Source: Streptomyces sp. NBC_01454 (GTDB taxonomy: Bacteria > Actinomycetota > Actinomycetes > Streptomycetales > Streptomycetaceae). From it: DNA of 64,000 nucleotides. Within the stretch, counting starts at the first letter, position 1; every line of letters begins with the position of its first letter. The notes under the pieces were generated by a model. That model saw only the letters and a program-made list of their open reading frames with translations. It made no database searches and was not told the origin of the DNA. The stretch lies in NCBI RefSeq assembly GCF_036227565.1, contig NZ_CP109460.1:7874001-7938000 (forward strand). Reading direction: 5' to 3'. Both the position numbers and the translations under genes were made by a program. This document shows, in pieces, positions 1 through 64,000 of this stretch.

Positions 1-547
1 TTCCAGGGAGATGTGGGGGGACTTGTTCCGCTCGGAGCTCTTGTGGCCCGGTCTGTGCCTCGACACTACGGGACGGCGTTTAAGGGAATGGCCAGCAGAA
101 ATACAGCGAGAACCTCGCGAATGATCAGGTGACGCCGATTCCTTTCTGATTCCAGGCGGCCTCGATGCGTAGTCCGTGCTGTTCATGACAGAGGTACTGG
201 ATCGAGTTGCGCCGAATCCGGAAGTGGTTGCAGGCGATCGAATGCGTCAATTCGTTGAATCCGTGGCCGGAATTCGCTGAATCCTGGCCGTGCTTGCTCC
301 TCAGTCGGCCCCGGGCCGGCCAACCGTCCGACTCATTGCACCTTCGGATTCTTAACTCTCCCTTACTGAATGCTGTCGGAGTGCTGGATGTTCCGGTAAC
401 CCCCGTCCGGCGGCTGCGCCATTCGGTGGATGCCCAGGCCACCACCGAGGCGTGTGCCGGTAGCACAGCACCGTACGGACTTGGGAAAGATCGTGACTCG
501 GGGGAAGGTTCCGGCGGTTGCGGCCTGACGTTTGCGAACCTGAAGGC
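1..547. other. No supportable gene; upstream region of response regulator
   Basis: Open frames here are short or are antisense shadows of the response regulator that follows. A minus-strand frame runs through the region but has no recognisable domain, and its bulk overlaps the regulator gene. The stretch is less GC-rich than its surroundings (for example the run around 345-370), which fits promoter DNA for the downstream two-component operon. I see no clear RNA gene or convincing -35/-10 pair. Confidence 0.4.
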
Positions 548-1309
548 ATGCATGTGCTGCTGATCGAAGACGACGACCGGGTGGCCGGACCGTTGATGGA
601 GGGCCTGGACCGCTTCGGGTTCACCGTGGAACACGCCCGCAACGGCACCGACGGCCTGTCCGCACCGGAACCGGCGATGGTGTTGTTGGACCTGGGGCTG
701 CCCGATATGGACGGCATCGACGTCTGCCGTGCGCTGCGCGCCCGGTCTTCCGTACCGATCATCATGATCACTGCCAGGGACGACGAGGTGGACCGGGTGC
801 TCGGTCTGGAGCTGGGCGCGGACGACTACGTTTCCAAGCCGTTCGGCGTGCGGGAACTGGTGGCCCGGATCCGCGCCGTCACCCGCCGCACCCTGGCGCC
901 GGACCCGGCTTCGGGCGGTACGGATCCCGGGGCGTCTCGCGGCACGGCCGAGGCGGGGGCACTCGGCGCCCAGCGGATCGGCCCGCTGACCATCGACCAC
1001 CGCACCCGGCAAGTCCGTCTGCACCAATCGTCGATCGCCCTGGCCCCCAAGGAGTTCGACCTGCTCGTCTGCCTCGCCGAAGACCCCGGAGCCGTCTGCT
1101 CCCGCCAGCAAATCCTCGATACGGCCTGGGAACCCAACTACTTCGGCCCCACCAAGACCCTGGACGTCCACATCGCCGCGCTGCGCCGCAAACTAGGCGA
1201 CTCCTCCTGGATCGAGAACATCCGCGGCATCGGTTTCCGCCTGGTTCCGCCGGCCGATCGCGACGGAACCTCTAACCCACCGCCTGGACTCGACGGAGGC
1301 ACCCGGTGA
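548..1309 (+). CDS. OmpR/PhoB-type two-component response regulator
   Basis: 253-aa DNA-binding response regulator. The receiver domain occupies about residues 1-115: acidic pocket IEDDD near the N-terminus, phospho-acceptor Asp48 in LLDLGLPDMDG, conserved Lys in the SKPFG motif. A winged-helix output domain spans about 150-240 (LAPKEFDLLVCLAEDPG, then TLDVHIAALRRKLGD). I chose the ATG at 548 because the receiver fold begins there (MHVLLIEDDD); an in-frame upstream ATG at 518 adds ten residues not expected in the family. The last codon overlaps the sensor kinase start (GTGA at 1306-1309), so the two are translationally coupled. The linker of about 35 residues rich in Gly, Ala and Ser is longer than usual. 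Signal and targets cannot be read from sequence. Confidence 0.92.
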   Translation: MHVLLIEDDDRVAGPLMEGLDRFGFTVEHARNGTDGLSAPEPAMVLLDLGLPDMDGIDVCRALRARSSVPIIMITARDDEVDRVLGLELGADDYVSKPFGVRELVARIRAVTRRTLAPDPASGGTDPGASRGTAEAGALGAQRIGPLTIDHRTRQVRLHQSSIALAPKEFDLLVCLAEDPGAVCSRQQILDTAWEPNYFGPTKTLDVHIAALRRKLGDSSWIENIRGIGFRLVPPADRDGTSNPPPGLDGGTR

Positions 1310-2841
1310 CCCGTCGCCTCGTATGCAGCTACCTCAGCCTCATGCTGCTCGTCCTCCTCGCCCTCGAAGTGCCGTTCGGCTTCGTCTACGGCCGCGGTGA
1401 GCTGTCCCGCTTCTCCAGCTCGGCGGAACAGGGCGCGATGACGCTCGCCGACGTCTGTGAGGAGAAGCTCGAACGGGGACTGGCAGCCGAGCTGCCAGAG
1501 CTCGCCCGCAACTACAGCCGGCGTACCGGCAGCCGTGTGATCGTCGCCGACCGGAACGGCATCGTCCGCACGGACACCGACCACGCCCCCGCCGCCACCA
1601 CCGTCGGCAAAGACCTGTCCGCCGAGCCTGACATCGCCACCGCACTGCACAATCAGCCCGTCATCGAGACCCGCGACGCCCCGGCCTCGGACGGCGAGGC
1701 CCTGTTCGCCACGGTCCCCAAAACCTCCGGCGCCGACAACGCCGTCACCTGCGTCGTACGGGCCCTCCACCCCCTCGACTCGCTCACCGAGAAGGTCCAC
1801 ACCACCTGGGCGGTACTCGCCGCCGTCGGACTGGGGGTACTGGCCGCCGTCGCCGTGATCGGGTTCGCGCTCGCCCGCTCGATCACCCGTCCCATCCGGG
1901 CCCTGGAACGCGCCACCGCACAACTCGCAGACGGCCGCCTCACCGATCCCCCGGCCACCGATCACGGACCGCCTGAACTGCGTCGATTATCTGCCTCGTT
2001 CACCCGGACCGCGACGCGACTCCAGCACCTGCTCCGCGCCCAGCAGGCATTCGCCTCCGAGGCATCACACCAGCTCAAAACCCCGCTGACCGCCCTGCGC
2101 CTGCGCCTGGAGAACTTTGAGCCCCACCTCGCCCCCAGCGCACAAGGCAGCCTCGACGAAGCACTCGCGGAAGTGGAACGGCTCAGCCGTATGGTCCAAG
2201 GGCTGCTCGCCCTGGCCCGACTGGAGAACTCCGCCATCACACCCGAGGCCACGGACCTCGACAGCGTGGTCGCCGACCGCGCCGCCATCTGGACAGCCTT
2301 CGCCGGCGAACAAGGCGTCGACATCACCGTGACCGGGGCGAAAGCCGGTCATGTCTGGGCGGTCCCGGGCGCGCTCGACGGGATCATCGACAACCTGCTC
2401 TCCAACGCGCTGCGCGCATCCCCGCCGGGAACAGCCATCACCTTGACCACCGTCGCTGCCCCCGGCGACGGCGGCCGCATGCCGCCGATGGTCGAGCTGC
2501 ACGTCGTTGACGAGGGCCCCGGCATGACCGGAACCGAACGGCAGCGCGCCTTCGACCGGTTCTGGCGCGCAGCTGATGCCCACCACGATGGCACCGGCCT
2601 GGGTCTTCCCATGGTCCGGCAACTCACCCGGGCCTGCGGTGGCAAGGTCTCCCTGCACGCAGCACCCCGCGGCGGCCTCGACGCCGCCGTCCGCCTCCGC
2701 CCCGCCCGTGCCGCACCCACCCGTATGGGGGCGCGGGCCGAGACAGAGCGCGGACCTGTCACCGAAGGCAGGTCTGCTGCCACTCGATCGACGACATGTT
2801 CAGCGCGGCTTCCGCGAGGGCCTGCGCCGAGGCGGACTTGA
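1306..2841 (+). CDS. Sensor histidine kinase with run-on C-terminus
   Basis: 511-aa membrane sensor kinase paired with the regulator at 548. It has an N-terminal membrane segment (about residues 7-28), an extracytoplasmic sensor of about 130 residues, a second membrane segment (168-190), HAMP, a HisKA domain with His255 in ASHQLKTP, then HATPase motifs: N box NLLSNALRAS (363-372), G1 DEGPGM and G2 GTGLGL. GTG start overlaps the upstream stop. The kinase fold ends near residue 468 (GGLDAAVRLRPA). The remaining 43 residues are Arg/Thr/Pro-rich without family character, and the last 27 are read antisense through the 3' end of the HD-hydrolase pseudogene. The original stop may therefore have been lost. 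Codon 228 (1987-1989) is a rare TTA Leu codon. Confidence 0.9.
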   Translation: MTRRLVCSYLSLMLLVLLALEVPFGFVYGRGELSRFSSSAEQGAMTLADVCEEKLERGLAAELPELARNYSRRTGSRVIVADRNGIVRTDTDHAPAATTVGKDLSAEPDIATALHNQPVIETRDAPASDGEALFATVPKTSGADNAVTCVVRALHPLDSLTEKVHTTWAVLAAVGLGVLAAVAVIGFALARSITRPIRALERATAQLADGRLTDPPATDHGPPELRRLSASFTRTATRLQHLLRAQQAFASEASHQLKTPLTALRLRLENFEPHLAPSAQGSLDEALAEVERLSRMVQGLLALARLENSAITPEATDLDSVVADRAAIWTAFAGEQGVDITVTGAKAGHVWAVPGALDGIIDNLLSNALRASPPGTAITLTTVAAPGDGGRMPPMVELHVVDEGPGMTGTERQRAFDRFWRAADAHHDGTGLGLPMVRQLTRACGGKVSLHAAPRGGLDAAVRLRPARAAPTRMGARAETERGPVTEGRSAATRSTTCSARLPRGPAPRRT

Positions 2842-3350
2842 GGCCGGCCAGGCCGGCGTCGATCCAGTTCTGAACGATGCTGCATCACTGCTCGCGGTAT
2901 TCGGCGGCCTGGATCAGGCATTCCAGCTTGTCGGCGTCGTGGGCCACGAGACCTCAAGGGAGTCGCCGTTCCCGTACTCGTCGACGACGCGCTGAACTCC
3001 AGCGGCGACGGAGGGGGGAGCGGCAGAGACTTGGTCGGCGGTGACCCTTTCGTTCGAGGCCGCTTCCGGGTAGCGGCGTCCGGAGTGCGGGATATCGCCG
3101 ACGCGGGTCTCCTGGGTGTCATGGTGCGTGGTCGTCCCGTCCGACATGGCGCCTCCGGTGTCAGTGCTGGTGATCGCGTAGAACGCAATGCCCGGCGTCC
3201 AGTTCGGCACACGGTCGCCACGACGGGCGAGGGCGGCAGCAGTAGAACGTGCCTCTGCCCAACGCCGGATTGCTCGGCGGGAGCGGTCCGTGGACAAGAA
3301 CCGGCCCGCCAACTGCTGCAGCACGTCTGTCCCGTGGCGTAGCCACGGGC
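2759..3350 (-). pseudogene. Decayed HD-domain (YfbR/HDDC2-like) hydrolase
   Basis: The minus strand encodes pieces of one HD-superfamily phosphohydrolase in different frames. From 3147 down to about 2955 it reads HHDTQETRVGDIPHSGRRY and ends VDEYGNGDSLE, matching the HD motif and following helices. After a frameshift near 2950-2960 another frame continues VAHDADKLECLIQAAEYREQ, meets an in-frame TGA at 2885-2887 where the family usually has Gly, then continues as far as SSIEWQQTCLR and a stop at 2759-2761. Upstream (about 3150-3350) weaker similarity to the N-terminal part persists (GIAFYAI). A GGAGG sequence sits just before the ATG at 3147, so a 77-residue fragment could still be made. Enzyme function is very likely lost. 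Confidence 0.75.
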
Positions 3351-3385
3351 GAGCAACGCCCGGTTGCCGGCCGGCGACAGTCGGC

Positions 3386-4786
3386 TCAGCAGGGGATGCG
3401 GAGGGTGACGGCGGCGCCGTGTTCGGTGTTCTCGGCGTGGGCGGTGCCGCCGTGGGAGGCGGCGACGGCGGCGACGAAGGCGAGGCCGAGGCCGGATCCG
3501 GGGCTGGTGCGGCTGGCTTCGGCGCGGGTGAAGCGGTCGAACGCGGTGGGGAGGAAGTCGGCGGGGAAGCCGGGGCCTTCGTCGGCGACCGTGAGGTGGA
3601 GCGTGTGGTCGTGGGCGGTGGCGGTGATGTGGATGGCGCCGGTGCTGTAGCGCAGGGCGTTGTTGACGAGGTTGGACACGGCGGGGCGGATCCATCGGGT
3701 GTCCACGTCCACGGTGGCGGGCGGGGCGTCGACGGTGAGGGTGCGGTGGTCACGTGCGGCGGTCGGGCGGTAGGGGGCGAGGGCTGCGGTGACCAGTTCG
3801 GGGAGATCGGCGGCGGTGCGGGTGAGGTGTGCGGTGCCGCTGAGTTCTTCGAGGTCCAGGAGGGCGTTGGACAGGTCGATCAGCCGCTGGACCTCGGCGT
3901 CGACCGAGCGGAGGGTGTCGGTGAGTTCGGCCGCGGTGCGCGGCCGGTGCAGGGCGACGTCGAGTTCGGCGCGCAGCAGGGAGAGCGGGGTGCGCAGCTC
4001 GTGGCTGGCGTCGGCGAGGAAGCGGCGTTCGTGTGCGGCGGCGGCTTCGAGGCGGTCGAGCATCCGGTTGAGGGTGTGTCCGAGCCGGGTGAGTTCGTCG
4101 TCGCGGTCCTCGGGGACGGGCAGCCGTACGCCGGACGCGCCGTCGGCCAGGGTCGCTGCACGGCGCCGGTAGCGCTCGACGGGGCCCAGGGCGGCGCGGG
4201 CGGTGCGGTAGCCGACGTAGGAGGCGGCGAGCAGGGTGAGTCCGGCGGCGATGCCGAGCTGGGCGAGCAGTTCGCGCAGAGCCTCGTCGCGGTGGCCGCG
4301 GCGCAGGGCCGCGACGGCGATCACGGTGTGGTGGTCGGGCAGGCGGACCCGCTGGGCCTCCAGCCGCAGGGTGTGCGGGTCGAGCGGCAGCAGCCCGCCG
4401 ATGTCGCGGTGGATGGTGGCGCCGTCGACGGCGGCGGCGACCTGGGCCGGGGCGAGGAGCTGTTCTTTGCGGACGAGGTTGCTGGCCTTGACGATGTGGC
4501 CGTGGGGGTCCAGGAGCTGGTAAGCGCTGCCGTCGGGGCCTTGCGGCGGCCGGCCGGCGCGCAGGGTGGTCATCAGGGTGTGGTGGTAGGTGGCCACGTC
4601 CGCGTTGAGCTGCTGGTCCAGGGCGCTTTGGACCCGCCAGTACACCAGGGCGGTGGCTCCGCCGAGGACGAGGGACATGGCGGCGGCGACGGCGAGGACC
4701 AGGCGGAGCACGATGGGCAGCCGGCGCGGCAGGCTCAGGATCCGGGGGCGGCGGCCCGGCTCGGTCGCGCCGTCCGGGGGTGTCAT
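3386..4786 (-). CDS. Sensor histidine kinase
   Basis: 466-aa sensor kinase. A membrane segment near residues 24-48 is followed by an extracytoplasmic region of about 120 residues, a second membrane segment (about 175-197), HAMP, HisKA with the phospho-acceptor His in DASHELRTPLS, and HATPase with NLVNNALRYS, DEGPGF and GSGLGLAFV. I chose the ATG at 4786 because it overlaps the stop of the upstream response regulator (ATGA, 4783-4786); the longer frame to 4924 lies wholly inside that gene. It forms a two-gene operon with the regulator, transcribed leftwards. The architecture is that of generic TcrY/CseC-like actinobacterial kinases; the ligand is unknown. Confidence 0.92.
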   Translation of the reverse strand: MTPPDGATEPGRRPRILSLPRRLPIVLRLVLAVAAAMSLVLGGATALVYWRVQSALDQQLNADVATYHHTLMTTLRAGRPPQGPDGSAYQLLDPHGHIVKASNLVRKEQLLAPAQVAAAVDGATIHRDIGGLLPLDPHTLRLEAQRVRLPDHHTVIAVAALRRGHRDEALRELLAQLGIAAGLTLLAASYVGYRTARAALGPVERYRRRAATLADGASGVRLPVPEDRDDELTRLGHTLNRMLDRLEAAAAHERRFLADASHELRTPLSLLRAELDVALHRPRTAAELTDTLRSVDAEVQRLIDLSNALLDLEELSGTAHLTRTAADLPELVTAALAPYRPTAARDHRTLTVDAPPATVDVDTRWIRPAVSNLVNNALRYSTGAIHITATAHDHTLHLTVADEGPGFPADFLPTAFDRFTRAEASRTSPGSGLGLAFVAAVAASHGGTAHAENTEHGAAVTLRIPC

Positions 4787-5454
4787 GGCCGGGTCTCCAG
4801 GCGATAGCCCGTGCCGCGCAGGGTGGTGATGCTGGCCCGGCCGAAGGGCTTGTCGATCTTCGCGCGGAGCTTGGAGATGTGCACGTCGATGGCGTTGCTG
4901 TGCAGGTCCACCTCGCCGTCCCACACCTCGTCCAGCAATCGGGCCCGGCTGACCACGCGTCCGGCGTTGTCCATGAGCACCGAGAGCACGGCGAACTCCC
5001 GGCGCGACAGTTCCAGCTCAGTGTCCGCTCGCCAGGCGCGCTGCTGCTCGGGGTCCAGAGTCAGGTCGCCGACCTCCAGCCGTCCGGTGAGGGCGGGCCG
5101 ACGGCGGGAGACGGCGCGCAGCCGGGCGTGCAGTTCCTCCATGGCGAAGGGCTTGACCAGGTAGTCGTCGGCGCCGGCGTCCAGGCCGGCGACGCGCTCG
5201 CTGATCGCGCTGCGGGCGGTCAGCAGCACCACGGGCACGTCGCTGCCCTCCCGGCGCAGGGTGCGGCAGACCGCTACGCCGTCCATGCCGGGCAGCATCA
5301 CGTCCATGACGACGGCGTCCACCCGAGGGTCGCGGGCAGCATCGAGGCCGCCGGGACCGTCGTAGCGGCTCTCGGCGGTGTGTCCGGACTCGCGCAGGTA
5401 GCGGACGATCAGGTCGGCGAGCTTGACCTCGTCTTCGACGACCAGGAAATGCAC
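4783..5454 (-). CDS. OmpR/PhoB-type response regulator
   Basis: 223-aa response regulator. The receiver has VVEDEVKLADL at the start, phospho-acceptor Asp51 in VVMDVMLPGMDG, TARS and a Lys in VKPFAMEELHARL. The winged-helix output domain (about 125-222) contains LSRREFAVLSVLM, VDVHISKLRAKI-like residues and ends LRGTGYRLE. The GTG at 5454 is preferred because the receiver begins exactly there (VHFLVVEDE); the frame extends upstream to 5529 but adds 25 residues without receiver character. It is transcribed away from the DUF4956 operon at 5632, leaving a shared intergenic region of about 180 bp that must hold both promoters. Confidence 0.92.
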   Translation of the reverse strand: MHFLVVEDEVKLADLIVRYLRESGHTAESRYDGPGGLDAARDPRVDAVVMDVMLPGMDGVAVCRTLRREGSDVPVVLLTARSAISERVAGLDAGADDYLVKPFAMEELHARLRAVSRRRPALTGRLEVGDLTLDPEQQRAWRADTELELSRREFAVLSVLMDNAGRVVSRARLLDEVWDGEVDLHSNAIDVHISKLRAKIDKPFGRASITTLRGTGYRLETRP

Positions 5455-5631
5455 GGCGGAAGAGTAACCCGGCGGGTACGGCCGATGACACGGGCCATGG
5501 TGCACGGGCAGCGGACGGCAAACCTTCATGGTCCGTTAATGCGTGATCTCTAGCGTGCGTCGCCTTACGGCAGTAAGCGGCCCGGACCGCCACGGGTCTC
5601 GGACGCTGCCGGGAACGGAGACCACACACCC

Positions 5632-6318
5632 ATGCCCGCCCCGACAATCACGCTCGCCGGCAAGAGTCTCGCCGAGGCGCTGACAGTGGGAGACCTGACG
5701 GCGCGTGCCGGACTGGACGTGCTCGCCCTGTTGGTGCTGGTCGGCTGGCTGTACCGGCGTCGCCGCACGGGGCCGGAGATGCCGCTGGCGCTGACCGCGC
5801 TCAACCTCGGACTGTTCGCCGCGATGACCGCGATCAGCGCCGGGAAGTTCCCGGCCGGCGTGGGCTTCGGACTCTTCGGCATCCTGTCGCTGGTCCGGCT
5901 TCGCAGCGCCGCGTTCACGGTCAGGGACGTCGCGTACGCCTTCGTCGCGCTGGTGATCGCCCTGGGAGACGGGCTGCCGCAGCGTGAGACATGGCTGGTC
6001 ATCGGCGTGGACGTGGTGCTGCTCGCCGCGGTCCTGCTGGTCGACGACCCGGCCGCCCACCAGCCCACCCGCACGACGAAGATCACCCTGGACCGTGTCT
6101 ACCGCGACGCGGACGAGATCCGCGACGATCTGGCGGCCCGGCTCGGCGCCGCACCGCTCGCTGTCGAGGTCGACGAGATCGACTACGTGCGCGAGACGAC
6201 CCGGGTTTCCGCCCGGTATCCCGTGGAGGAGACCGCGCAGGTCTTCCTCCCCGGGCCGCGGGACGCGCATCCGCTCTCCCCGGTCTCCGTCGAGGCGGCC
6301 GACGGGAAGTCGCTGTGA
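5632..6318 (+). CDS. DUF4956 membrane protein
   Basis: 228-aa protein with several hydrophobic membrane segments in the first 130 residues (LDVLALLVLVGWLY, FAAMTAISAG, AYAFVALVIALG, IGVDVVLLAAVLLV) and a soluble C-terminal tail of about 95 residues. The pattern KFPAGVGFGLFGILSLVRLRS matches my knowledge of DUF4956. This family is commonly found beside VTC-domain proteins, as here. The biochemical role is not established; a link to phosphate polymers or cell-surface assembly is only a guess. The stop overlaps the GTG start of the next gene (GTGA at 6315-6318), so the pair is co-translated. Confidence 0.85.
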   Translation: MPAPTITLAGKSLAEALTVGDLTARAGLDVLALLVLVGWLYRRRRTGPEMPLALTALNLGLFAAMTAISAGKFPAGVGFGLFGILSLVRLRSAAFTVRDVAYAFVALVIALGDGLPQRETWLVIGVDVVLLAAVLLVDDPAAHQPTRTTKITLDRVYRDADEIRDDLAARLGAAPLAVEVDEIDYVRETTRVSARYPVEETAQVFLPGPRDAHPLSPVSVEAADGKSL

Positions 6319-7214
6319 GCGCCGGGACTGCCGTGCACGCCGGGGCGGCCCCGGTCGCGGACCTGGCCGAGGCGTCCGGTGCCCGCGCACGTCTCACCGA
6401 GCGGCTCGGGCTGGACGCCCTGCGGGATGCCTCGCTCGCCGAGATCGACGCCGCGGCCGCACTCCAGCACCGGGTCGACCGCAAGTACCTCGTCCCGGCC
6501 GACTCGGCGGCCCGCCTGGTGGCCGTGCTCGCGGACACCCACCGGGTCCTGGAGATAGGCGGCCGACGCACCACCGACTACCGCAGCACCTACTTCGACA
6601 CGGCCGACCTGGCCGCGTGGCGCGCGCACGTCCAGGGGCGCCGCCGCCGGTGGAAGGTGCGCACCCGGCTGTACGCCGAGGACCGGCTGTGCCGCATCGA
6701 GGTCAAGACCAAGGACGGCCGCGGCGCCACCGTCAAGCACGCGCTGGCCGTGGACGCGGAAGCATACGGCCGGCTGGACGTGGGCAGCAGGGCAGCGGTC
6801 TTCGTCGACCGGATGCTGGGCGACAACCGGACCGCCGTGACCGCCGCCGACCTCGCCCCGGCCGGGGAGGTCCGCTACGTACGGGCTGCCCTCGCCGACC
6901 TCGAAGCGGGCACCCGGGTCACCCTGGACGCCCTGCTCGCCTGCCACCGCGACGACCGGACGGCCGCGCTCGACCCCGGCTACGTCCTGATCGAGACCAA
7001 GGGCGGCCCCCGTCCGGCCGCCGCCGACCGGCACTTGCTCGCCCTGGGCGCCCGGCCGGTGTCCCTGAGCAAGTACGTCATCGGGCTGTCGCTGCTCGTA
7101 CCGGGACTGCCCGACAACGACGTCCGCCGCCTGGCCCGTACCCGATTCCACACGCACCCGCGCAGCGCCGTGCTCCGCGCCGCCGACCGCACCGGAAGGA
7201 ACACCCCCGCATGA
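6315..7214 (+). CDS. VTC-domain protein (polyphosphate polymerase-like)
   Basis: 299-aa soluble protein with the VTC/triphosphate-tunnel fold signature: ALQHRVDRKYLVP (the Arg/Lys-rich first strand), YRSTYFDTADLAAWRAH, RRRRWKVRTRLY, CRIEVKTKDGRG and a late IETKGG with SLSKYVIGLSLL. In yeast the VTC4 domain makes polyphosphate; bacterial homologues next to DUF4956 have no settled function. The charged tunnel residues appear intact. It starts with a GTG overlapping the DUF4956 stop and ends in an ATGA overlap with the PAP2-like gene, indicating one operon. Confidence 0.85.
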   Translation: MSAGTAVHAGAAPVADLAEASGARARLTERLGLDALRDASLAEIDAAAALQHRVDRKYLVPADSAARLVAVLADTHRVLEIGGRRTTDYRSTYFDTADLAAWRAHVQGRRRRWKVRTRLYAEDRLCRIEVKTKDGRGATVKHALAVDAEAYGRLDVGSRAAVFVDRMLGDNRTAVTAADLAPAGEVRYVRAALADLEAGTRVTLDALLACHRDDRTAALDPGYVLIETKGGPRPAAADRHLLALGARPVSLSKYVIGLSLLVPGLPDNDVRRLARTRFHTHPRSAVLRAADRTGRNTPA

Positions 7215-8083
7215 ACAGCACGAGCATCAAGGGCTCCCGCCGCCTGAAGTGGCAGTACCCCGTGATCGCCGTCGTCGCCGCAGGCGCCGCAGGCTTCGGC
7301 CTCATGCACGCCTCGGCCGCGCCCGCCGCGGCGAAGAAGAAGCCCGGCGCCACCGCACTGATCAAGAAGAACCCCCCGCCCGCGCTCTTCTCCGACGCCG
7401 ACGTAGCCGCCCTGGCCAGGCAGCGCCAGGCACAGAAGAGCACCGCGGACGCCCTGTTCGCCCAGTGGAAGAAGGCCCACGGCTCCGAGCGCAACGACCG
7501 CGCCTTCGCGGCCTGGGCCGAGAAGCAGGTGCCCGCCCCGCCCGCCAAGGCGGCCCGCACCGCCGAACTCCACCAGGTGCAACAGCTCGCCAAGACCCGC
7601 ACCGCGGCAGGGAAGAAGGCCGCGACCTGGCTGGAGCTCTACGGCAAGAAGGACATCTGGAAGCTCTACCTGCACGACCAGCGCGAGCTCATTTCCCGGA
7701 GCCAAGGGGACGTGGAGAAGGCCCGGTTGAAGGCCGCCCTCAAACTCGCCAAGACGATCACCGACCAGGTGGCGGCCCGCGACAAGCAGCCGGCGCCCTA
7801 CGTCCTCGACCCGTCGCTGCGCCCCGACAAGCACCTCACCGCCGGGCAGAAGGGCCCCTACTCCTACCCCTCGCGTCACGCCGCCAGGGCCGGCGCCGCG
7901 GTCACGCTCCTCAGCGACTGGGCTCCGCACCGGGCCGAGGACTACCAGGCGATGGCCGCCCAGATCGTCTACTCCCGCACCTACATGGCCGGCCACGTGC
8001 CCAGCGACCTCACCGCCGGCACCCTGGTCGGTGACCTCGTCGGCGACTACCTGCTGAACGCTGCGGCCGGCACGGGCAGTTAG
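7211..8083 (+). CDS. Secreted PAP2-family phosphatase-like protein
   Basis: 290-aa protein with a positively charged N-terminus and hydrophobic signal/anchor (about residues 15-38, ending ASAAPAAA). The C-terminal half carries the acid-phosphatase/PAP2 signature in three parts: a Lys and RP pair (KQPAPYV...LRPDK), PSRHA in place of PSGH, and SRTYMAGHVPSDLTAG, which contains the SRxxxxxHxxxD catalytic His and Asp. The middle is a Lys/Ala-rich helical stretch. Substrate unknown; location outside the membrane fits hydrolysis of an exported phospho-compound. ATGA overlap with the VTC gene places it in the same operon. Confidence 0.82.
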   Translation: MNSTSIKGSRRLKWQYPVIAVVAAGAAGFGLMHASAAPAAAKKKPGATALIKKNPPPALFSDADVAALARQRQAQKSTADALFAQWKKAHGSERNDRAFAAWAEKQVPAPPAKAARTAELHQVQQLAKTRTAAGKKAATWLELYGKKDIWKLYLHDQRELISRSQGDVEKARLKAALKLAKTITDQVAARDKQPAPYVLDPSLRPDKHLTAGQKGPYSYPSRHAARAGAAVTLLSDWAPHRAEDYQAMAAQIVYSRTYMAGHVPSDLTAGTLVGDLVGDYLLNAAAGTGS

Positions 8084-8091
8084 TCACGGTC

Positions 8092-9579
8092 ATGGGCGCT
8101 GCCGAACCGGGGAGGACACCGGGCGCGTGCCGCACCCGAGCGGGAACCACGGCCGACAGCCCCTTGTGGCCGGCGGCCGTGGCCGTGGCGTTCACCGTGG
8201 CCCAACTCGTCTTCGTCGCACCCGGGTTCCACCTGGGCTGGGACGAGACGGTCTACGTCAGTCAGGTCTCGCCGCACCTCCCGTCCGCCTTCTTCAGCGC
8301 GCCCCGCGCCCGGGGCATATCGGCGCTGGTCGCGCCACTTGCCCTGCTGACGACGTCCACCCTGGCGCTCCGCATCTACCTGGCGGTGCTCTCGGGTGGC
8401 GCGCTCTTCCTCGCCCTGTGGGTGTGGCGGCGGGTGCGTCCGGTGCCGGTGCTCGCGCTGGCCGGTGTGTTCTTCGCCGGGCTGTGGGTCACGCAGCTCT
8501 ACGGCCCGCAGGCGATGCCCAACCTGTGGGTCGCCCTCGGCGGGCTCACGGCGGTCGGCTGCTTCCTGCGGGCGACCCGGGACCGCGCCGACCGCATGGC
8601 GCTCCCCGGACTGGGCTGCGCCCTGGCGGCCATCGCACTCTTCCGTCCCTCGGACGCCGTCTGGCTCACCCTGCCGATGGCCGCCGCGGCCGTCCTCGTC
8701 CCCCACTGGCGGCGGCCCGCCCTGCTCACGGTCATCGTCCTGGGCCTCGCCCTCGGCGGCGCACCCTGGGCCATCGAGGCATACACGTCGTACGGGGGCA
8801 TCGCGGCCCGGTTGCACCGCTCCAGCGCCATAGAGGGCGGCATCACCTGGCATATCGCGGTCGGCGACGTCCTGCGCACGATGGACGGCGGCACGATGCT
8901 GTGCCGGCCGTGCACCCGGACCTGGCGGCACCCGGCCGCGTCGGTGTGGTGGTTCGCGCTGCCGCTCGCCGTTGCCGGCGGTGTGTTCGCCGCCGCCCGC
9001 GCCAGCCGGCTCGCCACTGCCCTCCTGCCCGCCCTGTGCGCCCTCTCCGTTGCGGCGCCCTATCTGTTCCTCATCGACTACGCGGCGCCCCGCTTCCTGC
9101 TCCCCGCCTACGCTCTGGCGGCCGTCCCCGTCGCCGACGGCGCCCGCTCCCTGAGGACTTCGGTTCGCCCCGCACTACGGCCCGCCGCCACCGCCCTCGT
9201 GGTCGCGCTGATCGCGGGCCAAACGGTGAGCCAGCACGTCATCCTCACCCACGCCGCCCGCGTCTCCTCCGCAGGCAACGGCGACTACGCACGCATCGCC
9301 GCCGATCTCCGCGCCCTCGGGGTGCGCCCGCCTTGTCTGATCACCGGGCGCATTGCGACCCCGGTTGGCTACGAGGCCCGCTGCGCCTCCGGTCAGACCT
9401 CCGGCCACAACCGCAACACCACCCGCGCCGCGATCCTCACGACCGCCCGGAGCGCACCCGTCGCCGTCCTCGTCCGCCCTCACCACCGGCCGCCCGCATA
9501 CGCCCGCACCTGGACGCCCCACCCGCTGCCCGGCCTGCGCCGCCACCACGGCTACCGCGTCTACCTGTCGCCCCGCTGA
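8092..9579 (+). CDS. GT-C fold membrane glycosyltransferase (GT39/ArnT-like)
   Basis: 495-aa polytopic membrane protein with about ten hydrophobic segments. The first extracytoplasmic loop contains FHLGWDETVYVSQ; an Asp-Glu pair in this loop is the usual metal/acceptor motif of GT-C glycosyltransferases that use lipid-phosphate sugars. The C-terminal 120 residues are soluble and Arg-rich. It starts only 8 bp after the PAP2-like gene, so probably belongs to the same operon; a polyprenyl-phosphate-sugar user beside a phosphatase would make sense for surface polymer work, but this is inference. The ATG at 8092 is the first available start. Confidence 0.75.
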   Translation: MGAAEPGRTPGACRTRAGTTADSPLWPAAVAVAFTVAQLVFVAPGFHLGWDETVYVSQVSPHLPSAFFSAPRARGISALVAPLALLTTSTLALRIYLAVLSGGALFLALWVWRRVRPVPVLALAGVFFAGLWVTQLYGPQAMPNLWVALGGLTAVGCFLRATRDRADRMALPGLGCALAAIALFRPSDAVWLTLPMAAAAVLVPHWRRPALLTVIVLGLALGGAPWAIEAYTSYGGIAARLHRSSAIEGGITWHIAVGDVLRTMDGGTMLCRPCTRTWRHPAASVWWFALPLAVAGGVFAAARASRLATALLPALCALSVAAPYLFLIDYAAPRFLLPAYALAAVPVADGARSLRTSVRPALRPAATALVVALIAGQTVSQHVILTHAARVSSAGNGDYARIAADLRALGVRPPCLITGRIATPVGYEARCASGQTSGHNRNTTRAAILTTARSAPVAVLVRPHHRPPAYARTWTPHPLPGLRRHHGYRVYLSPR

Positions 9580-9664
9580 GTGTCACGCGCTATGGAGTCG
9601 GCCGGGTCCGTCCGGGCACGGGTTGCCCATGGGACGCGGCCGGTCCGCTCCGACCGCACCCGCC

Positions 9665-10879
9665 TCACGAGCCCGGCGATCCCTCGTGGTCGGCCGGCCC
9701 GGCACGCGCCGAGCGCCACCTCAGTGGCACGGCGGCCAGCAGGACGGCCAGGGCGGCGTAACCGACGGCGAGTGTGGCCGCGGCGGCAACCCCGGCGACG
9801 AGCAATGGCCCACCGGCATCGCCGAGTTCACGGCCGAGTTCGGCGGCGCCCATGGTCTGCCCGAGCCGCTCCGGCGGCGTAGCGTCGGCAAGCGCGGCGA
9901 ACGCCAGCGGGGTGACCAGCCCCGTACCCACGCCGATCCCGACCGCGGCCAACAACACCCCGGCCAGACCGGGCAGCATCGCGGCGGCCAGTCCGACCGC
10001 AGTGAGCAGCAGCCCCGCACCGATGCCCCGGTGCGCGCTGATACGCCCGGTGTCCAGCGCACGACCCGCCCGTGGCTGGACGAGCGCGGCGCAGCCCGCC
10101 AGCACGGAGACCACGGCGCCGGTGGCCAACGGCCCCAGCCCGGCGGCCGCGCCGGAGACGGGCAGGAACCCCACCCCGACGGACAGTGCCGCGGTGGCGG
10201 CCGCCAGCGCAGTGGTCGGCCGCAGGAAACCCGGCTCGCTCAGCCGCCGGGCCAGATCCAGCACGGTCTGCCGGGCCCTCGGTAGCGGCGGAACAACGGG
10301 CACCACGAACACGGCCCACACCGCCACCGCCGCGCCGAGTACAGCCATGACGGCGAACAGCAGCGACAGGTCACCCAGCGCGACCACAGCTCCGCCGAGC
10401 AGCGGGCCCGCGGTGTAGCCCAGCCCCTTGCAGAAGCCGTACGAGCCGAACGCGCGGCCGTGCCGGTCCTTCGGGTTCAGCCGTGCGACCAGTGCGCCGG
10501 CGGCCGGCGAGAACGCGGAGGCGGCGGCACCCTGTCCCAGCCGCGCCGCCCACAGTTGGCCACTGTCACCGGCGAGCACGAACGCGGCCGACGCGACGGC
10601 GAAGCCCACCAGACCACCCAGCAGCACCGGACGCGCCCCGATCCGGTCCGCCAGCGTGCCGAACACCGGCTTGAGCAGGACCTCCGCACCGTCGTAAAGA
10701 GCGAGCAGCCCACCGAGTACCAGCAGGGAGGCGTGCCGGCCCTCGGTGTACCGGCCGAGGTTGGCGGCAATGCCATGCGCGCCGAAGGCGGTGGTGAACC
10801 CAGCCGCGTACAGCGGCCACATCCGCCAGCGCGCCGACGCCTCGAAGCCCGGCCCCTTACCCGTCGCTGGAGAAGCCAT
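9665..10879 (-). CDS. MFS transporter
   Basis: 404-aa major facilitator with twelve predicted membrane segments. The A-motif-like loop GTLADRIGARPVLLGG lies between segments 2 and 3. I chose the ATG at 10879 (MASPATGKGPG) because GAGG lies 5 nt upstream; a second ATG at 10897 has no better ribosome site, and the much longer frame to 11476 lacks coding character upstream. It resembles small-molecule effluxers such as multidrug or metabolite exporters, but no substrate can be inferred. It is convergent with the glycosyltransferase operon and lies outside the antibiotic operon. Confidence 0.85.
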   Translation of the reverse strand: MASPATGKGPGFEASARWRMWPLYAAGFTTAFGAHGIAANLGRYTEGRHASLLVLGGLLALYDGAEVLLKPVFGTLADRIGARPVLLGGLVGFAVASAAFVLAGDSGQLWAARLGQGAAASAFSPAAGALVARLNPKDRHGRAFGSYGFCKGLGYTAGPLLGGAVVALGDLSLLFAVMAVLGAAVAVWAVFVVPVVPPLPRARQTVLDLARRLSEPGFLRPTTALAAATAALSVGVGFLPVSGAAAGLGPLATGAVVSVLAGCAALVQPRAGRALDTGRISAHRGIGAGLLLTAVGLAAAMLPGLAGVLLAAVGIGVGTGLVTPLAFAALADATPPERLGQTMGAAELGRELGDAGGPLLVAGVAAAATLAVGYAALAVLLAAVPLRWRSARAGPADHEGSPGS

Positions 10880-11487
10880 GAGGTCCTCATCGTTCATCGT
10901 CAAAACAGCAGTCCGACAGCACGGGCGCGCCGGCATCGGCACCGGCAGCACAACCGCTCCCGACATTGCTCCTCTTCCGCCGGCCCCGCCAGAGCGAATG
11001 TGGCAGTGCGGAGCTTCGCTGATCAGCTCCACCCGCCGATGCCTCCGGATCCGACGGCTTCGCTGCTTGCGGTGCTGGTGCCCCTGCGCGGCAGTTTTAC
11101 CGCGCCCACGTTCGCCACCTTCGCTGCGCTGGTCAGAGCCCTGCTGCCCGAGGGAGTGGCGCTGACCGTGGCGGCGACTTCGGCTGGACAGGGCGAGCGC
11201 CACCGCTGGGGAGTGCCCGATGCCGTCCATGAGCAGACTGCAGTCCGGTGCGCCGGCCCTGTACCGGGAGCCCGTTGCGCTCACCGAGTCGAGCCGGGAC
11301 AGCGACGTCGCAGGTAGGCCCGGATACCGCGGGTGGAAGACTCCTCGTCCGCCACCACCCGCACCGGCCGGGTCCGCGGACGGACTCGGCTTGAAGGAGC
11401 CACCCGCATCCGCTCCATTACAGGCTCGAATTCCGTACCGTCGCTGACGGGTCCGACTGCGATGGGGCCCCTTCAATACTGATCACC
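10880..11487. other. Gene-poor stretch with a transposase relic
   Basis: Apart from the transposase relic at 11039-11145 I see no supportable gene. Long frames on both strands are compositional shadows with Arg/Pro/Ala-rich low-complexity translations. GC and codon pattern are irregular compared with flanking genes, as expected for decayed DNA. Confidence 0.45.
11039..11145 (+). pseudogene. Transposase N-terminal remnant (IS701/IS4-like)
   Basis: From the ATG at 11039 the plus strand reads ASLLAVLVPLRGSFTAPTFATFAALVRAL, which resembles the N-terminus of transposases common in Streptomyces (pattern AVLxPLRRxFTAPTFATFxALV). After about 35 residues the similarity stops; the expected TGRRTV region and catalytic DDE core are absent. 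I see no inverted repeats. It is a short relic, not a mobile element. Confidence 0.55.
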
Positions 11488-11634
11488 ATGCGCCCTGACT
11501 TCGATCCCGCTGCCCTGTCCCGCAACGAGTTCTACAAGCTGCTGACCGCGGTCGTCATGCCGCGGCCCATCGCCTGGGTCTCAACGATCAGCCCCGATGG
11601 TGCTTCGGCGAACCTGGCCCCTGCGAAGTTCTGA
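11488..11634 (+). pseudogene. Truncated flavin-reductase-domain protein (N-terminus only)
   Basis: A 48-codon frame starting at ATG 11488 reads MRPDFDPAALSRNEFYKLLT and continues VVMPRPIAWVSTISPDGASANLAP before stopping at 11632-11634. This is the N-terminal beta-strand region of the flavin reductase-like (DIM6/NTAB, FMN-binding split barrel) family, in which RPIAxVSTxxxDGxxNLAP is conserved. Normal members are about 160-220 residues; the remaining barrel is not found downstream. It is a truncated relic. Confidence 0.65.
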
Positions 11635-12245
11635 GGAAAGCGGTATCAGGGGTTGGGACGTTAACGCAGGTCAACGTGCCTCGGCAATGCTCGACGACTG
11701 GTTCCTCGAAGTGGCCACCGTGGGCCGGGACAGGGGGCGTCGTTGTCCGGCAGGTGGGGACGGTTCAACGGCGCCGGGCGCCCTTGTGCACAAGGACGGC
11801 CTGCAGGTGTTGGCGTGAGAGCGGGACTGGGTTCGCGTCCGACGCAGTCGTTGAAGCGCGCTCCGCGTTGCACCACGAGCACCGCGCTACGTGGTGATCG
11901 AGGCGATCAACGAGGGGGAGGCGCTGACTGGCAAGCCGATCAGCATCCCCGCGGACTTCCAGGAAATCCAGCTGGGTGTCTATCAGCACCTGTGCGAGGA
12001 CAACTGCGAGCCGTGCTTCGACGGAGGCGCCAGCTACCCGTCGTCACCATTCTGGGCCCTTGCCCAGCGCGATCACACGTGGCGGACCTTATGCCAGTCG
12101 GCGTTGTGTCGCATCCGAAGTGGCCTGCGGCCGCAGCCCGATGGCTGGGAGGCGGATGTGGCCGGCGGGCGGGTTCTCGCCCGCCGGGCCGCGCTTTAGA
12201 CTGCGACCGCTCCGAAATCTGGCGATCTTTTGGAGGGTGTGCAGG
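11635..12245. other. Gene-poor stretch; one unrecognised frame at 11891-12199
   Basis: A plus-strand frame from GTG 11891 (102 codons) begins with natural-looking sequence (IEAINEGEALTGKPISIPAD, then FQEIQLGVYQHLCEDNCEPCF) before turning into Arg-rich non-coding character. The first 45 residues could be a relic of a small hypothetical protein; I do not recognise a family. No ribosome site precedes it. The last 60 bp hold the leader of the cyclophilin gene. Confidence 0.35.
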
Positions 12246-12971
12246 ATGAGCCGAACTCTCATGACCGCATTGGCGGCAGCAGCGTTGGTCGTGTCCGGGG
12301 GCGGCACCACCGCCTCCGCTTCCGGTGTCCCGCCGCGAACCACGCACGGTCCTTGCCAGTATGCCCAGACCCCGGACGAGCCGGCGGCGCGGCGGGTTCC
12401 CCTGCCGCCCGATCCGCGGCACACCCCCAGTCACGGCACGGTCGGTATGGCTGTCCGGACCAGCCAAGGCCCGCTCCCGCTGCGTCTGGACCGGGCGAAG
12501 GCGCCGTGCACGGTCCAGAGCTTCGTACACCTGGCGCGGCACCGGTTCTACGACCGTACGGTGTGCCATCGGCTGACGGCGTATCCGACGCTGAAGGTCC
12601 TGCAGTGTGGCGACCCGACCAGTACTGGCGAGGGTGGGCCGGGGTACAAGTACAAGGACGAGCTGCCGGTGGACCTGCCGCCGGCACCGAGCGATCCGAC
12701 CGGCGTCCGTCGCCTTTACGGGCGCGGCTTGCTGGCGATGGCCAACGCCGGTCCGAACACGAACGGTTCGCAATTCTTCGTCGTCTACGGAGACTCCGCG
12801 CTGCGACCGAACTACACGGTGTTCGGCACGGTCGGTGCCGCCGGCCTGAAGTCTCTCGACAAGATCGCCGCTGGCGGTATCGAACCAACTGCGCAGGACC
12901 CGGCGCCTGTCGACGGCACGCCCGTGCTGCGGACCGAGCTGCTCAGCGTCCGGCCGTCCTGCATGCACTGA
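12246..12971 (+). CDS. Secreted cyclophilin-type peptidyl-prolyl isomerase
   Basis: 241-aa protein with an N-terminal signal peptide (MSRTLMTALAAAALVVSGGG then ASAS). The mature part is a cyclophilin: VRTSQGPLPLRLDRAKAPCTVQSFVHLA, FYDRTVCHRL, GYKYKDELP, GLLAMANAGPNTNGSQFFVVYGD and YTVFGTV. The catalytic Arg region is altered: the usual FHRV is CHRL, as seen in this actinobacterial extracytoplasmic subgroup. Cys residues (CQY, APC, VCH, LQC, PSC) suggest disulfides outside the cell. Start chosen for TTTTGGAGGG upstream. It stands alone among decayed DNA and is unlikely to belong to the antibiotic cluster. Confidence 0.9.
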   Translation: MSRTLMTALAAAALVVSGGGTTASASGVPPRTTHGPCQYAQTPDEPAARRVPLPPDPRHTPSHGTVGMAVRTSQGPLPLRLDRAKAPCTVQSFVHLARHRFYDRTVCHRLTAYPTLKVLQCGDPTSTGEGGPGYKYKDELPVDLPPAPSDPTGVRRLYGRGLLAMANAGPNTNGSQFFVVYGDSALRPNYTVFGTVGAAGLKSLDKIAAGGIEPTAQDPAPVDGTPVLRTELLSVRPSCMH

Positions 12972-14421
12972 CGAATTGTGGCGCGGTCAGCGCGGTTCAG
13001 CTACGCGATAAAGGGGCTGAGGGACCCGGACGGCACGCCCGGTGCACAGGGAATGACCCCGGTCCGTATGGGCCGGGCCACAGGACCAAGCGGTCGACCG
13101 GGACGCTCCGGCCGCGGGCTGCGAGGAGAAGTCCCAGAGCGGTCCGCTGCCGTCGCCGTCCGATGGCCAGTAGAAGGTCGGACAGGACGCCCCAGTCGCC
13201 GACCGCGGCGCGGAAGACCCCTTCGAGGTCCTTGAAGCGGGCTGCTTCCGCCGTCATCTGGATGAGCGGCGTCAGCGAGCGGGCAATGTTCTGCCCTGCC
13301 TGTTGGCGTTGGCCGAGGTCCGGGTCGCGAGCTGGACGATCGAAGCGCGGATGTCGTTGAACGGATCGGCATGCCGGAGCGGTTGCGTCCGGCCGCCTGG
13401 GTCAGGGCGTTGCAGTTCCCGCCGAACGGCAGGCCGGTGGTGGGGGCGTCGAGCGCGCCACGGTGGACCGCCGCGGGCAGTCGTGTGCGCGGCCGGGCGT
13501 CGGCAGCCTTGGATCACGGCCTCGGATTTCGGCATGGAGGGCGGAGATCCCATTTCCGGCGGTTCTTGAGACGGAAGCCCTGGCTGACGCGGTCGGTCCA
13601 CTCGCGACCCAGGTCCGGAGCGGATATTTCGGATTCACGGCCTGGTACTCGAAGTCGGGCGAGACGTGGTCCCGGAAGACGGTGCTGTGCTGCTTGCCGT
13701 GCGTCGATCGGTCGGGTGCCCCGGTCGCCACTGGTCGTCCATGCGGTTGGTGTGTCCACGAATACCTTGACGAAAACACTCTGTGGGTGGCGCTTGCAAT
13801 GGATGCGAAGCGGCTGAATTCCTTCTGGCCGGCCGTCGTCTAGCGCGAACAGGACCGCATGGCGGCGCCGGCGGAGGTCCCGGCCGACCCGCTGCGGGCC
13901 GCGGGTGGATCGGGGAGCTCGGCACCTGATTCCGGCGAAACGACAGGCTCACGACCGGGGGCGGGATCCACCGCCCGCTGTGGCCCCCGTTTCCGCCACT
14001 CTGCGGGCCCCGGCCGGTGCCTCTGTCGCGTCAGAGGATCCGGAGTCGACGATTGCCGTCAGGAAACTGTCTCGTGTGGTGACTGTCACGCGGCAAATCG
14101 GGATATTCGGGAAGTTCTCCCCGGGGGGTCCGGCCGGCCTCCAAGGCGGGTCCCCGCCTACTCGAGGGGGTGTGTGCCCATGAAACTTCCTGGATGTGGG
14201 GCCAGGGGGTGATGCGGGTTGGCGGAAACTACTTCCCTCGTGTCCGAAATCCATTGGCGTGATTCCCTTGCGGTCCGGAGTTTTCCCGGTCGAACGGCGG
14301 GCGGTCCATGATCGATTTCTTGTGGACAGTGTCGATTGGCGACCCTAGGATCTGGCCTGGTCTGGCCGGAGATGGTCGAGAAAATAAATCGATGAGACTT
14401 TGACTTTCGGGGGATATTGAT
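12972..14421. other. 1.45-kb gene-poor border region before the antibiotic operon
   Basis: No complete gene is supportable. Frames on both strands are short, differ in phase and lack ribosome sites. A minus-strand segment at 13072-13167 looks like a regulator relic (separate entry). The last 230 bp (about 14190-14421) become less GC-rich, with GATATTG and AAATAAATCGATG stretches, and carry the ribosome site GGGGGA just before the ATG at 14422; the operon promoter must lie here. A TTGTGG at 14320 and TAGGAT at 14346 are candidate -35/-10 boxes, but the 20-bp spacing is poor. Confidence 0.45.
13072..13167 (-). pseudogene. Possible SARP/BTAD-regulator relic
   Basis: A minus-strand frame reads IGRRRQRTALGLLLAARGRS then VPVDRLVLWPGP. 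The pattern GRRQRxxLxLLLxxxGxxVxVDRLVxxxWPG is typical of the N-terminal winged helix of Streptomyces antibiotic regulatory proteins. Nothing beyond about 32 residues matches, and the frame ends soon after. The call rests on one short motif, so it is tentative; chance similarity in GC-rich DNA is possible. Confidence 0.3.
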
Positions 14422-15276
14422 ATGCCCAGCCCCACCGTGTGGAATATCGTTTCGGACGCAGGATCCGACGCCGACACCGATATCGTGCTCGCGGCCGATT
14501 TCCCGGTGACGGGGAGGAACGAGGGTGGATTCGCCGATCTGGCGCCCGGTCTGAAGCTGGACTGCGATCTGTGGCAGACCGTCGCCCCGGTCCGCGACCC
14601 CGAGACCGAGGCCCTGGACGACAGCTACCTGGAGCCCTGGCTCTCCGAGGTGGCCGCATCCGGTCGCACGGTCCGCGCCGTGCTCGGCTACTGTGCGGGC
14701 TCCGTCTTCGCCGGCGTGCTCGCTGAGAAGATCGGCGCAAGGCAGCCGACCGCCCCCCGTGTGGTGCTGTTCGACCCCGAACTGGTCGATGTGCCCACCG
14801 TCCACCTCCAGTTCGGCCGGGTCATCGGCAACATGACCACCGTTCTGGCCTCGGAGGAGATAGCCGAGCTGTCCGGCGCCGCCGAGCGGCTCGCCGCGCA
14901 GCCCGACATCACCCCGGCCGCCTTCGCCGCCGGCCTGTACGCGGCCTTCCGCCCGATCGGCACCTCGGCGCTGCGGCGGGCCGGACTCGACGAGGACTAC
15001 GCCGGCGAACTGGTCCAGCTGGTCGGCTCGTTCATGTCCTACCTCGCCACCGCCGCCGGTCTCGACCCGCGCCCCGGCTGGAAGGGGGCCACGGTCGTCA
15101 CCTCCGCCAGTGCGACCAGCGGACTGAACCGGATGCGCACCACACCCGGCGTCGCCCCCATCGAGGTCGCGGACGAGCGGCGCTTCGAGGTCGAGCACCG
15201 GGACCTGCTGCGCACCCCCGCCATCGCCGAAGCCGTGGGCGGAGTCCTGGCAAGCCGCCCCGGGGAGCGCACGTGA
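14422..15276 (+). CDS. Cys-nucleophile alpha/beta-hydrolase, probable Dieckmann cyclase (KirHI/NcmC-like)
   Basis: 284-aa alpha/beta-hydrolase of thioesterase type. The nucleophile elbow is GYCAGS with Cys91 in place of the usual Ser; Asp118 (LFDPELVD) and His259 (EVEHRDLL) are placed to complete a Cys-Asp-His triad. That triad is the published hallmark of Dieckmann cyclases of the NcmC family, which release tetramic acid and pyridone products and include the kirromycin enzyme KirHI. Inferred role: cyclising release of the chain from the last PCP. First gene of the plus-strand operon, with ribosome site GGGGGA and a GTGA overlap into the NRPS gene. A type II proofreading thioesterase is the alternative, but Cys91 argues against it. 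Confidence 0.78.
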   Translation: MPSPTVWNIVSDAGSDADTDIVLAADFPVTGRNEGGFADLAPGLKLDCDLWQTVAPVRDPETEALDDSYLEPWLSEVAASGRTVRAVLGYCAGSVFAGVLAEKIGARQPTAPRVVLFDPELVDVPTVHLQFGRVIGNMTTVLASEEIAELSGAAERLAAQPDITPAAFAAGLYAAFRPIGTSALRRAGLDEDYAGELVQLVGSFMSYLATAAGLDPRPGWKGATVVTSASATSGLNRMRTTPGVAPIEVADERRFEVEHRDLLRTPAIAEAVGGVLASRPGERT

Positions 15277-18200
15277 GCGCCGAAGCCACGGCCGGCCCAA
15301 CGGCCGGCGAGGCGCAGGACGGCTCCGGCCGCGCGGCCGGTCGCGTACCGGCGAGCCGCAAGGAGACCACCCTCTGGCTCCTCGACGAGCTGGTCCCCGG
15401 CAGCGGCGCCAACAACCTGTCGCTGGCCCTGCGCGTGCGGGGCCGCCTCGACGCCGCCGCCACCGTGCACGCCCTGCGGCTCCTGACGGAGCGCTTCGAG
15501 GTGCTGCGCACGGTCTACCAGCGTGACGGCGCCGAGCTGACCAGGGCCGTCGTGCCGTCCCTGGCCGTCGGGCTGGAGGAGGCGGAGCACCGCGGCGGCG
15601 CGGAGGACGAACCGGCCGTCCTGACGGCCTTCGTGGCCCGCCCGTTCACCCCGGACGGCAGCCCCCTCGTACGCGCCCTGCTGCTGCACGGGCCGGACGC
15701 CGACGTGCTGTGCCTGGCCCTCCACCACGCCGTGTCGGACGTACAGTCGACGGCCATCCTGCGCGCCGAGTTCGTCGCCCTCTACGAGGCGGTCCTGGAG
15801 GGCGGCCACCCCGCCCCCGCCGAGGTGCCCGCCCTGCACGAGCCCGCACCGTCCCCCGAGAGCCTCGGCTACTGGCAGCAGCGCATGGCCGGCTTCCGCT
15901 CCTCGGGCCTGGAACTCCTCTGCGAGCAGCGCGACCAGCCCGTCACCACCCTCCAGGGCGACGAGGTCACCCACGTACTGTCGGCCGAGGCCCACGCGGT
16001 CGTACGCCGCCTCCAGCGCGAGCTGCGGGCGCCGGAGTCCGTCGTCCTCCTCACCGCCTACGCGGTCCTCCTCGCCGCGCACGGCGCCGGGCCCGACCTC
16101 ACCATCGGCTCGCCGGTCAACACCCGCCCCCGCAAGGCGGTGGACGCGGTCGGCTACCACAGTAACCTCGTCGTCCTGCGCCTGCTGCTGGACCGTGACG
16201 CCACCTTCCGGGACCTCACGGCCCGGACCCGGCGGACGTTCATGGAGGCGATGGCGCACAAGGACGTACCGACCGACGACGTGCTCGACATGGTCGAACG
16301 CGACGGCTCCGGCTGGCGCAACGCGCTGTTCAAGCACGTCTTCAACTACGTCCCCTTCGCCGAGGATCAGCGCACCTTCACCCTCGCCGGCGCCGAGGCC
16401 GAACTCCTCGTCGTCGAGAACGGCTTCAGCCAGTTCGACCTCGAGTTCTTCGTCTCGGCCAACCAGGAGACCGCCACCGTCCGCGCCGCGTTCTACACCG
16501 GGGTGCTGGACCGGTCGGACGTCGAACTGATGGTCCAGCGCTACGACGCCCTGCTGGTCGCGCTGGGTACCGGGGCGGACACCCCGATCGCCTCCCTGCC
16601 GTCCTGGTCGGCCCGCGACCACGAGGTCATCGACGCCGCCAACGCCACGGACCGCGCGATCGGCCTGCCGTCGGTGCTCACCGGCTTCGCCCGCCGCGCC
16701 GCCGCCGACCCCTCGGCCGTGGCCGTACGGGAGGGCGACCGCACGGCCACGTACGGCGGCCTGTGGTCCGCCGCCGTCGACACGGCCGCCCGGCTGGCCG
16801 AGGCCGGCGTACGCCCCGGCGACGTCGTCGCGCTCCTCCTGCCGCGTGGCGCAGCCCTGGCCGCCTCGGTGTTCGGCACCTGGCTCGCGGGCGCGGCCTA
16901 CCTGCCGCTCGACCCGAACCACCCCGTGGAGCGGCTGACCTACCAGCTCGACGACACGCGCGCCCGCGTCGTCATCGTCGGCGCCGGCATCACCGCCCCG
17001 GAGGGCCACGCCGCCGTCCCCGCCACCGACTGGGAGCAGGTGCCCCAGGTGCCGGTGGACGAGGCGGCGGTGAACGCCGACCCCGACGCCCTCGCGTACG
17101 TGATCCACACCTCCGGCTCGACCGGCAAGCCCAAGGGCATCCCGATCCGGCACGGCAGCCTCGTCAACCACATCGTCGACTACGCCGAACGCTTCGGCGT
17201 GGCCGGCTCCACGCGCCCCACCGGCTGGCTCAGCACCTACAGCTTCGACACCTCCTCGCTCGAACTGATGATGCCGCTGCTCCACGGCGGCCACACGGTG
17301 GTGCTCCCGGACGAGGCGCGCACGGACGGCACCCTGCTGGCGGCCGCCGTCACCGGCCACGACATCGGCCTGCTGCAGGCGACCCCCACGACGTGGCGGC
17401 TCGTCGCCCACCAGATCGCGGACGTGACGGCCGGACGCGTCCTGCTGACCGGTGGCGAACCCCTGCCCGCCGAACTGGCCACCCGGCTGCTCGACGCCGG
17501 CGCCGAACTGTGGAACGTCTACGGCCCCACCGAGAGCACGATCTGGGCGACCGCCGGCCGCGTACCGGCCGGCCACGGCGGAAGGGTCGATGTCGGCTCT
17601 CCCGTCGCCAACACCCGGATCTTCATCGCCGACCCGCACGGCAGGCCGCTCCCGGTCGGCCTCCGCGGAGAGCTGTGCGTCGCGGGCGTCGGCGTCGCCT
17701 CCGGCTACCACGAGCGGCCCGACCTGACCGCGGAACGCTTCGGCGAGAACGCCGAGTACGGGCGCTTCCACCGCTCGGGCGACGTGGCCCGTTGGCGCAC
17801 CGACGGCAGGATCGACCTGTTCGGCCGGATGGACCGGCAGGTCAAACTGCGCGGCAACCGGATCGAACCCGCCGAGATCGAGGCGGTCCTGCTCGCCCAC
17901 CCCGACGTCGAGGCGGCGGCCGTCGTGGTCGTCGGCGATCCCGGGGCGGACGGCTATCTGGCCGCGTTCGTCCGGGTCCCGTGCCGTCCCGAGGCCGTGG
18001 ACGAACTGTGGGACCACGCGCACGGGCAGCTCCCGCGCTCGGTCGTCCCACACCGGTTCATCGCCGTGGACGCCTTCCCCCGTACGGGCAGCGACAAGGT
18101 CGACCACCTGGCCCTCGCCGAACAGGCGGCCCGGCACTCCGGCCCGGCCGTCGGCGGCCACGGCGCAGACTCCGCCGCCGGGGCGCAGGACGACCTGACG

Positions 18201-18410
18201 GCCACCGTCGTCGGCCTGTTCGCCGAACTGCTCGACCGCAGCGACCTCGACGCCGGCGCGCACTTCTTCGCCAACGGCGGGCACTCGCTGCTGGCCGTCG
18301 CCCTCGCCCAGCGCATCAAGGACATCACCGGTGTCCGGCTCGCACTGACCGACGTGTTCGAGACGCCCACCCCCGCCGCCCTGGCCGACCGGCTGCGCCG
18401 GCTCGCCTGA
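15273..18410 (+). CDS. NRPS module C-A-PCP (KirB-like)
   Basis: 1045-aa single NRPS module. A condensation domain (about 30-450) has HHAVSDV at 151-157, so the HHxxxD core is intact but the usual final Gly is Val. Adenylation domain (about 470-960): TSGSTGKPKG, YGPTE, SGDVARW, and K in GSDKVDH. Reading specificity residues by eye against the GrsA alignment gives D-T-L-T-L-G-V-I-W-K, close to glycine-like codes, although the adjacent panD argues for beta-alanine as in kirromycin KirB. Carrier domain at the C-terminus with Ser in GGHSLL. No thioesterase, so release must be in trans, consistent with the upstream Dieckmann cyclase. GTG start overlaps the previous stop. Confidence 0.9.
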   Translation: MSAEATAGPTAGEAQDGSGRAAGRVPASRKETTLWLLDELVPGSGANNLSLALRVRGRLDAAATVHALRLLTERFEVLRTVYQRDGAELTRAVVPSLAVGLEEAEHRGGAEDEPAVLTAFVARPFTPDGSPLVRALLLHGPDADVLCLALHHAVSDVQSTAILRAEFVALYEAVLEGGHPAPAEVPALHEPAPSPESLGYWQQRMAGFRSSGLELLCEQRDQPVTTLQGDEVTHVLSAEAHAVVRRLQRELRAPESVVLLTAYAVLLAAHGAGPDLTIGSPVNTRPRKAVDAVGYHSNLVVLRLLLDRDATFRDLTARTRRTFMEAMAHKDVPTDDVLDMVERDGSGWRNALFKHVFNYVPFAEDQRTFTLAGAEAELLVVENGFSQFDLEFFVSANQETATVRAAFYTGVLDRSDVELMVQRYDALLVALGTGADTPIASLPSWSARDHEVIDAANATDRAIGLPSVLTGFARRAAADPSAVAVREGDRTATYGGLWSAAVDTAARLAEAGVRPGDVVALLLPRGAALAASVFGTWLAGAAYLPLDPNHPVERLTYQLDDTRARVVIVGAGITAPEGHAAVPATDWEQVPQVPVDEAAVNADPDALAYVIHTSGSTGKPKGIPIRHGSLVNHIVDYAERFGVAGSTRPTGWLSTYSFDTSSLELMMPLLHGGHTVVLPDEARTDGTLLAAAVTGHDIGLLQATPTTWRLVAHQIADVTAGRVLLTGGEPLPAELATRLLDAGAELWNVYGPTESTIWATAGRVPAGHGGRVDVGSPVANTRIFIADPHGRPLPVGLRGELCVAGVGVASGYHERPDLTAERFGENAEYGRFHRSGDVARWRTDGRIDLFGRMDRQVKLRGNRIEPAEIEAVLLAHPDVEAAAVVVVGDPGADGYLAAFVRVPCRPEAVDELWDHAHGQLPRSVVPHRFIAVDAFPRTGSDKVDHLALAEQAARHSGPAVGGHGADSAAGAQDDLTATVVGLFAELLDRSDLDAGAHFFANGGHSLLAVALAQRIKDITGVRLALTDVFETPTPAALADRLRRLA

Positions 18411-18432
18411 CGGAACCGAAAGAGACGCCCTC

Positions 18433-19434
18433 ATGGAAATCCTCAAGCTCGCCGTCGGCGGCTGGTTCGCCCGGGCCCTCGCGGTCGCCGCCCGCCTGGA
18501 GATAGCCGACATCCTCGACGGCGGATCGATGACCTCGGCCGAACTCGCCGAGCGCACCGAGACCGACCCCGACATCCTCCACCGCCTCCTTCAGATGCTC
18601 ACCGTGCCGGGAGTCCTGGAGCGCGACGGGGAGAAGTTCCGGCTGACCGAGGCCTACGCGCCGCTGCGCGCGGACCACCCCTTCACCCAGCGCCACTTCG
18701 CCATCCTCGCCGCCGAGTTGTACGACGACGCCTTCGCCGGCCTGATGCACACGGTGAAGACGGGCAAGTCCGGCTTCCAGGAGATCTTCGGGGAATCCCT
18801 CTACGGCTACCTGGAGACCCACCCCGAGACGGCGGACCTGTTCGACAAGGGCATGGTCGACCTGGCGACGCCGGTGGCTCAGGGCCTGCTCGGTCTGCAC
18901 GACTTCAGTGCCGTCAAGACGGTCGTCGACGTGGGCGGCGGGAGCGGCGGCCTGCTCCCCGGCCTGCTGGCCGCCCACTCGGACCTGCGCGGCACCGTCG
19001 CCGACCGGGCCAGCGTCTGCGCCAGGGGCCGCACGGCCCTGGAGCGGGTCGCGAAGGAGGACGTGCTCGCCCGCATCGAGTTCACCCCGAGCGACTTCTT
19101 CGTCGAGCTCCCCGCCGGAGCCGACCGCTACCTGCTGAAGAACGTGCTGCACGACTGGACGTACGAGAACTGCGTCCGGATCCTGCGCACCGTCGCCACC
19201 GCCATGGCTGACAGCCCCGCCGACGCCCGGCTGCTCGTCGTGGAGCCGCTGGTGGAGAACGACATCGACGGCTGGCGGGCGATGTTCCAGGCCGTGGCCT
19301 GCGACGAGGGCACCACCGGACTGGACGAGCCCGCCATGCGGCGCGCCCTCGAGGAGGCCGGCTTCGTCGTGGAGTCGGTCGGGCAACTGCCCACCCAGCA
19401 CAAGGTGTTCGAGTCCTCCCTGCGTGTCTCCTGA
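18433..19434 (+). CDS. SAM-dependent O-methyltransferase (family 2, dimerisation domain)
   Basis: 333-aa methyltransferase. The N-terminal winged-helix dimerisation domain (about 1-95: ARLEIADILDGG, LLQMLTVPGVLERDGEKFRLT) precedes a Rossmann fold with SAM motif VVDVGGGSGGLLPGL (about 163-177) and LLKNVLHDWTYENCVRIL, whose HDW is a typical catalytic motif of O-methyltransferase family 2. It sits 22 bp after the NRPS and shares a TGATG overlap with the AT-AT-ER gene. Inferred role: O-methylation of the product or an intermediate. Which hydroxyl cannot be told. Confidence 0.87.
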   Translation: MEILKLAVGGWFARALAVAARLEIADILDGGSMTSAELAERTETDPDILHRLLQMLTVPGVLERDGEKFRLTEAYAPLRADHPFTQRHFAILAAELYDDAFAGLMHTVKTGKSGFQEIFGESLYGYLETHPETADLFDKGMVDLATPVAQGLLGLHDFSAVKTVVDVGGGSGGLLPGLLAAHSDLRGTVADRASVCARGRTALERVAKEDVLARIEFTPSDFFVELPAGADRYLLKNVLHDWTYENCVRILRTVATAMADSPADARLLVVEPLVENDIDGWRAMFQAVACDEGTTGLDEPAMRRALEEAGFVVESVGQLPTQHKVFESSLRVS

Positions 19435-22400
19435 TGCTGACGCCGGTCTTCCTGTTCGCGGGGCAGGGTTCCCAGTACCACGGCATGGGCAAATGGCTCT
19501 ACGGGGCCGACGCCGCGTTCCGTGAAGCCCTCGACTCCCTGGACGCGACGGTCCGCGAGGTGCGCGGCGACTCGGTGATCGAGGCGATCCACGGCCCCGG
19601 CCGCGGCCCCGAGCACCCGATGACGCAGTTCTCCCTCACCCAACCGGCCATCTTCATGGTCGAGTACGCGCTGGCGCGCATGCTCCGGGCCCACGGGTTC
19701 GAACCCGGCGCGGTGCTCGGCGCCAGCCTCGGGGAGATCGCGGCGGCGGCCGTCGCGGGCGCCGTCGACCCGCACGAGTGCCTGCGCTCCCTGCTGCGCC
19801 AGGTGGACGTCTTCGAGGCTGAGTGCCCGCGGGGCGGAATGCTCGCGGTCCTGGCCGACCCGGGACTCGCCGACCGTGACCCGGCTCTCGCGGGGGCCTA
19901 CGTCGCCGCCGTGAACTCCCTGGAGAACTTCGTCCTGGCCGGCACCGCCGAGGTCCTGGACCGGATCGAACGGCACCTCCACGCCACCGGCACGCTCTGC
20001 CAGCGGCTGCCCGTCCTGTTCCCCTTCCACTCGCCCCTGATCGACCCGGTCGAGGGCGTGTTCAAGGACCTGATCGGCGACTTGACCATGAAGCCGGCCG
20101 CGATCCCGCTGATCTCCGGCACCACCGGCGCCACCGTGCGGATACCCGACTCCGCGCACCTGTGGCGGGTGCTCCGCGACCCCTTCGACCTGACCGGGGC
20201 GCTGGGACCCCTGCTGGAACGGGACGACCTGCTCTTCCTCGACCTCGGGCCCTCCGGGTCCATGGCCAACCTGGTGCGGGCCGCCCTGCCGGAGGGCAGC
20301 CGTTCCCGCGTGCTGCCGCTGCTGTCCCCGTACGCCCGTGACGAGGTGCTGTACCGGGCCGTCCTCGACGCGCGCCCCCGCCTCGCCGCCACCCCCGCAA
20401 GAATCGAGGTGAACCCCGTGAGCGCTCCCGCAGCGACCGCCGCGCACCGGTCCGCCGCCGCACCGACGCTCGACGTCCACGTCTTCCCCGGGCAGGGCGC
20501 GCAGGCCAAGGGCATGGGCCGGGAGGTGTTCGACCGCTTCCCCGACCTCGTCGCCCGCGCCGACGCCGTCCTCGGCTACTCCCTCCGGGAGCTGTGCCTG
20601 GAGGATCCGGGCCGCAACCTGCGGAACACCCATTACACCCAGCCCGCGCTGTACGTGGTCAACTCCCTCACCTGGCTGGCGGCCGTGGGCGAGGGCGGGC
20701 GCCTGCCCGACTACGTCCTCGGGCACAGCCTGGGCGAGTTCTCCGCCCTGTTCGCCGCCGGGGTGTACGACTTTGAGTCGGGCCTGCGCCTGGTCGCCGA
20801 GCGCGGCCGGCTCATGGGGCAGGTCACGGGCGGCACGATGGCAGCCGTCTCGTCCGTCGACGCCGCCCTCGTGGAACGGGTGCTGCGCGACGAGGGCTTC
20901 TCCGACGTCGACATCGCGAACTACAACGCGCCCACGCAGACCGTGATCGCCGGTCCCGCGGACTCGGTCAACCGGGCGCTGCCCGCGCTGAAGGCGGCCG
21001 GTGCGCGGTGCGCGCCGCTGAACGTCAGCGCGCCCTTCCACAGCCGGTACATGGCCGACGCCGCCGAGGAGTTCGGCCGGCTGCTGGACGCCACCGTCTT
21101 CGCGCCGCCGAAGATCCCGGTCATCGCCAACGTGGACGCACGCCCCTACGGGACGGGAGAGGTGGCCGCCACCCTGCGGCGGCAGATCGCCTCACCCGTG
21201 CGCTGGACCGACAGCGTCCGGCTCCTCATGGGCCAGGGCGACTTCACGGTGCGTGAGCTCGGTCCGGGGCAGGTGCTGACCAAGCTCATCGACCGGATCC
21301 GCAACGAGGCGTCCCCCCTCCCCGCTGCCGAGCCCGCCGCTCCCAGGCGGTCCGAGCCGGTTCGTACCGAGCCGGTTCGTACCGAGCCCGGGCCGGCCGC
21401 GCCCGTACGCCCCGCTACGGCCACCGCCGGGACGCTCGGGTCGGAGGACTTCCGGCGGGACTACGGCGTCCGCCTCGCCTACGCCGCCGGCGGGATGCGG
21501 CAGGGGATCGGCTCCGTCGACCTGGTCGCCCGGATGGCCGGGGCCGGACTGCTCTCGTACTACGGCGCCTCGGGGCTCCCGGCCCGGGACGTGGCCTCGG
21601 CGGTCGCCGCGATCCGCGCACGCGTCCCGGCCGGGGCGTCGTTCGGGGTCAATGTCACGCACGACCCCTTCGACCCGCGGGCCGAGTCCGAGCTGGTCGA
21701 CGTACTGATTCGGGACGACGTCCGGTTCGTGGAGGCCTCCACCCACGTCGAGGCGACGCCGGCCCTCGTACGGCACCGGCTGACGGGCGCCCGGGTGCTT
21801 CCGGACGGCACCGTGCACGTGCCCCGCAAGATACTGGCGAAGGTGACCCGGCCGGACGCCGCCTGCCTGTTCCTGGAACCGCCGCCCGCCGCGTTGGTGA
21901 GCCGGCTGGTGGCGGAGGGCCTGCTCACCGCCGAGGAGGCCGAGGCGGGAGCACGCGTCGCGCTGGCCGACGACGTCTGCGCGGTGGGGGACGCCGGGGA
22001 CCACTCCGACATGGCGACCCTGTGGGCGCTGCTGCCCGCGCTGCGCGGACTGCGCGCGGAGCTCGGCGGCGTGGCCGGGGCCGTGCGCGTCGGGGCAGGG
22101 GGCGGCATCGGAGCCCCCGAGTCGGCGGCGGCTGCCTTCGTCCTGGGCGCCGACTTCGTCCTCACCGGCTCCATCAACGCGTGCACCGCCGAGAGCGGGA
22201 CCAGCGCGGCGGCCAAGGACCTCCTGCAGGAGGCCGACGTCCACGACACCGCCTTCGCGCCCTACGGAGACCTCTTCGAACTGGGCGGCCGCGCAAGGGT
22301 GTTGCGCAAGGGTGTGCTGTTCCATGCCCGCGCGGGAAAGCTCCACGACCTGTGGCGCAACCACGACGCGTGGGAAGCGGTACCCGCCGCCGTGCGCGCG

Positions 22401-22733
22401 AAGGTGGAGCGCGACTACCTGGGCGCCTCCTTCGAGGAGGTCCTCACCCGCCTCGGCGACTCCGCCGAGTCCGCCCCCGACCCCAAGCGGCGCATGGCGC
22501 TCGTCTTCCGCTGGTACTGCGCCCAGGCGGCCACCTGGGCGATCGAGGGCACACCGGGCCGCGTCGCCGACTACCAGATCCCCTGCGGACCGGCCCTCGG
22601 CGCCTGCAACCGCTGGCTGGCCCGCACACCGCTGCACGCCTGGCGGGACCGGCACGCCGACGTGCTCGCCGAGCGCCTGATGGCCGAGGCCGCCGAAGTC
22701 GTGGGCAGCGGGCTCCGAAGCCGCAGCTCCTGA
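19434..22733 (+). CDS. Trans-acting AT-AT-ER protein (tandem acyltransferase plus PfaD-type enoylreductase)
   Basis: 1099-aa protein that serves AT-less PKS modules. AT1 (about 1-300): FAGQGSQYHGMG, nucleophile Ser98 in GASLGE (Ala replaces the His usual before the Ser), PFHSP. AT2 (about 345-625): FPGQGAQAKGMG, Ser432 in canonical GHSLGE, APFHSRYM. ER (about 670-1080): FRRDYGVRLAYAAGGM, FGVNVTHDP, VGAGGGIG and a C-terminal PfaD/nitronate-monooxygenase-like region that reduces enoyl chains with flavin. A Pro/Arg/Glu linker with a duplicated 15-bp repeat (21354-21383) joins AT2 to ER. AT2 is the likely malonyl transferase; AT1 could be an acyl hydrolase. Kirromycin KirCI is the named comparison. 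Translationally coupled to the methyltransferase. Confidence 0.9.
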   Translation: MLTPVFLFAGQGSQYHGMGKWLYGADAAFREALDSLDATVREVRGDSVIEAIHGPGRGPEHPMTQFSLTQPAIFMVEYALARMLRAHGFEPGAVLGASLGEIAAAAVAGAVDPHECLRSLLRQVDVFEAECPRGGMLAVLADPGLADRDPALAGAYVAAVNSLENFVLAGTAEVLDRIERHLHATGTLCQRLPVLFPFHSPLIDPVEGVFKDLIGDLTMKPAAIPLISGTTGATVRIPDSAHLWRVLRDPFDLTGALGPLLERDDLLFLDLGPSGSMANLVRAALPEGSRSRVLPLLSPYARDEVLYRAVLDARPRLAATPARIEVNPVSAPAATAAHRSAAAPTLDVHVFPGQGAQAKGMGREVFDRFPDLVARADAVLGYSLRELCLEDPGRNLRNTHYTQPALYVVNSLTWLAAVGEGGRLPDYVLGHSLGEFSALFAAGVYDFESGLRLVAERGRLMGQVTGGTMAAVSSVDAALVERVLRDEGFSDVDIANYNAPTQTVIAGPADSVNRALPALKAAGARCAPLNVSAPFHSRYMADAAEEFGRLLDATVFAPPKIPVIANVDARPYGTGEVAATLRRQIASPVRWTDSVRLLMGQGDFTVRELGPGQVLTKLIDRIRNEASPLPAAEPAAPRRSEPVRTEPVRTEPGPAAPVRPATATAGTLGSEDFRRDYGVRLAYAAGGMRQGIGSVDLVARMAGAGLLSYYGASGLPARDVASAVAAIRARVPAGASFGVNVTHDPFDPRAESELVDVLIRDDVRFVEASTHVEATPALVRHRLTGARVLPDGTVHVPRKILAKVTRPDAACLFLEPPPAALVSRLVAEGLLTAEEAEAGARVALADDVCAVGDAGDHSDMATLWALLPALRGLRAELGGVAGAVRVGAGGGIGAPESAAAAFVLGADFVLTGSINACTAESGTSAAAKDLLQEADVHDTAFAPYGDLFELGGRARVLRKGVLFHARAGKLHDLWRNHDAWEAVPAAVRAKVERDYLGASFEEVLTRLGDSAESAPDPKRRMALVFRWYCAQAATWAIEGTPGRVADYQIPCGPALGACNRWLARTPLHAWRDRHADVLAERLMAEAAEVVGSGLRSRSS

Positions 22734-22811
22734 TCCCGAAGGGGCGGCGGAACCACGTACACAGCACCACCCGCACGATCGACATTCTCCGTAACGAGCG
22801 AGGCAGACCGC

Positions 22812-24071
22812 ATGACCGAAACCCCCACCACGGAACTCAGCACCGGATCCGACGACTTGGCGAGCGAGTTCGACCTGTCCGACCCGAAGTTCATCACCGA
22901 CCCGAAGGCGGGGGAGCGCTGGCTCGGCGGCCCCCGGCCCGTCTGCCGCGGGAAGTTCGCCGACGGCAGCGACGTCTGGGTGGTCACCGGACACCACGAC
23001 GTCAAGACGGTGCTCGGCGAGCCGACCCTGCGCAGCCGCCCGCCGGGCGACTCCCACCGCGAGAGCATGCTCAGCCGGGGCATCCCCGAGGACATCGTCG
23101 AGATGTTCGACTCCACCCTGCTGACCATGGACGGCGAGGACCACATGAGGGTCCGCCGCCTCGTCACCCGGGCCCTGTCCGCCCGGCGGATGCTGGCCCT
23201 GACCCCCGCCGTCGAACGCGTGGCGGAGCGCCTGCTCGACGGCCTCGCCGGCAAGGCCGAGCCCGACCTGATCGCGGACTACGCGCACCCGCTGGCCATC
23301 AGTGTCATCTGTGAACTCCTCGGCGTCGACGAGGAGTACCGCGAGCAGTGGCGCGCGTGGAGCGAGACCCTTGCCCAGGCCCTGCGCCCGAACCCCGAGC
23401 AGTTCGCCCCGGCCGTACGGGGCATGGCCCGGGTGACCCGGGAACTGATCGCCGCCCGCCAGGCCGACCCGCGCGACGACCTGATCTCCGAGCTGGTGCA
23501 GGTTCACGAGGAGGACAGCGACCGGCTGACCGACGACGAGCTGACCGCCCTGGCGATGGTCCTCGTACAGGCCGGCCACGAGACCGTCCGCAACCTCGTC
23601 GCCCTCGGGGTCTTCACCCTGCTCCAGCACCCCGATCAGCTGGAACTGCTGAAGAACGACCCCTCTCTCGGCAGCCGGGCCGTCGCCGAACTCGTGCGCC
23701 ACACCGCGCCGGTGAAGCACGCCTTCCGCCGCTTCGCCACCGAGCCCGTCGAGATCGGCGGGGTGAAGGTGCAGCCCGGAGAGGCCATCCAGGTAGCGCT
23801 GGCCGCCGCGAACCGGGACCCCGAGGTCTTCGAGGAGCCCGGACGCCTCGACGTCACCCGTGAGCAGAACCCGCACCTGGGCTTCGGCCGGGGCGCGCAC
23901 TACTGCCTGGGCGCCAGCCTCGCCCTGATCGAGGGGGAGGTCGCCCTGACCGCACTGTTCAAGCGGTTCCCGGACCTGTCGCTGGCCGTTGACCCGCAGG
24001 AGATCGAGCCGCGCTACCTGATGCCGATGCAGCGTCTTCCCGTCCGCCTGTCCCCGGAGAACGAGGTGTGA
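22812..24071 (+). CDS. Cytochrome P450
   Basis: 419-aa soluble bacterial P450. I-helix oxygen-binding motif QAGHETVRN, ExxR as ELVR, heme-binding loop GFGRGAHYCLG with the Cys ligand. GAGG lies just before the ATG at 22812. It stands 78 bp after the AT-AT-ER gene and overlaps the second P450. Inferred role: post-PKS or on-line oxidation (hydroxylation, epoxidation or ring formation) of the product; kirromycin clusters also encode P450s (KirOI, KirOII). Electron donors are not encoded in this window. Confidence 0.92.
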   Translation: MTETPTTELSTGSDDLASEFDLSDPKFITDPKAGERWLGGPRPVCRGKFADGSDVWVVTGHHDVKTVLGEPTLRSRPPGDSHRESMLSRGIPEDIVEMFDSTLLTMDGEDHMRVRRLVTRALSARRMLALTPAVERVAERLLDGLAGKAEPDLIADYAHPLAISVICELLGVDEEYREQWRAWSETLAQALRPNPEQFAPAVRGMARVTRELIAARQADPRDDLISELVQVHEEDSDRLTDDELTALAMVLVQAGHETVRNLVALGVFTLLQHPDQLELLKNDPSLGSRAVAELVRHTAPVKHAFRRFATEPVEIGGVKVQPGEAIQVALAAANRDPEVFEEPGRLDVTREQNPHLGFGRGAHYCLGASLALIEGEVALTALFKRFPDLSLAVDPQEIEPRYLMPMQRLPVRLSPENEV

Positions 24072-25276
24072 TGACCGACGGCCTTCCCACAGTCCCGGGT
24101 CTGCCGATGACCCGGGGCCGGTGCCCCTTCGACCCCGCACCCGAACTGGGCGTGCTCCGCGCGGACCACCCGGTCGCCCGCATGGAGTTCCCCGACGGGC
24201 ACGTGGGCTGGCTGGTCACCGGCTACACCCAGGTCCGCAAACTGCTGTCCGACCCCCGGATGAGCTCCCGGGGGGACGCGCTGCGCTCGCCCATCCCGCT
24301 GCCCATGGCGACGGACCGCACCGAGCCGGCCCCGGGCATGTTCACGGCGATGGACCCGCCGGAGCACACCCGCTACCGGCGGGCGGTGGCCGCCTGGTTC
24401 TCGGCGCGCCGCACCCGCACCCTCGAACCCCGGCTGAAGGAGCTCGCCGCCAGCCACCTGGACGCCATGGGCGCCGGCAAGGGTGAGGGCCCGGTCGACC
24501 TGGTGACGGGGTTCGCGGAGCCCATGGCTGCGTCGGCCATCTGCGAGCTGCTGGGCGTTCCCCTGTCGGAACGCCCGGCCTTCGCCCGGGCCATCAAGGC
24601 ACTCTTCGCCGTGCACTCCAGCGCCGAGGAGGCCATCGCCGGCTGGCACGCCCTCACCGGCCTGCTGCGCGGGCTGGTCGAGGCGAAGCGCGCCGAACCG
24701 GCGGACGACCTGCTCGCCACCCTCGTCACCGAGGGCCGGCTCACGGACGAGGAACTCGTCACGGTCGGCGCCGTACTGCTGACCGCCGGATACGACACCA
24801 GCGCGAACATGATCGCCCTGGGCACCTTCGCCCTGCTGGAGCACCCCGAGCAGTCGGCCGCGCTGGCCGCCGACACCTCCCTGGCCGAGAGGACGGTCGA
24901 GGAACTGCTGCGCTACCTCACGATCGTCCACGCGGGTGGCATCCGCGCCGTGGGCGAGGACCTGGAGTTCGAGGGACACCGGATGGCGGCCGGGGACGCG
25001 GTCTCGTTCTCTTTCGCGGCCGCCAACCGCGATCCGGTGCTTTGCGCCCTGCCGGACGAGCTGGACGTGACCCGCGAGCCCGTACCGCACCTCGCCTTCG
25101 GGCACGGCATCCACCAGTGCGTGGGCCAGCAACTCGCCCGGCTGGAACTGCGGGTCGCCCTCGAGGCCCTGTTCGGGCGCTTCCCGAGGCTACGCCTCGG
25201 CATTCCCGCCGCCGAGGTCCGCACCCGCCCGGACATGATCATCTACGGCGTCCAAGAACTACCGGTGACCTGGTGA
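24071..25276 (+). CDS. Cytochrome P450
   Basis: 401-aa P450. I-helix TAGYDTSAN, ExxR as ELLR, heme loop [11 protein letters not shown] with the Cys ligand. ATG at 24071 forms a TGATG overlap with the first P450; a GTG three bases earlier is equally possible. N-terminal [12 protein letters not shown] is typical of actinobacterial CYP families. The two P450s are not close copies (different I-helix and heme-loop residues), so they probably oxidise different positions. A GTGA overlap with the following frame keeps the operon tightly packed. Confidence 0.92.
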
Positions 25277-25287
25277 ACGGAGCGAAC

Positions 25288-25707
25288 GTGCTGTACCGAG
25301 AGATGTTCAAGTCCAAGATCCACCGTGCCACGGTGACCCAGGCGGACCTGCACTACGTGGGCTCCGTCACCATCGACTCCACGCTGATGGCCGCCGCGAA
25401 CCTGCTGCCCGGCGAAAAGGTCGACATCGTCGACGTCGACAACGGGGCCCGCCTCAGCACCTACGTCATCGAGGGCGAGGCCGACAGCGGGGTCATCGGC
25501 ATCAACGGCGCCGCGGCCCACCTCATCAACCCCGGCGACCTCGTCATCATCATCTCCTACGCCTCCATGAGCGAGGAGCACGCCCGCTCGTACCAGCCGA
25601 GCGTGGTGTTCGTCGACGGCGACAACCGACCCGTCACGACCCGCACCGACCCCGCCGACGTACCCGACGGATTCGGCCTGGTGCGCGGCGACACCGTCAG
25701 TGCCTGA
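25288..25707 (+). CDS. panD: Aspartate 1-decarboxylase, beta-alanine supply
   Basis: 139-aa PanD-type pyruvoyl enzyme: L-aspartate to beta-alanine and CO2. It matches the family from the start ([20 protein letters not shown]), with the self-cleavage pair Gly25-Ser26 in YVGSVTID and the conserved [12 protein letters not shown] and DLVIIISYA segments. GTG 25288 is chosen because GGAG lies 5 nt upstream and the family begins there; an upstream GTG at 25273 overlapping the P450 stop is possible. A second panD inside an antibiotic operon implies beta-alanine as a building block. Kirromycin KirD is the precedent; the acceptor would be the NRPS at 15273. Confidence 0.92.
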
Positions 25708-25734
25708 CCACCCACCTGCTCACCGGAGACCCAC

Positions 25735-26694
25735 ATGAGTGCCAGCCCTGATGTCATGACCGCCTTCACCAGCGGTCTCGCGGACATCAACCTCGACGAG
25801 TCCGGCACCGCCCGCCGCGGCGCGAACGCCACCGGCATGAAGTCCGCCAGCGCCACCATCTACGACATGGCCGCCACGCTCTCCGGCCACGGGGCCCTGT
25901 GGAACTGGGGTATGCACGACCCCGCGCTCGTCGAGGAGATCCGCGCCCGCGTGCCCGGCTTCGGCGAGCCCTGGACCGACGGCTTCAGCGAGCAGCTCTA
26001 CTTCCTCGCCCTGCGCGAACTCCCCATCGACCTGGACGACTACGCCGGCCGCCACGTCCTGGAGGTCGGCTGCGGCATGGGGGAGGGCCTCAACTTCCTC
26101 TCCCGCGTCGCCCCCGGCGCCGGCATGACCGGCCTGGACCTGTCACCGAAGGCCGTCGCACGGGCCACCGCCACCCTGTCCCGCGGGGACGCGCTCACCT
26201 TCGTGCACGGCGACGCGGAGGACCTGCCCTTCGAGGACGGCTCCGTCGACGTGCTCGTCAACATCGAGAGCTCGCACACCTACCCCGACCTCGCCAAGTT
26301 CCTCGCCGAGGCCGCACGCGTGCTGCGCCCCGGTGGCTTCCTCAGCCACATCGACGTCTACACCCGGCAGCGCACGGAGACCATGCGGCGCACGGCGGAG
26401 GAGACCAAGGGCCTGGAGTGGACGGCCGACCACGACATCTCGGACCGGGTCCGTGCGGCCGTCCGCCGCCGGATGGCACCCGGCAGCCACTTCCGCACCA
26501 CCCTCGGCAAGCAGCGCATGAACCCGCTGGTGCGCCAGATCGCCGCGCACAGCCAGATCCTCATGTTCGGCGGCATGTTCGCGGGCTACCAGCCGCCGCC
26601 CGCCATCAAGGCGCTCAGCAAGCTGGGCATCGTGCCGTGGATGAACGGCCTGCCGATGGAGAGCTACCGCCACCGGATCGCCGTCCGCCGATGA
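25735..26694 (+). CDS. Class I SAM-dependent methyltransferase
   Basis: 319-aa methyltransferase of the UbiE/type-11 group. SAM-binding motif HVLEVGCGMGEGLNFL at about 105-120, acidic residue in LDLSPKAV, HGDAEDLPFEDGSVDV and a post-motif RVLRPGGFLSHID. Ribosome site GGAGACCC precedes the ATG. It is unlike the first methyltransferase of the operon (no dimerisation domain), so a second methylation is expected. N-methylation of the ring, as in aurodox versus kirromycin, is an attractive guess but unsupported by any sequence motif. It follows panD by 27 bp. Confidence 0.85.
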   Translation: MSASPDVMTAFTSGLADINLDESGTARRGANATGMKSASATIYDMAATLSGHGALWNWGMHDPALVEEIRARVPGFGEPWTDGFSEQLYFLALRELPIDLDDYAGRHVLEVGCGMGEGLNFLSRVAPGAGMTGLDLSPKAVARATATLSRGDALTFVHGDAEDLPFEDGSVDVLVNIESSHTYPDLAKFLAEAARVLRPGGFLSHIDVYTRQRTETMRRTAEETKGLEWTADHDISDRVRAAVRRRMAPGSHFRTTLGKQRMNPLVRQIAAHSQILMFGGMFAGYQPPPAIKALSKLGIVPWMNGLPMESYRHRIAVRR

Positions 26695-26727
26695 CCGCCG
26701 CCCGGGCCGAAACCAAAAGGGGGAAGC

Positions 26728-28077
26728 ATGAGCCCACGCCTGTTCGCCGTCGCCGCCGGCACCGAGGACCTGCTCCAGGTGCTGCTGTACGCCCACCTCG
26801 ACAGGATCCGTGCCGGACGCGAACTGCCCTCACTCGCCCGGTACTGCCACGAGGCGGCGACGGGCACGACCGGAGCCCACCGGATCGCCTTCGCCGTCGA
26901 CTCGTACGACGACCTGCGCACGCAGCTCGAAGAGGCCTGTGCGGGCGAGGTGGAGCGGGTCCCGGCACAGGTCACGGCCCGGCGCCCCGGGCTGGTGTTC
27001 GTCTTCGCCGGACAGGGCGCCCAGTGGTACGGGATGGGCCGCGAATTCCTTGTACAGCAACCGGTGTTCCGTGCGGTGCTGCTCCAGTGCGACCTGCTGG
27101 TACGCGAGTTCGCCGGCTTCTCCGTCGTCGAGCAGCTGAGGCTGCCGGCCGGGGAGGCCCGGCTGGACGAACTGGACGTCCTCCAGCCGACGATGGTCTC
27201 CCTGCAGATCGCCCTGACCGCGCTCTGGCGCAGCTGGGGGATCACGCCCGACGCGGTCGTCGGGCACAGCATGGGGGAGATCGCCGCCGCCCACACGGCC
27301 GGCGGCCTGACCCTGCGCGAGGCCCTGATGGTCGCCTGTCGGCGCAGCGCGCTGCTGCGCCGGATCTCCGGCAAGGGGGCGCTGGCCACGACGGAACTCT
27401 CCCCGGCCGAGGCGCAGGCGGTGGCCGAGGCGAGCGGCGGCGGGATCAGCGTGGCGGGGGAGAACAGCCCCCGCTCCACCGTCCTGGCGGGGGACTCGCA
27501 CTCGCTCGCGGTGCTCGTCGCCGAGCTGGAGGCGAGGGACGTCTACTGCCGGGTGATCAAGGGTACGGTCGCCTCGCACAGCCACTACGTGGAGGAGCTG
27601 CGCGAGGACCTGCACGCCGCCCTGCGTACCCTGGAGCCGGCTCCTACCTGCCTGCCGATGTACTCGACCGTGACGGCCGAGCCGGTGCAGGGCGCCGGGC
27701 TCGGGGCCGCGTACTGGATGCGCAACTTGCGGGAACCGGTGCGGTTCGCGGCCGCGGTGGAGCATCTGGGCGCCGCGGGACACGAGGTGTTCCTCGAGGT
27801 CAGCGCCCATCCGGTACTGCTCAGCCCGGTGCGCCAGACCCTCGAACACGGGGAGCGGCAGGGATGGCTGCTGCCCTCCGGCAGGCGGCGGGCCGAGGCC
27901 CGCTCCATGCTCGCCTCGCTCGGGACCCTGTACGCCTGCGGGCGGGAGCCGAACTGGGCCGCGCTGTTCCCGCAGGAGCGGGCCGGCGCCCTCACCCCGT
28001 ACCAGGCTGCCGTACTGGAGGCGGTGCGCCGGCCCCGGCCGGCACCCGTGGCGGCGGGCCGGGCCGTCCCCGCCTAG
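26728..28077 (+). CDS. Stand-alone acyltransferase (KirCII-like)
   Basis: 449-aa trans-acting AT with an N-terminal KS-AT linker-like region (about 1-85) and post-AT tail, as if excised from a cis-AT module. Motifs: FVFAGQGAQWYGMG, Ser181 in GHSMGE, and VASH at 281-284 where malonyl-specific ATs have HAFH and methylmalonyl ATs YASH. Such a substitution suggests an unusual extender. In kirromycin, KirCII loads ethylmalonyl onto the last ACP of KirAII; the bare KS-ACP at the end of AII here fits the same role (inference). Last gene of the operon, with GGGGGAAGC before the ATG and a strong terminator 16 bp after the stop. Confidence 0.87.
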   Translation: MSPRLFAVAAGTEDLLQVLLYAHLDRIRAGRELPSLARYCHEAATGTTGAHRIAFAVDSYDDLRTQLEEACAGEVERVPAQVTARRPGLVFVFAGQGAQWYGMGREFLVQQPVFRAVLLQCDLLVREFAGFSVVEQLRLPAGEARLDELDVLQPTMVSLQIALTALWRSWGITPDAVVGHSMGEIAAAHTAGGLTLREALMVACRRSALLRRISGKGALATTELSPAEAQAVAEASGGGISVAGENSPRSTVLAGDSHSLAVLVAELEARDVYCRVIKGTVASHSHYVEELREDLHAALRTLEPAPTCLPMYSTVTAEPVQGAGLGAAYWMRNLREPVRFAAAVEHLGAAGHEVFLEVSAHPVLLSPVRQTLEHGERQGWLLPSGRRRAEARSMLASLGTLYACGREPNWAALFPQERAGALTPYQAAVLEAVRRPRPAPVAAGRAVPA

Positions 28078-28092
28078 AAGAACGAGCGAAGG

Positions 28093-28130
28093 CCGAGGGG
28101 CCCCCATCCGGCCGGACGGGGGCCCCTCGG
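28093..28130. terminator. Strong bidirectional stem-loop terminator
   Basis: Perfect 13-bp inverted repeat: arms CCGAGGGGCCCCC (28093-28105) and its complement GGGGGCCCCTCGG (28118-28130) with a 12-nt loop. It lies 16 bp after the last gene of the plus-strand operon and just before the stop of a minus-strand gene relic, so it can serve both directions. No U-tract, as usual in Streptomyces. Confidence 0.88.
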
Positions 28131-28132
28131 TG

Positions 28133-28310
28133 TCAGGCGGCGCCGACCGGAGCAGCGGTGAGGCCGTACAGACCCGACTCCCGGCGCAGCACCCCGACGT
28201 CGACGAGGGCCCGACGCAGTGACAACGCGTCGAGGACACCGCTCTCGCACCACGGCTCCAGACGCTCCGTCACCGTGCGCTCGTCGTACTCCTCGCCCGG
28301 GGTGCGGGGA
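28133..28310 (-). pseudogene. DUF2087-like C-terminal fragment
   Basis: Minus-strand frame ending at 28133-28135 reads EEYDERTVTERLEPWCESGV and continues SLRRALVDVGVLRRESGLYGL. This matches DUF2087, a small helical domain often fused behind DNA-binding domains, where ALVDxGxLxRxxGxY is conserved. It lacks its own start and upstream domain and lies immediately downstream of a truncated DUF6204-like frame, so it is a decayed piece. Confidence 0.55.
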
Positions 28311-28490
28311 TCAGCACGCGGAGGTGAACCCGTGCAGCCCGCGCTCGTAGTTCACCGTGCCCTCCTCGGTGAACCGGGCGCTGAGCACGCCGTGGTCGCC
28401 GACCTGGGCGAGCAGCGCCACGCGCTGCTCCTCGTCGAGGGGCGCGAACTTGCCCCGGGTGAGGACCCGGTAGGTCGTACTGCTGCTCAT
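28311..28490 (-). pseudogene. Short DUF6204-like protein, apparently truncated
   Basis: 59-codon frame from ATG 28490 to TGA 28311-28313: YRVLTRGKFAPLDEEQRVAL, then ARFTEEGTVNYERGLHGFT. This resembles the N-terminal half of DUF6204 proteins, normally about 100 residues; the second half (beta-rich, ending before a C-terminal helix) is missing and DUF2087-like sequence follows in another frame. The start may still be translated, but the fold is probably incomplete. Confidence 0.5.
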
Positions 28491-28548
28491 GATGGCCGGT
28501 CTCCAGACGTGGTTCGCCGGTTCGACCGGTCGTCAGGGGCGGGGCGCA

Positions 28549-30225
28549 CTAGGCCATTTCCTCCCGCCGGACCCGGTGGTGCGGCAGGAGCAGCACGAGG
28601 GTGGTGACCGGGACGAGGCCACCGGCCACCCAGTACAGCGTCTCGCTGTAGGTGGACACGAACGTCTTCGCGCGGATCTCGTCGAGCGCGCCATTGATCG
28701 TATCCCGGGTGCCGCCGTCGGCGCCCTGCACCAGGGTGGAGCAGGTGTCCGGAACCTTGGCCAGGTCGTCCTGGCCGAGTGCCTCGGTCGCGCAGTCCTT
28801 GAGGCCCGAGGCCTGCAGGGGCGACACCGACTGCACGGTGGGGACGACCCGTTCGGCCTGCGGCCCGGCGTTGCCCGCGAGGGCCGCGAAGAAGAGGCTG
28901 CCGATGACTGCCACGCCGAGCGCGGCACCGAGCTGGCCGGTGGCGTTGATGATGCCGGAGGCGGCGCCGGCTTCCTGCGGCTGGACCTCCCTGAGCACCA
29001 GCGCCGTCAGCGGGGGCATGAGCAGACCCATGCCGGAGCCGATCAGGAGCATGGACGGGATCGCGTGCCAGGAGGTGATGTCCGTCCCGAAGTGGCCGGC
29101 CGCCCAGGCGTAGGAGAGGATGCCCGCGAGCATCAGGGCGGCCCCCGCGAGCAGGCAGTAACGGCCGTAGAGCGGGGAGAACCTGCGGACGGCGAGTCCG
29201 CCGACGATCGGCACGCACAGGGAGAACGGGATCGCGGTCAGACCTGTGTGCAGGGCCGACCAGCCGAGGCCGGCCTGGAGGTAGAGGGTCCAGCTCAGGA
29301 AGAAGCCCGCGGGGATGGCACTGAAGAGGAGCTGCACGCCGATGCCGGCGCCGAACGCGCGGACCTTGAACAGGGACAGCGTCACCAGGGGCGAGCCGTC
29401 CTTGCGGGTCTTGTGGCGTTCGTAGACCACGAACAGCACAAGAACGGGGGTGGTGGCGACGAGCGAGACGATGCTCCACAGCGGCCAGTCGAGCTCGCGG
29501 CCGAGGGTCAGCGGCACCATGAGCAGCAGCAGTCCGAGGATGATCAGCAGCATGCCGATGATGTCCAGGCGCTTCGCGTGGGGGGAGCTCGATTCCCGCA
29601 TCCACTTCGCGGCGCCGATCAGGGCCACCACGCCGACCGGCAGGTTCACCACGAAGATGCTGCGCCAGCCGAGGTCCAGCGGGCTCCAGCTGATCAGGGC
29701 GCCGCCGATGAGGGGACCGGAGACGATGGCCACGCCGACCATGCTCGCGTAGAGGCTGACGACGCGGCCGATCTCCTGGGGGGCGAAGGAGACGTGGATG
29801 AGCGCGAGCACCTGGGGCACCATGATCGCGGCCGTGAGACCCTGGAGCGCACGGGCGACGACGAGTAATTCGGTGCTGGGCGCGGCGGCGCACATCGCGG
29901 ACGCGAGGACGAAGCCGCTGACGCCGAGGAGGAACATCCGCTTGCGGCCGAAGATGTCACCGAGCCGGCCGCCGGTGATCAGCAGGACCGCGAAGCTCAG
30001 GGTGTAGCCGGCCGTCATCGCCTGGATGGCGACGGTCGAGGCGCCGAGGTCGCGTTGGATGCTCGGGATCGCCACGGTGATGATGTTGGCGTCGAGCAGG
30101 TCCATGAAGGTGGCGACCAGCAGGACGGTAAGCGCGAGCCACCGCTTCGGGTCGGGCTCGGGCGCGTCGGGGGTGGCAGGTGGGCCGGCGTGCTCCGGCT
30201 TTTCTGCCTGTCCTGCCTTGTTCAT
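28549..30225 (-). CDS. DHA2-family (14-TMS) drug exporter
   Basis: 558-aa major facilitator of the DHA2/QacA type with about fourteen membrane segments. Motif A GRLGDIFGRKRMFLLG lies between segments 2 and 3; motif C-like GPLIGGALISWS in segment 5; N-terminal DLLDANIITVAIPSIQRDLG is characteristic. Proposed role: efflux and self-resistance for the cluster product, the position of KirT in kirromycin clusters. Ribosome site GGAGAAG before ATG 30225. The start overlaps the TetR stop (ATGA at 30222-30225), so both are co-expressed and repressed by the TetR protein. Codon 120 (29866-29868) is a rare TTA Leu codon. Confidence 0.92.
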   Translation of the reverse strand: MNKAGQAEKPEHAGPPATPDAPEPDPKRWLALTVLLVATFMDLLDANIITVAIPSIQRDLGASTVAIQAMTAGYTLSFAVLLITGGRLGDIFGRKRMFLLGVSGFVLASAMCAAAPSTELLVVARALQGLTAAIMVPQVLALIHVSFAPQEIGRVVSLYASMVGVAIVSGPLIGGALISWSPLDLGWRSIFVVNLPVGVVALIGAAKWMRESSSPHAKRLDIIGMLLIILGLLLLMVPLTLGRELDWPLWSIVSLVATTPVLVLFVVYERHKTRKDGSPLVTLSLFKVRAFGAGIGVQLLFSAIPAGFFLSWTLYLQAGLGWSALHTGLTAIPFSLCVPIVGGLAVRRFSPLYGRYCLLAGAALMLAGILSYAWAAGHFGTDITSWHAIPSMLLIGSGMGLLMPPLTALVLREVQPQEAGAASGIINATGQLGAALGVAVIGSLFFAALAGNAGPQAERVVPTVQSVSPLQASGLKDCATEALGQDDLAKVPDTCSTLVQGADGGTRDTINGALDEIRAKTFVSTYSETLYWVAGGLVPVTTLVLLLPHHRVRREEMA

Positions 30226-30911
30226 GGGTTCTTCTCCAGGTTCTCTGTCGGGGGTTCGGCGGCAGGTGCCGCGGTGGGTCCGGCAGCGGTTGCGGTGCTG
30301 CGGGCGAGTGCGGTCCAGGACTTCATGAGGAGTTCCACCACGTCCACGACGGAGTCCGTGCCGCTGTCGGAGGGGAAGAGCACGCGCTGGATGGACAGCC
30401 CGTCGTCCAGCGCGTGCACGATCAGCGCCAGGAGCTCCACGGGCGCCGGCGTGGTCACGCCGCGCGCGGCGAAGCCCTGCTCCAGCGACTGGGCGATCGC
30501 GTCCCGGGAGCGGCGCTCGCGGTTCGCCAGTACGGGCAGCAGCTCCGGGTCGCGCAGTCCGTAGAGCCAGAGTTCGGTGCGCAGGGCGAGCCAGCTGGCG
30601 AGGTTCTCGTCGCGCCGGCGGTGCCAGGAGCGGAGGTGGGCGAGCATCTCCTCGAAGGTGGCCGCCTCGCGGCTCAGCGCCTGGATCTCTTCCAACTCGT
30701 GTTGGGTCCGCTGTTCGAGCAGGGCGAGGACGAGCTCGTGCTTGCCCTCGAAGTTGCCGTAGAAGGCGCCCCGGGTGTAGCCGGCGGCCTCGACGATCTG
30801 CTCCACCGAGGTTCCGCTGACCCCCTGGCCGGCGAAGAGTGCGGCCGCCGACTGAAGGATCTGGTCGCGGGTGACCTGCCGGCTCTGCTGCCGGGTAAGT
30901 CGCTTGGTGAT
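30222..30911 (-). CDS. TetR-family repressor with apparent AUC start codon
   Basis: About 229-aa TetR regulator. The HTH domain reads RDQILQSAAALFAGQGVSGT, then SVEQIVEAAGYTRGAFYGNF, a complete match to the family. The C-terminal ligand/dimer domain is helical. The only in-frame GTG (30806) would remove half of the HTH. Upstream there is no in-frame ATG, GTG or TTG; AAGGAGG (30920-30926) lies 8 nt before an ATC at 30909-30911, followed by natural-looking TKRLTRQQSR. I therefore place the start there. Autoregulation is likely through the symmetric operator just upstream. Coupled by ATGA to the exporter. A sequencing error turning ATG into ATC is the main alternative. Confidence 0.82.
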   Translation of the reverse strand: MTKRLTRQQSRQVTRDQILQSAAALFAGQGVSGTSVEQIVEAAGYTRGAFYGNFEGKHELVLALLEQRTQHELEEIQALSREAATFEEMLAHLRSWHRRRDENLASWLALRTELWLYGLRDPELLPVLANRERRSRDAIAQSLEQGFAARGVTTPAPVELLALIVHALDDGLSIQRVLFPSDSGTDSVVDVVELLMKSWTALARSTATAAGPTAAPAAEPPTENLEKNP

Positions 30912-30936
30912 GGTGATCGCCTCCTTGACGCGCTTC

Positions 30937-30974
30937 CAGATACAAGACTGTATTCCAATACGAAGTTGTATCTG
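30937..30974. promoter_or_regulatory. Symmetric TetR operator upstream of tetR-exporter operon
   Basis: 38-bp two-shell palindrome centred between 30955 and 30956. Outer arms CAGATACAA (30937-30945) and TTGTATCTG (30966-30974); inner arms GTATT (30950-30954) and AATAC (30957-30961). It can also be read as two 14-bp ATAC-n6-GTAT boxes back to back, the arrangement expected for two TetR dimers. It sits 11 bp upstream of the ribosome site, and minus-strand elements TTCAGA and TACAGT with 18-bp spacing overlap it, so binding would block transcription. Confidence 0.8.
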
Positions 30975-31158
30975 AAATGAATTAAGGGAAGGCGGCGGCC
31001 GTGCTGCGGGCGCGCATGCGAAGGGGCTGACACCAGTGCCCGAAGGCGTGGTGGCAGCCCGTGACCGAGCGGCAGGGGCGGGCGGAGGCCGGCCCCGGGA
31101 CCCGGAAGCGGTTGAGGGCGTCGAGGTGCCGGGCCCGCAGTTCGTGGTCGCGGTTGGC
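30975..31158. other. Intergenic DNA between tetR promoter and HipA-like relic
   Basis: About 180 bp with no supportable gene. The first 15 bases are AT-rich (AAATGAATTAAGG), upstream of the operator on the minus strand. The rest reads antisense as an Arg/Pro/Leu-rich continuation past the stop of the HipA-like relic. Confidence 0.4.
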
Positions 31159-31440
31159 TCAGCCGTCCACCGCCGGCCACGAGCGCTGGAAGATCAGCGC
31201 CGCGTCGTGGTCGATCGCCCACAACTGGCGATGCCGGATGAGGGGGTTGGGGTGGGACCAGGTGCAATCCACACTCGCCGTCAGGGCGTCCAGCCGGTAG
31301 AGGCGGGCGGCCTCCTCAGCTGGCGCCCGCCAGGCGATGCCGTCGTAGCCGACCGAGCCGGGCAGTAAGTCCATGGCCGAGTGGGGGCCTGTGCCGGCGT
31401 GGAAGAGCTATTGCACCTCCTGGACCGGGAAGCGAACCGC
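31159..31440 (-). pseudogene. HipA-like kinase relic with internal stop
   Basis: The minus strand reads FPVQEVQ, an in-frame TAG (31408-31410), then LFHAGTGPHSAMDLLPGSVG, ARLYRLDALTASVDCTWSHPN and LWAIDHDAALIFQRSWPAVDG before a stop at 31159. This is the catalytic/metal-binding half of Streptomyces HipA-family proteins (pattern VQELLHASxGxxxGMDxLPG, then DALxxxVDRxWxNPN and IDHGAAL). The TAG replaces an expected Glu codon and the N-terminal half is missing. From ATG 31374 a 71-residue fragment could be made but would lack nucleotide-binding parts. Confidence 0.7.
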
Positions 31441-31689
31441 CCTCGCGAAGGGCCGTCAATAGTGCGTTTCTTTTCCTTCTTGCAGCATGTCGATCACCCT
31501 GCTGACGCACGAGGGCCTCCAAGGTTGTGATCGAGTTCCGGCCATTGACCCGGCGGGGCCCCCTGCGGGACGGTCACGCGGGGCTCGGCGAGTTATTTGG
31601 CTGAATTCCCACGCAACCCCCAGGGGGAATGCACTTGTCTCCCATGCATTTCGGCCAGGCGTCGGCCGTGGTCGGAATGCGGCCTGCCG

Positions 31690-32520
31690 TCACCGGTCAC
31701 CCACCGCGGGTGCGGGGGCGGCCGGTACGACGATCCCCGTCGCCACGTACTCGACGCCCTCCCGGACGACGGTCCGCCAGTGACCGGTGAAGGTGTTCAT
31801 CCGTCGCCCGCCGACCACCGGGCCGGGCACGTGCAGGGAACTGCTGAAGGTGCCCCGCTCCGGATCGGGGGTGATGGTGCAGTCGCTGAAATCCATCAGC
31901 CGGCCCATCAGCGGGAAGCAGGTCTTGTACGTGCTCTCCTTCGCGCTGAACAGCAGCTTGTCCCAGGCCACGGCGGGATGGGACAGGGTGAGACGGTCCA
32001 GCGTGCGCCGTTCCTCGGGTGAGGCCACCATCCTCTCGACGCCCCTGGGCAGCGCGGAGTTCGGTTCGGCGTCGATCCCGACCGCGGCGACCGTCGCGGT
32101 CCTGGCGACCGCCGCGGCCCGGTAGCCGGGGCAGTGGGTCATGCTGCCCGCGACGCCCTCGGGCCAGGCCGGCGCCCCGGCGGGACCGGGGAGGATCGGC
32201 CCGGGCGGCACCCCGAGCCGGGCCAGGGCCGTGCGGGCGCACAGCCGGACGGTGGCGAATTCTCGTCGGCGCCTGTCGACCGCGCGCCTCACCCTGTCCG
32301 CTTCCTCCGGGTAGAGGTGGATGTCCGGCGGGTCGGCGAACAGCTCCACGATCACGACGTCCGGCAGCGTACCGACGAGTAGGCCGGGCCCCCCGGCGTC
32401 GGGGCGCGGCCCCGGCCCCAGCCCCGTGCGGGGACCGGGGTTCACGCCGTCCGGCCAGGTCGGACCGGGCTTCCGTTCCGGATGGTGGATGCCGAGAACC
32501 GGCTCCGGAATTCCTGACAT
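31690..32520 (-). CDS. 4'-phosphopantetheinyl transferase (Sfp/EntD type, KirP-like)
   Basis: About 276-aa PPTase that would attach the pantetheine arm to the ACP and PCP domains of the cluster. Catalytic motifs: VGIDAEPN (Mg-binding Asp/Glu) and WDKLLFSAKESTYK (the WxxKEAxxK motif with Ser for Ala), plus MTHCPGYRAAAVA before the first. The ATG at 32520 is used; a GTG at 32562 would add 14 residues and a TTA codon, and neither has a strong ribosome site. The N-terminal 70 residues are Pro/Gly-rich and probably flexible. It is divergent from the first PKS gene. Kirromycin KirP is the functional precedent. Confidence 0.9.
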   Translation of the reverse strand: MSGIPEPVLGIHHPERKPGPTWPDGVNPGPRTGLGPGPRPDAGGPGLLVGTLPDVVIVELFADPPDIHLYPEEADRVRRAVDRRRREFATVRLCARTALARLGVPPGPILPGPAGAPAWPEGVAGSMTHCPGYRAAAVARTATVAAVGIDAEPNSALPRGVERMVASPEERRTLDRLTLSHPAVAWDKLLFSAKESTYKTCFPLMGRLMDFSDCTITPDPERGTFSSSLHVPGPVVGGRRMNTFTGHWRTVVREGVEYVATGIVVPAAPAPAVGDR

Positions 32521-32847
32521 TGGCGACCCATTCCACTTGCGTAACCAGGCATTGTCGTCCACGATTCATTCTCGTCGGCCCTCGAATTGCAGTGACGGGG
32601 GAGGGGGCCGAGCCAAGGGTGGCTTCAATGATCGACCACATCAGTGGTCACTGCGCCATACAGGCCCCGGCGTAAGTAGTTTCGATGGTCAACTACTTTG
32701 ACGTCCGGTGTGCTTGATGGGCCTTCAGGGAATGCATCGGGGGATGTAGATGATTCAGCGCTGTGATCAGTCGTGGCCGCATGCGCGCCGGGGCGCGCTC
32801 CGGCCCGCAGCGTCCGCCGGGCGTACCGCAGCCGGGCGGGTGTCCAT
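32521..32847. promoter_or_regulatory. Divergent intergenic region before the megasynthase genes
   Basis: About 330 bp between the leftward PPTase and rightward AI. It contains a perfect 8-bp inverted repeat AAGTAGTT / AACTACTT (32674-32681 and 32691-32698) directly abutting TTGACG (32698-32703), and a smaller CAGTG/CACTG repeat at 32642-32653. TTGACG could be a -35 box for AI, but no good -10 lies at 17-18 bp. The regulator that would bind is not identifiable. Confidence 0.5.
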
Positions 32848-38841
<5,994 letters not shown>

Positions 38842-38897
38842 CCCGGCGCGGCCGGGCCGATCACGCCCCCGCATCGCCGACCACCAGGAGAGAACAC

Positions 38898-52186
<13,289 letters not shown>

Positions 52187-52190
<4 letters not shown>

Positions 52191-55100
52191 GCACCGACCT
52201 GCGTGAACTGCTGGCGGCGATCGCCTCCGGCAAGCTGTCCGGCGAAGTGGCCGAGCTGCTGGTACGGGGCCTGGTCGACGCGACTGCTCCGGCCGCCGCA
52301 CCCGCCCCGGCCGCGCCCGCGGCCGCCGCCCCGGAGGCGCCCACCGGGCCCTACCCACTCAGCCGCGGGCAGGCCGCACTGTGGGCCCTGCACGCCGACG
52401 ATCCGCAGACCGTCTCCTACAACCTGCCGCTGGGCCTGTGGCTCGGGCAGGACGTACAGGAGGACCGGCTCGTCGAGGCGCTGGCCGCGATGGTGCGCAG
52501 GCACCCGGAACTGGGGATCTCCGTACGCTTGGACGCCTCGGGGCCCGTCCAGGAGGTCACCGGCCGCGCCCCGGAGGTGACCCGCCTGGACCTCGGCCAC
52601 GTGACCGACGGGGAGTTCGCCGCCCGCGTGCGCAACCTGGTTCGCCGCCCGTTCGACCTGGAGCAGGACCCGCTGTACCGGATGTGGCTCGTCGCCGCCC
52701 CCGGCGGCGCCACCCTGCTGCTCCTGGTCTTCCACCACCTGATCACCGACGGGGTCTCCAGCCATCTGCTGCTGCGCGACATCGTCGCCTGCCACGACGC
52801 GCTCGCCCAGGGCCGTGAGCTGCCGCCGGTCGAACCCGCCGCGTCCTACGCCGAGTTCGTGGAGTGGCAGCGGACCATGCTCGCCGCCCCGGAGACGGAG
52901 GAACACCGGCGCTGGTGGCTCGATCGGCTGACCGGTGCCTCCACGGCGCCGGTCCTGGACGCGCTCGCCGACCGCCGGCGCACCGGATCCGGCTCGCACA
53001 CCCGCGGCGAGATGGTGCAATTGCGGCTCCCGCACGCCACCTGGGCGGCGGTCCAGGACACCGCCCGTGCAGGCGGGCTGACGCCCTTCAGCGTCGTGCT
53101 CGGTGCCTTCCTCGCACTGCTGCACCGCCACTCGGGACACCGCGACCTCAGCGTGATGGTGCCGACCGACGGCCGTCCCGCGCAGCGCTTCGACCGCACC
53201 GTCGGCTACCTGATCAACCCGGTGGTCCTGCGCGTGGACTGCGACCCCGACCACAGCTTCGGCGAGCTCACGGCCGCCGTCGGAGCCCGGATGGCGGAGG
53301 CCGAGGAGCACAGCGCGTACCCCTTCGCCTCCGTCGTCGACCACCTGCGCCGCACGACCGGCACCGCGGCCGGCTTCGACATCGGCTTCTACCTGCAGCA
53401 GGGAGTCGGCGGCGACCAGGACATGGCGGCCGGGCAGACCGTCTTCCGCGACGCGCTCGACCTGACCCAGGAGGGCGAGAACGACCTCGTCGTCGAGGTG
53501 GTCGTGCGCGACACCGGCGTGCTCCTCTACCTCAAGTACGACCCGGAGCGCTTCGACCGCTCCACCGTCGAACGGCTGGCCGAGCACTACCGGCTGCTGC
53601 TGGACACGGTGACGGCCGATCCCTCCGTACGCCTCGGGGACCTCGATCCCGCCACCCCCGCCGAACGCCGCACGGTCGAGCGGTCCAACACCACCCGCGC
53701 CGAACGGCCGCGCGACGTCACCGCCGCCGACCTGGTGCTCGCCCGCGCCCGGCGCGACCCCGGGCGCACCGCCGTCGTCGACGCGACGGGCTCGCTGACC
53801 TACGGGGAACTCGCCGGGCAGGTGCACGCCCTTACCCGGATCCTCACCGAGCACGGGGTACGCCCCGGCGACGTCGTGGGCGTCCTCGTCGCTCGCCGGG
53901 CCGCGCTGATCGTGGCCCTCCTCGCCGTCCAGAGCGCGGGAGCCGCCTACGTCCCCCTCGACCCGGACTTCCCGGCGGCCCGGCTCGCCCACATCACCGC
54001 CGACGCGGCACCCACCGCCGTGATCGTCGATCCGCACCTGGCCGACCGGCTGCCCGCGGACGCACCGGGCGTGCGCGTCCCCCTGACCGGCCTGGAGTCC
54101 GAGGCGCAGACCGTCGCCCCGGTCGCCCGCCGCGACGACGACCTCGCGTACGTCCTCTACACCTCCGGATCCACGGGCGAGCCCAAGGGCGTCGAGGTCT
54201 GCCACGGCAACCTCGTCAACCTGCTGGCCGCGACCGCCGAGCGGCCCGGCTGCTCCGAGGACGACACCCTGCTGGCGGTGACCACCGCCGGGTTCGACAT
54301 CTCGGGTCTGGAGCTGCTGCTCCCGCTGACCCGGGGCGCCACCGTTCACATCGCGCCCGAGGACGTGGTGCGGGACGGGTTCGCGCTGGCCGATCTCATC
54401 GGCGACGCCGGCGCGACGGTCGTCCAGGCCACCCCGGCCACCTGGGAGATGCTGCTGCACGCCGGCTGGATCGGACGCGTGCGCAGGCTGCTGTGCGGCG
54501 GCGAGGCCCTCACCGCCGAACTCGCGGACCGGTTGCTGGACCGGTGCGACGAGCTGTGGAACATGTACGGGCCGACCGAGACGACCATCTGGTCCTCCGC
54601 CCAGCGGATCCGGCGGGGCGGACCGGTCACCGTGGGCACCCCGCTCGCCAACACCACCTTCCGCACCGCCGGTCCCGACGGCGCCCCTGTGCCCTTCGGC
54701 GCGGTCGGTGAACTGCTCATCGGCGGCGACGGCGTCGCCCGCGGCTACCGGGGCAAGCCGGAGCTGACCGCCGAGCGCTTCGTGCGCGATCCGGCGACCG
54801 GCGAACGGCTCTACCGCACGGGCGACCTCGCCCGCTGGTCGGCGGACGGGGACATGGTGCTGCTCGGGCGCGCCGACCGTCAGGTCAAGCTGCGCGGCCA
54901 CCGCATCGAACTCGGCGAGATCGAGGCCGCCGTCCGGCGCGCCGGAGCGGCGGGCACCGCCGACGGCGTCGGCGACGTCCGGGTGGCCGTACGCGAGGAC
55001 CAGCCCGGGCAGCCGCGTCTGGTGGCCTTCGTCCAGGCCGGCCCGGAGGCCGCAGAGGCCGCGGTCGGGCGGATCCGGGCCTGGCTGCCCGAATACATGG

Positions 55101-56869
55101 TCCCCTCCCGCACGGTCGCGCTGGCGCGCTTCCCCCTGACCCCCAACGCCAAGGTGGACACCGGCCCGCTGACGCGCCTGCCCATCGAGGAACTCGTACG
55201 CCGCTTCGGACACGAGGACCGCTCCGCCCCACCGCAAGGGGAAGTCGGCCTCCGGCCAGAGCCGGCCGGCCCCGCAGACCTCGCGGAACGGCTGCGCCGG
55301 AGCGCGGCGGCCGTCGCCGGGCTGCCTGCCGAGGAGATCCCCCTCGACCGGCCGCTGGGCGAGGTGGGCTTCGACTCGATCGGCTTCACCCGCCTCGCGG
55401 TGGCGCTGCGCGAGCGGTTCGGCGTCACGGTGCGCCCGACCGTCTTCTACGCCCGCCCGGACCTCACCTCGCTGGCTGCCCACCTGAGCGCGGCCCACCC
55501 CGAGGTGTTCGCCGCGACGGACCGCCGGCCCACCACTCGGACCGTGTCCGAGCCGATGGTCGCGGCGCCCGCCGCGCCGCACGGATTCGCGCCGGTGGCC
55601 ATCGTGGGCATCGGCGGACGGCTGCCCTCCGCCTCCGGCCTGGAGGAGTTCTGGCAGCACCTCGCCGCCGGACGCGACCTCACCCGGCCGTACCCCATGG
55701 AACGGGGCTTCTCCGCACGGGTGTTCCCGCAGGGCCTGCGCGGCTCCTTCGTCGAGGACGTGGACGCCTTCGACGCGGCGCTCTTCCGCATCTCCCCCCG
55801 GGAAGCGGCGCAGATGGACCCCCAGCAGCGCCTGCTGCTGCACGCCGCGCACGAGGCCGTGCTCGACTCAGGCCAGGTCCCGGGCGCGCTCGCCGGCAGC
55901 CGCACGGGGGTGTTCGTCGGACTGAGCGGCACGGACTACCTGAGCCTGCTCGGACCGGGCTCGCCGGAGATGGGCGACCACTTCCTGATCGGCAACGTCC
56001 CCTCGATCGCAGCCAACCGCATCTCCTACGTGTTCGATCTGCACGGCCCCAGCGCCGTCTTCGACACGGCCTGCTCCAGCTCGCTCGTCGCCGTGCACCG
56101 CGCGGCCCGCGCGCTCCAGCAGGGGGACTGCGACATGGTCCTGGCCGGCGGGGCCAACCTCCTGCTGTCCCCGCACGGGTTCACCGGCCTGCGGCGGGCC
56201 GGGATGCTCAGCCCCGACGGCCGCTGCAAGACCTTCGACGAACGTGCCGACGGCTATGGCAGGGGCGAGGGCGTGGTACTCCTCGCCCTCAAACTGCTCG
56301 ACCGGGCCCTGGCCGACGGAGACCCGGTGCACGGCGTGCTGATCGGCTCGGCGGAGAACCACGGTGGGCACACCCACTCGCTCACCGTCCCCAACCCGCA
56401 GGCGCAGCGCGACGTCGTGCTCGCCGCACACCGGTCGGCCGGGGTCGCGCCCGACACGATCGACTACATCGAGGCGCACGGCACGGGGACCCCACTCGGC
56501 GACCCGATCGAGATCGACGCCCTCAAGGAGGCGTTCGGCCGCCTGTACGCCGACTGGGGGATCCCGGTGGTTCCGGGACGCACCGGCCTCGGGTCGGTCA
56601 AGACGAACATCGGCCACCTGGAGGCCGCGGCGGGCGTCGCCGGCGTCGTGAAGGTCCTGCTGGCGATGCGTCACCGCATGCTCCCCGGCCTGGTGGACCT
56701 GCGGACGCCGAATCCGATGCTCGACCTCGACGGCAGTCCGTTCCGGATCCAGGCCGCAGCACAGACATGGGAAACACGCGAGGGGACACCGGCCCGGGTC
56801 GGCGTCAGCTCGTTCGGTATGGGAGGCAGCAACGTGCACGTGGTAGTCGAAGAGGCGGGACAGCGTTGA
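52187..56869 (+). CDS. AIII: NRPS-PKS hybrid C-A-PCP-KS (glycine-like)
   Basis: 1560-aa hybrid. An N-terminal helical docking segment (DLRELLAAIASGKLSGEVAE) pairs logically with the AII tail. Condensation domain about 50-485 with intact HHLITDG (His183-184, Asp188). Adenylation about 505-1015 (TSGSTGEPKG, YGPTE, TGDLARW, NAKVD); specificity residues read by eye: D-I-L-A-L-G-M-I-W-K, which resembles glycine codes. PCP about 1025-1105 (GFDSIGF). KS6 about 1135-1560, Cys1296 in DTACSSSLV; histidines in HGTGT and GHLEAAAG present. It would join an amino acid to the AII chain by an amide and pass it on. Kirromycin KirAIII has the same plan with glycine. Stop overlaps AIV (TGATG). Confidence 0.92.
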
Positions 56870-59800
56870 TGAGCGGCACCACCGAGGACAGGACCGCCCG
56901 ACTCGTCCTGCTGTCCGCCGACGGCCCCGAACAGCTCGCCCGCTACCGGGCCGAGCTGTGCACCTGGCTGGACGAGCACCCGTCGGCCTCCCTGGACGCC
57001 GTCGCGCACACCCTGCGCGTCGGCCGGGAGCCCCTGCGCGAGCGCGTCGCCCTGGTCGTCGGGAGCGTCGCCGAACTGGCCGCGCGCCTGCGCGACGGCG
57101 AACGCCTCGTGACCGGCACCGCGACGGCCGGCGCCGCCGCGGCCTCCGGCGGCGGCGCCGGGCCCGTGGCCACCGACGATCCGGCCGAGGCCGCCCGCCT
57201 GTGGGTCACCGGCCAGGACGTCGTCCTGCCCGAGCCCTCCGGCGACCGCCCGGCCCGGCTCTCCCTGCCCCTGCCGCCCCTGCAGACCCGCCGCTACTGG
57301 ATCAAGCCGCCCGCCGGCCTGGCCGACGGCCCCGGCGAACGGCTGCTGACCGGGGAGGAGTTCTACCTGCGCGACCACGCCCTGGGGCGGATCCGGATCC
57401 TGCCCGCCGTGGCGGCCCTGGAGTTCGCGGTGGCCGCGGCCGAACAGGCGGGCCACGGCCGCGCCACCGGCATCGTCAACGTGCTGTGGGCCCGCCCCGT
57501 GCTCGTCGAGGACGAGCCGGCCCGCGTGCGCCTGCACCTCGCGCCCACCGCCGACGGGGTCTCCTACGAGGTCCGGCTCACCGACGGCAGCGCCGAGGGC
57601 GCGCTCTGCTCCGCCGGCACCCTCCGCTTCGGCGCCGGTCCCGAGGCACCGCGCCTCGTCCTGGACGCGATCCGCGCCCGGCTGCCCCGTACGGCCACCG
57701 CCGAGGAGTGCTACGAGGTCTTCGGCGCGCTCGGCGGCGGCTACGGGCCCAGCCTCCAGGGGCTGCGCTCGGTGCGGTCCGCGCCGGGCGAGGTCCTCGC
57801 GTACGTTGCCGTGCCCGCGGCGGCGGACCTCCCCTTCTCCGACTTCGCCCTCCACCCCTCCCTCCTGGACGCGATGCTCCAGGCCTGCCTGTGGACCGAT
57901 GAGGACCCCTCGGCCCCGCGCGCCCGGGAACTGCCCTTCTCCCTGGACGCGGTCGAGATCTTCGGGCCGCTGCCCGAACAGGGCCACGTGCACGCCGTGC
58001 GGACCCCGGCCGGCCACGACATCGCCCTCGCCGACGACGAGGGCCGGGTCCGCCTGCGGCTGCGCGCCGTCGTCACCCGGCCCGTCGACGGCGCCGCCCG
58101 CCTGGACGGCACCATCGGCGCCCACCTGCTCGTACAGCGCTGGCAGGACGCCCCCGCGCCGGCCGCCGGCCGGACCGTACGCACCCTAGTGCTCGGCGAG
58201 GAGAGCTTCACCGGAGCCGAACGCGCCACCGGGGACTCCGTCTTCCCCCGCGACGAGGAACTCCTCCTCGTCCACACCGCGGACGGCGACCCGCTGCCCG
58301 CCCTCACCGGGCTGTACCGGTCCTGGGCGGCCCAGCCGACGCGCCACCCGGTGCGCGTCCTGCACGTGTTCCGCACGTCCGGCGGGGTCGGGGACGCGCG
58401 GGCCGAGGCCCTGGACGGGTTCGCCCGGGCCCTCGCCAACGAGGACCCGCAGTTCCTGGTCTCCGTGGTCGACGCGGGCACGGCCGGCCTCGCCGCCACC
58501 GTCGAGTCCGAGGCGCGCGCCGCCCACGCCTTCCGCGTCCGGTACACGGCCGCCGGCCGGCAGGTGCCGCGCTGGGAGCCCGTCAGCCCCGACCCGGCAC
58601 CGCTCGCCCCGCGCGGCACCGTGCTGGTCACCGGCGGCGCGGGCGCCCTCGGCCGCCGGCTCGTCGCCCACCTGGGAGGCGACGCCCGCTACGTCCTGAC
58701 GGGCCGTTCGGCGCAGGCCGACCTCACGGAGCTGCGCTCCGCCGGCCTCGACGTCCACTACATACCCGCCGACCTGGGCGCCCCCGGCGCCGCCGGGGAC
58801 CTCGTCGAGCGGATCCACGGCTCCTTCGGGCCGCTCCACGGCGTCCTGCACCTCGCCGGTACCACCCGGGACGCTCTGCTGATCGGCAAGACCGACCAGC
58901 AGAGCGCGGCCGTGCTCGGCCCCAAGGTCCGCGGCACCATCGAGCTCGACCGGGCCACCGCCGGCGACCCGCTGGACTTCTTCATCGCCTTCTCCTCCAT
59001 GTCGGGGGCCGCGGGAAGCCCCGGCCAGACCGACTACGCCTACGCGAACCGCTTCCTGGACGCGTTCACGGCCTGGCGCCGGGGCAGCGGCCGGCCGGGC
59101 CGCAGCCTCTCCGTGCTGTGGTCGCTGTGGGCCGACGGGGGCATACGCGTCGACGCCGACGAGGCCGCGGCGGCCCGGATGGCCCGCCAGGTCGGGCTGG
59201 TGGCCATGCCCACCGACGCCGGACTGGAGGCTTTCGACCGGGCCCTGGGCCACGAGGGCGACCACGTCCTGGTGGCGCACGGCAACCTGGCGCGCCTGCG
59301 CGAGGTGCTGGACGCGCCGGCGCCCTCGGCCCCGTCGGCCCCCTCCGTCCCCGCCCCGCGAGCCGTTCCGTCCGCCCCCTCCGCCCCGTCGATCCCTTCC
59401 GCGGAGCCGGCGGCGCCGGCCCCGGACGCAGCCGAGGAGTTCCTGCGCGGCGTGCTCGCCGAGGTCTTCGAGTACCCGGCCGAGGAGATGGCGGCCGACG
59501 CGCCGTTCGAGCGGTTCGGCATCGACTCGCTGCTGATCATGGACTTGACCCGCCGCCTGGAGGACCACTTCGGATCCCTGCCGAAGACCCTGTTCTTCGA
59601 GTACCAGGACCTGCGCTCGCTCGCCGGCTGGTTCACCGAGCACCACGGCTCCCGCCTCGCGGAACTGGCGCCCGCGACCGAGCCGGTGACCGCGACCGAG
59701 CCGGTGACCGAGCCCGAGCCGGTACCCCGGGCGGCAGGGCCCGCGGAGCTGGTGGCCGCCGCCCCGGCCGTGCTTGCGGCCGCCGCCGCGGCTCCCGCCC

Positions 59801-62800
59801 CCGCCCCCTCGGGCCCCATGCCGATCGCCATCGTCGGGGTCGCCGCCCGCTTCGCCGAATCGGACACCCTCGACCAGTTCTGGGACCACCTCCAGGCGGG
59901 CCGGGACCTGATCACCGAGATCCCGGCGGACCGTTGGGACTGGCGGGACTACGACCAGGCCACCCCCGCCGACCGGGCGGCCCGCTACAGCCGCTGGGGC
60001 AGCTTCCTGCGCGGCGTCGACATGTTCGACCCGCTTTTCTTCGGCGTCTCGCCCCGCGAGGCGGAGATCGTCGACCCCCAGGAACGGCTCTTCCTCCAAA
60101 CCGCCTGGCACGCCATGGAGAACGCCGGACGCACCCGCGCGGACCTGCGCTCCCACCGCGTCGGCGTGTACGTCGGCGCGATGTACGGGCTCTACCAGCT
60201 GCACGAGGCCGAGGACGGCCGGATCGGCGCCTCCTCGCACGCCTCCATCGCCAACCGCGTCTCCTACACCCTCGGCCTCACCGGCCCCAGCCTGGGCGTG
60301 GACACCATGTGCTCCTCCTCGCTGACGGCCATCCACCTGGCCGTGCGCGACCTGCGCGCCGGGGACACCGACATGGCCGTCGCGGGCGGGGTCAACCTGC
60401 ACGTCCACCCGTACAAGTACCGCTTCCTCGGCCAGGGCAGCTTCACCTCCAGCGACGGCCGCTGCCGCAGCTTCGGCGCGGACGGCGACGGCTACGTCCC
60501 CGGCGAGGGCGTCGGCGCGGTGCTGCTCCGGCCGCTCGCGGACGCAGTCCGGGACGGCGACCACATCCACGGCGTCATCCTCGGGACCAGCGTCAACCAC
60601 GGCGGCCGCACCAACGGCTTCACCGTGCCCAACCCCGTCGCCCAGGGCAACCTCGTCGCACAGGCGCTCGGCGAGGCGGGCGTGGACCCGGCCACCCTCG
60701 GCTACCTGGAGGCGCACGGCACCGGCACCGCCCTCGGCGACCCCGTCGAGATCCGCGGACTCGCCCGCGCGCTGGCCGAGGCCGGGCTGCCCCCGGGCAG
60801 CCTTCCGATCGGCTCGGTCAAGTCCAACGTCGGCCACCTCGAATCGGCCTCCGGCATGGCCGGGCTGTGCAAGGTGCTGCTCCAGATGCGGCACGGCCGG
60901 CTCGTGCCCTCGCTGCACGCGGACCCGCTCAACCCGAACATCGACTTCGACTCGACCCCGCTGCACGTGCAGCGCGACCTCGCCCCGTGGCCCCGGCCCG
61001 ACGGCGCACCCCGGCGCGCGGGCCTCAGCTCCTTCGGCGCGGGCGGGGCCAACGCCCACGTCGTCGTGGAGGAGTACATCGCCCCGCCGGCCGCCGGGCA
61101 GGAGCCCGGTCCGTACCTGTTCCCGCTCTCCACCCGGGTGCCCGAACGGCTCCCCGTGCTTGCCGCCGAACTGGCGGACGCCCTGGAGCGCGGCCTCGCA
61201 GACGGATCGTCACCCCGTCTCGTGGACGTGGCGTTCACCCTCCAGCACGGGCGCGAGGAATGGGCGGACCGCATGGTCGTCCTGGCCTCCAGCGTCACCG
61301 AGCTGGTGGCCCGGCTGCGCGGGGAGGACCCGGCGGGAGTCTGGGCCGGCCACGCCCGCGGCCGCGCCGCCTCCCGCGCCGCCGCCCCCACCGGCAGCGA
61401 CCCGGCGTCGATCGGCGCCGCCTGGGCCGCCGGAGCCCCGGTCACGTGGCCGGCGGGCAACGGCAGCCGCGTGCCGCTGCCGGGCTACCCCTTCGAGGAA
61501 CTCCGCTGCTGGCTCACCGACGCCATCTGGTCGCCGCCCGTACCGGCCGCGCCGGCCGCGGGGCGGACCGCAGCGGGTCCGGTGCACCCGCTGCTCGACG
61601 CGATCGACCCGGCCGAGAGCCTGGACGGCCTGACCTACCGGACCGCCTTCGACCCCGAACACCCGTACATCGGCGGCCACCGGCTCGGCGAGACCCGCCT
61701 GCTGCCCGCCGCCGCCGTCCTGGAGATGGCACGTGCCGCCGCCGAGGCGGCCGGGGCGGGGGAGCGGCTGCGGCTGTCCAACGTCCGCTGGCTGCGGCCC
61801 TTCGTCGTGGCCGGCGCCGAGCGCACGGCAAGGACCCGGCTGCGCCGCGGCGACACCGGCACGCGCTTCGACCTGCGCGACGAGACCGGCGAACTCCTCG
61901 CCGAGGGCCGGGTGGAGCCCCTGTCCGCGCCCGCCGGGGAGAGCCTGGACATCGACGCCGTACGGGCCCGCCTCGGCAGCCACCACGAGGGCGGCGCCCT
62001 CTACGCCGACCTCACGGCGGCGGGGCTGTTCTACGGCCCCGCCCTGCGGGCCGTCGAATCGATCGCCGCAGGCGACGGCGAGGCGCTCGTACGCCTGCGG
62101 ATCCCGGCCGAAGCCGCCCGCTTCGCCGGCTCCGCCCTCCACCCCTCGGTGGTCGACGGCGCCCTGCACGCCTTCGCCGTCCTCCGGGACCGGGACAACG
62201 GCCCCGCGATGGTGCCGTACGCCCTCACCGCCGCAGAGATCCACGCCCCGGTGACGGACCTCGGGTACGCCTACGTTCGCACCGTTGGCACCGACCGCTA
62301 CGACCTCACCCTGACCGACTCCGAGGGGAACGTCCACGTGCGACTGCGCGACCTGTCGCTGCGCCCCGCGCCCGGTGTCGCCCCGGCCCGGCCGACCGGA
62401 GCCCCCGCCGCGGCGGCCGTCTCCGCCGGGGCGGCTGCCGTCGCGGACGATTTGATGTTCGCACCGCGCTGGACCGAACTGCCCGGCCGGTCCCCGCAGC
62501 CGCTCCCCGACGGGGCCACCACCTGGCTCGTGCACGGGCCTGACTCGGCGCCGCTGGCGGCCGCCCTGCGCGCCCGCCTCGGCGGCGCCGTCGTCGCACT
62601 CGACCACGACCGCGTCACCACCGCCACCGGCCGGCCCGACCACGTGATCCTGCTTGCCCCCCGTGCCGCGGGCGGGACCGACGACACCGCCGCGCTCGAA
62701 GCGGCCCAGGAACGCGGTGTCCTCGCCCTGTTCCGGCTCGCCAAGGTCCTCCAGCGGACCCGCTCGGCCGTCCGCCTCACCGTGGTCACCGAGGACGCCC

Positions 62801-64000
62801 TCACCGCGGCGGGCGAACCCGTGGCCAACCCGTACGCGGCCGGCCTGCACGGCCTGGCCCTGTCGCTGGCCCAGGAACACCCCCGCTGGCAGGTCGCCGT
62901 CGTTGACCGCTCCTCCGCCGACGCGCCTTCCGCAGACGTGCTCGACGCCCCCGCCGGCGGCCCCTACGCACTGCGCAGCGGCGTGCTCCTCCACCGCCGG
63001 CTCGTCCCGGTCGCCGTCACGCCCCCGCAGGAGCGGATCCGCCGGGACGGCACCTACCTGATCCTCGGCGGGGCCGGGGGCATCGGCCTGGAACTCACCG
63101 AATGGCTGGTGCGCGGCTACCGGGCGAAGGTCGTCCTCCTCGGCCGCAGCGAACTCGACGCCGAGCGCCGCGCACGGCTGCGCGCCATCGACCCGGATGG
63201 CACCCTCGTCTCCTACCGCAGGGCCGACGCGACCGACCCCGCCGCGCTGCGGGAGGCCGTCGAGTGGACCCGGAGCGCCCACGGCGCCCTGCACGGCGTC
63301 TTCCACGCCACGATCGTCCTGCGCGACCAGACCGTCGCCACGATGACCGAGGAGACCTTCCGCTCCGTCCTCGACGCCAAGGCGCACACCTCGGTCGCCC
63401 TGCACGCCGCCCTGCGCGGCGTGGGCGGCCTGGACTTCGTCCTGTTCTTCTCCTCGGCGGTCGCCCTGTCCGGCAGCGCCGGCCAGGGCAACTACGCGGC
63501 CGGATCCACCTTCGAGGACTCCTTCGCCCACCACCTCGACCGGATGCTCGCCGCCCGGGTGGCCGTCATCAACTGGGGCTACTGGGGGACCGTCGGCATC
63601 GTCGCCGACGAGCGCTACCGCGAGCGGCTCGCCGCCACCGGAATCCACTCGATCACCCCGGAGGAGGGGATGGCCGCCGTGCACGCCGTGCTCGGACGCG
63701 AGGACCGCCAGGTCGTCGTGGTCAAGGCCGACGCGGCCGCACTCGCCGCGGTCGGCGCCCAGCCGCGCAGGGCCGCCGGGCAACCGGCCGGCCCGGACAC
63801 CACCACGTCCGGCACGGGAACGCCGTCCGGCACGGGAACGCCGTCCGACACGGGGACGCCCACCGACGACGTGGCCCTGGTGCCGTCGCTGGCCCAGCTC
63901 CCCCCGGTCGCCCGGCTGCTCACCGAGGCCGACGACGCCCGCCTGACCGAGGTCATGTGCGACTGGCTGTGGACGCTCTTCCGTCGCGAAGGGGTCTTCC
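56869..64000 (+). CDS. AIV: trans-AT PKS, truncated by window end (DH-KR-ACP / KS-DH-KR-cMT...)
   Basis: At least 2377 codons, open at the right edge. It starts with a post-KS linker (LVLLSADGPEQLARYRAEL), so it completes KS6 of AIII. Domains: DH about 158-415 (RDHALGRIRILP), KR about 583-800 (VLVTGGAGALGRR, Tyr in DYAYAN), ACP about 855-925 (GIDSLLIMD), KS7 about 984-1405 (Cys1148 in DTMCSSSLT), DH about 1568-1830 (GHRLGETRLLP, an off-register Gly in the HxxxGxxxxP motif), KR about 2058-2275 (LILGGAGGIGL, YAAGS). The last 40 residues (DARLTEVMCDWLWTLFRREG) resemble the N-terminus of the AII C-methyltransferase. Two DH-KR sets predict a polyene segment. A 3x18-bp repeat lies at 63808-63861. 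Confidence 0.92.
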   Translation, partial: MSGTTEDRTARLVLLSADGPEQLARYRAELCTWLDEHPSASLDAVAHTLRVGREPLRERVALVVGSVAELAARLRDGERLVTGTATAGAAAASGGGAGPVATDDPAEAARLWVTGQDVVLPEPSGDRPARLSLPLPPLQTRRYWIKPPAGLADGPGERLLTGEEFYLRDHALGRIRILPAVAALEFAVAAAEQAGHGRATGIVNVLWARPVLVEDEPARVRLHLAPTADGVSYEVRLTDGSAEGALCSAGTLRFGAGPEAPRLVLDAIRARLPRTATAEECYEVFGALGGGYGPSLQGLRSVRSAPGEVLAYVAVPAAADLPFSDFALHPSLLDAMLQACLWTDEDPSAPRARELPFSLDAVEIFGPLPEQGHVHAVRTPAGHDIALADDEGRVRLRLRAVVTRPVDGAARLDGTIGAHLLVQRWQDAPAPAAGRTVRTLVLGEESFTGAERATGDSVFPRDEELLLVHTADGDPLPALTGLYRSWAAQPTRHPVRVLHVFRTSGGVGDARAEALDGFARALANEDPQFLVSVVDAGTAGLAATVESEARAAHAFRVRYTAAGRQVPRWEPVSPDPAPLAPRGTVLVTGGAGALGRRLVAHLGGDARYVLTGRSAQADLTELRSAGLDVHYIPADLGAPGAAGDLVERIHGSFGPLHGVLHLAGTTRDALLIGKTDQQSAAVLGPKVRGTIELDRATAGDPLDFFIAFSSMSGAAGSPGQTDYAYANRFLDAFTAWRRGSGRPGRSLSVLWSLWADGGIRVDADEAAAARMARQVGLVAMPTDAGLEAFDRALGHEGDHVLVAHGNLARLREVLDAPAPSAPSAPSVPAPRAVPSAPSAPSIPSAEPAAPAPDAAEEFLRGVLAEVFEYPAEEMAADAPFERFGIDSLLIMDLTRRLEDHFGSLPKTLFFEYQDLRSLAGWFTEHHGSRLAELAPATEPVTATEPVTEPEPVPRAAGPAELVAAAPAVLAAAAAAPAPAPSGPMPIAIVGVAARFAESDTLDQFWDHLQAGRDLITEIPADRWDWRDYDQATPADRAARYSRWGSFLRGVDMFDPLFFGVSPREAEIVDPQERLFLQTAWHAMENAGRTRADLRSHRVGVYVGAMYGLYQLHEAEDGRIGASSHASIANRVSYTLGLTGPSLGVDTMCSSSLTAIHLAVRDLRAGDTDMAVAGGVNLHVHPYKYRFLGQGSFTSSDGRCRSFGADGDGYVPGEGVGAVLLRPLADAVRDGDHIHGVILGTSVNHGGRTNGFTVPNPVAQGNLVAQALGEAGVDPATLGYLEAHGTGTALGDPVEIRGLARALAEAGLPPGSLPIGSVKSNVGHLESASGMAGLCKVLLQMRHGRLVPSLHADPLNPNIDFDSTPLHVQRDLAPWPRPDGAPRRAGLSSFGAGGANAHVVVEEYIAPPAAGQEPGPYLFPLSTRVPERLPVLAAELADALERGLADGSSPRLVDVAFTLQHGREEWADRMVVLASSVTELVARLRGEDPAGVWAGHARGRAASRAAAPTGSDPASIGAAWAAGAPVTWPAGNGSRVPLPGYPFEELRCWLTDAIWSPPVPAAPAAGRTAAGPVHPLLDAIDPAESLDGLTYRTAFDPEHPYIGGHRLGETRLLPAAAVLEMARAAAEAAGAGERLRLSNVRWLRPFVVAGAERTARTRLRRGDTGTRFDLRDETGELLAEGRVEPLSAPAGESLDIDAVRARLGSHHEGGALYADLTAAGLFYGPALRAVESIAAGDGEALVRLRIPAEAARFAGSALHPSVVDGALHAFAVLRDRDNGPAMVPYALTAAEIHAPVTDLGYAYVRTVGTDRYDLTLTDSEGNVHVRLRDLSLRPAPGVAPARPTGAPAAAAVSAGAAAVADDLMFAPRWTELPGRSPQPLPDGATTWLVHGPDSAPLAAALRARLGGAVVALDHDRVTTATGRPDHVILLAPRAAGGTDDTAALEAAQERGVLALFRLAKVLQRTRSAVRLTVVTEDALTAAGEPVANPYAAGLHGLALSLAQEHPRWQVAVVDRSSADAPSADVLDAPAGGPYALRSGVLLHRRLVPVAVTPPQERIRRDGTYLILGGAGGIGLELTEWLVRGYRAKVVLLGRSELDAERRARLRAIDPDGTLVSYRRADATDPAALREAVEWTRSAHGALHGVFHATIVLRDQTVATMTEETFRSVLDAKAHTSVALHAALRGVGGLDFVLFFSSAVALSGSAGQGNYAAGSTFEDSFAHHLDRMLAARVAVINWGYWGTVGIVADERYRERLAATGIHSITPEEGMAAVHAVLGREDRQVVVVKADAAALAAVGAQPRRAAGQPAGPDTTTSGTGTPSGTGTPSDTGTPTDDVALVPSLAQLPPVARLLTEADDARLTEVMCDWLWTLFRREGVF
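63808..63861 (+). repeat. Three 18-bp tandem repeats in KR-cMT linker of AIV
   Basis: Unit TCCGGCACGGGAACGCCG at 63808-63825 and 63826-63843, with a three-base variant at 63844-63861. In frame it encodes Ser-Gly-Thr-Gly-Thr-Pro units in a flexible inter-domain linker. Confidence 0.9.

Follow-up and report, generated by a model that had tools for sequence, protein, structure and literature searches.

The PKS, NRPS and accessory genes that begin at position 14,422 of a 64,000-nucleotide stretch of Streptomyces sp. NBC_01454 DNA (the whole of which is referred to as the window) raise the question of which compound they encode. A first-pass annotation had predicted a kirromycin-like elfamycin from the module order, and had held that the member of the family could not be told. 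Gene-for-gene homology, one-to-one KS matches, a KirHI-type cyclase, a KirCII-type AT and an AurB-like A-domain code support the elfamycin class, while the second judgement appears too cautious. With a probability of roughly 0.82, these genes form a factumycin-type cluster within the kirromycin class of elfamycins, with its core genes complete, running for approximately 78 kb along the chromosome from 14,422 to about 92,719. All of the elements in the earlier list (cyclase, C-A-PCP, AT-AT-ER, AT, PanD, two P450s, PPTase and exporter) were recovered through Pfam, TIGR02814 or PDB 6e6t matches, as set out below, where G228 is a genome carrying a kirromycin-type cluster.

14422..15276 (+): Dieckmann cyclase (KirHI/FacHI-type), predicted 4-hydroxy-2-pyridone release; PDB 6e6t; 76% to S. 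collinus P0019
15273..18410 (+): NRPS C-A-PCP (KirB/AurB-type), beta-alanine by homology; Pfam and A-domain code
18433..19434 (+): AurM*-like methyltransferase, predicted pyridone N-methylation; PF00891 and PF08100; sits between B and CI
19434..22733 (+): trans AT-AT-ER (KirCI-type); two AT stretches, PfaD family TIGR02814; 72% to G228
22812..24071 (+): P450 KirOI-type, 5,6-desaturation of pyridone by homology; Pfam; 52% to G228 P450 at 79004-80218
24068..25276 (+): P450 KirOII-type, tetrahydrofuran/C-16 oxidation by homology; Pfam; 67% to G228 P450 between CI and D
25288..25707 (+): aspartate 1-decarboxylase (KirD, PanD), beta-alanine supply; PF02261, E 7e-50; 79% to G228
25735..26694 (+): KirM-type O-methyltransferase; methyltransferase Pfam matches; 75% to G228
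26728..28077 (+): stand-alone AT, KirCII-type, ethylmalonyl transfer by homology; PF00698, E 2.5e-78; 66% to G228
28151..28490 (-): remnants of DUF2087 and DUF6204 genes of the S. globosus cluster; fragments 129-179/181 and 1-56/111
28549..30225 (-): MFS exporter, FacT orthologue; PF07690; 93.9% to S. globosus facT-annotated protein
30222..30959 (-): TetR-family regulator, start set by homology; PF13977/PF00440; 94% to S. globosus homologue
31081..31167 (-): 29-codon stub of crotonyl-CoA carboxylase/reductase (CCR; kirN/ccrA); residues 422-450 of 450, 72%
31138..31440 (-): HipA-family gene fragment, probably kirHIV counterpart (by length); residues 66-166 of 249, 77%
31690..32562 (-): Sfp-type phosphopantetheinyl transferase (KirP-type); PF17837, PF01648; 63% to G228
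32773..38841 (+): PKS AI: load ACP, KS-KR-ACP, KS; 68% to G228; start probably near 32848 by homology
38897..52190 (+): PKS AII: DH-ACP-KR, KS-KR-MT-ACP, KS-KR-ACP, KS-ACP; 66% to G228; start estimated from S. globosus gene spacing
52187..56869 (+): NRPS/PKS AIII: C-A-PCP, KS; 70% to G228; A-domain code DILQLGMIWK
56767..64000 (+): PKS AIV, opening portion: DH-KR-ACP, KS-DH-KR; gene continues to 76491; likely starts close to 56869
76488-83444, past the window end: PKS AV, follows AIV
83441-92719, past the window end: PKS AVI, follows AV

The frames at 28489-29868 (+) and 28487-29893 (-) match no Pfam family and were rejected, the real gene there being that at 28549-30225 (-).

Domain order was taken from Pfam matches after the sequences had been divided at the start of each KS, a domain located by profile search; simple DH and ACP motif scans overlook many domains, and the domain calls rest on Pfam. 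The AIII KS, whose piece lay outside the Pfam scan, is known from the profile search and the KS comparison. The module order of the earlier annotation was reproduced in this way: load ACP; KS-KR-ACP; KS|DH-ACP-KR; KS-KR-MT-ACP; KS-KR-ACP; KS-ACP; C-A-PCP; KS|DH-KR-ACP; and a final KS-DH-KR whose MT-ACP lies beyond 64000. Reading the PKS genes past that point yielded the pyridone ending, the last of them closing with two cis-AT modules, KS-AT-DH-KR-ACP and then KS-AT-ACP, that feed the beta-alanine-type NRPS and cyclase; the AT motifs are, in order, YASH and VAFH. The domain maps are thus those of a hybrid trans-AT/cis-AT PKS-NRPS with its modules in kirromycin order. In the comparison of KS kinship with this one kirromycin-type cluster, 14 of 14 domains (KS1-KS14) had as best match the same-numbered KS of G228, at 79-88% identity against 51-65% for the next best. 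The AIII A-domain code (read by eye from alignment output, its last K assumed) presumably specifies glycine.

A pyridone-less elfamycin of the phenelfamycin or L-681217 type would have the goldinonic-acid half in common with the family, but is scarcely credible as the product, being ruled out by the Dieckmann cyclase, PanD and beta-alanine-type NRPS, all three of which are present; nor was any thioesterase found among the PKS pieces scanned with Pfam, a set that leaves aside the AIII KS piece. PMC4979870 describes the L-681217 cluster as having a thioesterase and lacking a Dieckmann cyclase. The window cyclase belongs to the Dieckmann cyclase NcmC family (PDB 6e6t, E 2.9e-49), and Cys, Asp and His align between it and NcmC, the triad residues of such cyclases being given in the same paper. 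The KirB-type A-domain code, DTLQLGVIWK (read by eye, last K assumed), is the same as that of AurB in PMC9361827.

Cluster comparison, which had been proposed as a check, showed collinearity with a factumycin-labelled cluster. The part compared of S. globosus LZH-48 plasmid NZ_CP030864.1 aligns at the DNA level in eight long stretches (89-93% identical) and, at the edges, two short ones (87%), with the same gene order where compared, and 16 of the 21 proteins compared align over at least 89% of their length at 84-95%. The S. globosus exporter is annotated FacT (97.5% identity), and the window exporter is 93.9% identical to the protein at the facT feature; none of the best 120 of 3566 exporter relatives is named FacT. 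The window cluster is chromosomal, whereas that of S. globosus lies on a plasmid, and ccrA, the HipA-family gene, DUF2087 and DUF6204 are fragments in the window; the S. globosus DUF3037 protein gave no match. PMC9290621 lists S. globosus LZH-48 with factumycin, and it is through this strain, rather than the prototype WAC5292, that the label reaches the window cluster. In a tree of CI and CII the nearest relatives are S. globosus, S. kronopolitis and Streptomyces sp. ISL-94, CB00455, G-G2 and SM11, among which S. kronopolitis forms a pair with the window (support 0.989).

The kirromycin-type cluster of G228, whose cyclase is 95% to S. collinus protein P0019, has homologues of the HI, B, CI, OII, D, M, CII, MFS, TetR, P and AI-AVI genes at 63-79% and of OI at 52%, but carries KirHVI and CCR, lacks the AurM*-like gene and arranges its tailoring genes differently. 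The aurodox cluster of S. goldiniensis has the order B-M*-CI-OII-D-M-CII, with aurM* between B and CI (PMC9361827 Table 1, table order taken as gene order). By published description it is set apart through aurHVI, aurN and a reported lack of PPTase, whereas the window has a KirP-type PPTase, no intact N and no HVI that could be found. The window methyltransferase occupies the position of aurM*, between B and CI, and is on that ground a candidate counterpart. Among the best 120 of its 149 relatives none is named AurM*, and it has no match in the 160 kb of G228 searched, where B and CI abut.

Kirromycin or aurodox proper, to which the modules and core genes (as in the kirromycin-type cluster) and the B-M*-CI neighbourhood (as in aurodox) would point, is very improbable and was set aside. 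An AurM*-like gene is absent from G228 yet present here, and KirHVI, responsible for the C-30 hydroxyl of kirromycin and with a counterpart, aurHVI, among the aurodox genes (PMC9361827 Table 1), gave 0 matches in the NBC_01454 genome in a search that returned a 100% self-match in G228 as control. It likewise gave 0 matches in the S. kronopolitis genome, the G-G2 genome and the S. globosus plasmid. Because the AurM*-like gene is present, KirHVI was not found and the cluster is nearly identical to a factumycin-labelled one, factumycin, or a congener very near to it, is the most likely product, which is thus probably a compound already known.

The reported factumycin [M+Na]+ of 801.4302 (PMC5785472) fits C44H62N2O10 by formula calculation, i.e. 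kirromycin plus one CH2 and minus two O, in line with N-methylation, no C-30 hydroxyl and one further missing oxygen. Gene content would explain the loss of one oxygen only, through KirHVI, and the second would have to be blamed on the KirOII-type P450. If that P450 instead installs both oxygens, the product would be another N-methylated elfamycin, N-methyl-30-deoxykirromycin (C44H62N2O11). The AurM*-like enzyme and the failure to find KirHVI accord with this, as do a full-length KirOII orthologue, at 67% to that of the kirromycin-type cluster, and a kirOII deletion product that loses the tetrahydrofuran ring and two oxygens (PMC5818483). It is nevertheless rather unlikely, given near-identity to the factumycin-labelled S. 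globosus cluster that extends to both P450s (93% and 89%).

For a product of factumycin type, the proposed biosynthesis would begin with KirCI (malonyl) and KirCII (ethylmalonyl) feeding the trans-AT PKS to build the left half, after which an NRPS module would insert glycine. Further trans-AT modules and the two cis-AT modules would extend the polyene and add the terminal alpha-methyl and beta-keto unit; the second NRPS module would then add beta-alanine, and the cyclase would release the chain as a 4-hydroxy-2-pyridone. Tailoring would comprise KirM-type O-methylation, two P450 steps and AurM*-like N-methylation, with no C-30 hydroxylation. The product would be expected to act by binding EF-Tu and trapping EF-Tu:GDP at the ribosome, with self-protection putatively by the FacT exporter and a Thr375 EF-Tu1.

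Substrate specificities are predicted for the KirCI and KirCII homologues (72% and 66% to G228), and the KirCII-type AT retains 53-97% identity across eleven loci (L010-L020). As the in-cluster CCR is lost, reduced to its 29-codon stub, formation of the ethyl side chain has to rely on CCR genes outside the cluster, and the genome holds two intact-looking homologues (82% and 71% identity, both free of stops across residues 1-443). These two genes lie at C1:1464461 and C1:8278291. Among the relatives, SM11 has an intact CCR, that of G-G2 is spread over two frames, those of CB00455 and ISL-94 are broken, and no CCR gene was found in S. kronopolitis. An elfamycin whose C-28 side chain differs, the cluster having lost its own source of ethylmalonyl-CoA, would suit the stub and the lowered kirromycin output of an S. 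collinus kirN deletion mutant, in which kirHVI was also disturbed (PMC5818483). This is improbable, however, given the intact, strongly conserved KirCII-type AT and the two homologues elsewhere in the genome.

The EF-Tu target proposed from the family is supported by the host EF-Tu1, in which the residue numbered 375 in E. coli is Thr, a published kirromycin-resistance substitution. In a 30-genome background, with one EF-Tu copy read per genome (that of G023, L126, being an atypical second one), 29 have Ala375 and one, G018, has Thr375. A search for EF-Tu loci, in which 241 of 392 genomes were scored and 151 were not, gave 29 best-scoring other loci, partly overlapping the first sample, with five Thr375 and 24 Ala375, the nine highest bit scores all being Ala375. 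Only one of the five Thr375 loci, that of S. klenkii (G060), accompanies a close KirHI-type cyclase. A tight tie between Thr375 and the cluster is weakened by four sampled Streptomyces (G018, G035, G051 and G219) that have Thr375 and no KirHI-like cyclase match at E 1e-40; of the 11 Streptomyces in which a KirCII-type AT occurs, five have Ala375. The residue therefore lends support to the reading but is no proof of it. A tentative suggestion is that, in the lineage of the window and S. kronopolitis, the antibiotic genes are passing into the care of the host: the cluster lost its dedicated ethylmalonyl-CoA gene stepwise, chromosomal CCRs took its place, and the main EF-Tu of the host gained an A375T-type resistance residue, such that the product may drift with host metabolism, the C-28 side chain being one place where this could show.

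These results assign a cluster of 78 kb to an antibiotic class already known and name its likely member, sparing effort on a presumed new compound, and the EF-Tu1 residue offers an independent hint of the target. The related clusters, with their graded loss of CCR, amount to a natural experiment on the need of KirCII-type loading for an extender supply of its own.

The elfamycin cluster runs past position 64000 and was read with its flanks as one piece of 133 kb; DNA homology to the cluster of S. globosus LZH-48 extends from ~14075 to 92725, giving a length of ~78 kb. The ORFs scanned on both flanks look unrelated to it (upstream, two-component genes, a VTC-domain protein, an MFS transporter and a cyclophilin; downstream, a CobW-type GTPase, urease alpha, an inositol monophosphatase, LysR and a zinc dehydrogenase). 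Elsewhere in the same genome, the AIV KS/KR stretch has numerous matches at G000:C1:126387-253588, suggesting another large modular PKS locus. For the domain maps, the assembly-line sequence was divided at the KS starts, which a profile search had located, and the segments were scanned with Pfam.

Domain order of the assembly-line proteins (Pfam plus KS profile, except where stated)
AI: load ACP, KS-KR-ACP, KS
AII: DH-ACP-KR, KS-KR-MT-ACP, KS-KR-ACP, KS-ACP
AIII: C-A-PCP, KS (KS from profile search and KS-to-KS comparison only)
AIV: DH-KR-ACP, KS-DH-KR-MT-ACP, KS-ACP, KS-KR-ACP, KS-KR-ACP, KS
AV: DH-ACP-KR, KS-DH-KR-ACP, with an extra weak ACP match ahead of the DH
AVI: KS-AT-DH-KR-ACP, KS-AT-ACP
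B: C-A-PCP (Pfam)

All 14 KS domains retain the Cys-His-His residues. Residues 1-339 of AI (window 32773-33789), at the N-terminus of the loading protein, match no Pfam family. Beyond 64000, the two modules of AVI fit the beta-alanine/pyridone ending anticipated in the first-pass annotation. Their AT motifs are YASH (methylmalonyl-type) and VAFH (malonyl-type); the counterparts in G228, a comparison genome, have YASH and TAFH. Domains and motifs together predict an alpha-methyl alkene and after it a beta-keto unit, followed by beta-alanine and closure by the Dieckmann cyclase, as at the pyridone end of kirromycin. The A-domain code of B (DTLQLGVIWK, read by eye with the last Lys assumed) is the string given for AurB of the aurodox cluster in PMC9361827. 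PMC5818483 describes KirD as the source of the beta-alanine that KirB incorporates, KirHI as the enzyme closing the pyridone and KirAVI as the sole cis-AT PKS of the kirromycin cluster; the present cluster agrees on the beta-alanine pair, the cyclase and AVI as the only cis-AT PKS.

The G228 cluster is called kirromycin-type on the grounds of a cyclase with 95% identity to the S. collinus protein P0019 and of a fitting gene content. When 18 window-region genes were compared by tblastn with 160 kb of G228, 16 showed 63-79% identity, the best single piece covering 4804 of 6574 residues for AIV and 2819 of 3092 for AVI. The KirOI-type P450 reached 52%, and its top match was a G228 P450 not located between CI and D. 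The AurM*-like methyltransferase gene of the cluster had no match in that 160 kb at E 1e-20. G228 also differs in having a crotonyl-CoA carboxylase/reductase (CCR; 76386-77723) and a KirHVI-like protein (75240-76100), and its B and CI open frames share four overlapping bases. Sixteen of the 21 S. globosus proteins compared, a set without AII and AIII, matched at 84-95% identity over at least 89% of their length; the DNA blocks cover the cluster apart from ~7.5 kb. The remaining five are represented in the window by DUF2087 and DUF6204 fragments, 29 codons of ccrA and 101 residues of a HipA-family protein, with no match to DUF3037. The S. globosus cluster, of factumycin type, lies at NZ_CP030864.1 28927-110037 on a 562-kb plasmid typed mobilizable, and the window's copy on an 8.36-Mb contig of a 9.46-Mb genome. 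Gene content, domain order and homology to both clusters support the kirromycin-like reading first drawn from module order, and the elfamycin cluster is real and complete in its core genes.

The product is most likely factumycin. S. globosus LZH-48 is listed with this compound in PMC9290621, and PMC4979870 states that FacHI, closely homologous to KirHI, belongs to the factumycin cluster. The published factumycin ion (PMC5785472) fits C44H62N2O10 by formula calculation, i.e. kirromycin plus CH2 minus two O. As described in PMC5818483, KirHVI performs C-30 hydroxylation, KirOI introduces the 5,6 double bond, KirOII forms the tetrahydrofuran ring with C-16 oxidation and KirM is responsible for O-methylation. 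A genome-wide search with a positive control found no KirHVI (best E 0.012 in the 133-kb region), which accounts for one missing oxygen; the second is tentatively attributed to the KirOII-type P450. AurM*, of which the present cluster has a counterpart-like gene, is assigned pyridone methylation in PMC9361827; the negative-scan values reported there (aurodox m/z 793, kirromycin 795) clash with the +14 of N-methylation (expected 809.42), and the ion assignment behind this function deserves a second look. In the fetched loci of S. roseoverticillatus and S. klenkii (region between CI and panD), a KirOI-type P450 is present and a KirOII-type P450 is absent; given the kirOII deletion phenotype in PMC5818483, their product would be expected to be kirrothricin-like, without a tetrahydrofuran ring.

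In the main EF-Tu of the host (C1:4629682), Thr occupies the position that corresponds to E. coli 375. A375T is a recessive kirromycin-resistance mutation in Salmonella tuf genes (PMC5485169) and has been used in mining for elfamycin producers (Yarlagadda 2020, cited in PMC8625390). Among 11 Streptomyces with a KirCII-type AT, Thr375 occurs in six (NBC_01454, S. kronopolitis, S. roseoverticillatus, S. klenkii, S. netropsis and NBRC 110611) and Ala375 in five (ISL-94, CB00455, G-G2, SM11 and G228); 29 of 30 background genomes of the genus have Ala375. Ala375 is also present in M. rubida and Saccharopolyspora NFXS83, though with Gln or Glu at position 160. The EF-Tu loci of NBC_01454 and S. kronopolitis are 98% identical, and Thr375 looks to have been gained in their lineage, since Ala375 is present in all nine genomes that scored highest in EF-Tu-locus DNA among those scored, and no cyclase in these nine exceeds 75% to P0019. 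Four Thr375 genomes without a close KirHI-type cyclase match count against a tight link of residue to cluster. The host also has a second, divergent EF-Tu (C1:634067) in which residue 160 is His; the same holds for five of the six other EF-Tu3-like copies read (Asn in G-G2). PMC6804068 cites kirromycin resistance for S. coelicolor EF-Tu3 and sensitivity for S. collinus EF-Tu.

The state of the CCR gene varies among the related clusters. It is annotated as complete in S. globosus, and its reading frame is open over almost the full length in SM11, S. roseoverticillatus and S. klenkii. In G-G2 the gene occupies two frames, in ISL-94 a frame change splits it, and in CB00455 it is split and has both an internal gap and a stop. 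None was found in S. kronopolitis, and the window retains a 29-codon stub. Most of these genomes are drafts, in which an isolated frame change may reflect a sequencing error. Two further CCR homologues in the NBC_01454 genome (82% and 71% identity) have no stop within aligned residues 1-443. As reported in PMC5818483, deletions of kirHIV and kirHV had no effect and deletion of kirN, the CCR gene, lowered kirromycin. Because the kirN mutant also had a polar effect on kirHVI and produced 30-deoxy-kirromycin, the contribution of kirN itself is less certain. Near-identical clusters occur in several sequenced strains.
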